The position numbers and the translations under genes are program-made. Below the pieces are notes generated by a model. That model was not told the origin of the DNA, searched no databases, and was given only the letters and a program-made list of their open reading frames with translations. A stretch of 64,000 nucleotides of DNA from Heterotrichella gracilis (lineage: Eukaryota; Sar; Xanthophyceae; Tribonematales; Xanthonemataceae), in NCBI GenBank assembly GCA_032358255.1, contig JAULBX010028271.1, positions 62,001 through 126,000 of the forward strand, in the 5' to 3' direction. Shown here in pieces: positions 1 through 64,000 of this stretch (positions are counted from its first letter, which is position 1; every line of letters begins with the position of its first letter).

Positions 1-1083
1 ACCCGCCAGCTGTGCCCCGCATGCTACGCGCCTGGCTCCTCGGATGAGCAGGTGAGGTGGGCGCATGCAGGTCACATTAAGGGGTGTAACAAATTGAAAG
101 GTGTACAATCTTTGCAAATCCACATATGAGGTAGGACAACTTGGCGCCATTAAAAAGGCGTCTGCAAATCTGGCAGGCATTGCTGGAATCCATGTAACCA
201 GTTGACGTACAGAAAAGCTTTCCTCATGCAGCATTCCTCCTTGTCAGTTGGGGAGAGGTTAAAGAACGCTACCCTACCTCAAATCTTCTTACCGAGCCAT
301 TGCTTACACTCGATTGTGTTGCACTTGCGTGCAGCCCATGGGGGAATGTCTCCATTCTTTGGTCATGGTCTCTGACGTTCTGCCTCTTTGCCTTGGCCAG
401 GTGGCGTGGGATGAGGAGAAGGTGTTTGAGTTCCTGATGCAGCATTACTCCCCTGGCGAGGAGGAGCAAGGGGAGGGGAAGGGGGCAGGAGGGGAGGGAC
501 TGCACCGGCGCATGACGCGCCAAAACGCGTTCAAAAAGTGCGTGATTAGGGTTTAGGTTTATGTTTTAGAGTTCAGGGTTTGTCGGCTGTGGCCTGGGTT
601 GTGAGCTGTGCCGCCCCACTCCCCTCGCCATTTTTCAGCATTGTCTGTACTTCAGACTGCCCGTGCCCAGTTGCAGGCCTGTTTTCCAAGACATGTGATT
701 GCCCTGCGTGGTGCACTCATTGCCCGCCATTGCCACTCACACCCACGCCAACGCCCACCCACTGCAGGCACCACCCCTCCCGCCACAAGGCAATGGACGC
801 ACTCACCGTAATGCTCATCATGGGTCTAGTGCTCATGCTAGTGCTCAAGGTGCAGCCTGGACCCGTTGAGTTCTATGCGGTGGCTGGACTGGGGTCAGGA
901 TCTGGTCGAGCGGGGTCAGGTCACTTTGGGGGTGGCGGGGCAAACCTAGTGGGGGTGGTGTCGGGGGGTGGGGGCCGAGCGGGGTCAGATCACTTTAGTC
1001 CAAAATTTGGGGGCGCTGGGGCGCACCTGGGGGTGGTAGCGGGGGTGGGTGGGGGGCAGAGAGGGGGCGCGAAGGATGCCTGA
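1..1083 (+). CDS. Quiescin sulfhydryl oxidase-like protein, C-terminal part (5' end outside window)
   Basis: Three exons are visible: 1-51, 401-537 and 768-1083, joining in phase with GT-AG introns. The first two encode a Cys-x-x-Cys motif (LCPACY), an acidic WDEEKVFEFLMQHYSP segment and a Gly/Glu-rich linker. The third encodes a strongly hydrophobic stretch (about residues 72-90 of the visible part) that looks like a transmembrane helix. That order, a terminal CxxC, a W-D-x-E-x-V-x-x-F-L-x-x-H-[FY]-[SG] block and then a C-terminal membrane anchor, is what I know of QSOX enzymes. These oxidise protein thiols to disulfides in the secretory pathway with FAD and O2. The thioredoxin and Erv/ALR domains would lie upstream and are not seen. 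The tail after the helix is Gly-rich and contains an in-frame 69-base duplication; the true end of the last exon is less certain. Assignment is by motif order only. Confidence 0.62.
908..1045 (+). repeat. In-frame 69-base tandem duplication in the QSOX-like tail
   Basis: The segment starting GAGCGGGGTCAG at 908 recurs at 977, 69 bases (23 codons) later, with substitutions. Both copies stay in the frame of the last exon and encode related Gly-rich peptides (GRAGSGHF / GRAGSDHF). Confidence 0.7.
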
Positions 1084-1807
1084 TGGGCAGAGGGGTGCAG
1101 GGGTTGCAGATGCTAGAAGGCAATAGGCTGGCGGTGGGTTCGTTGACATTCCTTGGTTGAATGCACCATGGCTGCACTGATATGGCATGATTGGTGGCAG
1201 TTGTATTGCTGTTGATTTACTTCCAATTGGCACAGCAGGTCATGCAGTGCATAATTTGAGGTAGCCCTTTCGAACAAACGCATTTGAGTAAATGCACGTC
1301 TTCTGGACCAATGCAAATCAGACTCGATACCAATAAGGTGCCCACTTTTGCAACCTTCAAGTGAATGTAATCAATTGAAATCATGATAGATCTCAGAGAG
1401 TCTAGACTTTAAGGCGTCACAGACAGTCAACTTAAGTGACTCAGGTGGGGGAGTTTACTAGGGAGCACTGGCATATCACAGATGATACAGATTCGCGCTG
1501 TACCCAGTGGTGTCCACAGCCTGTAGGGGATAATGCCATTAGTGTGATAATGCCATCATTATGATAATGAGGGGGTTGTCGCTGGATGCATATTGTCGTA
1601 CGGTAGTATAATAATTCATGGCGCCGCCGACTGGAATTGTTGTACTCCAGCAGTTGTACCTGACCAATTACGTAATGGTATACTGTGGCACTCTATGAGG
1701 CTGATCGTAAGACATCCAGGCTGCTGCAACAGAGCTGTTAACGTTACAAGCAATGCCTCGGCACAATTGCAGTGTCATTGCGACAAATCAGGTGCCCCGC
1801 ATTGCCC
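1084..1807. other. Convergent intergenic region between the QSOX-like and sterol reductase genes
   Basis: This stretch lies between two converging genes and presumably holds both 3' UTRs. No exon, RNA gene or mobile element is recognisable. The plus-strand open frames just downstream (around 1772-2068), with a hydrophobic stretch, are antisense shadows of the last sterol reductase exon. Confidence 0.5.
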
Positions 1808-4465
1808 TCAGTACACAAATGGTACAATGCGGTACTTGACGTGCGAGCAGTACTTGTCCCAGTCCTTGCCATACTTCTTCTGGCAGGAGTGCTCATCACG
1901 CAGGTCTCGATGAACTGCAAAAAAAGGGAAGGGGAAGTAAATATGCGCATACATATACTTGGAGCCGCTCCTGTGGTCAGCATGACTGGGTTTCCACCCA
2001 GTTCATTTGCCAAAGGAGAAAGGCAAACAAAACTTAAGGGGCTGAACGAGCAGCGGGTATCAGTTTGACAGGTGGATAACACTGCAATACAGCCAGGGTA
2101 GTATACAGATCAGCTCATTTCATGCATGGATACTCACTTAGCAGCACCGCAAAGTAGATGGCGTAGAAATAGGGCACTAGGTGCTTGAAGCCGCATGGAA
2201 GGCACCACGACAGCCTGCAGAAACACACGGTCACATTGAGCACATTGAGTATCCGGATCATGCAAGTAAGTTTTTTTTTTTTAACCGGATCACGCAGATG
2301 AACGCAAGTATCCAGCTTGCAAATGGTGCTACTTTGCAACGCACCCGTCGTCATATGGTGGGAGCAAGTGGCCTGGTGCATGCTTTACCCCTAAACCCTG
2401 AATGGGTATACCCGTCACTTACCCTACTAAACTGTTCAGGGCTTAGGAGTTGCCGGCTAAAACAGACGACCCAGGTATACAATGAGGCTTAGGTATCAAA
2501 ACTTTCAATGCTACCCCCGTCCACTTACCCCAGCAACCAGTCCCCAAAGTAGTTTATATGCCTGGCAACGCCCCACCACCCGGAGATCATCAACAACCTC
2601 CCGCGCTCAGTCTTCAGGGTCTTGAGATGTCGCACTGATGGGTGGTTGGGATCTCGCCGGAACTGGTCCTTCTGGGAATTTGACCCCCGGAATGTTGCGT
2701 AGCCCGCAATGTTGAGCAGCACTATAAATGTGAGGAACGCTGGCGAGAGCTCCTGCATATGTGGATTGGCAAATTTGGTTGAAATTTGCTTGCAAAACTG
2801 GTTGAAATTTGACACATGGGGTAGCCCAAAGATTGTTACTGGATATATGATTGGTACCATGGCCATCCTCACACCCTGGGCATGCGTCGGATCTCGTCTA
2901 ATAGTGCGCTTGTTGCTCATGCAAAGGAGGGTGCACTCGGGGCATTTGGTCGCCACAGGATAGCGCATTTGATTATGGTGCCAATACTGCTGATGCTGAT
3001 GATAAATCCTAATAAATGATGCTCACCTCGTAATAGTCCACCAGGTACCGCGCCTGCAGGCTGTAGGTGAAGGGCACCCAGGTGAGGTCCCCAAAGGCCA
3101 GCATGAACCCAAACCCATCCGTGGTAATGTCCATCGTGGTCAGGATGGCGCGCTCAAACCACAGGGAATCGAGCACGTACACCAGGTGGAAAATGCACAC
3201 CATGGCCAGGGGGAGGGACACAAAGCCCAGCTGCTGGTACTGCTTGTGCGCCATGGCGAGGTCGATGACCACCCAGCCGATGAGCCCCGGGTACAGCTCG
3301 CACACCTCTTTGAGGTCGATGGAGCCAATCCTGGGGTTGAGCTCCCGTCCTGCACACGACAGGGACCACTCCTTAAACATAAACAGAAAGAAGGCAAAGC
3401 TTCAACACCGCAGCATGCTGAAAGCTTTTTTAGACTACAAATCATACAACAACTCTTTATAGAATATTTATTCAGAGGAAATTTCTTCTTCGTTGCTTTG
3501 AAGGACAGCTGCAAGACTAAAAAAACGATCTTTATAATAGAATGGATTGGCTTGCGCAAGGCATGTAGGGCAAAAATGCTCTGTGGCTGTATGTTTGGGA
3601 CCCCATGTGAGTAACTGAGTAGGATACCATATTTCAAGATGGACGAAGGGTGTCAGCTCCTGGCGTTCTGATGGGGTGTCATCAAGTTGCGGATCGCTTA
3701 ACATCAGCAAGGCCTCACCTATGAAGAAGTCATAGAAGACGTAGCCCGTGTTGCCCCCCTGTGCCAGCTGGCGCTTAGGCAGGAAGGAGGTAGCGTACAG
3801 GTAGAGGGACAGACAAATGCTGAACGCCAGGGAGGCTGACAGCAGTGCCACATAGTTGTCATACACCCAGCTCAGCTGCAGGACGTCCTTTCGGAAGCTG
3901 AGGTACAGGATGGAGGGTAGCAGGACACCGGCCACGTACAGCCCTGCAGCAGAATGACACAGGTTCTCGGACTGCCCGGTGTTGTACAGATCCCATAACA
4001 CGATGCCTCTCCTGCAGGATGGATGGTTGCAACACAGATGCGTGTACCACCACAAGGAGTTGCTTAGGTGTTGAAAGGCCTTCTTTGAGCATAGAGAGTG
4101 TATATAGCCTTCCTGTAAACCATTTTAGAACGCTCACCGTTCAGCTTGTATGGCAGCTGCGTGCCGTTTGGTAGCTGCACGCCCTGTGCTCTTCGACCCG
4201 GTAGCACCACATGGAGGGCAAACACCAAGAATATCCATCCCAGGAACACTCCCAGGGCTTCTGTTGAGAACAGAGTGACGTTCTGTGGGATGGCTGGGAA
4301 GCTGATCTGTGGCCAGAACTGCAAGCATCCACCAGCATGGCAGGCAAAGAAAAGGAAGTAGCAGACAAACGGCACCAGTAGCGTCACAGCAATGGTGCCA
4401 TGCGGACCCATGAACTCGAACTCATGGTGTTCCTGTTGCTTGTTATGTTTTTGCGTTGGTGCCAT
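1808..4465 (-). CDS. ERG24/FK: C-14 sterol reductase (delta14-sterol reductase)
   Basis: Reduces the C14-C15 double bond of sterol intermediates with NADPH in the ER membrane, after CYP51 demethylation. Six exons on the minus strand: 4138-4465, 3719-3943, 3027-3349, 2529-2752, 2138-2214 and 1808-1914. They sum to 1284 bases, giving 427 residues, and every junction restores family sequence. Visible signatures: LLVPFVCYF helix near residue 30; [14 protein letters not shown] leading into YKLNG (about 90-110); [14 protein letters not shown] across the exon 2/3 junction; [39 protein letters not shown]; and a C-terminus with [19 protein letters not shown] and YRIVPFVY-stop. Many hydrophobic segments fit the multi-pass ERG24/FACKEL/lamin-B-receptor fold. 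[12 protein letters not shown] favours C-14 over the 7-dehydrocholesterol reductase branch. Start is the first Met, preceding a charged N-terminus. It diverges from the small chloroplast-type gene at 4923. Confidence 0.93.
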
Positions 4466-4922
4466 GGTTGCAGTGCATGCGCACCACGGGGTTGTTGGAA
4501 TATCGCTTGTTCCCCTGTTGCTTGGGATAATAGCTGAAGTCTTGTATCACACAGAGGTGTAGAGCTCACTAGCCAGCGTGGTTAAGAACCTTGTGCGCTT
4601 CATCGGTGCGCAAACGCATGCATATAGGCTGATTTTTTCATGCATAGTTTGCTCCCCTTTTGATCATTATGCGCCAATCATCCAAATTCTGATCAAAGCC
4701 TTATCTCGAAAGGAGCAACATGTTATTTGGCACTGCTCTTCATATGCAGCCCACCGTTCAGCGCTCAGTGTCTGTTCCTGCTCTGCACAACCTTGCTCCG
4801 TTAATTCACAGCTTACGGAAAGCGCATTTCGCGGCAAATCTCACGAGTACTTGTTCGGTGAAGCCACCCACCCAAACCAGGCCTTATCACTTCAACCAAG
4901 CACACTACCACTTCAGGACACT
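4466..4922. promoter_or_regulatory. Divergent promoter region, sterol reductase / transit-peptide protein
   Basis: 457 bases separate the two divergent start codons, so both promoters and 5' UTRs must lie here. I see no motif that I can name with confidence. The 180-residue plus-strand open frame that begins at 4578 runs through this region into exon 1 of the downstream gene and is probably untranslated leader. Confidence 0.45.
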
Positions 4923-6139
4923 ATGGCGTGCACGTTGCTGCAAAGAGTGCAATTAACCCGCCAACAACCCTTCCAGTCTGTTTCGGGGCGCCATAGTGCG
5001 ACCAGCCTTCGGCATCGGTCTGCACCACTTTGTCGTGCTGCTTTGCAAGGTACCCACCTCACCTTCGGATGCTTAGAATACCCAATTGAACTGAGAAAAC
5101 AAGGGCAAGCTTGTAGCTAACGTTACAGCGTCCAGTGCCAGACCTACTGCCGTTGTAGTCACACGATCGTGCAATACATGCATGTAGGCCCCCCCTCCGA
5201 CACCCAGATGGCTCACATACCGTCCACCTGGTTTCTCGACAACCCTTTCCAAATTTACAACCCTACTTTGGTTCCCCTTTTTGCAGTTGAGCCGCTGACC
5301 TTCCACGTTGGGGAGACGAGCATCAGCGTGCCATTGGCTGAGGAGCAGGCGCGAGCGCTGGACAGCTCAGTTGGCAAGCTGATGCAGACCTTTGCTGAGA
5401 AGCAAAAGGCTGAGAGGCCTAAGCGCTGGGACATGATGGAGTATAAGCACGAAGGTGTGGAACAAGTACCAATGTCTGCGCCGGCATTATGACTAGTACT
5501 GGGCAACTAGCTAACCAACTGGGTGCCTAGCCTTCCCCTGTTCAGGCAAATTCACTTGGGCCCTCTGCGCAACTCATGTAGCTCAACATGCCCACCCCCC
5601 CTTCGTATTTGATCATTGCTGGGCAATTGTGTGCCTGGTCTCCTTTCCACATACCTTGGAAGGCAGGGTTCTGGCATTCCCAAACCCTCCACTCTAAACA
5701 GGCCAACCATGCCGCTGATGCCTCTTTGCGATGCCATCTGTAAGCAGAAGGGGCAGGGTGGTGAGGATTCCCTGCACGTCTTGTACAACCCCTTGCATGC
5801 ACGCCAATGGACAGACACCTGCTCCGCGCGGTGTCCGCGTGGTTGAGGGATGCTGGACCTTGCCGCCTAGCCTACCCTTTCCCGAACCTTCCGAGGCGAT
5901 TGTAACGGCCCTGCGTCAATTAGGTGGCTCACTACTAATCCCCCTATGTCTTGCTCCCTGCAGGTCAGGAGGGCCAAGGCGATGTGGAGTTCCTGCACGT
6001 CATGTGCAACCCCAACGCCTACACCACCGCCTTTGAAGCCAAGGTGCTGCTAACAATAAGAAACGCGGGAGTGAAAGTGACAACGGAGGGCAGGCTGAGC
6101 GCGCTAAAAGCTGACTTGGATGCATATCTGCAAGGGTGA
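4923..6139 (+). CDS. Small organelle-targeted protein of unknown function, 156 aa
   Basis: Three exons, 4923-5049, 5287-5454 and 5964-6139, sum to 471 bases with clean phases. The first encodes an Arg/Ser/Gln-rich, acid-free N-terminus ([20 protein letters not shown]...) typical of a chloroplast or mitochondrial transit peptide. The mature part is soluble. It starts [16 protein letters not shown], has a charged helix ([19 protein letters not shown]), then [22 protein letters not shown], and ends in a helix ([15 protein letters not shown]). No catalytic motif or transmembrane segment is visible and I do not recognise the family. The intron before exon 3 holds a degraded copy of the start of that exon. 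Gene structure is well supported; function is open. Confidence 0.8.
5735..5800 (+). repeat. Degraded copy of exon 3 start inside the preceding intron
   Basis: AGGGTGGTGAGGATTCCCTGC and the bases that follow resemble the first 50 bases of the real exon at 5964 (GGCGATGTGGAGTTCCTGC...), including CTGCACGTC and a shared CAACCCC. The copy is shifted out of frame and has no good acceptor. Confidence 0.6.
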
Positions 6140-6768
6140 ACAGACCTGTATGTTGGTATCAAATGGGTCAGCCAGCTTGTTCGTCCTGATTGCCAGGAGG
6201 CAGCTGTTCTGGCTGCAGCATGTGCACAGCCAATATTGTTTTGCCCCGAACTGTTAGCAGAGAACGCATGCTTTGAAAATGCCTTGCAAGAAGGAAACCT
6301 CAAAAGTAGTGACCACGCCTAGTAGGCGGCCTACTGCCAAACCTAATGCCTTGTGGCGGTGGCAGGGAAGGGTGCGAGGCTTGTGTGTGACAACCGTTGT
6401 GTGGGACACCATCTTTCTCTTGAGAGCTCAATGTGTAAGGCTTGTGGTAGCACCCCAACACATGAACTAACGATGGTGACATTACTGGAACAATAACGTG
6501 TCACTTGTTGGTGTTTTGTTGGCTGCAGTCTTGGGCTGTGTGAAGGTATCGTGATATCACTGTGGGTAAATAGCCCCACTGTCGACGCACAAGCCTGATT
6601 TCTGCTGCAGCACTGTCTGCTGGTTGCTCGACATCTTGCAGATCCAGGCAATAACCGGACTAGGACATACTGACCCTGGCTTCTAAGAGCCGTTGCACGG
6701 GCCCACGACACGCAATCGGTTGCTTGGCTCTCGAGGTGCATGCCCCTGAGTATACAAGCGACACGAAA
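6140..6768. other. Intergenic region before the monooxygenase
   Basis: Holds the 3' UTR of the upstream gene and the 5' UTR/promoter of the next. An in-frame upstream ATG at 6724 could lengthen the monooxygenase by 15 residues. No other feature is recognised. Confidence 0.4.
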
Positions 6769-9700
6769 ATGAAAAACAGCAGCGAAACCCAAAGTAGCAA
6801 AGCTCCAACGGCAATCGTTGTTGGAGGCGGCATATCTGGTCCTGCCGTGGCAGTTGCTCTGCGAAAGCTGGTACGCATATTCACCCTGACACGACAACTC
6901 ACATGCATGCATGCCACAAAATACCCGCGCAGAGAGCTCGAGCGTTCCAGTGAGAACGCAACGGCGCTTACGAACATCTTGTTTTCCGTGTCTATGTGCA
7001 AAGTGTGTTGAAGGGCTTGTCTGGAACTTCGGCTCATTCCGAGACCCTGCAATCTACAGCTGTAACCGCGGCTTCACCCATTGCTGTGATCTGGGTTGGC
7101 CCGTCGCAGGGTGTGGAGGTATCCTTGTACGACAGAGCGCACGACCTGACGTTGGAGTCTGGCACCGGTCTGAGCCTCCACCCGAACGGCCTCAAAGCTC
7201 TCAAGGTCGGCTACACCAAGCAAAAAGCGTGCATGCCTGTCCAACGTGGCATTTCCTCAGGGTTAATGCACCAGTTCCGTACTGCATATCCTCTATTACT
7301 GGAATACCGCTTCATGCTTCATGCTTCCTTTTATCAAGACAAGCCTCGCCTCTTACAACCTCTGCCTGCAACACCCCAGGCATTCGAACCAGCCATCGTT
7401 CCAGAGCTGCTGCGCCATGGTGTTCTGCCCACTGAGCTATCTTTCGTCACTGAAGGGGGCACCCACATCCCTGCCCTGCACCCTGAAACCTTCCAAGAGC
7501 GGTTTGGCGAGCCCATGGTGAGAGTTGCACCTCGTCCACCGGTGGTCAGAGTAATAGCAACACTGGAGCCCTAAACCCTAACAGTGGATGCACCTCACCA
7601 CCAGCCCACAGGAGAGGCTGTGGAGGTGTTCTGTTGCTTTAACAACTTCTGCTTCGAGGAATTTAACCTGCAAATACCTATCAACTGCTTGAATAATAGT
7701 TACTAACCATGACCATGGTACCATTCTTTCCCGTTTGCAGCTTTTCATCCGCTGGAGCCGGCTGCAGTCTGTGCTGCACAGTTTCCTCCCCCTCTCCATC
7801 ATCCACCCCTGCCACACCCTGGTGCGCTTCCATGCCCCGCCAGGGGGGCGTGTCACAGCCACATTCAGGAACGCACAGGGAGAGGAGAGGGAGGTGGAGG
7901 CGGACATGATGGTGAGGCACAAATCAGGGTCTGCAAAATGAACCTCAACCCTAGAACCTTCAACATTGGGATCGCGTAAGGAGAGAAGAGGGACATATGG
8001 TGAGGCGCCCTACCTGGGTCTGCATAATGAACCCTGATTCAAGGTTCAGGGCCTGAACCGAAACTCTAAAACCTTAAATATTAACCCTTCAGAATCGTGC
8101 AAGGGGAGGAAAGGGAGGTGGAGGCAGACATGATGGTGAGGCGGCGATACAGATGAACCCTAAGCCCTAAACCCTAAACCCTGACACCTTTTCTATGCCA
8201 CTGCCATCAATGACTCATCCATACATCTTGTGCAAGCCAAACAGATCTGCTACGCTGGGGACTGGCTCGATTTGGGGATCAGGGTTTGGCATTATAGGGG
8301 TTGGGCAATCCCTCTTCCTTCCATCCCAATTCTATCCAATCCCCCCCCCCCCCCCCCCCCCCCTCTGCAGGTTGGTGCCGATGGCACCAACTCCGCAGTG
8401 CGCAAAGCCCTGGTGGGCGACGGGCCCCCAGTGGACTCTGGACGCTGCGTGTGGCGGGCCGTCATTCCCGCGCGGCCCGATTTTGTGGCGCCTGGCGCAT
8501 GCACAGTGATGGGCAAGGAGGGGAAGATGGCTATGGTGATGGACGTGGGGGACGGTGAGGATGGGTTGCAAAGCCATTTGTTTTTATGCATGTCTGGAAA
8601 GATACATGGTTGGGTGGGGGGCACACAAGCAGAGCACTGCAATCCCGTTTGTTTGCAAAAATGTGGTGTCCTGACCGTTTTGTAACTATGTGGTCCAGTG
8701 CATACAGCCACGTTATGGTGATGGATATGGGGATAGTGCAGTCCATTTTGCACCATGATGTGATTTCCTGACGTGATCTGTCAGACAATCAAAGAACACG
8801 TCGATTTTACTGCTGTGATTTGAGAAGAACAGCTCTCAATTTGTCACAAAAATATGGATTTGGTTTTGGATTACCGTGCCGGACTGATACTAGGCAATGT
8901 TGGAGCTGACTGTTGATTGGATAAAGCATTGTCTAGTATCAATACACGACATCGCTTCATGCAATGGACAATCAGCTGCACCATTTTCTAGTAGCAGGCC
9001 GGTGTGAATAATCCAAAGCATGTCCATTTCATGTGGCACTATGGGACCTGTTTTACACATTGTCTGACACTGTAGTCTTCATCGCTGATGGTTGCCGTGC
9101 CTCCGTTATCATGCATACAAGGCATGAGGACCGAGGCACAACAGCTGTTAGCGAACAAGACTACCTGCCAGACAGTGCGTGAAACAGCTCTCAAATTGCG
9201 ACAATACAATGGACGTGTTTGTGCAGTACATGGCAAAATCATCAGGATCCAAGTCCTCGTCCGCAAATTTACCCACCACGAATTCCATACAAGGTCCCTA
9301 GTGTAATGCACGCGGTTTTTGCGAGCTGTGCCGTGCTTGCTGGAAAGCGTTCAACCTGGGATTCCCACCCGCCTGTGCGCTCGTGCAGTGTGATCTGCGG
9401 CGCTGTTACCTCCCGCTCGCGAGGACAGCGGTCCCTCACTTCACAATACGGTTTTACCAGGCTGACATTGCCAGTTGGGTGAATGCGACTAATGTCTGGA
9501 AGCTGTAAAGTGATTATATTAGTGTCCACGTGTATCAGTTTGAAGGGTGCAATCCACTGCATGCTCTGCACTGGTTTCCAGGACGATCGCCTGTATGTGG
9601 TGTGCTGGCATACCCCTTTTGTGGTACTGTACCATGTGTGGGTGTCCTTCCCCATGCAGGTAAGACCTACTGGACTGCATCAGCCATTGGCGAGGCGCTG

Positions 9701-11319
9701 GCTGCGTTCAATCAGGACGACTTAACTATTGCATGATTCAGGATTTATTAATTCCCACCCTTCTACACCAGCTATTCTACTGCTTTCCCACCCTCAGAAT
9801 TGGTAAACCTCACCCACCCTGTGCGTGCCCAGCAACATGTGTGCATCCTTCCCCATGCAGGTAAGACCTACTGGACCGCATCAGCCACTGATGAGGCGCT
9901 GGCTGCATCCAATCTGAACCGATCAGCCTTTGCCAGCGTGGGCGATTACTTGCTGGAGGAGTACAAGCATGCGCACAAGATGAAGGACCTGGTGCAGGTT
10001 GGGCGCACCAAGCTGGACAGTGCACTTCATTATCATTTAAAACAGTAATCAAACTGGAAAAATGGAATTGTTGATACAAACATGTTTGGAGGTTATTTGT
10101 GTTTATAAAACGAGGTGTTTTGTAATCTGTACAGTTATTGGCAGGACACACCTGGGGGACCCAGTCGATGCGGCCATTGAGTATTTAGTCACCGATTTCA
10201 TGGCCATTTATTTTGCACTCCCATACTGAAAATTTTGCTAATTTGTTCGTTTCAAATGTCTGATTATCTATCGCTGGCCACCCCCATGTCCGGGACCATC
10301 CCTAAGCGCCGCACCATATCAGCCTGATTATACTTTATTATTTCCAGGCCACCCCCCCGGGCGCCATCCTTGCGCACCGCATCACCGACAGGCGCCCCAT
10401 TGGCCCCGGGGACCGCTGGCAGGGACCGGTGACACTGGCTGGGGATGCGCTGCACTCAGTCATTCCCTCCCTGGGCCAGGGTGCAAACCTGGCACTGGAG
10501 GGGGCGGCCAGGTGTGTCGCTAAAACCCTAAACCCTCACCCTAAATTCCCAACCCCAGAGTCTGTTATCAGCACCTCCCCCAGATGAGGGCCGAGGGTGG
10601 GTGAGGAACTGACAGGGGAGGATAACTTATTTATTACTCTTATTATTATTTATTTTGCTGGGGGGAGAGGATGTGGCCGCTATGGTGTTGGTGGGGGGCG
10701 CACGGCGTTTTGCCATATTTCCCATGGGGCAGACTCTAAACCCTACCCTCTAAACCCTGCTTCCCACAAAAGCAAGCTGGCACAGTCCCCAAACCTCACC
10801 CTTTACCCTGTATACAGACTGGCCATATATATTTTTAACCCCCATGTGCGCAGGCTGGCACTGGCATTGCAACGGGCAGGTATTGGGCCGCGGCCTGTGA
10901 CAGGGGAGGAAGTCGATTCTGCACTGAGGGAGTACGAGGAGGAACAGATTGAGCGCAGCATGTGGGTGCAGGTGGGTGCTTGGACTAGGGGTCCAGCCTG
11001 TTTGTGGTTTGTACTGTCCATCTGTTGGCACACCAGGAGCACACGATGTTCCGGCAGCCTGTTTCCAGCCACCAGAGAAGTTGTGGCTCGCTTGCGCCTT
11101 TTTTCATTCCTTTCAAACAACAGACATTTCTGCTGTATTCTGATTTGATTTGTTTCTGGCTTGCAGGCCGAGAGCAGCGCCAAGGGGAGGGAGGCATATC
11201 AAGTCAAATTTAAGGGTCAGCCCGGCATGGTGGTGGACAACCAGCAGCAGCTGTTTGGGGTGCAGTTTGAGGCGCTGAGGCCCAACATGCAGGGCGATGT
11301 GGTGGCCGATGGAGCCTAA
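6769..11319 (+). CDS. FAD-dependent monooxygenase (UbiH/PHBH, zeaxanthin-epoxidase-like family)
   Basis: Nine exons: 6769-6870, 7110-7205, 7380-7517, 7741-7911, 8371-8554, 9861-9997, 10348-10511, 10854-10971, 11167-11319; 1263 bases, 420 residues. An alternative start at 6724 gives 435. The class-A flavoprotein monooxygenase signatures are in order: dinucleotide-binding VVGGGISGPAVAVAL (residues 17-31), followed by a beta strand ending in an acidic residue (VEVSLYDRA); the DG motif VGADGTNSAVRKAL (170-183); and the second FAD motif LAGDALHSVIPSLGQGANLALE (about 306-327). Such enzymes hydroxylate or epoxidise aromatic or isoprenoid substrates using NAD(P)H and O2. The substrate cannot be read from the sequence. 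There is no transit peptide-like extension and no C-terminal FHA domain, so it is not a canonical zeaxanthin epoxidase. Exon edges of exons 4, 6 and 9 are duplicated nearby (separate entries). Confidence 0.88.
7876..8190 (+). repeat. Three-copy ladder of monooxygenase exon 4 donor edge
   Basis: The end of exon 4 plus the start of its intron (7876-7977) recurs at about 7978-8100 and 8101-8190. All copies keep ACAT(GAT)GGTGAGGC, and the copies carry (G)GGTCTGCA(T/A)AATGAAC or a remnant of it. The last copy runs into a telomere-like CCCTAAACCCTAAACCCT tract. Confidence 0.75.
8156..8186 (+). repeat. Telomere-like intronic tract (CCCTAAA)
   Basis: CCCTAAGCCCTAAACCCTAAACCCTGA in monooxygenase intron 4. 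It is the plant-type heptamer, too short and internal to be a telomere. Confidence 0.9.
8341..8370 (+). repeat. Homopolymer C polypyrimidine tract at the exon 5 acceptor
   Basis: About 22 consecutive C residues, then TCTGCAG, lead directly into exon 5 at 8371. The tract doubles as the polypyrimidine tract and as a length-unstable microsatellite. Confidence 0.85.
9335..9580 (-). mobile_element. Ty3/gypsy retrotransposon integrase C-terminal relic
   Basis: Inside the 1.3 kb intron 5 of the monooxygenase, the minus strand is open for WIAPFKLIHVDTN...LPDISRIHPTGNVSLVKPY followed by a GWESQVERF stretch. The pattern W-x-G/A-P-F-K-h, then L-P, then R-I-H-P-x-x-N-V-S-L-[LV]-K-P-Y is the well-known GPF/Y-type C-terminal module of Ty3/gypsy integrases. 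No protease, reverse transcriptase or LTR is seen, so this is a fragment. Its 5' side runs almost up to the duplicated exon 6 at 9661. Confidence 0.72.
9644..9738 (+). repeat. Truncated duplicate of monooxygenase exon 6 (pseudo-exon)
   Basis: CATGCAG|GTAAGACCTACTGG at 9655 is repeated at 9855, where the true exon 6 lies. The upstream copy matches the first 50 or so bases (GGCGAGGCGCTGGCTGCGTTCAAT) but then diverges and reaches a stop (TGA, 9734-9736) in the reading frame. It has the same acceptor as the real exon but no evident donor, so inclusion would truncate the enzyme before the second FAD motif. Confidence 0.8.
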
Positions 11320-11421
11320 ACCAGGGGGTACAGATGTCTTGTCACATGCTAGTTGGTCAGGGTAGTGCAGTCACGTGCAATTGGCACAGTCAGGTTGGCC
11401 ATGTTGTGCATGTTAGTTGGT

Positions 11422-11750
11422 GGCATGGCATGGTGGACAACCAGCAGCGCCTTTTTGAAGCAGGCAATTGGGGTGCGTTTTGAGCCGCTGAGGCCAAGCA
11501 GGAGTGTTGACCCGATTGCCAACGGCGATGGAGTGTAGATACAGGGCGTGGTCCGCCCTTAGTCTAGGAAATTCACGCTGTGGCGCACTTGGTGTGGCCA
11601 CGTTGGCCACCATATATATAGTAACATTATTTTGAATAGAGGATCGGGTAGGTGGTGGTTGGTTACGGTACATGGCATGGTGATGAAAATCAGCAACTGC
11701 CTTAAAAAAAGGCAGAAATTGGGTGGCATTTTATATTGCTGTCTGGAGCT
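11422..11750 (+). repeat. Two downstream echo copies of the terminal monooxygenase exon
   Basis: The block GGCATGGTGGTGGACAACCA...GATGGAGCC-stop (11231-11319) reappears at about 11428-11540, again ending GGCGATGGAGTGTAG. It reappears more weakly at 11671-11750 (CATGGCATGGTGATGAAAATC...). Both lie 3' of the real stop and are diverged. Confidence 0.7.
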
Positions 11751-13171
11751 CGCCAGGTGCAAAAGTACAGCCATGATGGTGTAGAACTAGTCTGTATATT
11801 AGGTCTACCTACAGGTACAAATAAACAAACTTTTGGCCGCCAAGCCGTCATCGATTCATTGCCTTGTGTGCCCCTAAAGGACACATTGTGTCATGCCATT
11901 TGTAGATATTAGCTGTCAGCGAACAGTGTGTCCTTCAACAGTAGTCTGCCAGATTGAGTAGCCAGGTAGTCTGCCAGAGTCTGTTGGACAGTCACGTTGT
12001 ACGTTAACCAATTGGTTACAGGGTATGGTGGCTGCACCATCACGATGGCCAATTGTTTAAACAGCAATAGCCGCTTCGGCACTTCTTTTAGGCATTGCTT
12101 GGCAATGCCACTGAGTGTCAGGGCAAATAATTTCTTTTGGTGGACAAATATTTCATGTATTTACACCAATGGCGCCGCCCGGCCCGGCTGTGTGTTATCC
12201 TTCGAAACGAAACGCATGGCCAACTGTAGTCACTATAAACACTGAGGCAACGCGCATGCCAAACCTTTGATTGTTTCACTGCAAACATGTTGCAAAGTGA
12301 AACTTCCCGGGCAGTTCCGGGCCCGGGGGCCTCAATATTGTCCACAAGTTTGTCCTTATGCTACGCCGTCCTAAACCCTATCTTAGGGTGACCTTGCAGG
12401 CGCATACTGCCCAGTGGAAACGGTGCCATGAAAACCCTCGAGGATATGTATTTTAGAAAAAGGTGACAACGTGCAAACCAGAAATAGCGGGCAAGAACCG
12501 ACATTCTCGAAACGTGCATAATACGCACATAGCCTGAACACAAAACGCAAAGGACGGCGTCAACTACAGAACCCAGAGTCTAAAATTAAAAAACCTGTAG
12601 CTTGTTTCCTGCTTGCCTGGACAGCACAAATCACCCTCAAATGGGGACTGAAGAATAGGGGTTTCAACCTGACAACTAGGACCACAAAACTGAATAGAAA
12701 AACATGGTACGCGGCAGAGATCCCTTCGCCATTGCGGCAGACCCCACAGCCGTCCACAGGTGCATACCCCACCACCCACCCTCACAGGGCAGATGATCCC
12801 TGATTCACCACCCCACACACACCAATCATATCTCCTCCGATTGCAATTTGTCAAACCGGGCACGGTGATTTGGGGATGGCGCTGTTTGACCGCTGATCCC
12901 CTGCTAATCCCCTTGATCTGGAACATCCGCAAGGAAGAGCATTACCCACAGTGCGCAACCAGCTGCCCTCCACCCCCCACCCCCGCAGGAATCACCGCAC
13001 GCCATTCCCATGTGCAAACCCTCCCTCACACCCCAACCCTCCCAGAGATCGCTGCGCCACGCAATGTGTGCACAATTCCCTCCGACCCTGCACCATCCCA
13101 GCGCTGGCTGCAGGTCCACCCCCCACTCCCAGGGTTTGCTGCTGAGGACCACATGTGCGCAGATGTCCCCC
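11751..13171. other. Convergent intergenic region, monooxygenase / kinase
   Basis: About 1.4 kb between the last monooxygenase echo copy and the first kinase echo copy. I see no coding exon, RNA gene or transposon; the short open frames here lack exon-like composition. A short GCCCGGGGGCC GC palindrome-like stretch occurs near 12320. Confidence 0.45.
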
Positions 13172-13246
13172 CTCACATGTACCTCCCTGGCAGCGGTTTC
13201 TCAAACTGCCGCAGCCCCTTCAGCTTGACCCCTGGCAGCGAGTTCC
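13172..13246 (-). repeat. Echo copy of the terminal kinase exon
   Basis: The minus-strand copy of the C-terminal exon (GGGGTCAAGCTGAAGGGGCTGCGG...GGGAGGTACATG-stop) lies 235 bases beyond the real one (13407-13470) and retains the terminal GRYM-stop-like bases. Confidence 0.75.
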
Positions 13247-13406
13247 AAAAACCTGGACTTGGGTGGCGCTCCCCGTGATGGTACAACACCGGTGACGTTG
13301 CGCAAGGACTGCTGCTCATTCCACTCCCATGCGGGCAGACAACCCCCCATCCCCAACCCCGTTGGGAATCGCTGCAGCTAAAAACCGGTGCGCAGTTACC
13401 CCCCCC

Positions 13407-16400
13407 TCACATGTACCTCCCCGGCAGCGGCTTCTCAAACTGCCGCAGCCCCTTGAGCTTGACCCCGCGCGGGGAGGCGGGCGGCGCCTTGCCCCCCCCT
13501 AGGATGGACCCGCTGCCATCGCTGGAGGGGCTTGCCCGTGACAGGTTGTGGGAGCTGCTGGCGCTACCTGGATCGGGGAAGGGTGTGGGTGGGTGGGTTT
13601 TAGGATGAGGGGCGTATTGGCAACCATTGCAATCACAGAAAGGGAGGACTGGCAGTACAAGCTGGCGCTGCCAAGGGGTTTGGGTTAAGAGTCAGGAGGA
13701 GCGGATGGTGTGAAGGTTGGGCCGACCATTTTATAATAGTGTTGAATGCTGCTACTTATTCCCATCCGCTTTCCCTAACCTGCCTTCTGTAGGAGGTAGC
13801 GGAGCCGAAGGAGGGGCTGCTGAAAATGTAATCGTACTACACATATAGCCTTTCATTTTATTTATATACTCGATGTTCTTGATGATTTCCCATTTCTCTT
13901 ACCTGCATCCAGCCGCCTGTAGGAGGTGGTGGGGCTAAAGGAGGGGCTGCTACTAATGTACACAAAATACCTTTAATAATAAATCGTTACATTGATGGTT
14001 TCCCATACCTGCTCCCAGCCGCCTGTACGAGGTGGTGGGGCTGACGGAGGGGTTGCTGCCAGCGCCCCCCGAGCTGTGGTTGCTGCCCGCCGACACCCGT
14101 GAGAGCTCAATGGAGGAACGCTGGGAGGGGGGCCCAGCGGGTGGGTGGGTGCTGATGCCCAATGCAGCCTGTGGGAGGCAGCAGGTGGGGTAAGAGGCAA
14201 GTGGCACCAATGCAGCGGTGTGTGTGTGTGGTGTGGGTGGTGATTGGTTTGGGGAACCACATGGTGCGTGGGCTTAGGGTTTACAAGTGGCACTACACGG
14301 ATGGTGTCTCCGCGGTGTGGGTACTAGGGTGGCGGCGCAGCAAGCTGGAAATGACGCTGGCGTGTGCGATGGGTGTGAACGCGCACATGGCCGGGTGGAG
14401 CACAGCCGATGAGGTGGCACTTTGATCCTTCCCCCCTTTAACCGTCCGCTCCGCGTTTATGGGGAGAGGATAGAAGCCAGGGGGTTGTCTCTGTCAGCGG
14501 GCGGATGCTAGGGTGCATACAGCTGTACATATACTAGCCTACAAACCTACCTGGTGAACCCTACTGTAGGGTCATGGAGACGGTGTAGGGTTTGCTTGTG
14601 CGCGCTCGCAGGGTGCACACTTGTTTCGGTGTGTAGGGTGTAGGGTCTACAACCACGGGAGCGCGTCCCCGCTCACCATGCTACTACTGCGTTAGGGTTT
14701 AGGGTTTACATACGAGGGTCCTTGTGTTACTGCTACAAATGTTAATCATCGCACATCCCTGCCAATATCCAACTAAGTTGAATGGAATACCAAAGACACT
14801 GCTGCTCTGTAAAGTCAAAAGTGCACCCAAAAGTAGGGGTTGAAAATTTTACGTTTGCGTTCAACCCCGCGAGTTCACCCAAACTGTTTTGAGTTCAGGG
14901 TTTACCCCTCTAAAAAAGCACGGATCAGGCTAGACAGCCTACCAAATACCAACAGACACTGTTGCACTGGAATACCACATATGCGACCAAACAAACTACC
15001 CATACCAATAGATACCGCTGCTCTGAAACAAAATGAGACAGCGACTGAGCAAAAGGGGCCATTAGCGCACTAGAGGATGTGCAACCCTGTGCACGAAAAA
15101 ATGGCTATACCACAAAAAAGGGCAAATAACTGCTTGGTCCTCGTCTAATGTAAAACAAACAAAAGGGCCGGCGGGTTCTCCCAAACCACAACCACCCGGG
15201 AAATTGGTGACGGATCACCCCCCACCCTTTTACACTACCCCTTGCGATTTCCCACCCCCACCCCCACCGCTGCCTACTGATTCACTTGCTGGGGACTGGG
15301 GCTGCATCCCCGCTGGGCTGCAAAACACTGCCGGGGAGAGGGGCCGACACCCTCCCCAGCTGGGGACTGCTGGCCACACCCCTTGACACCGCCGCAGAAC
15401 TCGAGTGTTTCCCCCCCAGTGTCTGACTCCTTGCGCTGTCCCTCGCCAGGCTCCTGGGCCCCCTGGGCCCCCCACCCCTGGCGGTGGCGGAGGCTGAGCG
15501 GGGACCGGGATCTGCCAGCATGTCCCCGGGAGAGAGCTCAAACAGGGCTGCAAGAACGGTTTTGACCATGCTGGTGTGTTTGACGATGGGTTGCCTGGGC
15601 CCATGTGGGGTTGCCACCACCAGCGCCTTGCTGGGCTGTGGCTGTTTAAGCGCATGTGGTGGGGGGACTACCGCCAGCGCCTTGCATGGGTTGGTGGCTG
15701 GTGGTGGCCCCGGTGGGGAGTGGGGGTCCAGGGGGGCGCCGGTGGCGGAATCTTGTGGGGAGAGGGGGTCCGTCCCCGGGGTTTCCTCCTCCTGGGGAAT
15801 GTGTGACGCGCGTGAGCGTCGCATGGAGTTTTGATGGATGAAGGGGCTTTAATTGACATCTGCACCACCTGACAGCGACGGGCGACTGACTGACTGACAC
15901 ATGGCGACCACTGGTGACTGGTGGACTGACATGTGGCGGGTCACTGACTGACTGACACATGGCGACCGATGATTTGACATGTGGCAATCATTCATGAGTG
16001 TGGGGGACTGACATGTGGCTGCAACTGGGGAGGATCTGGACTGACTGGTTGCACAGACTGCCAGGTGGCAACTGCTCACTGGCTGACTGGACTGATGGTA
16101 TCCGACATCAGACACTGGACATGCCATGCATGACACTTGCCTTCGTGTGGGAGGGGCTGACAAGGACTGGCAGCGATTCTGACACTGGTACCGGTGGGGA
16201 GTGGGGGGAGGACTAATTGGCATGGACTGACCAGGTGGGGGGTGGGGTGGGAAACCGGGGTTGGACACCATAATGGACACCAAGGGGGTACTGTACTGAT
16301 AAACACTGGGGACCCGGCAGTATACTGACCTGTAACCACTACGACCAGGTTACTCCCTGAATGTCACGATCACCAACTGTGTAGGCCCTACCACACTGGA

Positions 16401-19400
16401 CGATGACCCAATGCTACATGTTTATTGCATGCGCAGTGTGGGTGGGGCGGAAGCCAAAGTAGATATTCCATATTCACTACATTTTTGTTTCATGTCCATC
16501 CATGGTTGATTCCACTGCTTCTCTTTCTGGCCCCCCGCAACATCACCGAGCCAACGTTTCTTCCAATAGCCATCTATGGTCACTGCTCATTTCCATCCAG
16601 TTTATCACTGACTTGTTTATATGCGTACCAGCCTTGTACAACAAGATTTTAAAAAATCCATCCTTTTCTTTCTTTTCCCCCTTGAATTTCAAAATGACCA
16701 AGCAGTTTCACCCCTGGGTGCGCCTCCCTACCTGCAGGTTTGGCATACTCCCATGCCCCCCCTTGCCCAGCCCCGCAAACATGGAAGGCACCGCCTGCTC
16801 GGCGTGCGCTGACCGCTTCTGAACCAGCTCCTGGCGCCGCACCTCCAGCTCAGACCTGCGAGTAGCGGTATATTTTTTAATTTAGGGTTGGTGATGTAGG
16901 GTTTAGGGTTTCCTGGCGAGGAGAAGGGACAGGGCTTCTGAACCAGCTCCTGGCGCTGCACCTCCAGCTCAGATCTGCGATCAAGGGGTATGTTTAAGGA
17001 TGAAGGGTTCGTGATGTGCGATTACATCATACGCATGTTATAGGGTTTGGAGTTATAGGGTCTAGGGTTGGTAAACCCTGTAGTGGATGTTTCCTTTCAA
17101 GGTGACTTTGCACCAGCTCCTGATTTTATTTTCAGGGGTTTTGGGTCTTACCTATGAGCTGCTGAGGAGCTGGCCGCTCGGTGAACGTCCACCTCTGCCC
17201 TAATCATTTTAGTGTTTTAGTTCAGTGTTTTGGTGTTCGGGGTTTCTGGGGTATTCCGGTGTTACCTGGGAGCTGCTGAGGAGCTGGCTGCTCGGTTGAG
17301 GTCCACCTCTTCCCTATTCATGGTGAAACTCCACTTTTAGGGTTTTAGGGTTTCGGGTTTTAAGATTTAGGGTTTCCGGGGTGTTGGGTCTTACCTGGGA
17401 GCTGCTGAGGAGCTGGCTGCTCGGTTGAGGTCCACCTCTTCCCGAGCCAACTGCTGGAGCTGCTCCGTCGGCATGGACACATGCTTTTGCAGGGGGGTCT
17501 GCTGCGGAGGGGGGTGAGGGGGAGAGTAAAAAGAGGGGTGGATATGCGCAGGGTGGGAGGGGAACATGCAGGGAAGAGGGGAATCATGCAGGAGGGGCAG
17601 GAGGAGTACGATATACGACATATTAACAGCTTTCTGGGAGGGGCGTGGCTGGTATGAGGCCACGATTGTATTCCATGGCAAAGCGTGCAGCAGTTATTCA
17701 GAGCAGCAGAACACAACCCCTGCTGCAGGGTTTCGCCCTGGAAGGACAAAAACCTACCCAAAGGTTTGAGCACGCAAGACAAAACCCTATCGTTGGGTTT
17801 CAACGCACCTTGGGTGCTCCCCTGGACACGCTCCCGCCAGATGCCCCTGAGCGCGCGTTCTTGCTTGCAAACACAGCCTTGACCAGGGATTTCACCCCCT
17901 TTTTCTTCTTGTCCTTGTCTTCGTGGGGCTCATCTGGAAGAAGCCACGGGGTGTATGTCAGGGGGACGACAACTAGGGTTCAGGTTGCTGGGTTTCAGAT
18001 TTCAGGGATTAGGGTTTGCCAGATGCCCAAGCTTTGCTTCTTGGCCCATGATGTTTGCAACAATTTACCCTAAACCCTAGCTCCGGACCCTCCCCTCCCT
18101 TCCAGACCCTCCCACTTCATCTTCACCCCAAATTTCTACCCAAACACCCTACCCAAACATAGCAACATACCTCCCTGCTCGTCCCACTCCCCCTCCTGAT
18201 ACCGCAGCTCCTCCTGCTTCTTGAGGCGCATGATGTCCATGACTTTACCATAAACCCTAAACCCTAGTAAAGAAAATAAAAACCTACCTCCCTGCTCGTC
18301 CCACTCCCCCTCCTGATACCGCTGCTCCTCCTGCTTCTTGAGGCGCATAATGTCCATGATTTTACCCTAACCCCTAAACCCTAGGAAAGAAAGGAAAAAA
18401 ACCCTACCTCCTTGCTCGTCCCATTCTCCCTCCTGATACCGCAGCTCCTCCTGCTTCTTGAGGCGCATGATGTCCATAATGGAAGTGCTACCCCCTGACG
18501 ACCCCAGTCGCCCCATGGTGGGAGGGCGCGCGGGGCGGGGGGGTACAGGGGAGGGGGGCTCATCGGTGGATGCTAGGGGGGTAGAGGGGGTGTCGCGGGA
18601 TTGCCTGGGCGGGTAGGGCCGGGGGTAAGGGGGTGATGGTGGGTGGGGGGAGGTGGGTGGGTTGAGGTAGCAAGCGGCGTTGCTGGCATGCATGTGTGCA
18701 TGCAAGTGTCGTACAAGGGTTTGCAAGGGTTCATTAGGCATCCAATTAGTGCAGGCACATTGTGAGGATCACGCCCTGCTCACAGCCCTCGCGCACCAGG
18801 TTTACACCGAGGGTTTCCCAGGTTTCAAGCTAGGGTTTTGCTAGGGTTTTCGGGCACGCACTCTCTGTACGAGTCCTGCACCAGCAGCGACTCATCCTGC
18901 TATCCTGGTAAATTGAGGTTCGCCAGGGTTTTCAACTAGGGTTTTGCTAGGGTTTGGAGTACTCACTCTCTGTACGAGTCCTGCACCAGCAGCGACCCAT
19001 CCTCCTATCCTAGTAAATCAAGGTTTTGCTAGGGTTTTGGGGTACTCACTCTCTGTACGAGTCGCGCACCAGCAGCGACCCATCCTGCTGCTTGTTGGCC
19101 AGCTGCTTTAGGACCCCCTCCAATCTGACCACAATGTCCAGGAATGAGGGGCGCTTGGAGGGGTTGTGGGACCAGCAGGACTCCAGGATCTCGTTCAGCT
19201 CGCCCATCACCTGCGGCAAGGAAGAAAGCGGATGGTTAGAATTCAGGTAAGGGAAAACCAATCGTGTGCTCTACACCCCTGCAGGTCTCGTTGAGCTCGT
19301 TCACAACCTGAGGCAGGGGGTAAGGGCGAGTGGGTGGGATTGGAATGAGGGCCCTCGGAGGGGTTTGGAACCAGCAGGACTCCAGGATCTCATTCAGCTC

Positions 19401-22400
19401 GCCCATGACCTGGGGCAAGGGAGGCAGCGGATGGTAAAAGAGAAAGGACGGGGTTGGGATGGCTCTAGAGGTGGATGCGAGAAAAGGAGGGGAGGTTAAT
19501 CGTATGCCGGGTCAGAGCAGGGTTGGCAAATGACAAGGTAGCTCACGACCTGGGGCAAGGGGATTATTATTATTACTTCCTTGACGCCCAAGGCCAGACT
19601 ACACCGCCCACCCACCTCCCATCCCCCATCCACACAGTCATGGTATCCCTTGCTTGCCACTGTTTCAAGGGACCCTAAACCCTGAACAGAAGCCAGGAAC
19701 AAAGGCACCATACAGGGTCGCCACCTGACCCCCTTACCCACCTCCACATCCCCCATCCACACAGTCATGGGTATCTGCGGCCTCAGCCCCTCCTCCGCTG
19801 CCAGCTGCACCGCGCGCGCAGGGTCCAGCCGCAGGAATGGCTTGCGGTTGTAGAACAGCTGGTAGCAAATCATGGAATAGCTATACACGTCAACCTGGGG
19901 GGAGGGAGGGGGGAGGGTGAGTGGGTGGGTGGGTGTGCAGGTGTGGTTGGGTAGGTGGAGGGGGCGTGCACTCTACGCCAGGCAAACCCTAAAGAATGCC
20001 ACGATCCTACACAGGTTAAACCCTTAGGAGGGGTTTGCGGTTGTAGAACAGCTTATAGCAGGTCATGGAGTAGCTGTACACGTCGACCTGGGGGGAGCGG
20101 GGGGGGGGGGGTATTAATGCATGAGGACCGGGGCGGGGGAGGGCAAACGTACACCGGCTAAAGCCCTAGCCGCTGTCACAGGTAAAACCCTAGAGGGTGG
20201 CAAAGCTGATAGCAGATCTCTACAAGCCCACCTGGGGGTGGCGGGGGTGAGGGCGGTGTGTGGGATGACAATCCTGCTTACTATTAGGGTTTAGGGTTTC
20301 CTTGGGTGCGCACCTTTGTGTTGTAGGGTTTCTTCCTGAACACCTCCGGCGCCATGTAGAAGAAGCTGCCCGTTTCCCCAGTCATGACGTACTCACAATC
20401 CAGCTTGCCCTCCTTGCCCGAGGCCCCGGGTGACCCACTCCCCCTGCACACACGCAAATACGCACACTCCTTCAATGGTGCTCCTTATGGCGGGTGCGTG
20501 CTGGGAGCTGGGGCGCGGTGGTGGGGGGGCGTGGGTGGCAAGTGTATATACAGTGATATTGGTGGTGTCAGAACTTGCGGGCGTGGGGGCCATAAATAGG
20601 GCACTGCCTTACACACGCAAATAATTACAGCGATTATTTGGGGGTAGGCTTAGGGTTTAGGGTTTACGTACATGTCGTCGCCGCTGTTCTGCATGAGCGA
20701 GGAGTAGATGTTTTCCCGCAGGTCGTAGTCGGGCAGGCATCCGCTGTTCCAAGACTGCATCATGCCGTTGTACCTGCAAAACAGAATTGATCAATATTTT
20801 ACATACTCGTAAAACAACATGAGTGTCGGTTGTTCCAAATGGCCTGCAACATGCCCTTATACCTCTCGGTATACACTCCTCATGCCTACAAAGACAACCA
20901 GCTTGTAGCCACTATTCATACATATATCGACCACCTACCATGCTCATGGCAACGACAATACAACTCCAGAACAGTGCATGGCGCCACCCAGCAGGTCTCG
21001 TGGGTCTCACCTGGCTGGCAGCGCCTTGCTGAGCCCAAAATCGGCAATCTTGCATGTCCCACAGTGCGTGAGCAGCTCCCCCGTGGATACATAGGGCGAC
21101 CCAGCAATCAGGATGTTGTGCGGCTTGAGGTCGCGGTGGATGATGGCGGTGGGGCGCAGCGAGTGCAGGTAGGCCTACGGGGAAGCGTTTTGGTTAGGGT
21201 TCTAAGTTGGGGTTACTAGGCTTTGTTAGCCCCCGTGGATGATAGCGGCAGGGCACAGGGTGTTGAGAGGTAGGCATGCGTAGAAGGTAAGCATGCGAAG
21301 AAGGGTTTTGACTTAGGGTTTTGACTTTAGATACTTACAAAATCTCGGTAAATGATGGTGGTGGAACGCAGGGTGTCAAATACAGGCCTGTTGGATATCC
21401 CTTCAGGCAGGCTTTGCTAGCGACGTGACAATCACAACCACTACCGCACCACCCCACACGCACCATGCCCTTGGCGATGTCCAGCGCCACCTGCACCGCC
21501 CGCATGGTGGTCAGGGTAATCCCCGCCTCAAACGCGTCCTGCAGGCTCTGCCCATTCAGGCACTCCATGACTAGGAGGTAAGGCTTGCACTGCCAGCTGG
21601 CGCCCAGCAGCTGGACCACGTTGGGGTGGTGCAGGTGGCGCAGGGTGTAGACCTCAGAGCGGAAATCTTCCAGATTTACAAGGGGGGCGTCAATGAGCTT
21701 TGCGGCCACCTCTGTGCCCCGCCACCTGGCCTGTAGGGGGGTAAAGAGAGAGTGAGCACAGGGAGGGACAGGGTGCAATCTTCCAGATTTACTATGAAGG
21801 CGTCGATAAGCTTGGCGGCCACCTCGGCGCCCCGCCACCTGACCTGTAGGTGGGGTAAAGAGGGCAGGGGCAAGTGGGGAGGAGCCAGTGACATGCGTTC
21901 CAGCAGTCCAGTCGGGTCAGCAATCGGCACCTTGCAGCACCCTCTGCCCTGTCCCAGTAGGCCCGAAACCCATTTCTGAGACAAGTCAGCACGGTTCATA
22001 ATAATCATGTCAACCACTGACGTATGCACCCAGAGCAAACTGTCAGCAAGACAAACCCTGCACTAGGGTTTAGGGTTGCAATCCCCCTACCTTCTTCACC
22101 TCCCCAAACGCCCCCCTGCCCAGCACCTCCATAAATTCCAGGTCCTCCATGTTAATCTCCCACTCCAGCGGCAGATAATCAAAGGTCCCCGCGCGCTGCA
22201 AATTCCGCGAAATGCTGCCCCCCGAGGTCCTGGACACATCTGTGAGGCTGCCGTCGTTCAACACCTGCAGATGGGGTTTAGATGTCTATACGCGCTATGG
22301 CAAAGCTTGTGGTAGCAGGCTTGCGACTGGGCGTCGTGGTTGGTAGGAGCATATCAGGCGTGCTGTATTACATGGCGCGCCTTGATGTCCCAATGCACAA

Positions 22401-25400
22401 CATCAACTGCTTCCATCCCTACCCACGTCCACCCAACATAATGTGGTGAACGCACCCACGAGCCTAGAGCTTCCACAGTGCCCTCCCTCCCAACCACCAC
22501 CACCATTACCATCACCGCCACCCACCCAACCACCTCCACCCACCACCACCGCCACCACCACGCACCTTGCCGCCCCCATCACCAGCACCTTGGCAGCGCC
22601 GCGTGCTTGTTGTCCAAGGCACCATTCAGCGGTGTGCGCAGCCACCTGTCCTGAGCATTTACATTTGCCCCCACTTTCCCACCACCACCGCCACCACCAC
22701 CGCTGCCACCACCACCACCCTCTCAACCACCACCACCACCATGCACGCACCTTGCCACCACCATCCACCAGCACCTTTGCCAGCGCCGCGTGCTTGTTGT
22801 CCATGGCGTCGTTCAGGGGTGTGCGCAGCCACCTGTCCTGAGCGTTCACATTGGCACCCTGGGCCAAGAGCCACTTGGTGACTGCGATGGAGCCCTCGCT
22901 GGCAGCAAGGTGCCTGAGAATGGAGGATAAAAAGGGATTTTAGGGCTTAGAAGGGCTGAGAGGATCAAGTGATGGATAACGCGGACGATTTGCATTTTTT
23001 CTTTCCAGGCTAGAGGTTTGCATTAGGGTTAGAGTGTGTTTTGGTTTGGATGTGCCACATGCGCCAGGAGCCATTTGGTGACTGTCATGGACCCCCTCGC
23101 TGGCGGCCAGATGCCTGGGGGTAAGGGGTGAAAAACCATTTACGCATTAGAGGTTCAACAACACACGTGCGTTTGCCATGATCGCAGCACCTGGAGTGCT
23201 TGCAAGCTGCAAATTCGGTCTAATGCGACAAATGGGCGATGCGCGACGGTGGCGGTGGCGGTGGCGGTGTGCGGGTGTTTCTAGAGTTCTGGATTGTGTA
23301 CAGGGTTTCTAGGGCCTACAGCAGGGTGCGCTTGTCATAGTCGCAGCACCAATCCAGCTGCAGGCTGTACTTGACCTAACAATGATTTGTGTCAGGGTTT
23401 AAGGGTTGAAAGGGTTTTGAACCTACAGTGGCGTGCGCTTGTCGTAGTCGCAGCACCGATCCAGCTGCAGGTTGTACTTTGTGACAAGCTGCTCGCAGTG
23501 CATCTGGTCCCCCACACTGGCGTAGAATAGGAGCTCGGTCACTGCCATACGGTGGCGCTCCTGTGGGCGGTGGGGTGGTGGGGTGGTGGGAGTGCCGATG
23601 GAGGCGTTGAGCAGGGGAAGGAGAGGGGGGGAGTGCAGGGGTGGTGGTGGTGATGGTGAAAGGTGGAAGAATGACGCGGCCAGATATTTTGCAAGCATTT
23701 CCAGCATAACATGCTTGCAGTTTTTGTTCCATGGATGGACAGAGGTTGTGCACAATCATAGGGTCGGTGGTGGTACACAATGCAGCACAGATTACAATGC
23801 TCTGATAACCACGCAAGCGTATATGGGGTGCCAGGCCAGGGTGAGTACATTTATCAAATGGCAGCCAAAGGTGTCTCGCAAGGGTAAAGGGGACGTACGT
23901 CATTGGACTCCGCTTCATCCATCACGCCCGCCGGGGGGGTACCAACTGCGGCGCAAGCACAAGATGTAACCTTAACAAAGGAAGTCATCAGCACACGCAA
24001 ACTCAATACATGGATCACAAACAAGTGAGGCATGAGCAAGGCACCAGTCCCCTGGTCCTGGAAACCGCCCTTCACCAGAGTGGCCTATGGCAAGTTTAAT
24101 TGCTGCAGGGAAACACATCTTTTGTAACGAGTTACTCGCTGCAGTGCAAGCTTCAGTGCAAGCCAGTGTGCAAATTGGCTGCACTCACGCTGCGAAGGGG
24201 TGCGGGAAAAGTCCTGCGCCTTGCTAAAGCCATGGATGTAAATCTCGCCATGCTCGCCGATTTCAGCAGTGCCAGCCTCCACCTACAGGGGGTGGGGCGT
24301 GGGAAGCATCAGCATGGGGCATGGAAACCCTGGTGGCTGCGTGAAAACCCTTAGGGTTGATGCATGGGCAAGCCTGGTTGCACAAGCGCGCTGGAAACCT
24401 AATGGTGGACTATCCTATAGTGTAGAGCTCCTGCGCTTGCCAATCTCAGCAGTGCCAGCCTCCAAACGGGTGGGCAGAAGGGGTGTGCGGGTATCTCTCA
24501 AGGGCAGTGTGCATGCAACACCCTTCGGAAAATAGGGTGGTGCATATGCAGGAAGATCATGCTATGGATACGGGGAGATTATGCTGTGCATATGCGTGAA
24601 AATAACCGTTGTGCTTGCTACCCTCACGTGCCTACAATCTGCACGCATTTAGGGTTTGTGCCTGCATGCAGTGTGTGTGGCATGCAGGCACAAAATCCTA
24701 AATCCTAAACCGTCCATTGATACCCTACCTGGTGTGCCAGCTCGCTCAGCATGTCCTCTCCATGCGGCCCATCCGCCTCCACCCCAACTCCATCCACCAG
24801 GTTGAGCTTGAGCAGCACGTGGCCCCGGGGATCAACCTCAAACTGCAGCAGGGATTGGGGGTTCAGGACAGCAGCACACTGGGCTGGGGATCGTCCCCAG
24901 ACTGGGGACAGAGATTTCAGATGCCAAACTGGGATTGCACGTAACTGTCAAGCTAACCAAATACCCTACACCCAGGTGCAGCACAACATGCTCGACACTG
25001 CCAAGCCATAATGCATGGCACTATCACACCCTTGTCCTAAACCCTTATGCTTTGTCCTATACCCTTCTGCTACCCAATCCTACACCCTAGGTTCATGCTT
25101 CACACCGCCGTACCCCGCCAGACAGCATCGTCAACCCCTAAACCCATACCCTAACCCTCCTTGGACCCTAGGGTTTACCTGCGGCACCACATGCTCCCCC
25201 GCGCCAAACTCATTCGCCGAGGCAAAAGAGGCAGCGTCATCAAATTCGTCATCCTCCTCATCCCCATCCAGCATCCCCACCCTCAAATCAGGCATGGAGG
25301 CGCTGGCTTGGCAACCCAGCAGCGCGTGGGTGGTCGCAGCAGACTCCAGCAGCCTGTCGTGGCTCCCAGACTCCGACAGGCCCTGTAGGAACGCAGCGTT

Positions 25401-27569
25401 GTGGGTTTTAGGGTTCTGGGGGTTAGGCGTAGGGTGGCCGGGGCTGGGAAAGGGGATGTTGGCAGCTGTGGATCACATGGCTGTGCTGAGGTGGCACTCC
25501 TGAGAAACCCCAACAATGCACTGCCGAGACTGTGCCGCCATGCCTGCCATGGAATACCTGGCTAGGCGGCAGGCAATGCAAAACCCTGACAAAACCCCAA
25601 TGCAGCCTAGGCGTACCTAGCTGGGCCAAGGGGTGAGGGGTGGCACCAATCCGGTGGATAATACATTGCCGTCAAGGGAAGTACAGCTCTTGGGTAGCGG
25701 GATGCAAAACCCTACTGAAACCTCATTGGAACCCCAGACCCTGACCCAGTGCCTGTCATAGCTGACTGGGACGAATGCAAACCCTTACAAGGCCCTAGGC
25801 GTACCTGGCTAGGCCAAGGTGTGAGCGAGGGCTCCACTCCCGTGGACGATGCGCTGCCGCCAGGGGAGGCCGCCAGTGGCGATACGGCAGGCGTAGCCTC
25901 CTTCCAGCTCTGTGCCCCCATGATGAGGCTGGTGAGCGAGGGCTCGTTGTCGGTGTCCGCCACTGCACAGTTGTTTCTTGTGTTATGATCCAGCTGTAGC
26001 AATTCTTTCTTGTAAGTTACAACTTAACAACATTATTCTATGAGCAGAATTAAGCTGTACCAGCAAATGATTTATATAGCTTATAGCAGAGTTTTAGATA
26101 GCTCTGCCTCTTTACTTGTATAGGCTTTCCAAGCCATAACCAGTTATACTGGCATGCATGCCCAAGGAAGAATGCAACAATGGTCACACGCCAGGCACTC
26201 CAGCCCTTCTCGGTAGAGGACCACAGCCACGTCTCACTACACTTGATTGAAGCTTTGCTTCGAAAATTACACCTTGTTTGCAAGGATAATGCAGGCTCTC
26301 TTGTGACACCGTACCAAGGGGAATACTTTTATAGGGCTAATGTTATCTTAGTACCCTTTATGCACTTACGCTTTGGCCGGGGGTCGGCAAGGAGCAGCGG
26401 GGAGGAAGGCATGCTGGCCAGAAGGTCCGGGGGTAACCCATGCGCGGAAGACCCGTGGGGAGAGAGCGCATCCCGGGGCGCCAGCCCGAAAATCCCGCCC
26501 GCGGACGGCGTCTGCACCCCCGGCGGCGGCGTGGTGGGGAGGGCAGGCTGTGGGGACTGGCTGGTGGGCGACAGGTCCACCTCGATGTGGGTGGGTGGGA
26601 GGGGGGAGGGGGGGTGCTTGACGGGTGCGTCTGTGCCCTCCTCCTCCTCCTCTAGGATGGTGCCCGAGGCTATGTGTGGGGAGCCTGTGCCATTGGCGTG
26701 GGCGTCCCTGACCGGCAGGCTGCTGGGGAGGTTGGAAAAAAACTTAGCCACTTCAAATATAACCTAGTGAGCACTATGATACCACAATGACATGGCATAC
26801 GCCGGTCCCAAGCTTGAAAGCCTTATTCCAAGGTTAACTAATATATTGCATTTTGCAACGCGTTTGTGAGTGCATGTCACAAATATGTGTTACAGCCCAG
26901 GCAGGCAGGTGAGTCAGTCTTGCACATTTGGCCCCAAGCAGGTTTTCCTGCATACCTGTCTGGGGAGGTTGAGCTGAGGTACTCCTTGAAGGACGACTCT
27001 GGCATGCCCGACTCGTCATCTGAGAACCCCATCCCCGCGGGGTCCGACGCCATGCGCCCGGGGATCGCCACCGACCCCGCCGAGGATGACAACTCCGCCT
27101 CTACATCGGCCAAGGCAGAGGAGGAGGGTCCCAAGGGGCTGAGAAGGTGGGGGCTACCGTGGCCGTCACTGGCAGGGGCAGACTGGCCCAAGGGGCTGGG
27201 AGGGTGCGGGCTGCCATTGCTGCCAAGGGCGCCAGTGGGCACTTTAAAAGCTGCCACCTGCGCGGTGAGGGCTGATGGGGATGCTACCCGCGCGGACGGG
27301 GACGCAGTTTTCCCCGTGGGATCGAAGTTGGAAAGGATGCCGGAGGACATGCGCAGGGGCCCATGTGGTAGCTGGAGGCTGTCTACTGAGTCATGAAGAG
27401 GCATCTCACTACCTAGCTCGTCAGAGTGGGGGATGCCTATGGGCTGGGTGAGGAAAAAACCCTTAGGGGCCACCTCGGGCTGGGGCTTGGTCACCACGCC
27501 CTGTATGGGGCTGTTGTTTTCCAGCCGGGCTGCAGGTGGCGGTGGTTGCTGCTGCTGTACAGGCTCCAT
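13407..27569 (-). CDS. Ankyrin-repeat Raf-like protein kinase (MAPKKK group C / ILK-type)
   Basis: Minus-strand exons: 27569-26956, 26722-26370, 25962-25805, 25382-25179, 24842-24729, 24282-24189, 23945-23899, 23560-23427, 22913-22751, 22264-22091, 21730-21464, 21174-21011, 20773-20672, 20443-20314, 19894-19742, 19210-19050, 18604-18408, 17933-17809, 17501-17395, 16855-16732, a poorly bounded exon from 15791 to about 15290, 14168-14009, 13567-13407. Without the uncertain one they sum to 3906 bases (1301 residues). Residues 1-about 520 are Ser/Pro/Ala-rich. Ankyrin repeats (about 530-627) include CCDYDKRTPL|HLAASEG and GANVNAQDRWLRTPL. Kinase: glycine loop LGRGAFGEV, VAAK lysine (about 696), HRDLKPHN (about 787), DFGLSK (about 819), MAPEVFRKKPYNTKVDVYSY (about 893), SKRPSF. 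The C-terminal tail is low complexity with coiled-coil-like runs. All catalytic residues are present, so it should be an active Ser/Thr kinase. Ankyrin plus Raf-like domain is the plant ILK/VIK arrangement; the upstream signal is not known. Confidence 0.86.
13780..14062 (-). repeat. Three-copy ladder of a kinase exon donor edge (exon 14168-14009)
   Basis: The plus-strand phrase AGCCGCCTGTA(C/G)(G)AGGTGGTGGGGCT with AGGGG(C/T)TGCT occurs at the real exon end (14025-14060), at about 13910-13955 and, weaker, at 13787-13825. Confidence 0.75.
15850..16130. repeat. TGAC-rich minisatellite in a kinase intron
   Basis: Irregular tandem units of GACTGACTGACACATGGCGACC and GACTGACATGTGGC fill roughly 280 bases of intron. 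They have no coding potential. Confidence 0.75.
16934..16985 (-). repeat. Copy of a kinase exon acceptor edge
   Basis: CTTCTGAACCAGCTCCTGGC at 16815 (start of exon 16855-16732, antisense view) recurs at 16936, followed by CTGCACCTCCAGCTCAGATC. The two copies are separated by a TTTAGGG-like tract at 16878-16910. Confidence 0.8.
17148..17450 (-). repeat. Three-copy ladder of a kinase exon donor edge (exon 17501-17395)
   Basis: TTACCT(G/A)(G/T)GAGCTGCTGAGG plus AGCTGGC(T/C)GCTCGGT occurs at 17391, 17263 and 17151, each with the donor site (TTACCT on plus). Unit spacing is about 110-128 bases and the spacers are telomere-like TTTAGGG degenerations. Confidence 0.85.
18165..18482 (-). repeat. Three-copy ladder of a kinase exon donor edge (exon 18604-18408)
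   Basis: The block encoding MDIMRLKKQEELRYQEGEWD is present at about 18405-18480, 18286-18362 and 18169-18243. All three end in a usable donor. Donor positions 18408, 18288 and 18171 differ by 120 and 117 bases, multiples of three. A stop separates copies 1 and 2; copies 2 and 3 are open to each other. Confidence 0.88.
18855..19425 (-). repeat. Ladders on both sides of the kinase subdomain XI exon
   Basis: The donor edge (CACTCTCTGTACGAGTC...CAGCAGCGAC) occurs at 19047, 18963 and 18858. The acceptor edge (AACCAGCAGGACTCCAGGATCTC...CGCCCAT(G/C)ACCTG) occurs at the real exon (to 19212) and again at 19369-19415, with a shorter remnant at about 19285-19320. Confidence 0.82.
19600..20240 (-). repeat. 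Edge copies flanking kinase exon 19894-19742
   Basis: The acceptor side (GGTTGTAGAACAGCT..ATGGA(A/G)TAGCT(A/G)TACACGTC(A/G)ACCTGGGGG) is repeated at 20036-20095 with a fainter copy at about 20200-20235. The donor side (CCCCATCCACACAGTCATGG) is repeated at 19622-19645. Confidence 0.78.
21225..21395 (-). repeat. Two copies of the catalytic-loop exon acceptor edge
   Basis: The exon edge seen on plus as GGTGGATGATGGCGGTGGGGCGCAG (21136) recurs as GTGGATGATAGCGGCAGGGCACAG (21234) and GTAAATGATGGTGGTGGAACGCAG (21349). Both copies lack the HRD codons further in. Confidence 0.7.
21777..21846 (-). repeat. Duplicate of the VAAK-lysine kinase exon edge
   Basis: The upstream copy (from 21843) encodes VRWRGAEVAAKLIDAF and carries a good acceptor. 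It then diverges after AATCTGGAAGA. The downstream copy (exon 21730-21464) encodes ARWRGTEVAAKLIDAP and continues into the kinase. Their starts are 113 bases apart, so they are not in the same frame. Confidence 0.8.
22558..23118 (-). repeat. Copies of the second ankyrin exon on both sides
   Basis: A near-full-length copy of exon 22913-22751 lies at about 22565-22680. It lost one base within GCGCTGGCAAAGGTG, so it is frameshifted. A copy of the exon start (GAGGGGGTCCATGACAGTCACC on minus) lies at 23049-23118. Pure CCA microsatellites separate the units. Confidence 0.8.
23318..23380 (-). repeat. Copy of the first ankyrin exon donor edge
   Basis: CCTACAG(T/C)(G)(G)..GTGCGCTTGTC(G/A)TAGTCGCAGCACC(G/A)ATCCAGCTGCAGG(T/C)TGTACTT occurs at the real edge (23422) and again at 23319. 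Confidence 0.85.
24405..24475 (-). repeat. Copy of kinase exon 24282-24189 edge
   Basis: ATCTCAGCAGTGCCAGCCTCC at about 24444 repeats the plus-strand view of the exon start (TTTCAGCAGTGCCAGCCTCC, 24261). Confidence 0.65.
25605..25665 (-). repeat. Copy of kinase exon 25962-25805 donor edge
   Basis: AGGCGTACCT(A)GCT(G)GGCCAAGG(G)GTGAG recurs at 25610 relative to 25797, each preceded by a CAAAACCCTnACAA tract. Confidence 0.7.
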
Positions 27570-28486
27570 GGTGGGTGGTGGGTGGTGGGTGGTGGGTGGG
27601 AGGGGTCGGGAGCTGTTGCCACGCAAGTTGGCGGGCTACAGGGGGTCACTGTGAGATGTGAGGTGATGAGGTGGTGCCCCAGGGTCCCTGGCTGCTGCTG
27701 CCGCTGCTGCCCAGCCAGGGTGGAAGTGCAGGCGCCGCTGCTGACATGGCTTCCATTTGGCTACCTACACAGCCTCAACGGCAGCTTCATGTGCAGCCCA
27801 ACAGCTCTTTGTTGGCCACAGGATCCTTCTCAAGCCACCACACAAAGGGCTGTATAATAATACTTTGGTTGGCTGTGGTGGGTGGCTGTAATGGGCCGCA
27901 GTGGAGGTTGAAGGTGAGGGGTTTGCCTTGTTGGTCCACTGGAAGTGATCTCGTTAAAGCTGGTTACCGCAACAGGGTGTGCACTGGGCAGCCTCGTGGG
28001 CCCCAGTGAGCTTCTGCTATGCTTCTGAAGCCTCCATGGCTTGGTGTTATTCAGCTAGGCAACGCCAGGTGACACCGTTACCTGCAACAAGGGCCAAAGC
28101 TAGGCAATCAGGTACCTCCAGAAAGTGGGGGGTTTAATGGACAGGAACGCAGGCCTCGCACTCGATGAGAAAATACTAGTGGTATCGGGCCCCTTCCAAC
28201 TATATTAAACGTGCGCCATGGAAGCGTGCACGTTGCTGCGTGCTTATCATGTCTTTCCGGCTGATGGCATACACACGAGGTCACGTGCTGCGACAGCGCC
28301 ACTTCGTGAGCAACAGGGTTTGGAGCAACGCGGGGGTTTAGGAGTTCCGACACGGTTTTATGGGCACGGTTGCTTCCCAGCTGCTGTGCAATGCAGCTAT
28401 TCAATGTCAGCGACACTGCTGGAAAAAAACAGGACTGCACATGACCCCAGCAAGACACATGAGGGTCAGCCGGGTTCTTCTGTGCA

Positions 28487-28555
28487 CTGGCCAGGTAGCA
28501 AGAAGTGCGCCTCAAGGCGAGACTAAAGATCTGAATAGGGGGCTCGAAACCCAGC
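28487..28555 (+). repeat. tRNA-like segment, possible SINE head
   Basis: An A-box-like TGGCCAGGTAGC is followed about 20 bases later by AAGGCGAGACTAAAGATCT, resembling the D-loop/anticodon region of tRNA-Leu. A B-box-like GGCTCGAAACC comes next. Pairing is too poor for a functional tRNA. Confidence 0.35.
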
Positions 28556-29059
28556 AGGGAAAACGGTGGGCGAGTATACCACAGCGGTGCAAGGCTCCAA
28601 GGAAGGTAGCAAGGGTGTACTCTGTCATGGGGCATGAAGCGTGGTAGCGGCACTGTAGTAAGGGCTTCACCAGCTGTTGTCGCTATAAGAAGTAGGAAGG
28701 CCACGAAACCTGTTGTCCGTTTGTGTCGGTGTGTGAGGCGTACTTTAAAACCCTTACCTGGATTGTACAGCCCAGATGGATGTCTGACTGACCAGCCGCG
28801 ATTCCAGTGCAGGGTTCTTGGTGTTGAAGCTGCTAGATATCCTGGTAGCTCAGCAAACGTCCAACGCAACCCAGTCGAGATTACGATGCGGTTGAAAACA
28901 GCTGTAGATGGCTTTGGTAAAGGCTTTGTCGCAATGTTTGTGAGCTCAGGGCTGGCGAAGATACCACTACAGTCACGCCATCACGTAAGCCTCCTGGACT
29001 TTATTTCCCCCCCCCCCTACCGTGGAAACCCTCCGAGGGTAATGTTTGTCCTGGTCCTT

Positions 29060-29290
29060 GACCAAAATTGGGTAACTGTGATAACCAGGAAACCAGGTGA
29101 CCTTAGGTCAGACCAAGGCAAGGGGTTTGGTAACCAGGAAACCTTGGTAACCAGGAAACCACACATTGAGACTGAGTAAGGTTGACCATATGCATGCATG
29201 CATATGCAGTTATAAAGTTACCAGGTTACCTGGTTACCAACTCATTTACTTGGTAACTGGCCTTTTGGCTGGTTACCTGGTAACTTGATA
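29060..29290. repeat. GGTAACC direct and inverted repeat cluster upstream of a start codon
   Basis: Three direct copies of (G)(G/A)TAACCAGGAAACC (about 29078, 29130, 29146) face inverted copies (GGTTACCTGGTTACC, GGTTACCTGGTAAC at 29223-29285). A 20-base perfect palindrome (CATATGCATG and its complement, 29187-29206) lies between them. The cluster ends about 40 bases before the ATG at 29328. Confidence 0.8.
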
Positions 29291-29327
29291 AAAGCGGGTG
29301 GGGGAGCCCAAGCCCAAGACATACAAG

Positions 29328-31172
29328 ATGCCTCTGGACCATGACAAAATAGTTTCAGCCATCCTTGACCAGTTGGCTGGCAAAACCGTGGAAGAACAAG
29401 CTGCCCACGTGTACATGATTATCACTATGGCCCCTATCAACGACGACCTGCTGAAACTCCTGACGCTCGCCCTGCCGCACGAGGTCCGACGCGCCCTGAA
29501 GAGCGGTGAGCAAACCAGGAGCAAGTGTGCAGGTTGCAGACAAACGTTATCTGCACTACCGGCCCTCTGACTGCGTGTCTGACTTACCACACGTTTGTTT
29601 GCACGGACCACCTGCAGTCATGAACCTCGCCGTCAGTTTCAGCAGTTAGTTTTAGCAACCCATCACCCCTGCATCGCATGCACGGCCCCCCAACTTTATA
29701 GTTTGTGCCCCTTAAAATAAACGGCTTTTCTTACGAGGATGCAGGCTTTTCTAAGGCTGACAGTGTTGCACAGGGCATTCTGCGGCTGGGCCTTCCACAG
29801 CAGAGCCTGCCACTCCAGCGCCTCCCACAGCTGGGGCTACCCCGGCAGTCCCGGCGTCTTATGGTACGTTGGTGAAGTATGAAAGTGTTCTTGAGATCAC
29901 CCTGTGTCTGTCAAGTAGTATGGCTTTTTCCCCTCTTGACTCGTAGTGCGTGCTGTACTACATTAAACCACGTTGTAGGGGCAATAAACCCCCACAGATT
30001 TTCGTGCATTTCCACCAAGATGTTGCAAGCAGCACAAGCTTCTTCTTAGGAGAGTCACGCCTGGTTCGTGGTTAAGGTTCAAAGCTTAAGCTGCTGCCAA
30101 ATGCTTGCAAAATCTTTTTGGAAGCTACTCGTTGTTGAACAAAACCCATTTGGCCTGCTTGACCTTGACGTTGCTTTGTATGCCAGGGCTGAACGATTGC
30201 AACCTGCTTGGCCCGGTGTGGCGAAAATACCTGCCACCAAAGCTGGCTGAGGGTATGAGCCAGCAGAGTCAGGAGGTGATAGACCGACTGCTCAGCGAGG
30301 CCTGGAGCCACAAGACCATGATGGACTGGATCCGGGACCGCAACATCGCCCCCGCAGAGTCTGACAGGTCAGGAAGTTCAGGTCCCCTCCCTGGTTCCCC
30401 CATGAGCATGGACCAGACGACCACACCACAGTCAAAAGCAAACCCCTCTGCGTCTGGCTCAGGCACTTCAAGATACCTCTGAGCTGGGGTTGTGTGTCCC
30501 ACCAGGGGTACCCGGAGGAGGTCAAAGAAGGGGCACAAGCGAGGCAAGCGCTCCCCCGGGATGGTGCACGTGAAAGCCTCCAGCAGTGTACCAACCCTTC
30601 CAACTATTTATGAGAGCGAGGAGGACACGCTGCTGCCAAGGACGCCTACCCTTTCACCCTGTGCAAGCCCTTGAGCCCGCATCCTCACCAGACTGGGCCG
30701 CCACAAAAGTGTCATCCCAAGGATGGGGCATGGAGCTCCTTCAAGAGCCGAGTGCGGCAACTACCTCAATAAGAGCAACGCCTTGCTTCAATGCTCCTCA
30801 CCCACGCCACATGGTTGAACCGTGCCACTTTCAGCCGTCCATCCGCCAGAGTGCGCTGGTGGCAGCAATGAGTCCTTGCATTCAAGACAGTTTAAAAAGG
30901 GTAAGTGCCTCCGGTTGATATGCAAATGTACAGCTGAATACTGCTGTCACATGGGTAACACATGCCATGATGAGGTGGCTTGCATCCTTTCTATGTGAAC
31001 CCTGAGCTCATTGGGGTGTAGCTGTCAGCATGGTTGGATTTTTTTGAAGCACATTGTCCTGGGTTTTCTAAGTGTGCCTGCTGCAGTTTGTTTGTTTGTT
31101 TCACACTGTGCTTCCTAAGTGTGCATTTTTATTTCACAGTATTCCCTGCCAGATGAACCCTTGGCCATGTGA
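29328..31172 (+). CDS. Unrecognised protein, about 292 aa
   Basis: Proposed exons: 29328-29505, 29745-29867, 30187-30367, 30506-30660, 30692-30900, 31140-31172; 879 bases, in phase throughout. The N-terminal half is helical (DHDKIVSAILDQLAGKTVEE, NDDLLKLLTLALPHEVRRAL, then QQSLPLQRLPQLGLPRQS). The middle has KLAEGMSQQSQEVIDRLLSE and a highly basic patch (RRRSKKGHKRGKR) that could be a nuclear signal or nucleic-acid contact. The rest is Ser/Pro-rich. I recognise no family. Weak points are the donor of exon 2 (C|GTTGGT) and a 31-base gap between exons 4 and 5, which is too short for a normal intron. The last exon is only YSLPDEPLAM-stop. Confidence 0.6.
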
Positions 31173-32890
31173 TTTAGCTGCGCTGACACCGCCAGTGCAG
31201 AGACGCCATGGTGGTATAAGCAGTGCCACTGCCGGGACAGGGCTGGATGGCGAAAGACATGTAGGACTGACCGCTAACCTGGCTTTCTTGCTGGGCCGCA
31301 TATAAAGTAAGTATTGAACCCTTGGCCATGCATTCTCGACCACAGACTGCCACAGACATGGGTGCCTGGTACATGCCGTGTGGCAGTATGTTGCGGCTTC
31401 TTACTATTGCTATTTTGTGAGGGTTGGCTACCATCGAAGCTGTCACAGAGTGAGTCACCCTGCTCTCCCAGTGGTGAATGCTGTTGCTGCTGTATCTCAA
31501 TGCCATCCACCCGAATTGCCTATCTGATGTCGTTTTCCAAAGTAAATTGAAATCGTAGCCCATTGACGTCGCATCGGTTGACCTGCTCATACCCTGTGGT
31601 TTTGCCCTGTATGGCTATCAAATCACCAGGGTATTAGCGCTTCAACCAGATGCAATGACGAGAGGTTACGACCATAATGTTGTTTAGCAGACGACATCAG
31701 ACAATCGATCAGGCACTGCATTGACGTTCAGCAGCAAAATGTTCACCACTGGAGACCAGGTTGAACAGCCCATTGAGCACACACCCTCACCCGCAAGGGG
31801 TGGCATGGAGCTTCCCGGGTCACGACGCTTCCCCAATGAAAGCACCGCCTTGTATTCATATTCCTCACCCAATGGCTCTTGTGACCCTGACCAGTTGCTG
31901 CTGGGCAGTGCTGCAGAGTCCGCTGGCAGCAGCATGGAGGCGTTTGAGCACGCCTCCTGTACCTCTTCCCCAGCTGCAGCCAAGGTCATCGTGGATGCCC
32001 TAGATGCCCCCTGCACTGGTGGCCACACACCAACACCGTGCTTGTCTGGCACAGCAAGAGGAGACTGCTTCAGCGGTAGCAGGAGATTGCCACTGCCAGC
32101 ACTGGCCACAAGGGACTGGGCCTGATTGACCCCACTACCGCTTTCGCTCTTATCGGAAGTGTTCATGTCAAATTTTCCCTAGTGGCACAGGCCAGATTTC
32201 TGTCAAATAGCTGTCGATATGATTTAACCTGATTACAATATGCACCGAGGGAACAGTCGTCTGTATGGGCAATGTATGGGTTGACCTTGACGTTGCAATC
32301 ATTGCATGCTGCAGTGTCTGCTTGCTACCGTATAAATTATGCAGTATTTGCTTGCTCAGCAAGTATGGCAAGCTGCAGCACTAGGGATTGCGTAGCACGT
32401 CAGTGTGTGAGTTTCACGCCGTGAAAAGTTTTACCTACATACTGAGGAATCAATCAGCTGTAAACTTATAATGGATTTAACCTAATAAATGTCTAAATAG
32501 GTGTCTGGCTGCGAAACGTCGCAGCGAAATGTTACAGTAGGCCACTCCCGAGAAGGGGAGGGGAGGCAGCTGTATAGGGAGACATGCAGAGCAAACCTGC
32601 AAACATGGTCAGGCAAGCAGGGATGAAATTTTGCCCAGTCAACAGGTAATTTTCTGTCACACATGAGGAAGTTTGCATTTCCAATGTGCACACCAGCAGC
32701 TGACATGCCCGCTTAAATTATGTCTGCTCGTCCCCTGTCCACGTTCAGTACACCTGAATGAACAGAGGTTCATCTATTTTGCTTGCAGCGATAAGAGGCA
32801 AGTTTTTGCGTAGACAGTGTTGATTTCTACGTAGTTGGAAGCCAACAGGGGGTTGTATACCTATACCCCAACGTGCCACAACACTTTGTC
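31173..32890. other. Intergenic region before the CFAP20-domain gene
   Basis: Just past the stop, GAACCCTTGGCCATG is repeated at 31316, an echo of the last exon of the upstream gene. One possible minus-strand ORF is listed separately. The rest shows no recognisable feature. Confidence 0.4.
31684..32166 (-). CDS. Possible single-exon ORF, Ser/Ala/Gly-rich, 160 aa
   Basis: An ATG-to-stop frame with a plausible soluble, low-complexity product (MNTSDKSESGSGVNQ...). The plus strand is also open over 31721-32125 with comparable composition, so codon bias does not decide the strand. No domain is recognisable. It may be non-coding. Confidence 0.25.
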   Translation of the reverse strand: MNTSDKSESGSGVNQAQSLVASAGSGNLLLPLKQSPLAVPDKHGVGVWPPVQGASRASTMTLAAAGEEVQEACSNASMLLPADSAALPSSNWSGSQEPLGEEYEYKAVLSLGKRRDPGSSMPPLAGEGVCSMGCSTWSPVVNILLLNVNAVPDRLSDVVC

Positions 32891-35800
32891 ATGACCCCAT
32901 GCCGTGCCATGCCCAAACCCACCCACGATATGGTTTCGGACGACTACCAAGGAGGAGAAAGCTTCGAGCTCCTCTCTGCTCAGGGCAGGGACCCTCTACA
33001 CAACTGGCAAACCACCCCGAAAGCTTTACTGAAGGTATGACGGTAACTTCTGCCATTTGCTCTGCTTCGGTTGCTTCAGCTAACCCCTTTCAAGTGCAGG
33101 GGTACGACAAATCCGTGAAAGGCTATGCGTTCACCACAGCAGAGCCGCTGCAGCTCAATTTGCCGGGGAATGCAAAAAAGTCCAGTACGCCATGCATGCC
33201 ATAGCAATACATGCCATAACATTGGGTAAACACACACAGGGATATCTCATTGTGCACAGGCAGCAGAACCCACTACGTTGAATAGCCATTCATGGCGTGT
33301 TATATATGAATTGCAGACTCCGCAGTGTTCAACGCCGATTGGCCTCGTTCAACTTTCTGATGTTATAACATCATTGGTGCAGTGACACTGCAGCAACCCA
33401 CACTGGTCCTCCAGCTTAAGTGCCTTGACCCCCAGCTCACACTGTCCTTGGAGATTGGGTAAGTGGGCAGGGTTGGCAGGCAGCAAGAAACACATTTCCT
33501 AACACAGAACACCCAAACATTCCTGGTTTCAGATTCCCAATGATACCCTTGTCAGCTGCGTTGTCCCTATCTCACTGACTTCACTGCTGGCATTATCCCT
33601 GTCTCAACACCCTTATTCCCCTCACTTCCAGCTGCCTGGACAAGGCTAGGGCCAGGAAGCGCTTGTACTTTTCCTCCTGTTTCACCGAAGTGAAGCCCTC
33701 GCCCCTGCACTGCCAAGTGCCACTCCCCGAGGCACCCAAGGGCTCCTGGACCAACCTGGGCATAGTGGTGCCTCAGGTGGTGGCAGCCTGCTTCCCTGGA
33801 TTTGTGGCGGCAACCATCGACTATGTGGCTGTGCATGGCTCTTTCCAGGTGAGCAACTGCAACAGACTGTGTATGGCAACCACGATGCAAAGCATGCTGC
33901 AAAGAATGGGAAAAGCGTGCGGCTGGCTCTCCCTCGCTCTGTCATTTGTCTATCAACGCGTAATTATTATTTGAGGCAAGGCGTGCATTTATTGTCCTAG
34001 TTTTTTTTATTTTAATACTGGATGTTGCTTGTGCAGATTCGGCGCGTGTTCACCCTCAAGTCAGTTCCAACTTCCAATGCGGGGTTGAACATACCCACCA
34101 CCCTCCAGTTCCATGCCTCAACGCCGTATTTGAATGTGCTGGTGGACAGGGCGTCGGTTCTGCAATACAAAGGTATGGGCCTGCAAAACCCCGCTGCTTT
34201 GGAGAGGGAAGAGAATGGTTGCAGTCGCTCATCAGAATAGATAATTGGGCATTAGTGCAACTGCATGGCACCATGGAAAGTGCCATGGAAGTCATTCCTG
34301 GGCCCCAGCCTGTGAACAAAGGTCAGCAAGGAGGTCAGCATATCCCGTCACTTTGACCAAGATATAAACCCTAATCCTGAACCCTATCACACCACTGCCC
34401 AGGCCTGGCCACAGCACCCAAGGCAGCCACATCCACCAGCAGGCCAGGATCACCTTCAGCCAAGGCCAATGCCCCATTGCTAGCATTTGGCTCCAAGGCG
34501 CCCACCACCCCCCGCACCAACCCCCGGGCGCGAACTACCCGCACCCCCTCCCAGGCGGAGCACCCACCCCCAACACCGGTGGCGCTTGCGGTGGGGCATG
34601 GGGAGGGGGATGGTGCCAGCAGCCCCGCAGCCAAGCGCACCCTCCAGCACCGCTTGCGCTCCACTGGCCGCCCCTTGACACCCGCCAAGCCTGTCCAGGT
34701 CAAAGAAGCCGGGGATTTGTTCATTGGTGCTGCCAGCTCAGCAGGGTCAGGCCAGGTGGCGCAGCAGCAGGCTAGCAGCACAGCTACCGGAGCCATGCGG
34801 CACAATCAGCCAGGGTCGGGCATTGGGCACCCATCCTATCCTTCCGCAGGTGTAGCGCCCAGACCAGCCACCGCTGGTGCAGTACCCGTGGTTGCAGAGG
34901 GCCCTGCGCCACATGCCTCGAGTTGTGAAGGTGGTGCAGGCGTACCCGAGGTTGCACCTGTGGGCGCTGAATTTGATGGCGCTCACCCGGTGACAACCGG
35001 CTCGGTGTACCTATCGCCTGTGGAGGGTGTTGCTGGTGGTGGTGTTCCTGGTGGTGGTGGTGGTGGTGTGGTTGGTACTGTGCATGGGGAGGAGGTGGAT
35101 GCCAAGGGTCAGCTGTTGGCTGATCTAAGCTCCAAGCTGGAGAAGCTGAGGACCAGGATACCATCCATCCATGCACCAGGCCCAACAAAACTGCCTGTCG
35201 TTTCTGGGGCGGAGCCAGGCAGTCCTGCAGTGGCAGGTGCGCATCTTGCTGTGGTTGGTGTGCGGGTGCATGGCAGGGATCGTAGCCTTGCAACAGCGAT
35301 TGATTGTGGTCGCGGTTGGTTGGGCTCTGGCAGTGACGCCCCGCACTAAAAAAACCTCACGACTGTTGAAATTATGACCCATGCCGTGTGTGCGTGGCAG
35401 ATGCCTTGCCAGAACTGATCAGCAATCGACTGCAGCTGTGTCAATACGCGGTATGCTACATGTTATTCCAATTTCAATATTGCATTAGATAGCAGGCAAC
35501 TGGGGCCGTATGTGGAGCACCGCATTCATTTTGCTGAAATTGGGCATTTTCTGTTCGTGGCAGATGTTGCGCAAAACCCCATCAGCCCCTCGCCACTCAG
35601 CAAGCTGCAGCAGCTGCGGATGGCCAGGAGGGCACGCGAGGAGGCACCCGCCAGCCCACTCTCACATGGCGACACAACCAAACCTGGTAGGGGACATAGT
35701 GGAGAGGAGGATAGTGCCTTGCCATTTGTGCTGACTCCCCAATGCGCTTGTTCAGGACTAGGCCACAAACCACATATCAGTTTTATTATTAACTGAAAAA

Positions 35801-38800
35801 AAATCAATAATCAATTCATTATGTAAATATTTCTCTCGTGGCGACGTAGGTACAGGCACCACACACCGCGGCTCCTTCAATGGCCCCCCGCGCCACACCG
35901 GACCTGGGCGCCACACTGTTACCACGGTGCATGCATCCCCCAGAGCGTCATTGCAAATCCCCAGCGATGCATTCTCTGGGCCCAGTGAGAGTGCGCAACA
36001 TGATGCATGTCACTCGGGCGACTCGCCAGGGGCATTCAGCTCTGGCACCCAGGGCACAGTGGCGGCGACACAGGTGTGGGTTTGTTGTTGCAGGCCTTGG
36101 TTGGCCCGTTTGGTGATCTGGTGTACCCTGTGACTTGCTTATTATTACTCCCTTGAAATTTCAGGGTGGGATCCCTGGGGATGGTGTCGGCGTTACTGCC
36201 CTTGTAGACATCTTTTGCCTATCATTTATGAAGGCCACAATGTTTGTACGTCATCCTTCTTTCTCTCAAAATTATTTTCATTCTTTTCCCCACAGGTCTC
36301 CTTCTGTTCCATCAAGGAGGCAGGTGGTGCCAGCAGTAGCCTTGCCAGTCGCCATGTGGAGGAGGCCAGCAGCAGTTCCCGCTATGCGGAGCCCTGCTCC
36401 CCCTCCTTCTCACCTGACAGCATCCGGCAGGTCAGTATTATAGTATATTGCTTTGGTTTAATATATTATTTTAGTAATAGTAATGGGTGCTATGCGGAGC
36501 CCTGCTCCCCCTCTTCCTCACCCGACAGAATCCGCCAAGTCAGTTTTATAGTACCTCTAATTGGTAAAAATATCAATATCAATATTAGTGATGGGCGCTA
36601 CGCAAAGCCCTGCTCCCCCTCTTTAATTTCCCCCAACAGCGCCCGCCAGGTCCGTGTTATGTACCCTTGTAGGAATGTTTCTTCAATACTGGCAATTGTG
36701 TTCTATGAGCCATCATTTAACCCATCACATATTGAAAAGTACCTGAGTAAATACCCCATAAGTAAATTGGATATGAAATCCACATTTCCAACACCAGGGC
36801 ATGGAGAGCACGCGCGAGGCCATGCGGCGCAACTCCAGCGTCATCAAATCAGGCATGTGGCAGCACGCAAGCCAGGGCATGGCGCGGCCACACACCGCGG
36901 GTCCCAAGCCCACCACCCCCCACAGCCCCAGCAGCAGCGCCAGCAGCTGTAGGGGAAGCTATGACTCAGCGCCACATGGCAACGCCAGCTGCAGCAGCGG
37001 CCAGGTGTCGCCATCGCAGGCCAGCCCAGGGGGCCACATCCACGGCCCCGCGCAAATCTACCTGGAGGGGAGGTCCGGAAGCCTTAGGGTTAGGGTTGGG
37101 CGCGCAGGCAGTGACTGCGGATCCTGCGGGTCAATCGCGCTGCAGGGCTCGCCGGCGTCGCCACCCACCTCTGCATACAGCCCGCAGCCATCCATGCAAA
37201 ACAGCCCTCAGAGAGCCATGCGAAACAACCTACAACCTGTCGTGCAGAACAGTCCACAGGGAGATAGGCGGAACAGCCCAGGGAGAGCCATGCGCAACAG
37301 TCCGCAGAGGGCCATGCGGAGCATACATCAGGAGGCAGCGGGGGACAGCGCCACCTTGGGATCCATGGCACACCCCCGCGTCAGTCCCCAGAGGAGCCTC
37401 CTGCGGCTTTTCGAGCAGCGATCCCAGCCAGCATCACCGATGCGCCATGATGGCGCTGCGGTTAGTGCAGGTATGGTAGGGGAAGGAGTGGACAGGCCCT
37501 TTTAAGGTTGAACACATCAATACAGGGTGGCGCTGTGACCAACCCAGGTAAGTTAGCCTAGCGGACCTTTTCCTTGAAGGTAACTATCCTCTACTTTGAC
37601 GGCGCTCCTGCTCATGCACAGTCGACATAATTCAATCCCCTGATAAACAATACATATTATTATTTGCTTCCAACCAATTCAGGTGGGCATGGGGATGAGG
37701 AGGCCAACGGTGGGGCAGGACTCGGCCTGCGCCAGTCTGCCAGTGCTTCCCTCAGGCAGCTCCTGTCGAATGTGGAGGAGCTGGAGATGGCAGGGGATGG
37801 GGCTGGGTGTGCGGACGGGGCTCTGGAGGAGGCGGGTCCCGGAGGGGCTGGGGCTGGGGCTGGAATTGCAGGCCCAACCACGGCAACTGACGATGGTGGT
37901 GTGGCAACTGGCGCGGCGAGGAGCCTGGGAAACCTAGCGGTACAGGTCTCAGCGGGTGAGTCATGCATGCAATGTAAGTGCATCAGCTGCATGTGCCATG
38001 ATGTGCATTGTCTGATTGCCGCCTTCTAAAACTATGTTACATACCTTGCAGGCAATGGGAAGCATGCAGCGCAGCTGGCACCAACCCTGCAGGCTGCTGC
38101 AGTGACAACAGTCCAGATTGATGCCAGCCCAGGGGGAAGCTCGCAGGTGGCCAGCAGCAAGTCTGCCAAGCTGGAACGCCTCATGAAGGTGTGGCATGTA
38201 CTTAATTGTTGATTTGTATATTGTTTTCGAGATTCAAATCAATCTGCACTCCCGTGGCACCTTACTAGTAGAAGCCCCTTGGTAGTGTGACAGTGTCACT
38301 GGAGTAAATAAAGATTTCCTCAATTTGTTTTATATATTTTATTTTATTTATGGAGCGCCTCATGAAGGTGCGGCAGCGCGCAAAGAGCCACTGCGCAGCC
38401 TCCCTGCCTGCCCTGGCTAGCACTGGGGTTGGGGTTGGGGGCACAGAGCTGGGTAACGTGCGAGTGGAGCATGCGCTGGGGAGCGGTGAGCCAGGATCCA
38501 AGGAGGGTGGGGTGAAGCATGTGGGGTTCAGGTATGGTCACCCGTGCAATGGCTGGATGTAGTGTCTGGGATAACTGGCACTATTGAACCAATAAAAAAT
38601 GCATTTGTTACAACATATCTATTGATGTTGACAAAACGTGTGAAGACAATCGTGCTTGTTATTAAAATTTTGAAAACAACCACATGTAGATTAACCATTA
38701 GCCTCACACGTTCAATACCAGCAATTGGCCTGCAGGAGCCACCAGCAGTCCCTGCCCAGCAAAGCAGCCATGGATACCTCCACCACCCTCTGGATGTCCC

Positions 38801-39501
38801 ACGATGACTCAGATTCAGTCCTGTTGGGGGACAGCTACATACCCGCAATTAGATCAGGGGCGTGGGACCCCCATCGATCCCCTGATCAAATGCAATCAGC
38901 GACGGAGGGTGATTGGCCCGGGCGTGACCCCCCAGATGGTGCGAGGGGCAGCAAACTAGAGGAAAATGGTAGTGTGAACGCAGCGTTAATGTACAGCGAT
39001 GCAGGGGGATCCAAGATGGCGATAGCCGCAGTGCTCGCCAATTCAGACGCCCCCAGCATGGCGTTGTGGAATGCTGCTGGCAGTGAGGGTCCAACAGTAG
39101 TAGCTGCACAACACCATCCCATGCAGCAAGGTGCAAGAGGTGGAGGTCCCGGGTTTAGTCCTGAAAGCATGGCTGCCCGCCACAGCCTGCCGGCGCAGCC
39201 CCACCCCAAGCTGTACAACAAGCAGCGCTACTCGGCCAGCATCACCAGCAGCAGCCAATTTGTTGAACAGGGAAGTGATGGGATCGGTGCGCAGCGCAAT
39301 GCCACTGACGCCAGCGCAGTGCACTGCGCAGTGGCCAGTGAGGACGGTGCCCAGCTACAGCACCCCGATACTCATGCTGGGCCCGTAACGGTTGCACCAG
39401 CCGGCAGTGGCGGCGACGAGGCCCTTCGGCTTGAGTTTGATGAGGAGCTTGGATGCTACTATGACCCCCAGTCGCAGCAGTACTACATGATCGCCATATG
39501 A
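32891..39501 (+). CDS. CFAP20-domain-containing protein (CFAP20DC / C3orf67-like)
   Basis: Fourteen exons: 32891-33034, 33100-33184, 33383-33458, 33632-33848, 34037-34172, 34403-35236, 35564-35686, 35850-36073, 36296-36430, 36798-37470, 37683-37955, 38052-38188, 38368-38531, 38736-39501. They sum to 3987 bases (1328 residues); starting at the second Met (32909) removes six. Residues about 15-200 form a CFAP20 (DUF667) domain: DYQGGESFELLSAQGRDPLHNW, QLKCLDPQLTLSLEIG, RKRLYFSS, WTNLGIVVPQVV, FQIRRVFTLKS. CFAP20 itself is an axonemal inner-junction protein; the DC paralogue adds a long disordered tail. Here the tail is Ser/Pro/Gly-rich with an NSPQRAMRNS-type repeat around 37200-37330 and a C-terminal CYYDPQSQQYYMI motif, as in animal homologues. 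A role in cilia is inferred from the domain. A TTAGGGTTAGGGTT telomere-like tract is translated within exon 10 (near 37084). Confidence 0.88.
36296..36655 (+). repeat. Three in-frame tandem copies of CFAP20DC-like exon 9 donor edge
   Basis: Units encoding RYAEPCSPSFSPDSIRQ, CYAEPCSPSSSPDRIRQ and RYAKPCSPSLISPNSARQ end at 36430, 36538 and 36649. Spacings of 108 and 111 bases are multiples of three and the frame is open across all three. Each ends at a GT. Confidence 0.9.
38170..38370 (+). repeat. Direct repeat at both ends of CFAP20DC-like intron 12
   Basis: GA(A/G)CGCCTCATGAAG|GTG ends exon 13 (38173-38191) and also sits immediately before exon 14 (38352-38370). The intron is therefore bounded by two copies of the same exonic sequence centred on AAG|GTG. 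Confidence 0.88.
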
Positions 39502-40214
39502 CTCACACAGGTCACCCGTGCGATGCAGTCATCGCACTGCAGTACGTTGACTGTTATGACAGCTGAAATCAGCCATGGACCAAATGATTCATGGCGCAGC
39601 CATCATCACCAGGAATTCTGATCAGTTCAAACATTTATTGACAGTTAATGTGTTCGACAATTATTGGGTGCATCAACAACGTAGTCTATTGGACTGTACA
39701 TTGTTACAGGATTGGCTGCCGACATGCCTGGCAACCCAGGGGTTACATTCAATGGTCCATCCAGGAAGCACATTGTGTCAACTGTATCGGTGCTGATTAT
39801 CAAACTTCTGAACAATGGATTGTCATGAATTCACACGGATTGTCATGAATTGATTGAAATAAATTAAATTCACAGTGCTGCAGCATGCAACATAGCGAAT
39901 GCGCAGACTTAATCAAGTGCGAAATCCTGCCAGGCTGAGTTCTCCTGTACCAATGGCACCAGATGCATGCCGCGGCGGCTATAAAATAATCGTAATTATG
40001 GTAGCAATCGCAACTGCATGCCACGCACACTCGGGGACCAACTGAGCCTACTTTGGAAACATCGTGTTTTGAACCCCATGGTTTCTTTGGTCAAATGTCA
40101 GCCAGCCACCCCGCTTGCACATGCTTGCTCAACCACCGGGATTCCCCTGCTGTGTCCAGCGCGCCGGAATTTGTGTGGCGGCATTCGCTGTTGCCTTAGG
40201 CCCCACCCGCTGCA
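39502..40214. other. Convergent intergenic region, CFAP20DC-like / F-box
   Basis: Presumably the 3' UTRs of both genes. A short direct repeat (GGATTGTCATGAATT, about 39818 and 39838) lies near 39830. Nothing else is recognised. Confidence 0.45.
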
Positions 40215-41735
40215 TCAGCCACCGATGTACATCTGCCCCCTCACCCAGCGCAGCACATCTGCAAGCTCACCATCCTCCTGAACCACCACCCCTGGTACCT
40301 CCCCAGGCACTTTTACCACCATCAAATGTTGCTCCGCCATTGCAACATCTGCAAAAACCCCTTTCCCCTTTCTCAGAAAGTCTCTGAAGCCCTGTGCATC
40401 CACTGACACCACCCACCCCTTGCCTGCCACACTGAGCTTCTTTACAAACAGCCAGGGCTTCAGGCGCAGGTTAGGGTTGACAGGAGCGGTGAGCACCATA
40501 GCCCACTCAAACCCCATAAGTGGGAAAGGGAGCCAGATGGTGATGAGGTGTGGCAGCTGGGGTAGCCGCGCCTCATATGTGTGCCCAGCGCCATCATGAC
40601 ATCGATTGTACAGCTTCGGCAGTTCCAGGTGGCGCAGTGTGCGGGGCAGGCGGGGCAAGTGCAGCTGATGGCACTGAGAAGACATGGAGCAGCTACTGAG
40701 GTCCAACTTCCGCAGCGGGAGCGCAAGCAGGCGGGGCCAACGCGGGCCCATCTCCTCCGCCATCACCGCATAACCAGGGCCCCCGTACTGGATGGTGAGG
40801 TCCTGCAGGGTGTCTGGCCACCAGGGCTCCTCCACTGGCATCGTCAGATAGCTGCCCTCCATGGTCAAGGTGAGCGCAGTGAGTGCGGCCAGCGGGCGCA
40901 GGTCAAGCGCCAGCTCTGTGCACCATAGCTCCAGCTCCAGGCGTCTCAGGTTGGGCAGCGAGGTTAGTGGCAGTACGTTGCAGTGACGCGTCAAGCGGTC
41001 ACCACTCCTAGGCCACTGCCGATGCCCCAGCCAGAGCTTGGCATGGGTGACAGAGGGAAGCAGCGGCAGCGGGAATGGCAAGCACCCCAGCACGCGGCGA
41101 AGATGTGACTCAGCGTAGAGCCTCACTGAAAGGCTCGTGAGGCAGGTGAGGGTGGAGAGCTGCTGTGTGATTGGTGCCAAGGCCACGAGTGGATCCTCCT
41201 CACCCTCTTCATTTCCAAGGAGCCAGTCCTTGGCGGTGGCAAAAAAGGTCAGATCCTCCAGCTTGTGGAGGCGTCCTAGTACTTGAAAAAGCTTGATCAG
41301 GTTGAGCAGGACCTCGCCTCGTTGATCCACACACTCTAGCTTCACTGTTTGCACTTGATGCGGGTCCAAGGCTGCCAGAAGCTCAAGGCATGACTGGGAC
41401 TGGTGAAGATCACGCACACGGCTGACGTCCAATACCCTGGTGTACCCCAGATGAGCTGTCAGGTGGTTGAGGCCAATCCGGCAGCCCTGTTGGGGATCAA
41501 GACCGGGATCCACCACCTCCCAGAGCAAGTCTTGGCTGCATAGGAGCCTGTACCAGCGCTTGCACACGGTGGTTGCCCGGGCACGCTCTTCAAAGGGGAG
41601 CCCCAGCAAGATGAGGCTGAGCACGCCATCTGGTAGGTTGTCCAGCTGCAGTCCTGGAGGCTGGCTGGTAAAAGGTGCTTGTGGCTGAGCTGATGTGCCT
41701 TGCCCTTGACGGGCTGCAGCAACTGTAGACGCCAT
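40215..41735 (-). CDS. F-box protein with leucine-rich C-terminal region, 506 aa
   Basis: Single open exon. After a Gln/Pro-rich N-terminus, residues 30-72 form an F-box (LQLDNLPDGVLSLILLGLPF, then CKRWYRLLCSQDLLW), the Skp1-binding module of SCF ubiquitin ligases. The remainder has Leu-rich segments such as LPNLRRLELELW, LRPLAALTALTL, LPLRKLDLSSCSM and LPRTLRHLELPKL, suggestive of degenerate leucine-rich repeats that would bind a substrate. The frame stays open upstream to 42068 (617 residues), but that stretch lacks domain features and I start at the Met 30 residues before the F-box. It is intronless and free of edge ladders, unlike its neighbours. Divergent partner: the gene at 42328. Confidence 0.85.
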   Translation of the reverse strand: MASTVAAARQGQGTSAQPQAPFTSQPPGLQLDNLPDGVLSLILLGLPFEERARATTVCKRWYRLLCSQDLLWEVVDPGLDPQQGCRIGLNHLTAHLGYTRVLDVSRVRDLHQSQSCLELLAALDPHQVQTVKLECVDQRGEVLLNLIKLFQVLGRLHKLEDLTFFATAKDWLLGNEEGEEDPLVALAPITQQLSTLTCLTSLSVRLYAESHLRRVLGCLPFPLPLLPSVTHAKLWLGHRQWPRSGDRLTRHCNVLPLTSLPNLRRLELELWCTELALDLRPLAALTALTLTMEGSYLTMPVEEPWWPDTLQDLTIQYGGPGYAVMAEEMGPRWPRLLALPLRKLDLSSCSMSSQCHQLHLPRLPRTLRHLELPKLYNRCHDGAGHTYEARLPQLPHLITIWLPFPLMGFEWAMVLTAPVNPNLRLKPWLFVKKLSVAGKGWVVSVDAQGFRDFLRKGKGVFADVAMAEQHLMVVKVPGEVPGVVVQEDGELADVLRWVRGQMYIGG

Positions 41736-42327
41736 GATATCGCTCCTGGTGCTTTTGGTGACCTGTGACAATGCAGAGCACCCTGCTCTGTGGAAACCGT
41801 TGAGCACGGTGTACAGAATGGACCTACTGCAGTTTGTTTCTATATGAGGCACCAGTTGTGCTTTGGGTTTAGCAGCGAGACTGCATCCTGTTTTCAACTT
41901 CATGTACACCGGCTTGTTGAGAAGTGCTGCCGTGAGTAGGGCTTGATGGTGTGACAAACACGCGTGTTTGTCAGGCAACAAGTTGCATGCAGGTCCTAGC
42001 GAGGGAGACGACGAAAGCTGTGCACATGATATGAAGCAAACCTTACTGTTGTCGACAATCAAGGCCAATCGTAGCCGGTGTTAACCTGCTGATGTACCAC
42101 TGAAGCCTTCAGTCAAGGCTGATTGTAGCCGGTGCAAACCAACTTGCGTGCTGCAGCTGCAACCTGGTTGGTCGATGGGTTGTGCATGCAAATTTTGAAA
42201 AATGAAGTGAGCCAACTATCGCCCATTAAGTCGGTTATACCTTGCCTGTTAAACACATTCTCGTTGCCCACACGCTGATATCTGCCTATAGATCTTCTTT
42301 GTGCGTCCACCATACTCAGAAACCATC
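41736..42327. promoter_or_regulatory. Bidirectional promoter region with a repeated 26-base element
   Basis: Two direct copies of AAGGC(C/T)(A/G)AT(C/T)GTAGCCGGTG, followed by (T/C)(T/A)AACC, at 42061-42086 and 42115-42140, lie between divergent start codons 592 bases apart. Function is unknown. Confidence 0.5.
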
Positions 42328-42905
42328 ATGGCTTGGGGAACAAAGGCCCGCTACGGCGGGAACACGTCGGTGTACAGTACCGAAGGGGCCACCTTGAGCG
42401 AGAAAAACGCCATAAAAGAGTACAAAGTGACCGCCCAACAGCTGTCAGAAGCTAGAGAGCAGGGACTGCTGACGGCTCAGATCAGACGGAGTTTTGGCAA
42501 CGCATTCTATCTCTACGTCCAATCGGAGGTTGAAGCTGTGGCCAGGCAGCTGCGGGGCCCGCAGTACCACATTGACCAAAAGGTGGACAGGCTGTTTGCA
42601 GTCAGGAAGGAGCTCCAGGACCTTGAGATGAAGAAGACTGCCCTCATGGTCGAGGAGTCTACCCTCCAGAAGGATATTGTCGGTCTAGGCAGAGAGGTGC
42701 CAGTGGGTACTACTAAGGTACAAGCTATGCAACTGTTCATGAACTGCCCAAGTAACAGCCACCCCCCAATTTAAAATCCAATTTGCACTGGGTATGATGT
42801 TGCCTTGATAAAACGGTTGGTGGACAAGGTATCTCTACGCCAGACAGTGTTGAGGCTTTCCAAACCCTACTGCAGGCAAAAAAGCGCAAGACAACAGCCG
42901 AGTGA
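42328..42905 (+). CDS. Small coiled-coil protein with basic C-terminus, about 139 aa
   Basis: Exon 42328-42717 joins 42876-42905 in phase, giving a 139-residue protein ending KAKKRKTTAE-stop, a good nuclear-localisation-like tail. An alternative splice (donor after CCAGTGG, acceptor near 42843) would insert STPDSVEAFQTLLQ before the same tail and is equally open. The body has EYKVTAQQLSEAREQGLLTA, FYLYVQSEVEAVARQL and a coiled coil (QKVDRLFAVRKELQDLEMKK). The K-E-Y-x-h-T-x-x-x-L ... h-Y-h-x-x-x-V pattern faintly recalls the XPA-type DNA-binding fold, but I cannot confirm that. Confidence 0.62.
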
Positions 42906-44345
42906 ACACCTCAAGCCGCACCCAGAAGACTTGGCAGATGAATATCCTTACTCAGCCTGCACTGTGAATCATCACTATTGTCTTGGTAGAGCGCACCGCG
43001 CTTACCACAGTCACTTCCAAGATAATTACTCTAGACCGTTTTTCAACTTGCTCTCTTGTACCTAGTTTTACATGTTGCATTACAGGATAACAGCACTGGG
43101 ACATGCAATATCAAGTGTTTGCCGGACACCTCAGTGGTCCCTTGCCAAATTACCTATGCTTGGTCCTCCTTGTGTAAGGGTATGAGACTCATGCTATGAG
43201 TACCAACAAGCTTGCCCCTTTTTGTTCCGTAGTTCAAAGATGACTTTTGCGTCTGTTTATCGTCTATATGATTTGCTGTGTCCCAATTGCACGCGTATTT
43301 GGTTTTTTGCTTGACTGGACTCAAGTCTTGCTTTATTTTGTATGTTCATCTTCATTTTAAAGGCAAAGTTGTCTACCTGTGGACTGGACGGTACTCCCAA
43401 TAGTCTACTGGGCCTTGGTGGCTCCCCCTTGACTGTCTCAAAATTCCTGTGTACTAAGTCTAACAAGTATCCCAACAACAGAGACCAATGAACGTCCACA
43501 GTGTGAGTTGGCACCAGGAGCTCTGGCCCAGCTTGGTTCAGAGCCTGGCCAACTAAGTTCACTGATAGTGTCAGGACATCGAAGATAGAAGGCGACTGTG
43601 TACTTGATTTGCAATCCCGCCCAACAAAGATCCCCTTATCGTCAAGTCATCAACCTTGACATAAGTGGTGTACCCTTGGAAATATCTTACCCTATTAGGT
43701 GTAGGTCTTTGCGGCGCTGACGTCGTTGGAGCTTACTACTACCTGCCACTGCGCACTCATGACCCACTTGGAAATGAGTCACAATGCTGCCGCTGCCACT
43801 GCTAAGCCCCCCTCTAAAAGGGAAGCCACGTCAACACTGTTTTGTTGCAAACTTGTAGTACTCAGTGAGAAGAACTGATTCCCGCCAAATGGGGTTTCCC
43901 TCCAAACGAAACCCTAGACAATTATTTTAAAATGCTGTTCAATATTCAAACCAAACTTTGGGTGCAACTCTCACGCAATGCACAGTACAAAGGCACCGAG
44001 GTTTTCCAACAACGGTCCAGTTAGTATGTACGTGGTAAGATATACATCACAGCAGCGCTTGTGTGGTCGCATAGTATTCAGCGTTCTTCTCGCACCCAGT
44101 CGGAAAAAACCACTGCAGTTCAACCTTGTTTGCAACCAGTAGACTACGCTAGATCCGCTCGCCTGTGTCTTCGTATCTATACCACTTCCTGTTTGGCAGC
44201 AAAAAAGGAACGTGGGCTTAGTTTACAATAGAAAGCACGCGTGCAGCATCTACAAGTGGGTTGCATTCCATACAACAAGCTAGGTCCACAGTCTCAACCG
44301 AGGCGCATTCACACACCTGTCGCGCCCCGTATGTAAGGTGGTCCA
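42906..44345. other. Intergenic region before the glycosyltransferase-like gene
   Basis: About 1.4 kb, AT-richer than the genes. A minus-strand frame at 43257-43562 (about 100 codons) is the longest; it could be a decayed retroelement piece, but no motif supports that firmly. Otherwise I see nothing. Confidence 0.4.
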
Positions 44346-47300
44346 ATGGGGCCGCTGTGGGCACCGCAGCTGCGCACGTTATTGCTGGTGGCAGTGGTGG
44401 CGCTGGGGGCGGAGGTGGTACCAAAGGTGGGTGCTGTGTTACCCATGTGGCCACCAATCAGTGCGTGCAAGCGGGTATTTGGACCCATAAGGTAGCCTTG
44501 TTTGCTGCATGGAAGCACCCATGAGCGTGTATTCGTTCACGTTACCAGGTCACTTTGTTGCCCCCATCTAGCACCTCGCCACCCACAGTTATTGAGACGC
44601 AGACACCTTTTGCCACCCATCTGGTCCCTAGCTATGCTGGGGTACACATGCATATGCACTTCCACGTGCTCATTGAACCAACAGTCGGGGTGGCTTACCC
44701 AGGTCTTGCCCAGATCTCGCCGTCTGTGACACCCAAAATTGCCCCCACCCCCACCCCCACCCCCTACTTGGCACCACCCACACCATCCACGCCCTCAGTT
44801 GGCACCACACACACACGCTGTTCACACCAAAAGTTGCCCCCCCCCTTCCCACCCCACCCCGGCCCGCTCTCCCACACACCATAGCAGCACTGTGCACGTG
44901 CCTTCAGCCAAGCCGTCCTGGTGCACCACTGTGTAGGGCATATTCGGTGTAGTTTTAAGGGTCCCAAGGGTATATAGGAGAAGAGATCTCATTCTGGATA
45001 CGCGTTGGCAACTCCCTCTCAAGCCTTGCGCCTGCGCCGCAACCTTCACCCCCCTGCCACAGGTCTCCTCCTATGACTGCCCTGCACACTCCACCAGCAG
45101 CGGCGGGGGGCACCGGAAGCTAGCCTTGCACCTACAGAAAACACACGATAACAACTTCATCCACAGGTGGGTGCGCACCAGTGGCACAGCTGTAAACCCT
45201 ACACCCTACACCCACGCCTGTGGGTTCCTTCCCTGGTCCAACAACACCTGGTTAGGGTTTAGGGTTTAGTGTCCCAGCCTGCGTCCCAGCCCCAACACGC
45301 ACTGGATGTACCCCAAAGCCCTAAGCCCGAAACCTAAACCCCCATCCTGGCGCAGTTTCCCCTTTGGCGAGCAAATTGAGGCGTGGTACAAGCGGGCGTC
45401 CACTGCGTTCGCAACCCCTTGCCCACTGGGCACCTGCTTAGGGTTTAGGGTTTCCTATGATCACCTGCACCCCTCATGCACACCAATGCAACTCTAAGTC
45501 CCAATCTTCATCCTGCCACAGGTTCCCCTTTGGTGAACAGATCGAGGCATGGTACAAGCGGGCACAGATGAGCTTCCCATCCCTGGAAGATACCAATGTG
45601 CCCGCAGACAACCTCCTCATCACAATACTACCCCCTGGGGCGCCCCTGGAGGGGCTAAAATTGATGCTGAATTCGTTCAACAGGTGGGTTCCATTTCTCA
45701 TGCCCTGGGGTCTCCTTGTTTTGTGGACGTGCCACATGTTTTGCATATGGGCATGCATGTGCGATTGGCGGTCATTACATTGGTGCGCACAGCTCTCCTG
45801 CGGGGTTGCTGCCCCTGTCCCAGTGTGTTGCCTGAATCGACATGGACAGCTGTTAATACACGACCCCAACATTGGCACTGCCGCGGATGCACAACTATGA
45901 ATTCCAGTGGCATGCTGTGCAGCTGCGGGGCATAACAACTCATCATTCTGATTCTTCTGCTTAACCTTATGCTTATCCTTGTTATTGCTATTTCTTCTCT
46001 CATTCGTATTAATTTTTTGTTAACCAGGCGGGTGCGCCCCAATGCGGAGATGGTTCTGCTGCTTGCCAGCGGTGAGTACCAGCAGTGGGGGGCGCGCAAG
46101 GGGGTGACGTGCGTGGAGTACCGTCTCCCACTGGACGTGCCCCAGGGCAGCATGCCGGAGTTTGGCAACGTGCGATGGTGGGTGGCTGGGTGGGGATTTG
46201 GGGTTGGACGGGGATTGGGATTGAGAGATTATGGTGGTGATGCCCAAGCATGCTGGAGTTTGGCAACATGCGATGGTGGGTGGCTGGGTGGGGATTGGGG
46301 GCGAGTGGGTGGGGATTGTGGTACTGGGTGCCTGATTTAGGTTACCACAAGTCGTGCCCCAAGGCAGCGTGCCGGACTTTGGCAACGCGCAATGGTGAGT
46401 GGCTGGGTGGGATTGGAAAATGGACGGGAACTGGGATTGAGAATTGGGTGGGGATTGTGGTGCTGGGCTTCTGGTTTAGGTTTCGGGTTTAAAAGGGGGC
46501 TTTGGCATGGTGTACATGCACGCATCAGGCCGTCCTGCAAACACTGAGCAGGGACATCCACCCGACAACGCTGGAGGGTGTTGGTTCAGAGGCACCACCC
46601 ACTTCAGAGGCGCCACCCATCGCGACTCACCTCCACCCCTTTTTGCGCAGGTTCATTATCGACGCCATGTTGCGCGAGCTGCGGCATAGTGGCAAGGTGA
46701 TGGTGGTGGACTGGGAGGATGTGTTCTTCCAGCGGGACCCATTCACGATGCTACTGGTGAGGCCGCGAACCGTGAACCCTAGACCCTTATGCTTGCATTG
46801 ATGATACTGGCAAGGCCATGCAACCTCGCGGCACACACCCAGCCCCCGTCACTTCCTCGCACCGACAACGCACCCAAACCTTTGGCAGCGTATGAAACCC
46901 AAAACCCATAAATCCTTTCCATGCATGACCAGATGGTCCATGTGCCCCATGACCCCAACTGCGCATCCATAAACCCCCCCACCCCTCTGGCCCACCTCCT
47001 CCACACCAAGTTTGGCTGCAAGTGCAACATCCCTATATTGCTGAACCCTACAGCCTCTACCCCACGCGCACGGCCCATGCATGTGCCCCCTCCCTCCCCG
47101 ACCTGCGCATCAAGATAATCCTTCCCGTGGCGCACCTTTTCCAAGCCATATTTTGACGCCATTCACCCAACTCTATACCCTAAATTCTTTAAATCCTCCC
47201 CACGCAGGACGACATGGTCCATGTGACCCACGCCCCCCCCGACCTGCGCATCAGTAACATCCCCCCCCTGACCCACCTCCTGAAAGCCATGTTTGGGGCC

Positions 47301-48441
47301 AAAACCAGCGACTCGTTGCGCGGCAACTACGCTTTGGAGCAGGGCATCATGTATGGACCCGCGCGCAGCGTGCAGTTTTTGATTGAGGCCATGCTGCATG
47401 TGATGAAGCTGCACTGGAACTGCATACAGGTGCAGGGATTGGAAACCCTTAACCGTAACCCTAAACTCTAAATAGGCACGTAGCGTGCAGTTCCTGGTCG
47501 AGGCCATGCTGCACGTGATGAAGCTGCACTGGAACTGCATACAGGTGCGGGGCAGTGGTAAACCCTAAACCTTAACCCTAAACCCTAAATAGGCGCGCAG
47601 CATGCAGTTTTCAATCGAGGCCATGCTGCACGTCATGAAGCTGCACTGGAACTGCATACAGGTGCGGTGGCTGGTAAACTCTAAACCGTAAACCCTAAAC
47701 CCCGCCGTGCATGGCCCTGCCCGTCCGCCTATACCGAGGTCAGCAGTTTAAGGTTCAAGGTCTAGCCACTGCACGTTGGAGTAGGGCATCGTGTTTAGCC
47801 CCGTTTGAACGGCGCATCGACTCTAGGCCATGTTGCATGTGGTGAAGCTGCATCGGAGCTGCATACAGGTCTGGTCTAAACCTTTGCAGCCCAAATCCCT
47901 TATAGTTGCTTTGGAGTTGTGCTCTCCCTCCTTCCCTAGGTGGCCCTACCTTGCTTTGACTGACTGCCCACCATGGCCCTCCCCGTCCGCGAATAAGATT
48001 GCTGTACATTCATATGCGTTCCTAAATAAAGTCTTTCCAATACGGTAATCTGGATATTTTTACAGCACAAAAAATTATAAATAAACCAACAATCTACAGG
48101 AGCCGGGAGCGGACCGAGCGATCCTAAATTACGTGGCCTACACCGGCGCGCTCCTGGGATCCCCGGCCTCGCTGCGCCCCGAGGGCCCCACCGCCGACCT
48201 CTTCTTCACGGGAAACAACGCCACCGCGCGGCCCATGTTCCACCTCAAAAAGGGTTTTGTGTACAACCTGTACAAGAACCGCTACGCGGTGCTGCACCAG
48301 TGGGACCAGCATGGGGAGGTGGCTGAGGCGATCATAAACTCCACGCTGGTTAAGCCAAGGGCGGCGCGGGATGATGTGGGAAAGGGGAAGAGAAAGAGGC
48401 AGCTGAGCAGCCTGGGGATTGACAGGCGGCTTGGGGGATGA
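44346..48441 (+). CDS. Secretory-pathway glycosyltransferase-like protein, about 413 aa
   Basis: Exons 44346-44426, 44549-44623 (3' end uncertain), 45063-45166, 45522-45683, 46028-46177, 46651-46756, 47208-47429, 48100-48441; 1242 bases. The first exon encodes a signal peptide or signal anchor (PQLRTLLLVAVVALGAEVVP). Later parts read like a nucleotide-sugar transferase of the GT-A type: NAEMVLLLASGEYQQW (donor-site strand), then KVMVVDWEDVFFQRDPF (residues about 206-222), whose D-x-x-D-V-x-F-Q-x-D-P-F matches the metal-binding block of several plant and algal Golgi transferases. It is followed by RAILNYVAYTG and YAVLHQWDQHGE near the C-terminus. NATARP offers an N-glycosylation sequon. I infer a luminal Golgi/ER enzyme acting on glycans; donor and acceptor are unknown. 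The last 30 residues are basic (KGKRKRQ). Confidence 0.76.
45350..45412 (+). repeat. Copy of glycosyltransferase exon 4 acceptor edge
   Basis: CAGTTTCCCCTTTGGCGAGC followed by AAATTGAGGCGTGGTACAAG duplicates the real exon start at 45518 with substitutions. A TTTAGGGTTT tract separates the copies (45438-45450). Confidence 0.85.
46165..46410 (+). repeat. Three-copy ladder of glycosyltransferase exon 5 donor edge
   Basis: GCCGGAGTTTGGCAACGTGC then GATGGTGGGTGGCTGGGTGG (from 46153) recurs at 46252 (GGAGTTTGGCAACATGCGATG) and 46373 (GGACTTTGGCAACGCGCAATG). Donors are preserved. Confidence 0.88.
46925..47870 (+). repeat. Ladders on both sides of glycosyltransferase exon 7
   Basis: The acceptor side (GACGACATGGTCCATGTGAC...CTGCGCATC) is echoed at 46927-47020 and 47095-47155. 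The donor side (GAGGCCATGCTGCATGTGATG..TGGAACTGCATACAGGTG) is echoed at 47470-47547, 47590-47664 and 47825-47870. Spacers are CCCTAAACCCTAAA-like. Confidence 0.88.
47559..47590 (+). repeat. Telomere-like intronic tract (CCCTAAA)
   Basis: AAACCCTAAACCTTAACCCTAAACCCTAAAT between donor-edge copies of glycosyltransferase exon 7. Confidence 0.9.
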
Positions 48442-48805
48442 AAGGCATGCCATCCTGGTCCAGACGGGAAGCGATGCAGCAGACAGGATTGCAGTCAACG
48501 TATCCCCTAACTTAGGGTTTCTGGGCTGCATCAATGGGGCCAGCATGGGGAGGTGGCTGGGGCGCTCATCAATTCCACGCTGGTCAAGCCCAGGGTGGCG
48601 CGGGATGAAGTGGGAAAGGGGAAGAGAAAGAGGCAGCTCAGCAGCTTGGCGGTTGGCAGGCAGCTTGGTTGAGGGTTTAGCGTTTAGGGTTCAGGGTGTA
48701 TGGTGTAGGGTTTATGGTGTAGGGTATAGGCCGTTGCTAGGCAGCTTGGTTGGAAAAAGAAAAAGGAAGTGCATGGCATCCTGGTCCTGGCGCGAGGGGA
48801 TCAGT
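48442..48805 (+). repeat. Echo copies of the terminal glycosyltransferase exon beyond the stop
   Basis: CAGCATGGGGAGGTGGCTG through AAGAGAAAGAGGCAGCT (real: 48307-48402) is repeated at 48540-48665. A further remnant containing GGCATCCTGGTCC lies at 48730-48800. The copy is diverged and frameshifted. Confidence 0.85.
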
Positions 48806-49805
48806 TAGGGGAAGGCTGTCAACACGCGCCTTACCAACCATGCTGGGCTGCACGGGTGGAGGGTTGATGCTTAGGGTTTAGGTTTGGGTGGGGGAGTGAA
48901 AGTGTATGCGGGAAGAGGGTGTTGTACAGTCAGAAGTTTTTTGTGCTCTCGTTGGTTTTTCTGCAGGTTTAGCTTTGAGCTCCTATGCTCAAGAATACAT
49001 ACCGCCATGCTGAATGATGGACTATGCGTGGTGGGAAGGGGATGGCGTATCTGCAGTGTGCTTGGTTTTTCTGCGCATGAATCCAGTTTTCTGGCTTTTT
49101 GATCTCAACCATAAGCGAAACATAACATCAATGGCTGTTGGTGTCTGCTCATTAATGGCACACCTTGCAAGGATACTATTGTGCGGGCTTCGAAAGAAAG
49201 AAAGAAACAAACACAACACACACAACAGGGTGTAAATAAATTCCCTGTCGTTTTAATTTTGTATTGTGGCCCATGACCCCCAAAAAATACCGTTTTTAAT
49301 TAATGAAATATTATATATAGTGGATAACTTTCCCGTTGTTTGCGCTCTATTCTCTCCACTGCCCACACTCCAAACCTCCCAATACAGCAGCGTACCGTAT
49401 AAACCAAAGCAACCACCACCCAGGTGACAAGGTTGGCACGTCGTTGTGCTCTTTTCTGCCGTCTGGGTGGCCGCTGCTGCGATCTTTACCTACCGCCCTG
49501 CTGCACCTTCTTTACCCTACACCCCCCTGGGTGGCATCTGCGCCCAGGGCAAGCGAAGGTTGCGGGTTCGATTGCCCCCCCCGCTCTTTCGAAACCCACT
49601 TTAGCACGCTAGGGAAAGAAGAAAGTTATTTTCGTTCCTGCGCAAAGCAAATCGTGCCGTTGTCTGCCTGGCTGCACAACCCTTGGCGCCTCTCCCGGGG
49701 GCCAAAGGGCGCACCCACCCACCCCTGCTCACCACACCCTTGGAGCCCCACCCACCGCTTGTCTGGGCCGTGGCAGGCAGATGCTGGCCCGCATACCGCC
49801 GAACC
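48806..49805. other. Intergenic region before the organellar DNA polymerase gene
   Basis: Contains the polymerase promoter and leader. TGTAAATAAA at about 49232 could serve the upstream gene as a distal 3'-end signal. A tRNA-like segment lies at 49528-49582. The rest is unassigned. Confidence 0.4.
49528..49582 (+). repeat. tRNA-like segment, possible SINE head
   Basis: GTGGCATCTGCGCCCAGGGC resembles an A-box region. AAGGTTGCGGGTTCGATTGCCC is close to a tRNA T-arm/B box (GGTTCGATTCC). No cloverleaf can be completed. Confidence 0.35.
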
Positions 49806-52800
49806 ATGTCCCTCACTAGCGGCGGCGGCAGCAGCAGCCAGCGACCCACCCACCGCCACCACCATCACCGCCCCGCTGCGCTGGCCAGCTCCACCCCCCT
49901 CCAGGCGTGGCTGCAGCTCCCCCAGCGGCGCACCACCGCCACCGCCACCATGAGGAAGTCCACCGCCGCCAGCCACCTGTTCCACGCGTACAGGCTGTTT
50001 TCGTCCCCGGCAATCAAGTGCGTTATGCATGCCTGCGGCGGGTGGCTTCTCCCCTGCACCCACTCACCCACCCACCCACTACCCTTACCAGCACTTGGTG
50101 GCTCCCAGGACTGGATTTGTCACCTTGTTTTGTAGTTTTCTTCCTGCTCGCGTGCTTTTAACACGCAGGGTGGGTACAAGGGCCAGTGTGGTTGTTGAGT
50201 ATATGCATGCATATGGCCACCTAGGTTTGTGTTCGCCGCTCGCTCTTGCTTGTACAAAAACTAGCTAGCTATATGTTAGCCGCTTGCCCCTGCTGGTACA
50301 ACACTCTAGCCTCTTTAACCACCACCATAAACTGCCATAAACTAGCCAGCGTTGGGTGCCTGTGGTGATCTGCTGACCTTACGCGCACGCACACGGCGCC
50401 CACCCTTAGGTGTACAGCCCCTTTCCCCATTCCCACTCCAAAACCTTCTCCCAACCCCGCCTCCCCACCCCCCTTGGCCCAACCAGGTCCAGCACACCAA
50501 CAACCAGCCAATACAATGGTGGCAACAGGCAGTACGGCTCCCCAAATAATTGGAAGCAGCAGGCCCCCTCGGCCGTCCCAGACGACCTCCGGCCCAGCTC
50601 GGGAGGGGTGACACCACAGTACTTCAAGAACGTTTCCGCCATGAGGGAGAGGCTGGAAGCGGTTCGGAGGACGGGGGTGAGTGACGTGCGCAGGGCACCC
50701 CACCGGCCATCCCAAGGAGGCGCACCGGGCAACCCCCACCAGCCTCCCAATGGCGCCGCAGCACACGCCGTGCCGCGATCGGAGACGCACCAGCTGGCAT
50801 CCACCAGCGGCGGCGGCGGCGGGGGCGGGGGCGGCATCGACGCGCGTTCCGTCCCGTGGGACATGCGCAACTTTGCGACTGACCTGGCATGGGTGGATGG
50901 GCGCCAGGTGCCGCCGCAGGGGGCTCCGGTGAACGGCGCGTGGAGTGGCGCCGCCAACAGCATGCCGCGTGCCGCCTATGGCATGGCGCCGGCTGCCAAT
51001 GGCGTGACGCATTCCGTCAATGGCATGCCGCGTTCCGCCAATGGCATGGCGCCGGCAATGGCCTCCGCGGTGGCGTTGCACGAGGCGCTGCCAGGTGGCA
51101 CTGAGCCAGCTGGGGCGTACCTGGGATCCCAGCAGGGGGGGAGCTGGAGTGGGATGAATGGGGAGGGGAGAACGAGCACGCAGGGAGGGATGGGTGCCTG
51201 GGCTGACGTGGCGACAGTGGAGGTGAGAAACCCTAGGCTAGGGTGTGAGGTTTGGAAACGCGGTGTGATGCGCTGTTGTGGCATACCTGTATTGCCATGT
51301 ACACCAGCATTAACCCGCACTTTACTTCATGGTTGTACAGACAATTACAGGAACGTGTTTGGCAAGTCTTCACTCGCCCCCCCCCATAGCTCCCCTTCTC
51401 CTCTCTCACCCTATCCACCCCACCCTCACCATTCCCTAATCTTATAATCTCTCATGTTCACCTTGGCCTCACTCCCCTCTGTCAACCCCCTCCCCCGGCC
51501 TCTCACCTCACCCCTCACCAACCCCCTTGCAGGCCGCTCAGCAGCTGTCTGCCCTTGACCTGGACCCAGCAGGGGAGGAGACTGAGGTGGCTGCAGGAGG
51601 GGAGGTGTGGGATCCATCACCGCAGGTATGGAGGAGTCATAAGGCCTTATTTTTCTTTACATTGCTTGGGGAGTACTAATGCATGGGGCCGACACAAGGC
51701 AGCAGCCTTGTGAATGAATGGGGTACCAATTGCATGCCGCACAACCTGTCATATGGCATACAAGCATGTTTAGTAGGCAAAAGGGGGGCTGGTGACACTA
51801 AATCCATGCTTGATGCACACCACCTTACACACGCATGCTTCTGTTGGTGGGGCACATGCATTCCAGCCAGCCTTGCATACAAGGATCCATACCATAAGCT
51901 GCACACGTAAGCAAAATCAAAACGAAAGAAGTAACAATCAATCATCAATCAGTCAAAAAACGAAGTAGCAAATAATAATCGATCAAAAAATTACAGAAAA
52001 GAAGTAACAGTTAAAAATCTATAAATCCAATGTCTCTTACTTGTGTGTGGCACCCCATCCCTGCAGGTGTTTCGGGTAGAGACCGCTGCTGTAGCTCGCC
52101 AGCTGGCAGCCAGGCTCACCAATGAGCTGCATGACCAGGTGTTTGCATGCGACACAGAGGTAAGAGTGTTTGCGTAGGGTTTTGGCATAGGACTTTTGTG
52201 TAGGGTTCAGGGGTTGTTGCATGACCAGGTGGTTTGCATGCGACACAGAGGTAAGAGTGTTTGCGTAGGGTTTTGGCATAGGACTTCTGTGCAGGGTCCA
52301 GGGGTTGTTGCATGACCAGGTGGTTTGCATGCGACACAGAGGTAAGGGTTCTTGCATAGGGTTGTGATGTACGGTTTAGGGGTGACTGCTTGACCAGGTG
52401 TTTGCCTGTGACAGGGAGGTAAGGGTTCGGAGTAGGGTGTACACGTAGTGAGGGTTTTGAGTAGGGTGTACACGTAGTGATTGCTGGAGACTGCACGATC
52501 AGGCATATGCCTCTGACACAGAGGTAGGGGTTTTGCGTGGTGTAAGGGGTTGTTGTTGGGTTATCTGGGTGAAGAAAGGCGAGAGCATGTCCAGGGTTGA
52601 AAACAGGACTTAGAGAATGTGCTTGCCTTTGTGGAAAACTGATACTTTAGGGAACAACCAGATTTTGCTTGTGGCACAAGTGGGAGAGATTTTCCATAGG
52701 TTTCAAGGGTGGTTTTAGGGTTGTGACTTGGTGATCTTCCTGTGGAATCATCCTGGTAAGGGTAACAGGCGCTTTGTGCTTATCCTGCTACAATGCCACC

Positions 52801-55800
52801 ACTGACCCAATCTGCCTAGGGCAATGCCGCCCCCACCAACCCACTCCAAGAAAACCCTAAACCCTAGCATAAACTCCAATCCAACCCCCTTGCAGGTGAT
52901 GAAGATCGATGTGACGAGGGAGTCACCCATCGGCCACGGGGAGGTCATCTGCTTCTCGCTCTACTGCGGCCCCAACCATGATTTTTCGGATGGCACTGCG
53001 GACGAGCCTCAGAGCATGATCTGGGTGGACACCTGGCTGAATGGGGAGCAGGTGGGTGGTGGTGGCGGTGGTGGCGGCGGTGGTGGTGGTGGTGGTGGTG
53101 GCGGCGGTGGAGGGGAGGTTTGGAGAATGGTTGTCAGAATGGTTTTTTGGGGGATGGAGGTGTGCGTCTCCCATCGTGTTGCATTGGATTCCATCTCATT
53201 TTATATGATCACTTTTACTCGCCTGGTGGCAACACAATGAACAAATTAGTTGAATGCACACCAGCATCTCATCATCATGGCTTTGTGTAGTTGACCTCAC
53301 TAACTCACGCTGTATGCACTTTTTTGATCCAATCGAATTTCATCCAATCCCATCCCATCTAATCAAATCTAATCAGACCTAATTCGTTCTCATTCCCCCG
53401 CAGCCCGAGGAGGCTGCAGCCATCATGGACGCCTTCAAGGGTTTCCTTGAAAACCTTAACATTAAGAAAGTGTGGCACAACTATGGCTTTGATCGCCACG
53501 TGCTGGCCAACCACCAGGTGGTGTGCAGGGGCTTCCATGCAGACACCATGCACCTGGCAAGGTGAGGAGAAACCCTAACAAGAACTTTACAATGTACTGT
53601 ACGGCATCATGCGGAAGCCCTGCACCAGAGGCCAGCACTATGGCAACTATGGAACTTGGCGCGCACTGGCTATCGCCATGTGGAGTGCAGGTGTTTTATT
53701 TCAAAAGGCTTCCATGCACCTGGCTTGGTGATACTAAACCTCTAGCAGATAGCAAATACCCTGCAAGTCAGCCCTTTCCTACCCAATAGCAAATGCGCTA
53801 TAAGTCACTTCTTCCCTAGCAAATAACAAATACCCTACAAATACCCCTCCTCCTCCTCGTAACAGGTTGTGGGACTCCTCTCGGACCTTCAAGGGGTACA
53901 CACTGGAATCGCTGTCAACAGATGAGAAGCTGTTTGCGGGGGTGGCCGATGTGGACCCCCGGGATTTGGCGCGGGGGAAGGTTTCCATGAAGAAGCTGTT
54001 TGGCAAACCCAACGTGAAGAAGGATGGGACCCCCGGGAAGGTGGGTAATGGCCATCATTGAATAAAAAGCATTGGTTGTCTCAAGGACCAAGAGGTGTAG
54101 GGTTTAGGGTTTATGCTTATGGAGGGTCAACTTGTGTGGCCACACATCACAACCAAAGCGTCTGGTAAATGTCTTCGGAAGAGGGGGGCATGGTCAACCC
54201 TAAATCAAGAAATGGGTCCCTTAGCCCATATAAACCTCAGCCACCCCCTCCGCACCTGGTGGTGCTTCCCCCCGTGGAGGAACTCCAACTGTCCCCTGAG
54301 ACCCGCGCCATGTGGGTGGGCTACTCCGCCTTTGATGACTGCTCCACTTGGAACGTGTACACACTCCACCGCTCCCCAGGACCCTAAACCAATAGACCCT
54401 GAAAGCCAATTCCAACCCTTACCCTTCTTCTCCATGGTCCCACAGCTGGTGGTGCTTCCCCCTGTGGAGGAGCTGCAGCGGTCCCCCGAGACCCGTGCCC
54501 TGTGGGTGGGCTACTCCGCCTTTGATGCCCGCTCCACCTGGAACGTGTACACAGCGCTGTGTGGGCGGCTGAGCACCTTGCCTGTGGAGATGGAAAACAC
54601 GCTGGCCAAGTACTATGCAAAGGTGGGTGCTTTACCCATGATGTCTTGCCCTAAAACTTTAAGCTTATACCCTAAATTTTGCTGGGATGGAATCACAATG
54701 GCCAAGAGCAGCGCGATGAATGGTGCTTCCCATAACAGGAAATGTATGTCTAATTTCTGACATATCTGATCTGTGTCATTGGACCGTTACTGTATCAGTT
54801 ACAGCTCTACTCACAAATGTACAGTCACAGTTGCAGCTACATTGCGTGCCCCAACAGGATGCATCCACCAACAGCGGCCACACGCCATGCATCTCCCCCT
54901 TTCATTAGGGTCAAATCCGCTCTCTGGAAAGACACAAAGCTGCAGGGTGTGTGCTTTCCCCTGCATGCTTACCTACAACCTAAACCCAGCCGGTGTTGCT
55001 TCTGCCCCTTGTTAGTTACATGCATTTCAGCCGTACAAGCATGGACAGTCGACCTGGTAACCCAGAGGGTTCAAGGGTTTGGAACCAGGGCTACAGACTG
55101 CTCACTCTCTGTTCCTAAACCATGCTCTTTTCCCCTTGCTTGAAGGTGGATGCGGCGAGTGGTGGTGGGTACGGTGGGGGCGCCAATGGGGAGTGGCGCA
55201 AGCCCAGCATGCTTGAGCTGTACCACCGCTTCTGGCAGCCATTTGGGGAGCTGCTCACGGATATGGAGAGGGAGGGCATGCTGGTGGATAGGTATGGTGC
55301 GGAGGTATTGGGGATCTAGAATAGGGTGTTATTGTCATTGCTGTCCGGTGGTCCTTCCATACACCGTGCTCTCTTTTGAAATCCAGCATGCTTTAGGGTG
55401 TTATTGTCATTTCTGTACCACCGCTTCTGGCAGCCCTTTGGGGAGCTGCTCACGGATATGGAGAGGGAGGGCATGCTGGTGGATAGGTGGGGGGTGGATG
55501 GTGGTGGCGGTGGCTGATGTGTAGCTGTGGGTGGGTGGGTGGGTGGGTGGAGAGTCCAATTGTTGTGTTGGGGAATGCCGCAAGCCCAGCGTGCTGGAGC
55601 TGTGTCATGGGTTGTGGCAGCTGATTTTGGAGCTGCTCATGGTTATGGAGAGGAAGGACAGGAACCCTGGCAGGAATTTTTGGGAGCACCTGCGCTTGGC
55701 CGGTATCCAGGCCCTGGCTGACCAACAGGAGGCCTCACGCTCTCAGATCGCCAGCCCAAAACCCTGCAAACCCTGTCTAAAACCCCTCAAACCTGACCAA

Positions 55801-58800
55801 TACCCTACTGCACAGAGAGCACCTGCGCCTGGCCGGTGTCCCTGACCAACCAAGCGGGTTTAGGGTTTACGGTTTAAGGTTTAGGGTGCGCCTGGCCGTG
55901 TCCCTGACCAACCAAGCGGCGGTTCAAAGGGTGGGCGGAGGCGCACATGGCGGGCGCAAAGCACAACTGGAAAAACCCTGTAGACCCTGCCCAAAAACCC
56001 ACAAAAACTCCACGTGAAACCCTGATTAATGCTCTATCGCTGACCAATGCCCTACCGCACAGGGAGCACCTGCGCCTGGCCGGTATCCAGGCCCTGGCCG
56101 ATCAAGAGGAGGCCAAGCGGCGGTTCAAGGGGTGGGCGGAGGCGCACGTGGCGGGCGCCAAGTACATGAACGTGTCCTCGGGTGCCCAGATCCGGCAGCT
56201 GCTGTTTGCCAACATCAGGAACAGCAAGAAGGGGGAGGAGGTGCTGGAGGGGGAGAGGGTGTTCAAGGTAATGGGGAGGGGAGTTGGTTTTTTTCTGTTA
56301 CAGCCATCCTGCTTTGATGAGTGCGAGTGTACCAGGGTGATGACAACACCCCACCAGGCCTATAACATCGCATCGAGCCCCGGTGACAAGCTGTAAACCC
56401 TGTAAACCATGACCCATACCCTCACCCAAACCCTCCTAGGCGGTCAACGAGGAGGGCTACATCAGGCCGGTCCGCACGGCATCCAGTAAACCCTATTCCG
56501 GACCCTAATATAATCCAAAACCCTCCCCCCCCACTAGGCGGTCAACGAGGAGGGCTACATCAAGCCGGTCCGCACGGCACTCAGTCAACCCTATTCCGGA
56601 CCCTCATATAATCCAAAACCCTACCTCCTGCAGGCGATCAACGAGGAGGGCTACATCGAGCCCGGCCGCAAGGCCCCCAAAAAGAACATCGAATTCACCC
56701 TCTACGGCGTGTGGGGCCCCGGGAACCCCCCCAAAATTGAGCCAGATGTGTGGACCCCCAGCGGGTGGCCCGCTGTGAGCACCCCTGTGCTGCGGGGGCT
56801 GGCGGGCAAGCCTGGGGCGGCCCGCAAGGCGCTGCGGGAGCTGGAGGAGGCTGAGGGGGTGGGGGTGGATGCGCCTGAGCGTGAGCGGTGGGGGGTGGGG
56901 TGGTGGCGGTGGTAGATGAACCTGGGAGTGAGTGGTGATGGTAGGGCGGGATGGGGTGGGGTGTGTGAATGTTTGGTTTGTAGTACCTCCGTTATATTAG
57001 GTTTCTCACATAGCCTGTTGCAATCTATCGCCCATCCTAGGTTAGGGGTTGGCGGGAGACCTGGGGTTGCGTGAAAGGCGTGTGCGCACACATGTTCACC
57101 AAACACGTCTTGCCCACTGAACCCCTGTCCTGTCTCTAGTTTTAATCCTCACTCCACTTGCCGCCATGCAGTTGTGCCCATCGACGACATGCTGGACGAT
57201 GAAGCAGACACCTGGGCGGTGGACGATGCCGAAATCAATGCCAAGCAGAAGGAGATGGAGCGGCGTGAGGAGGAGGCTGAGAGCCAAGCACAGCCCGCCA
57301 CGTCAGCAGAGCTGCAGGCATTCGAGGACGAGGCTCGGGCAAGGGGGTTTGGCAAGCTGTATGCGGCGTTTGGGGGGGGGAGGGCGGGGCTGGAGGCATG
57401 CGCGGCAGGTGGGTGGTGGTGGCGGCGGTGGTGGTGGTTGTGGCGGTGTTTATGGCGATATTGGTGTTGGTCGTGGTGGTGGTGAATCTTATCCCTGACT
57501 GACTGAGATGTTGGGAATGTGAACTTGCGCCAAGACCCCCTTCACACCAACCCTGGGCAACCCGCAACAGGAATCCTAGCAAACCCTACGCAAAGTTGAA
57601 TCTCTCAAAATCCCAACAAAAAGCCTAACAAACCCTAACAAATCTCTCCCTGGCGCAGTTGACGCGCTGTGCGAGCTGAGCGCCATCGACACCCTGCTCA
57701 ACAGCTTCATCCTCCTCTAAACCCTAAACCCTAAACAGACGCCAACTCCACCGAGTGCACTAATCCGATTAGTAAGGCTTAAACAGCTTCATCCTGCCGC
57801 TGCAAGTGAACTTGCGCCAAAAACCCTTTATACCAACCCTAGCCAGCCCCAACAAACCTCTATAGAACCCGCACGAGTCACATCCAACAGCACAACCAAA
57901 TCCTTGACAAAAAGAATGGCCAGGCCAACATCAAACCTGGTTTTTTTAGGTAAAAGCCCTAATCTCCCCTAACAAAACCCTCCCCCTAATTTGCAGTCGA
58001 CGCGCTGTGCGAGGTGAGCGCCATCGACACCCTGCTCAACAGCTTCATCCTGCCGCTGCAAGGGGACGCAATCTCCACGCCCGACCACCGGGTGCACTGC
58101 TCCCTCAACATCAACACGGAGACGGGGCGCCTGTCTGCGCGCAGGCCCAACCTGCAGAACCAGCCCGCGCTGGAGAAGGACCGCTACAAGGTGGGGGGAT
58201 GGCTTAGGGTTGGGTTTTAGGGTTTAGGGATTGGGGTTCGGGGCCTGACCTGCAGAACCAGCCTGCGCTGGAGAAGGACCGCTACAAGGTAGGGTCTGGG
58301 ATAGGGTTTAGGGTAGTTGTTTAGGGTTTGGGGGCCCAACCTGCAGAACCAGCCTGCGCTGGAGAAGGGCCGCTACAAGGTAGGGTCTGGGATACGGATT
58401 AGGTCCTAGGCGCCCAATATGCCCAGCCTACACTCGTTCCCCCACCCTTCTCCCCCAGGAAGCGGCAGGCGGGAAGCGTTTGAAGTTGGTTCTGGGGCTT
58501 GGCGTGATGGAAGGTGTAGGATTTTACTCGTTTATGATGGGAGATACCATGCTTATAGATAGAATTTTCATTCCTGTACTCTGCGTGGTGAACGCAAGTT
58601 ACCACGCAGGTTACTTTGCCACTGCCCCGCATTGATTAACAACAACCTCGCCCCTCCCCGTCCACCGCAGGTACGCAAGGCCTTCCGGGCAGACACCGCC
58701 GCCGGCAAGACCCTGGTGGTTGCCGATTACGGCCAGCTGGAGCTGCGGCTGCTTGCACACATGGCGGGGTGCAAGTCCATGCTGGAGGCGTTTGAGCTGG

Positions 58801-60982
58801 GGGGCGATTTCCACTCAAGGACCGCGCTGGCCATGTATGACCACATCAAGGAGGCCATTAAGAATGGTGCGTTCTCAGGGGAGGATGTAGGGGTGTAGCA
58901 CTCGAGAAGTTCTTTGATTCGGAATGGTGCGTATAATGTTAGGGGGTAACAATCAAAAGATTATCAGGGTTTGGGGTCAAGGCGCGCTGGCCATGTATGA
59001 CCACGTCAAGGGGGACATTCGGAATGGTGCATAAGTAGTTTAGGGCCCAGACTGTGTCACAAGGTAGGGTCCTGGGGTTGGTTGAGGTGCTGTGCACATG
59101 ACGACCTCTCAGAAGCGGGCAGGAGGGGAGTTGTGGGCGGGTTTAGGAGCTGAGGTGAAAATGTGTTGTAAGATGAAAATAGGCTGCCCCACCTTTCCAG
59201 CACACTGCACATGTGGGCACCCACAAGCACCCCCCACTCACCCCTTCTTCCTACCCCCCAGGTGATGTAATACTCGAGCGCGACGGGAGCGAGGAGGGCA
59301 AGGATGTTCCCATGCTGAAGGACAAGTTTGGTGCTGAGCGGCGCAAGGCCAAGGTGCTCAACTTTTCCATCGCCTATGGCAAGACTGCGCACGGCCTGAG
59401 CAAGGACTTTGGCACCAGTTTAGAGGAGGCGCAGGACACTGTGAAGCGGTGGTACTCGGACCGGAAGGAGGTAAGTGGAGTGCGCACGACGAGTGTGTGC
59501 ATGTGGAGGGTGGAGGGGGAAGGGAGGGCGGTGAAGCATTGTTACGTGGGTGGTGGTTTCTATCCATGGAGGGGGACTGTGTACGGTCTGAGCAGGGGCT
59601 TTGCTATTAGTCTATAGGAAGCCCAGGACGCTGTGAAGCGGGGGTATTCGGACAGGAAGGAGGTGCGTGGTGTGGGTGGGAGTACAGGGGGGTTGGGTGG
59701 ATGAAAAAGAAAAACCGTTCGTGGATCGTAATCCTCCTGGTTCCAATGGTATCTCCCTCCAGGTAGAGCAGTCCCAGGCCTTGTCATAATCACAATCACA
59801 ATCATGTATCATCATACTGTAACAATTACAAAACCACTGCAATGATGCCCCCCAGGTGGAGACGTGGCAGGCCAAGCAGCGCAAGGAGGCTTCCACCACT
59901 GGCAAGGTGCGCACCCTACTAGGGCGCCAACGCAGGCTGCCAGCCGCGATGGAGCGGGGGCGCAGCGCCGCGCACGGCCACGCCATGCGCGCCGCCATCA
60001 ACACTCCCATCCAGGGCAGTGCCGCTGACGTGGCCACCGCCGCCATGCTGTCCATCATGCGCTGCGAGCGGCTGCGGGAAATGGGCTGGAAGCTGCTGCT
60101 GCAGGTGGGTTTAATTAGGGTTTAGGGTTTTGGTAACAGGTAGTTCAGGGTTTGGGGTCAAGAGAGTTTAAGGTTTGGGTGGCTCCGGGAGATGGGCTGG
60201 AAGCTGCTGCTGCAGGTAGGTCTAATTAGGGTTTAGGGTTTTGGGAACAGGTAGTTTAGGGTTTGGGGTCAAGAGAGTTTAGGGTTTGGGCGGCTGCGGG
60301 AGATGGGCTGGAAGATGCTGCTGCAGGTGGGGTTATGGGTCTGGGTTTAGGGTCTAGTGATCAGAGGGGTTTGGGGGCCGGATGGGGCTGCAGGTGGGGG
60401 TTCAGATCAGGGTTTGGGGTTTGGGGATCAGATGTGGGCCATCGCCGCCATGCTATCGATCATGCGCTGCGAGCTGCTGCGGGAGATGGGCTGGAAGCCG
60501 CTGCTGCAGGTGGGGCTTGGGGTCTAGGGTTTAGGGCATGGGCATGAGAGGGTTTAGTGTTTGGATGCCTGATAGGTGATACCTGGTCTGCATGTGGGGT
60601 TCAGGCATAAGGGTTGCGCTTGAATGACTGTGGGGACTAGGCAGGTTGGGGTTCAGGTTGAGGGCTGACCATTTGCAAGGAGCTGGGCTGGTGGGGTTTC
60701 AGTGTGTTGGCTGTAGAATGGATTAACATTACCCAGGTTGGTCACCCTCCTAACTGGTATGTTAATGGGCGATTAGATTGGCTCTATGTACAATACTGAT
60801 GTATGACCCCTTCCGCGCAGGTGCACGATGAGGTCATTTTGGAGGGCCCCAAGGAGACTGCCGAGGAGGCGCGGGCCCTGGTCATCAAGTGCATGGAGGC
60901 ACCCTTTGAGGGCCACAACCCGCTGAATGTGGCGCTGCTGGTGGACAGCAAGATTGCCGACACCTGGTATGAAGCCAAGTAA
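49806..60982 (+). CDS. POP: Plant-type organellar DNA polymerase (POP, family A, with 3'-5' exonuclease)
   Basis: Seventeen exons: 49806-50017, 50487-51222, 51533-51625, 52067-52159, 52896-53051, 53404-53561, 53866-54040, 54446-54622, 55146-55291, 56063-56267, 56634-56880, 57172-57408, 57997-58190, 58671-58866, 59262-59470, 59856-60104, 60821-60982. Total 3645 bases, 1214 residues. It replicates and repairs plastid and/or mitochondrial DNA. A Ser/His/Arg-rich N-terminus fits dual organelle targeting, followed by a long Gly/Ser-rich linker. Exonuclease: DTE (Exo I, about 376-378), HNYGFD (Exo II, about 455-460), YSAFD (Exo III, 564-568). Polymerase: motif A ADYGQLELRLLAH (about 961-973), motif B RRKAKVLNFSIAYG (about 1035-1048), motif C VHDEV (about 1162-1166), plus NTPIQGSAADV. 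DYGQ instead of bacterial DYSQ, and the insertion before motif B, are plant POP features. All catalytic residues are intact. Somewhat longer than land-plant POPs because of the linker. It carries the densest set of exon-edge copies in the window. Confidence 0.95.
52125..52530 (+). repeat. Five-step ladder of polymerase exon 4 donor edge
   Basis: GCATGACCAGGTG(G)TTTGCATGCGACACAGAGGTAAGAG occurs at the real edge (52129-52166), 52220 and 52311. More decayed copies lie at 52385 and 52490. Units are about 90-105 bases and decay with distance from the exon. Confidence 0.92.
53052..53113 (+). repeat. GGT/GGC microsatellite immediately after an intron donor
   Basis: About 60 bases of GGTGG(C/T)-type repeats begin at the GT of polymerase intron 5. 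The antisense poly-proline open frame here is an artefact of the repeat. Confidence 0.9.
54255..54385 (+). repeat. Partial copy of polymerase exon 8 (Exo III motif)
   Basis: Encodes LVVLPPVEELQLSPETRAMW and GYSAFDDCSTWNVYT, almost the same as the real exon at 54446, then stops. It ends in CCGCTCCCCAG. It lacks an AG directly before the homology, so I treat it as a pseudo-exon. Confidence 0.88.
55410..55950 (+). repeat. Chain of polymerase exon 9 and exon 10 edge copies, one of them fused
   Basis: A donor-edge copy of exon 9 lies at 55416-55490. A second copy (55567-55740) runs from exon 9-like sequence straight into exon 10-like sequence without an intron (RKPSVLELCH ... MVMERKDRNPGRNFWEHLRL, then AGIQALADQQEA). 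Further acceptor-edge copies of exon 10 are at 55816-55850 and 55886-55960. Confidence 0.85.
56437..56600 (+). repeat. Two copies of polymerase exon 11 acceptor edge
   Basis: TAGGCGGTCAACGAGGAGG at 56437 and 56535 precede the real AGGCGATCAACGAGGAGG at 56632. The copy starting 56538 is in frame with, and open into, the real exon (96 bases upstream). Confidence 0.92.
57652..57815 (+). repeat. Copies of polymerase exon 13 acceptor edge
   Basis: The first copy (from CAG at 57657-57659) encodes VDALCELSAIDTLLNSFILL then a stop, with a good acceptor and matching phase. A second, shorter one (AACAGCTTCATCCTGCCGCTG) lies at 57781. The real exon starts at 57997. Confidence 0.9.
58195..58390 (+). repeat. 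Copies of polymerase exon 13 donor edge
   Basis: CCTGCAGAACCAGCC(C/T)GCGCTGGAGAAGG(A/G)CCGCTACAAGGT(A/G)GGG is present at 58150 (real), 58248 and 58339. The units are joined by TTTTAGGGTTTAGGGATTGG-type tracts. Confidence 0.93.
58905..59035 (+). repeat. Copies of polymerase exon 14 donor edge
   Basis: GCGCTGGCCATGTATGACCAC followed by (A/G)TCAAGG..GCATT and AATGGTGC recurs at 58982-59031. A short remnant (TTCGGAATGGTGCGT) lies at 58918. Confidence 0.88.
59570..59672 (+). repeat. Copy of polymerase exon 15 donor edge
   Basis: GGTCTGAGCAGGGGCTTTGC ... GGAAGCCCAGGACGCTGTGAAGCGGGGGTATTCGGACAGGAAGGAGGTGC mirrors 59390-59474, with an in-frame TAG where the real exon has GAG. Confidence 0.9.
60105..60520 (+). 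repeat. Copies of polymerase exon 16 donor edge
   Basis: CGGGAGATGGGCTGGAAGCTGCTGCTGCAGGT recurs with donors after 60215, 60326 and 60509; the real donor follows 60104. Spacings are 111, 111 and 183 bases. The fourth copy is longer and includes GCCATGCTATCGATCATGCGC. TTTAGGGTTT tracts lie in every spacer. Confidence 0.93.
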
Positions 60983-61400
60983 GCGGCTGGTAACAGCTGG
61001 TTATGAGGCCAGATGAGGCGGCGGTGGCAGCTGGTACGAGGGCAAGTGAGGTGGTGTTGACAGCCGCTGCACGGGAGGCTACCTGAGGCCAAATACACGC
61101 TAACGGCAGCTGGTGTCATGTTCGGCTGGCAGCAGTGTCTGGTTATGATGGGGTTCAGCTTGCGAATGCCACTGCAATGACAGCTGGTGTGATGCCGAGC
61201 CAAGGCGGTGCAGCAGTGGTGGCAGCTGGAGCCAACTGGAATGGTGCGGCGCAAAACGGGCTGCAGCTTCCAATCGCCGCTGCGATGGCAGCTGGTGCGA
61301 TGCCATGTGGGGGCGACAGGGCGGTGGTGTAGAAGGAATGATGGCAAGGCAGTGCGGCAGTGGTGGCAGCTGGTATGTGATGCCAAGTGCTCCAGGGCTG
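60960..61400 (+). repeat. Degenerate echo copies of the polymerase stop region
   Basis: ACCTGGTATGAAGCCAAGTAAGCGG (end of the CDS) is followed by AGCTGGTTATGAGGCCAGATGAGGCGG and AGCTGGTACGAGGGCAAGTGAGGTGG. Looser GCAGCTGGT repeats continue to about 61375. Each close copy keeps a stop codon at the equivalent place. Confidence 0.75.
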
Positions 61401-62346
61401 CATTGGTGTGGCAGCATGGGGAGCCACTGTGTGTGCGGGTGTGGTGCTAAACAGAGCGATTTGGTGATCATGATGCTGGGGGAAGTGGGGCGCCGCTGGT
61501 GGGGGATGGTGGTGCGGTGATGGGGCAGCGGGATATACGCGGAGAATTTTTGATGGGGGTTGTTTGGATGGTGTTGGTGCAGCAGGATGTACGCGGGATG
61601 GCTCATGGGGTTGGTGGGTTAGCAGAGTGTGGGTACCAGAGGGCTTGTGGCTCGAGGGATGGGATGGATTAGGTGTGGCACTGACCCTGAGGTGGTAGGG
61701 TTTTCTTTATTTCTGTTTGTACATGGGTTGTGCATTCTACTTCGGGTAGGTGGATACTACAAGGGCAAATGATGTGTTTGAGGTGGCGAGTGGCTTGCTC
61801 CCACCATCGTTGCATGGAACACACACAGCCTGAATTCACGGCTGTAATCACGGGCAAGTATGGATGAAAACTAGCTGCAAGAATTTGGGGGCTTTCAACA
61901 ATGTTGGGGGCTCACCTGATTTTGAATAACGCTGAACTAAGTACTGGTAGCCCAGCCTGCCCTCGGCCTTGGTCCCTCCCACAAGTACTGGATGCCCTTT
62001 GTTTTCACAGATACGGTTTCCCCCCCTGCCCTGTGCCCTGACAACGACATCCTGGCTCAAAACCCACTTTCTCTGCACCCACATACGCTAAACTCCTGTA
62101 TAGATTTGCCTGGTCACTTACCTGCGTTCATAGATTTCCACCTGGGATTCTGGTGCACCACATGTGGAGTTTGGGTTCCTATGCATGCATGCATGTGCCA
62201 GCTCCGAGTGAGCTGTTGCAAACCACAGGCACCGCAGCCGTAGACGTATGACCAATAAACTACCACCAGGTTTACTATTTATCTTCAGTTGTTCGACATC
62301 CTGCCTGCGTGCAAAGCCGTAGTTTTCGACCTCAAAGATAACAGCT
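61401..62346. other. Intergenic region after the polymerase gene
   Basis: No exon, RNA gene or transposon is recognised. Probable 3' UTR of the polymerase and promoter of the next gene. Confidence 0.4.
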
Positions 62347-63465
62347 ATGGCACTGGTCAGCAGTCTGGTGCTGCCTGCTCACGGGCGTGTCCTCACGAGT
62401 ATCGCCCAGCAACGGACAGTACAGTGGCTCAGGGCTTCTGACGCCATCGGTGGCGCTCGTCTGCGGCCCGTTGGGGACCTACCCATCCGCAGCGGTGTGA
62501 GGGGTCTCGTCAGTTGCACGGTGGGCACCTGTCTCCACGGGGCCAACCCCCCTTGTCCTTCAGGCTCAGCAACCTTTTCCACGCTGTTCTGTCAAGCAAG
62601 AAGAGCTCTCTTTCTCGAAACCCTAAAACCTTAAACCCTACACCATACAGCCTATAGGGTCTATAGACAGCGCAAAGGGCTAGAATTCGCTATGCTCTCG
62701 AAAAAGAGATCTATTAGCTCTCGAGACGCAGTGGGCGTTTGCCAGCAGCACAGCCTGTATAAGTGGGCGCCCACCTACATCTCAGATTGGTCCTCACTGT
62801 CTCCAGAGCGTTGGCAAGCGACCAGTACTAACCAGGAACGCAGCAAAGCAGCTGCCAACAGGCCATTCAAGAAGGATGCTGAACACGCTGGAGCTCCTTT
62901 TCTAGCACATTTCTTGAATTGCTTGTTGGGCAGCTGCTTTGCTTCGTTCCAGGGAAGCACTGGGCATTAGCCAATGCACTTGCAAGTGGGTCCATCTTGG
63001 TCCAGGTGGGTCCAATTGGGAGTGCAAGTGGGTCCAAGTGGGTGCAAGTGGGTGCGAGTGGTCCAGGTGGAGGTGGGCCGGCCCAGCAAGGAGGTGCTGC
63101 ACGTATAATTCACCGAATATTGACACGTGATGCATTTAAAAATGGACATCAGAAATGCCATTGTGCAACAATTGGCCAAAGGTCTAAGGGTGTGAGATGT
63201 CGTTTTCTGATGCCTTCAGGTGCACCACATGTGTACGCATGGCCAAAAAACTGATTATCACTTCGTAACTTCTAGTTAACTAGACATATTAAGCCCTCCC
63301 CTAAACCCTAATCCTTGATCCGCCCCGCAGCTGGATTCTGAGGAACTGTTGCTGCGTGACCAAAGGCTGCGTGAGCGGGAGGCTGAGCTTGATTCCCTGG
63401 CTCAGCAGCTTGCTGCAAAGGAGGCCGACCTGGTCCTCAGGGAGCAACGGGTGCAGGAGCAGGGG
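62347..63465 (+). CDS. 5' part of a coiled-coil protein, possibly organelle-targeted (continues beyond window)
   Basis: Exon 62347-62520 encodes a 58-residue Arg/Ser/Val-rich, nearly acid-free N-terminus (MALVSSLVLPAHGRVLTSIA...) resembling a transit peptide. It ends in phase 0 at a GTGGGC donor. Exon 63331-63465 (phase 0 both ends) encodes a heptad-like helix: EELLLRDQRLREREAELDSL, AQQLAAKEADLVLREQRVQE. The two exons join in frame, but further exons may lie between them and beyond the window, so linkage is tentative. I recognise no family. Confidence 0.5.
62835..62950. repeat. Imperfect inverted repeat (hairpin), about 40-base arms
   Basis: GGAACGCAGCAAAGCAGCTG at 62835 and its continuation to 62873 is complementary to 62911-62950 at about 36 of 40 positions, with a 37-base loop. 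It lies in the first intron of the coiled-coil gene model. Confidence 0.88.
62981..63070 (+). repeat. GTGGGTCCA minisatellite
   Basis: About eight imperfect units of (T)GCAAGTGGGTCCA / GTCCAGGTGGGTCCA within 90 bases. Confidence 0.85.
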
Positions 63466-64000
63466 GTACGCAGTAGGATTTAGGGTTTTGCTGCACAGAA
63501 GGCTGACCTCATCTTGAGGGAGCATCAGATGCAGAAGTTGGAGCAGGGGCACAGGCGGTTCGCGGTAGGGTGTAGGGTTTTGCAATTGAGGGTGTATGGT
63601 ACATGACCAGTGCAGGTGTTTGGGGTTTAGGATTCAACGTTGACCGGATTTGAGAAAAAAGATCCAATCCGGGAGACAGGCTTCCACACCTGGGGGCACT
63701 CATTCTACGGAACAAGCATGCGCTTGTCCTGTGTAAACAGATGTACAGCAGATGGTGGACACAATTTACCCCCGTTCCTCCCCGTTCCTCCTACCTGTAT
63801 CACCCCCATGTGGCTGTCAGCTGTGGCTGTGTAGCGGCTCCTATATAACAGGCTGGAGGGAACCAAAAGGGAAAGGGCAGGCGTGTGTCGTCAGGGCAAT
63901 GGGAAGAGCAAGGGAGTGATGGTGGATGCTGCAGAGGGGAGGAGCACTCTGCCAGCGCTGCATCACAGGTGGCCTCACTTGGCAAGTTTGCCCATCGCGC
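63466..64000. other. Exon-edge copy and unassigned tail of the window
   Basis: At 63491-63566 the sequence encodes AAQKADLILREHQMQKLEQG, a diverged copy of the end of exon 63331-63465 (AAKEADLVLREQRVQEQG), again ending at a GTAGGG donor and followed by a TTTAGGG-like tract. The rest is unassigned. Confidence 0.6.

What the first reader, a model, noticed from the sequence alone, without database searches (positions are those of the whole stretch)
7876..60520. Pervasive ladders of exon-edge copies inside introns
In most multi-exon genes here, one or both edges of many exons are repeated one to four times inside the adjoining intron. Copies span the splice site, usually keep the AG|GT or acceptor, and decay with distance from the real exon. 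They are commonly spaced by TTTAGGG-like tracts. I count more than 25 such loci, in genes on both strands. Ordinary intron drift does not make this; it implies an ongoing, boundary-anchored tandem duplication process that enlarges introns out of exon sequence.
Basis: seen in the sequence. Interest (0 to 1): 0.88.

Follow-up and report, generated by a model that had tools for sequence, protein, structure and literature searches.

The report
Exon edges copied into neighbouring introns
In this green alga many introns hold one or more decaying copies of the edge of the exon beside them, often separated by telomere-like repeats, which looks like the scars of an unusual DNA-break repair that keeps enlarging introns.

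Summary
In 314 kb of this 68.5-Mb chlorophyte genome, 81 of 500 modelled exon edges have a copy in their own intron, against 1 of 4000 comparisons with foreign introns. 75 of 250 introns carry a copy (window: 23 of 50). Donor copies nearly always reach the splice site (51 of 56), acceptor copies mostly (27 of 37). No near inverted pair was found. Copies look like neutral relics: differences fall 25/28/47% on codon positions 1/2/3, which argues against an allelic assembly artefact.

Plain two-copy tandem duplication fits badly. Of 21 edges whose nearest pair is >=80% identical, none is a simple tandem; 11 have a spacer without a further copy, and 10 are or may be arrays. Spacers are often degenerate TTTAGGG. 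Telomeric tracts cluster beside exons and are often flanked by direct, never inverted, repeats.

Best reading: staggered breaks at exon edges, repaired with telomerase-type filler and a long target duplication. Boundary enrichment survives a genic null with detection bias (79 vs 14, P=6e-7), though survivorship explains part. "Decay with distance" is weak (18 vs 11). The enzymes, and why breaks sit at exon edges, are inferred.

The parts
7864..8142 (+). donor edge of exon 7741-7911 (FAD-binding-domain gene) and its copy 8088-8142 in the intron
   Evidence: BLAST pair 85% over 55 bp; exon; Pfam PF01494
9637..9919 (+). acceptor edge of exon 9861-9997; copy 9637-9718 upstream, 87% identical
11224..11500 (+). 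end of the last coding exon copied into the 3' flank behind the stop codon
   Evidence: pair 71%, classed exon-internal to noncoding
17130..17443 (-). donor edge of exon 17395-17501 with two intronic copies (91%, 89%), telomeric spacer 17336-17375
18138..18507 (-). donor ladder of exon 18408-18604: two intronic copies (86%, 96%) and telomeric spacers 18251-18266, 18364-18383
18834..19089 (-). donor ladder of exon 19050-19210, two copies at 92%, telomeric spacer 18925-18955
19141..19435 (-). acceptor edge of exon 19050-19210; copy 89% identical upstream
19819..20110 (-). acceptor edge of exon 19742-19894; copy 81%
21664..21862 (-). acceptor edge of kinase-domain exon 21464-21730; copy 87%
   Evidence: kinase PF07714/PF00069
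22434..22859 (-). donor edge of ankyrin-region exon 22751-22913; copy 78%
   Evidence: ankyrin Pfam matches
22844..23151 (-). acceptor edge of the same exon 22751-22913; copy 70%: both edges copied
23302..23479 (-). donor edge of exon 23427-23560; copy 85%, telomeric spacer 23394-23417
25592..25867 (-). donor edge of exon 25805-25962; copy 76%
36380..36665 (+). donor ladder of exon 36296-36430, two copies (90%, 78%), unit 108 bp
45245..45563 (+). acceptor edge of exon 45522-45683; copy 67% over the whole block
46128..46482 (+). donor ladder of exon 46028-46177, two copies (93%, 78%)
46898..47296 (+). acceptor ladder of exon 47208-47429, two copies (77%, 81%)
47323..47875 (+). donor ladder of the same exon: copies at 90%, 91% and 77%, the outermost with a longer exon part (107 vs 69 nt); telomeric spacers 47443-47466, 47559-47589
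48291..48668 (+). end of last coding exon (stop codon 48439-48441) and its copy (88%) in the 3' flank
48648..48752 (+). telomere-like insert 48672-48728 flanked by a direct repeat (48648-48671 and 48729-48752, 21 of 24 nt) inside that 3'-flank copy; picked out by eye
52127..52543 (+). donor ladder of exon 52067-52159, units of about 91 bp with TAGGG-rich spacers
   Evidence: exon scored 11, below the core threshold of 12
54250..54553 (+). acceptor edge of exon 54446-54622; 114-bp copy at 89%, its AG lost
55145..55660 (+). donor ladder of exon 55146-55283, copies 98% and 82%
55682..56166 (+). acceptor ladder of exon 56063-56267, three partial copies (86-92%)
56397..56679 (+). acceptor ladder of exon 56634-56880, two copies (85%, 89%), C-strand telomeric spacer 56487-56524
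57619..58051 (+). acceptor edge of exon 57997-58190; copy 83%
   Evidence: there classed exon-exon because the copy was modelled as an exon; 97% over 59 bp of it
58144..58410 (+). donor ladder of DNA polymerase A exon 57997-58190, two copies (94%, 96%), telomeric tracts 58204-58229, 58290-58329
   Evidence: junction continuous in the Taq alignment
58815..59030 (+). donor edge of exon 58671-58866; copy 88%
59383..59674 (+). donor edge of exon 59262-59470; copy 80%
60032..60615 (+). donor ladder of exon 59856-60104: two short copies plus an outer, longer copy, TAGGG spacers
   Evidence: exon joins 60821 as LLLQ|VHDE without insertion against Taq polymerase

Best explanation
The ladders are scars of repeated staggered-break repair at exon edges. 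Two strand interruptions some tens of bp apart, one in the exon and one at or just beyond the splice site, open the DNA. A 3' end is extended with telomere-like repeats (telomerase or an equivalent), the overhangs are filled in and the ends are joined. The result is X-D-filler-D-Y: the exon edge D (about 20-110 nt of exon plus mostly 1-45 nt of intron, splice site included) is present twice around a filler, typically about 40-160 bp. The D copy contiguous with the exon stays in use; the other becomes a neutral decoy inside the intron. Recurrence at the same edge, and later exchange between D copies, build ladders, often with a step near 100 bp, and lengthen introns. SHOWN: the structure, its excess at exon edges, neutrality of copies by codon pattern, telomeric filler in a large fraction, same orientation, copies of different D length at one edge, presence of a telomerase RNA-binding domain. 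INFERRED: staggered breaks, telomerase as the enzyme, fill-in, and the reason breaks concentrate at exon edges.
For: Copies in own intron at 81 of 500 edges vs 1 of 4000 foreign-intron, 0 of 229 opposite-edge and 0 of 500 reversed controls at the same score. With telomeric motifs masked, in 192 introns >=300 bp, 49 donor and 27 acceptor edges have a copy, against a mean of 2.8% of random 90-nt intron segments in 120 introns without an edge copy. 75 of 86 nonredundant repeat loci touch a core exon. Boundary pairs 79 vs null 27.7, noncoding pairs 20 vs null 63.0, 1000 displacements; at >=85% identity 18 vs 3; within genes with two-fold detection bias P=6e-7. No simple two-copy tandem among 21 nearest pairs >=80%; 11 have a spacer without a further copy. 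Telomeric tracts (n=240, 239 tested): ratio to random control sites 0.18 within 150 bp of an exon, 0.06 deep intron, 0.014 intergenic away from exons, 0.16 intergenic near an exon (from the counts); flanked by direct repeats at score 16 in 47% (intron near exon) and 34% (deep intron) vs 23.5% and 8% of controls, inverted 0%. Of 71 tracts with flanking repeats at score 20, 10 lie within 5 nt of the repeat on both sides, 3 of them flush. On the donor side telomeric 6-mers fill 11-12% of the first 50 intron bp and about 4.5% of the next 50. 200 of 240 tracts carry one telomeric strand only. Donor-side fillers carry G and C strands about equally, 6.2% and 5.4%. Telomerase RBD over cut-off. Third-position excess 46.5%.
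Against: Only 8 of 18 young spacers are clearly telomeric, so telomerase is not needed for every event, or fillers decay fast. 10 of 21 nearest pairs >=80% are arrays or have a further copy in the spacer, and could come from ordinary tandem expansion. Gaps at the 5' and 3' ends of the G strand show no asymmetry (medians 10 and 8), and most tracts are not flush. 40 of 240 tracts mix both strands. Acceptor-side fillers are C-strand biased (5.5% vs 1.1%), which splicing needs may explain. Local repeats are not exclusive to exon edges: random 90-nt segments of all introns score >=24 against the rest of their intron in 21 of 192, mean 10% over ten rounds, 7% masked. No empty site from a relative or allele was available, so insertion is inferred from structure. 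Part of the boundary excess is explained by survivorship and slower decay. Intron parts of D reach 64-145 nt in some pairs. Gene models are self-trained, without RNA evidence; the pairs counted for codon positions are not all independent.
Confidence: 0.45

Rival explanations
1. Survivorship only: small duplications with filler arise uniformly. Those inside exons are lost, those spanning an exon edge are tolerated, and the frozen exon keeps them recognisable longer than intron-only ones.
For: Copies look neutral. Splice dinucleotides decay about as expected. Null shares rise from 0.31 to 0.44 within genes and 0.61 with a two-fold detection advantage. Intron segments are repeated too.
Against: Observed share 0.85 still exceeds this (P=6e-7 all pairs in genes; P=0.004 at >=85%, 18 vs 3). 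Intergenic telomeric tracts away from exons are scarce. D is shifted to the exon side, mean exon share 0.71 vs 0.5, n=25 pairs, some from one edge.
Confidence: 0.23
2. Pre-existing G-rich telomeric motifs at intron starts stall replication or transcription and trigger slippage, duplicating about 100 bp around them; the tract is cause, not filler.
For: Telomeric sequence is densest in the first 50 bp of introns, all introns pooled. Several window arrays repeat D plus tract as a unit of 91-117 bp. 10 of 21 nearest pairs are or may be arrays.
Against: No simple two-copy tandem among 21 nearest pairs >=80%; in 11 the spacer is not part of a further copy. Donor-side tracts show no strand bias. Many young spacers are not telomeric.
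Confidence: 0.18
3. Assembly artefact: two haplotypes or misjoined reads placed in tandem.
For: Cannot be excluded by reads here; the assembly has 903 contigs.
Against: Allelic copies would both be constrained, but first and second codon positions differ freely (211, 236, 389). Copies show indels and lost splice sites, occur in 2-4 copies often with telomeric spacers. No second allele contig found for the two regions searched.
Confidence: 0.03
4. The copies are functional: alternative exons or decoy splice sites kept by selection.
For: Most copies still carry GT or AG (43 of 54, 20 of 32), and a few were modelled as exons.
Against: Codon-position pattern fits one constrained and one free copy. 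Core exons alone give open reading frames for three genes and continuous homology for the polymerase.
Confidence: 0.04
5. Intron birth by tandem genomic duplication or introner insertion, with these as remnants.
For: Both make exon-edge similarity near introns.
Against: No intron with donor and acceptor flanks repeated in register (4 of 250 vs 2 of 250 control at score 20, none in register). The best spacer-to-spacer matches printed share only telomeric or simple sequence.
Confidence: 0.03

Closest known systems
Interstitial telomeric sequences inserted at double-strand breaks in mammals (PMC2246262, passages read)
   Same: Short telomeric tracts inserted at break sites, sometimes with duplication of the target (6 of 130 rodent and 4 of 25 primate cases in the table seen)
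   Different: Here duplications are long (tens of bp up to about 110), the tracts concentrate at exon edges inside genes and copies recur at the same edge; no empty orthologous site was available
Small tandem duplications made by CST-guided Pol alpha-primase fill-in of 3' overhangs (PMC8355091, abstract and outline read)
   Same: Staggered break, fill-in and end joining give a duplicated target; the same complex works at telomeres (recalled)
   Different: Here many duplicates are separated by filler and sit on splice sites; enzymes untested
Telo boxes in plant genes with a telomerase-at-transcription-breaks model (PMC3022908, passages read)
   Same: Telomeric motifs in genes attributed to telomerase acting on free 3' ends opened by transcription
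   Different: There mostly 5' regions and first introns and one motif; no flanking exon-edge duplication appears in the passages read
[quoted passage not shown]
   Same: A duplication crossing an intron-exon boundary
   Different: Here no new intron was seen; existing introns grow and the copy becomes noncoding
Introners (PMC9860276, passages read)
   Same: Insertion-driven intron sequence, reported in green algae
   Different: No shared element family seen, duplications far longer than 3-9 bp, spacer without its own splice pair

Membership tests
Interstitial telomeric sequence inserted at a break | telomere-like repeats at an internal site | tested here: met
   240 tracts of >=13 bp in 314 kb
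Interstitial telomeric sequence inserted at a break | insertion relative to an empty orthologous site | not testable with these tools
   no relative held; own-genome searches found no allele for two regions
Interstitial telomeric sequence inserted at a break | target sequence duplicated around the insert (seen in a minority of known cases) | tested here: met
   direct repeats flank 47% (near exon) and 34% (deep intron) of intronic tracts, controls 23.5% and 8%; 21 of 24 nt around 48672-48728
Interstitial telomeric sequence inserted at a break | bases at the break in register with the telomeric repeat | tested here: inconclusive
   gaps between tract and repeat are symmetric and only 10 of 71 tracts are within 5 nt on both sides; register itself not scored
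Pure tandem duplication | copies adjacent, alignment length equals spacing | tested here: not met
   0 of 21 nearest pairs at >=80% identity with ratio 0.9-1.1; 4 arrays, 17 spaced, of which 6 have a further copy in the spacer; 5 of 67 simple tandems at any identity
[quoted passage not shown]
   none in register of 250 introns
Introner | many introns share one element sequence | tested here: not met
   68 spacers compared all against all; best score 28, and the best matches printed share only telomeric or simple sequence
CST-Pol alpha tandem duplication | dependence on CST, Pol alpha, 53BP1 and Shieldin | not testable with these tools
   Stn1 model gave no match anywhere, controls included; CTC1 request unanswered

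The most novel reading that the evidence does not exclude
Working splice junctions in this alga are themselves targets of a transcription- or splicing-linked break process. Its repair by telomerase-type synthesis duplicates the exon edge around telomeric filler, again and again, so that introns grow outward from their exons out of exon copies and telomere repeats.
Probability: 0.3. Interest if true: 0.88.

Novelty: new variant of a known kind. Interest (0 to 1): 0.72.

Why it matters
How introns lengthen is usually put down to transposons and drift (general knowledge). Here 11% of intron bases lie in detectable local duplications and 15% in these or telomeric motifs, and 30% of introns carry copies of their own exon edges. 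That gives a record of break repair at splice junctions, a source of ready-made decoy splice sites, and a possible link between telomerase, transcription-linked breaks and intron growth that can be tested in a unicellular alga. Nothing like it was seen in the listings of eight searches of open-access papers, each limited to its terms; subscription papers are mostly not held.

Tried and rejected
Plain two-copy tandem duplication: fits badly by spacing. Haplotype artefact: argued against by codon pattern. Intron birth by duplication: no register match. The one strong hit there, C2 117940-118349 (coordinates within my 200-kb C2 stretch), is two similar exon segments, not a donor-acceptor repeat. 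Introner-like family of spacers: none seen. Allelic or paralogous empty site: none for two regions. Selection on decoy sites: no sign. CST subunits: uninformative. Species name: not found; the LHCA hit and TTTAGGG only say chlorophyte green alga, and the organism labels behind those PDB entries are recalled.

Limits: the first gene-finder settings failed (error, over-chaining) and one search was used. The score threshold 12 and length >=50 dropped low-scoring exons, among them the exon at 52067-52159, which I take to be real. Eleven near pairs were dropped by the filters; all eleven touch exons. In one search the printed GT and AG tallies were an index error and were redone. In one search the joined polymerase model had 11 stop codons, one of them the terminal stop and the others in its first half (a wrong exon boundary of mine), so only its second half was used for homology. 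The 361-aa ORF at 45-48 kb matched no Pfam family.

One nearest pair per edge gives 11 of 21 clearly spaced, so I lowered the main confidence from 0.50 to 0.45 and raised the slippage rival (0.15 to 0.18) and survivorship (0.22 to 0.23). The direct repeat around 48672-48728 is 21 of 24 nt, not 22.

Full report
What is there. The window is part of a 68.5-Mb, 903-contig nuclear genome with chlorophyll a/b-binding genes; one of them matches LHCA proteins (that the best entries are green-algal is recalled). Self-comparison of the window gives 60 same-strand repeat pairs, 53 of them within 2 kb. The alignments show exon ends or starts, with splice signals, repeated on the intron side. I added 200 kb of contig C2 and 50 kb of C46 as comparison, chosen by position only. 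Near same-strand complex pairs number 48, 61 and 14 (75, 30.5 and 28 per 100 kb), near inverted pairs 0, and no shift below 75 bp appears, although one C2 array has shifts that are multiples of about 63 bp. The window is therefore rich, but the pattern is not local to it.

Gene models. With no annotation, I trained an exon-chain finder on these sequences: 305 core exons and 251 introns, of which 250 were usable. Checks: core exons alone, skipping all copies, give open frames of 625 aa (ankyrin-kinase), 308 aa (FAD-binding domain) and 361 aa (no Pfam match). The second half of the family-A DNA polymerase aligns with Taq polymerase across ladder-bearing junctions, for example LLLQ|VHDE, without an insertion there. 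At these loci the ladders are thus intronic.

Is it more than chance? 53 of 250 donor edges and 28 of 250 acceptor edges have a copy in their own intron at score >=24. Controls: 1 of 4000 comparisons with foreign introns of similar length, 0 of 229 with the opposite edge of the same exon, 0 of 500 reversed. Against exclusivity: random 90-nt segments of the introns score >=24 against the rest of their own intron in 21 of 192. Ten further rounds average 10%, or 7% with telomeric motifs masked. Much of that is the ladders themselves: in 120 introns without an edge copy it is 3.7%, or 2.8% masked, while masked edges score in 49 of 192 (donor) and 27 of 192 (acceptor).

Anchoring. Of 123 pairs, 83 span an exon edge with the partner in the adjoining intron; 20 are noncoding only, 13 exon-exon and 7 exon-internal to noncoding. 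Under random displacement, boundary pairs average 27.7 (maximum 42 of 1000 runs; observed 79 by that script's stricter rule) and noncoding pairs 63.0 (minimum 47; observed 20). Of 86 nonredundant loci, 75 touch a core exon. Because exon-spanning pairs decay more slowly, I repeated the test on young pairs (>=85%: 18 vs 3), and within gene spans with a two-fold advantage (79 vs 14, expected share 0.61, P=6e-7; at >=85% P=0.004). The excess stands, but it is several-fold rather than absolute. Of the best copies at score >=22, 51 of 56 donor copies and 27 of 37 acceptor copies reach within 3 nt of the exon edge. Coverage by repeats is about 16% of donor-side exon positions within 40 nt of the edge, falling to about 6-7% near -120, and about 10% at +40 to +60 in the intron before rising again where copies lie.

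Structure. Taking one nearest pair per edge at >=80% identity (21 edges), 4 are arrays, 17 are spaced and none is a simple two-copy tandem. In 11 of the 17 the spacer holds no further copy; in 6 it does at score 18. At any identity 5 of 67 are simple tandems. So about half of the young cases are not plain tandem duplications, and the rest could be arrays that grew by exchange. In 25 spaced pairs (some from one edge) the exon share of the block averages 0.71 (P=1e-4 against uniform). The outermost copies at 47765-47870 and 60437-60560 carry longer exon parts than the inner ones, so separate events seem to have hit the same edge. Steps between ladder copies are often 84-117 bp, others larger.

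The spacer. Telomere-like tracts (>=13 bp, n=240, 239 tested) are about three times denser within 150 bp of an exon than deep in introns and about thirteen times denser than in intergenic DNA away from exons (ratios of tract to control counts). They are flanked by direct repeats in 47% (intron near exon) and 34% (deep intron) of cases, against 23.5% and 8% of control sites, and by inverted repeats in none. At some loci the whole spacer is degenerate TTTAGGG: of 71 single-strand tracts with flanking repeats, 10 lie within 5 nt of the repeat on both sides, 3 of them flush. In the 3' flank a telomeric insert at 48672-48728 is bounded by a 21-of-24-nt repeat, an example picked by eye. Against this, only 8 of 18 young spacers are significantly telomeric, and acceptor-side spacers are C-strand biased while donor-side ones are not.

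The copies look like relics. Differences in the exon part of the 83 pairs fall 211, 236 and 389 on codon positions 1, 2 and 3, with 146 indel bases. By my estimate a constrained exon plus a free copy gives about 48% at position 3; two constrained alleles would give far more. Splice dinucleotides are kept at about the rate expected from overall identity. The nearer copy is the more identical in 18 of 29 comparisons, a weak tendency.

How it works. The simplest single account is break repair with telomere-type filler and long target duplication, recurring at exon edges. Precedents: telomeric insertion at mammalian breaks, some with target duplication (PMC2246262, passages); small tandem duplications from Pol alpha-primase and CST at 3' overhangs (PMC8355091, abstract and outline); and a proposal that telomerase acts at transcription-opened 3' ends in plants (PMC3022908, passages). 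A telomerase RNA-binding domain is encoded. That the same machinery acts here is inference. Splice donors here are G-rich (PWM) and could be good telomerase primers; this is an idea, not a result.

Novelty. Direct repeats near splice sites of 4-30 bp have been reported (PMC11782384, abstract and passages), as have duplications that create introns (PMC4974935, abstract and passages). Exon-edge ladders with telomeric spacers were not seen in the listings. I rate it a new variant of a known kind: break repair with telomeric insertion, in a new setting and with a new product.

Noticed in passing
window 48291-48668 and 11224-11500: The ends of last coding exons are copied behind the stop codon into the 3' flank, so the phenomenon is not limited to splice sites.
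   Followed up: partly
window vs C2 and C46: The window carries about 2.5 times as many local repeat pairs per 100 kb as two other stretches (75 vs 30.5 and 28).
   Followed up: no
whole genome G000: 834 exact (TTTAGGG)3 matches (406 forward, 428 reverse), the listed ones spread over many contigs.
   Followed up: partly
L029 3352-10375: Several related segments 69-78% identical in C46, probably tandem paralogs; could supply intron comparisons.
   Followed up: no
C2 stretch 117940-118349 (L020): Start of one exon resembles the end of the preceding exon (score 58): a coding tandem duplication or a copy taken into the model.
   Followed up: no
window 30712-30877 and 31787-31944: A 64% identical repeat pair 1.07 kb apart in noncoding sequence, the widest filtered near pair of the window.
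   Followed up: no
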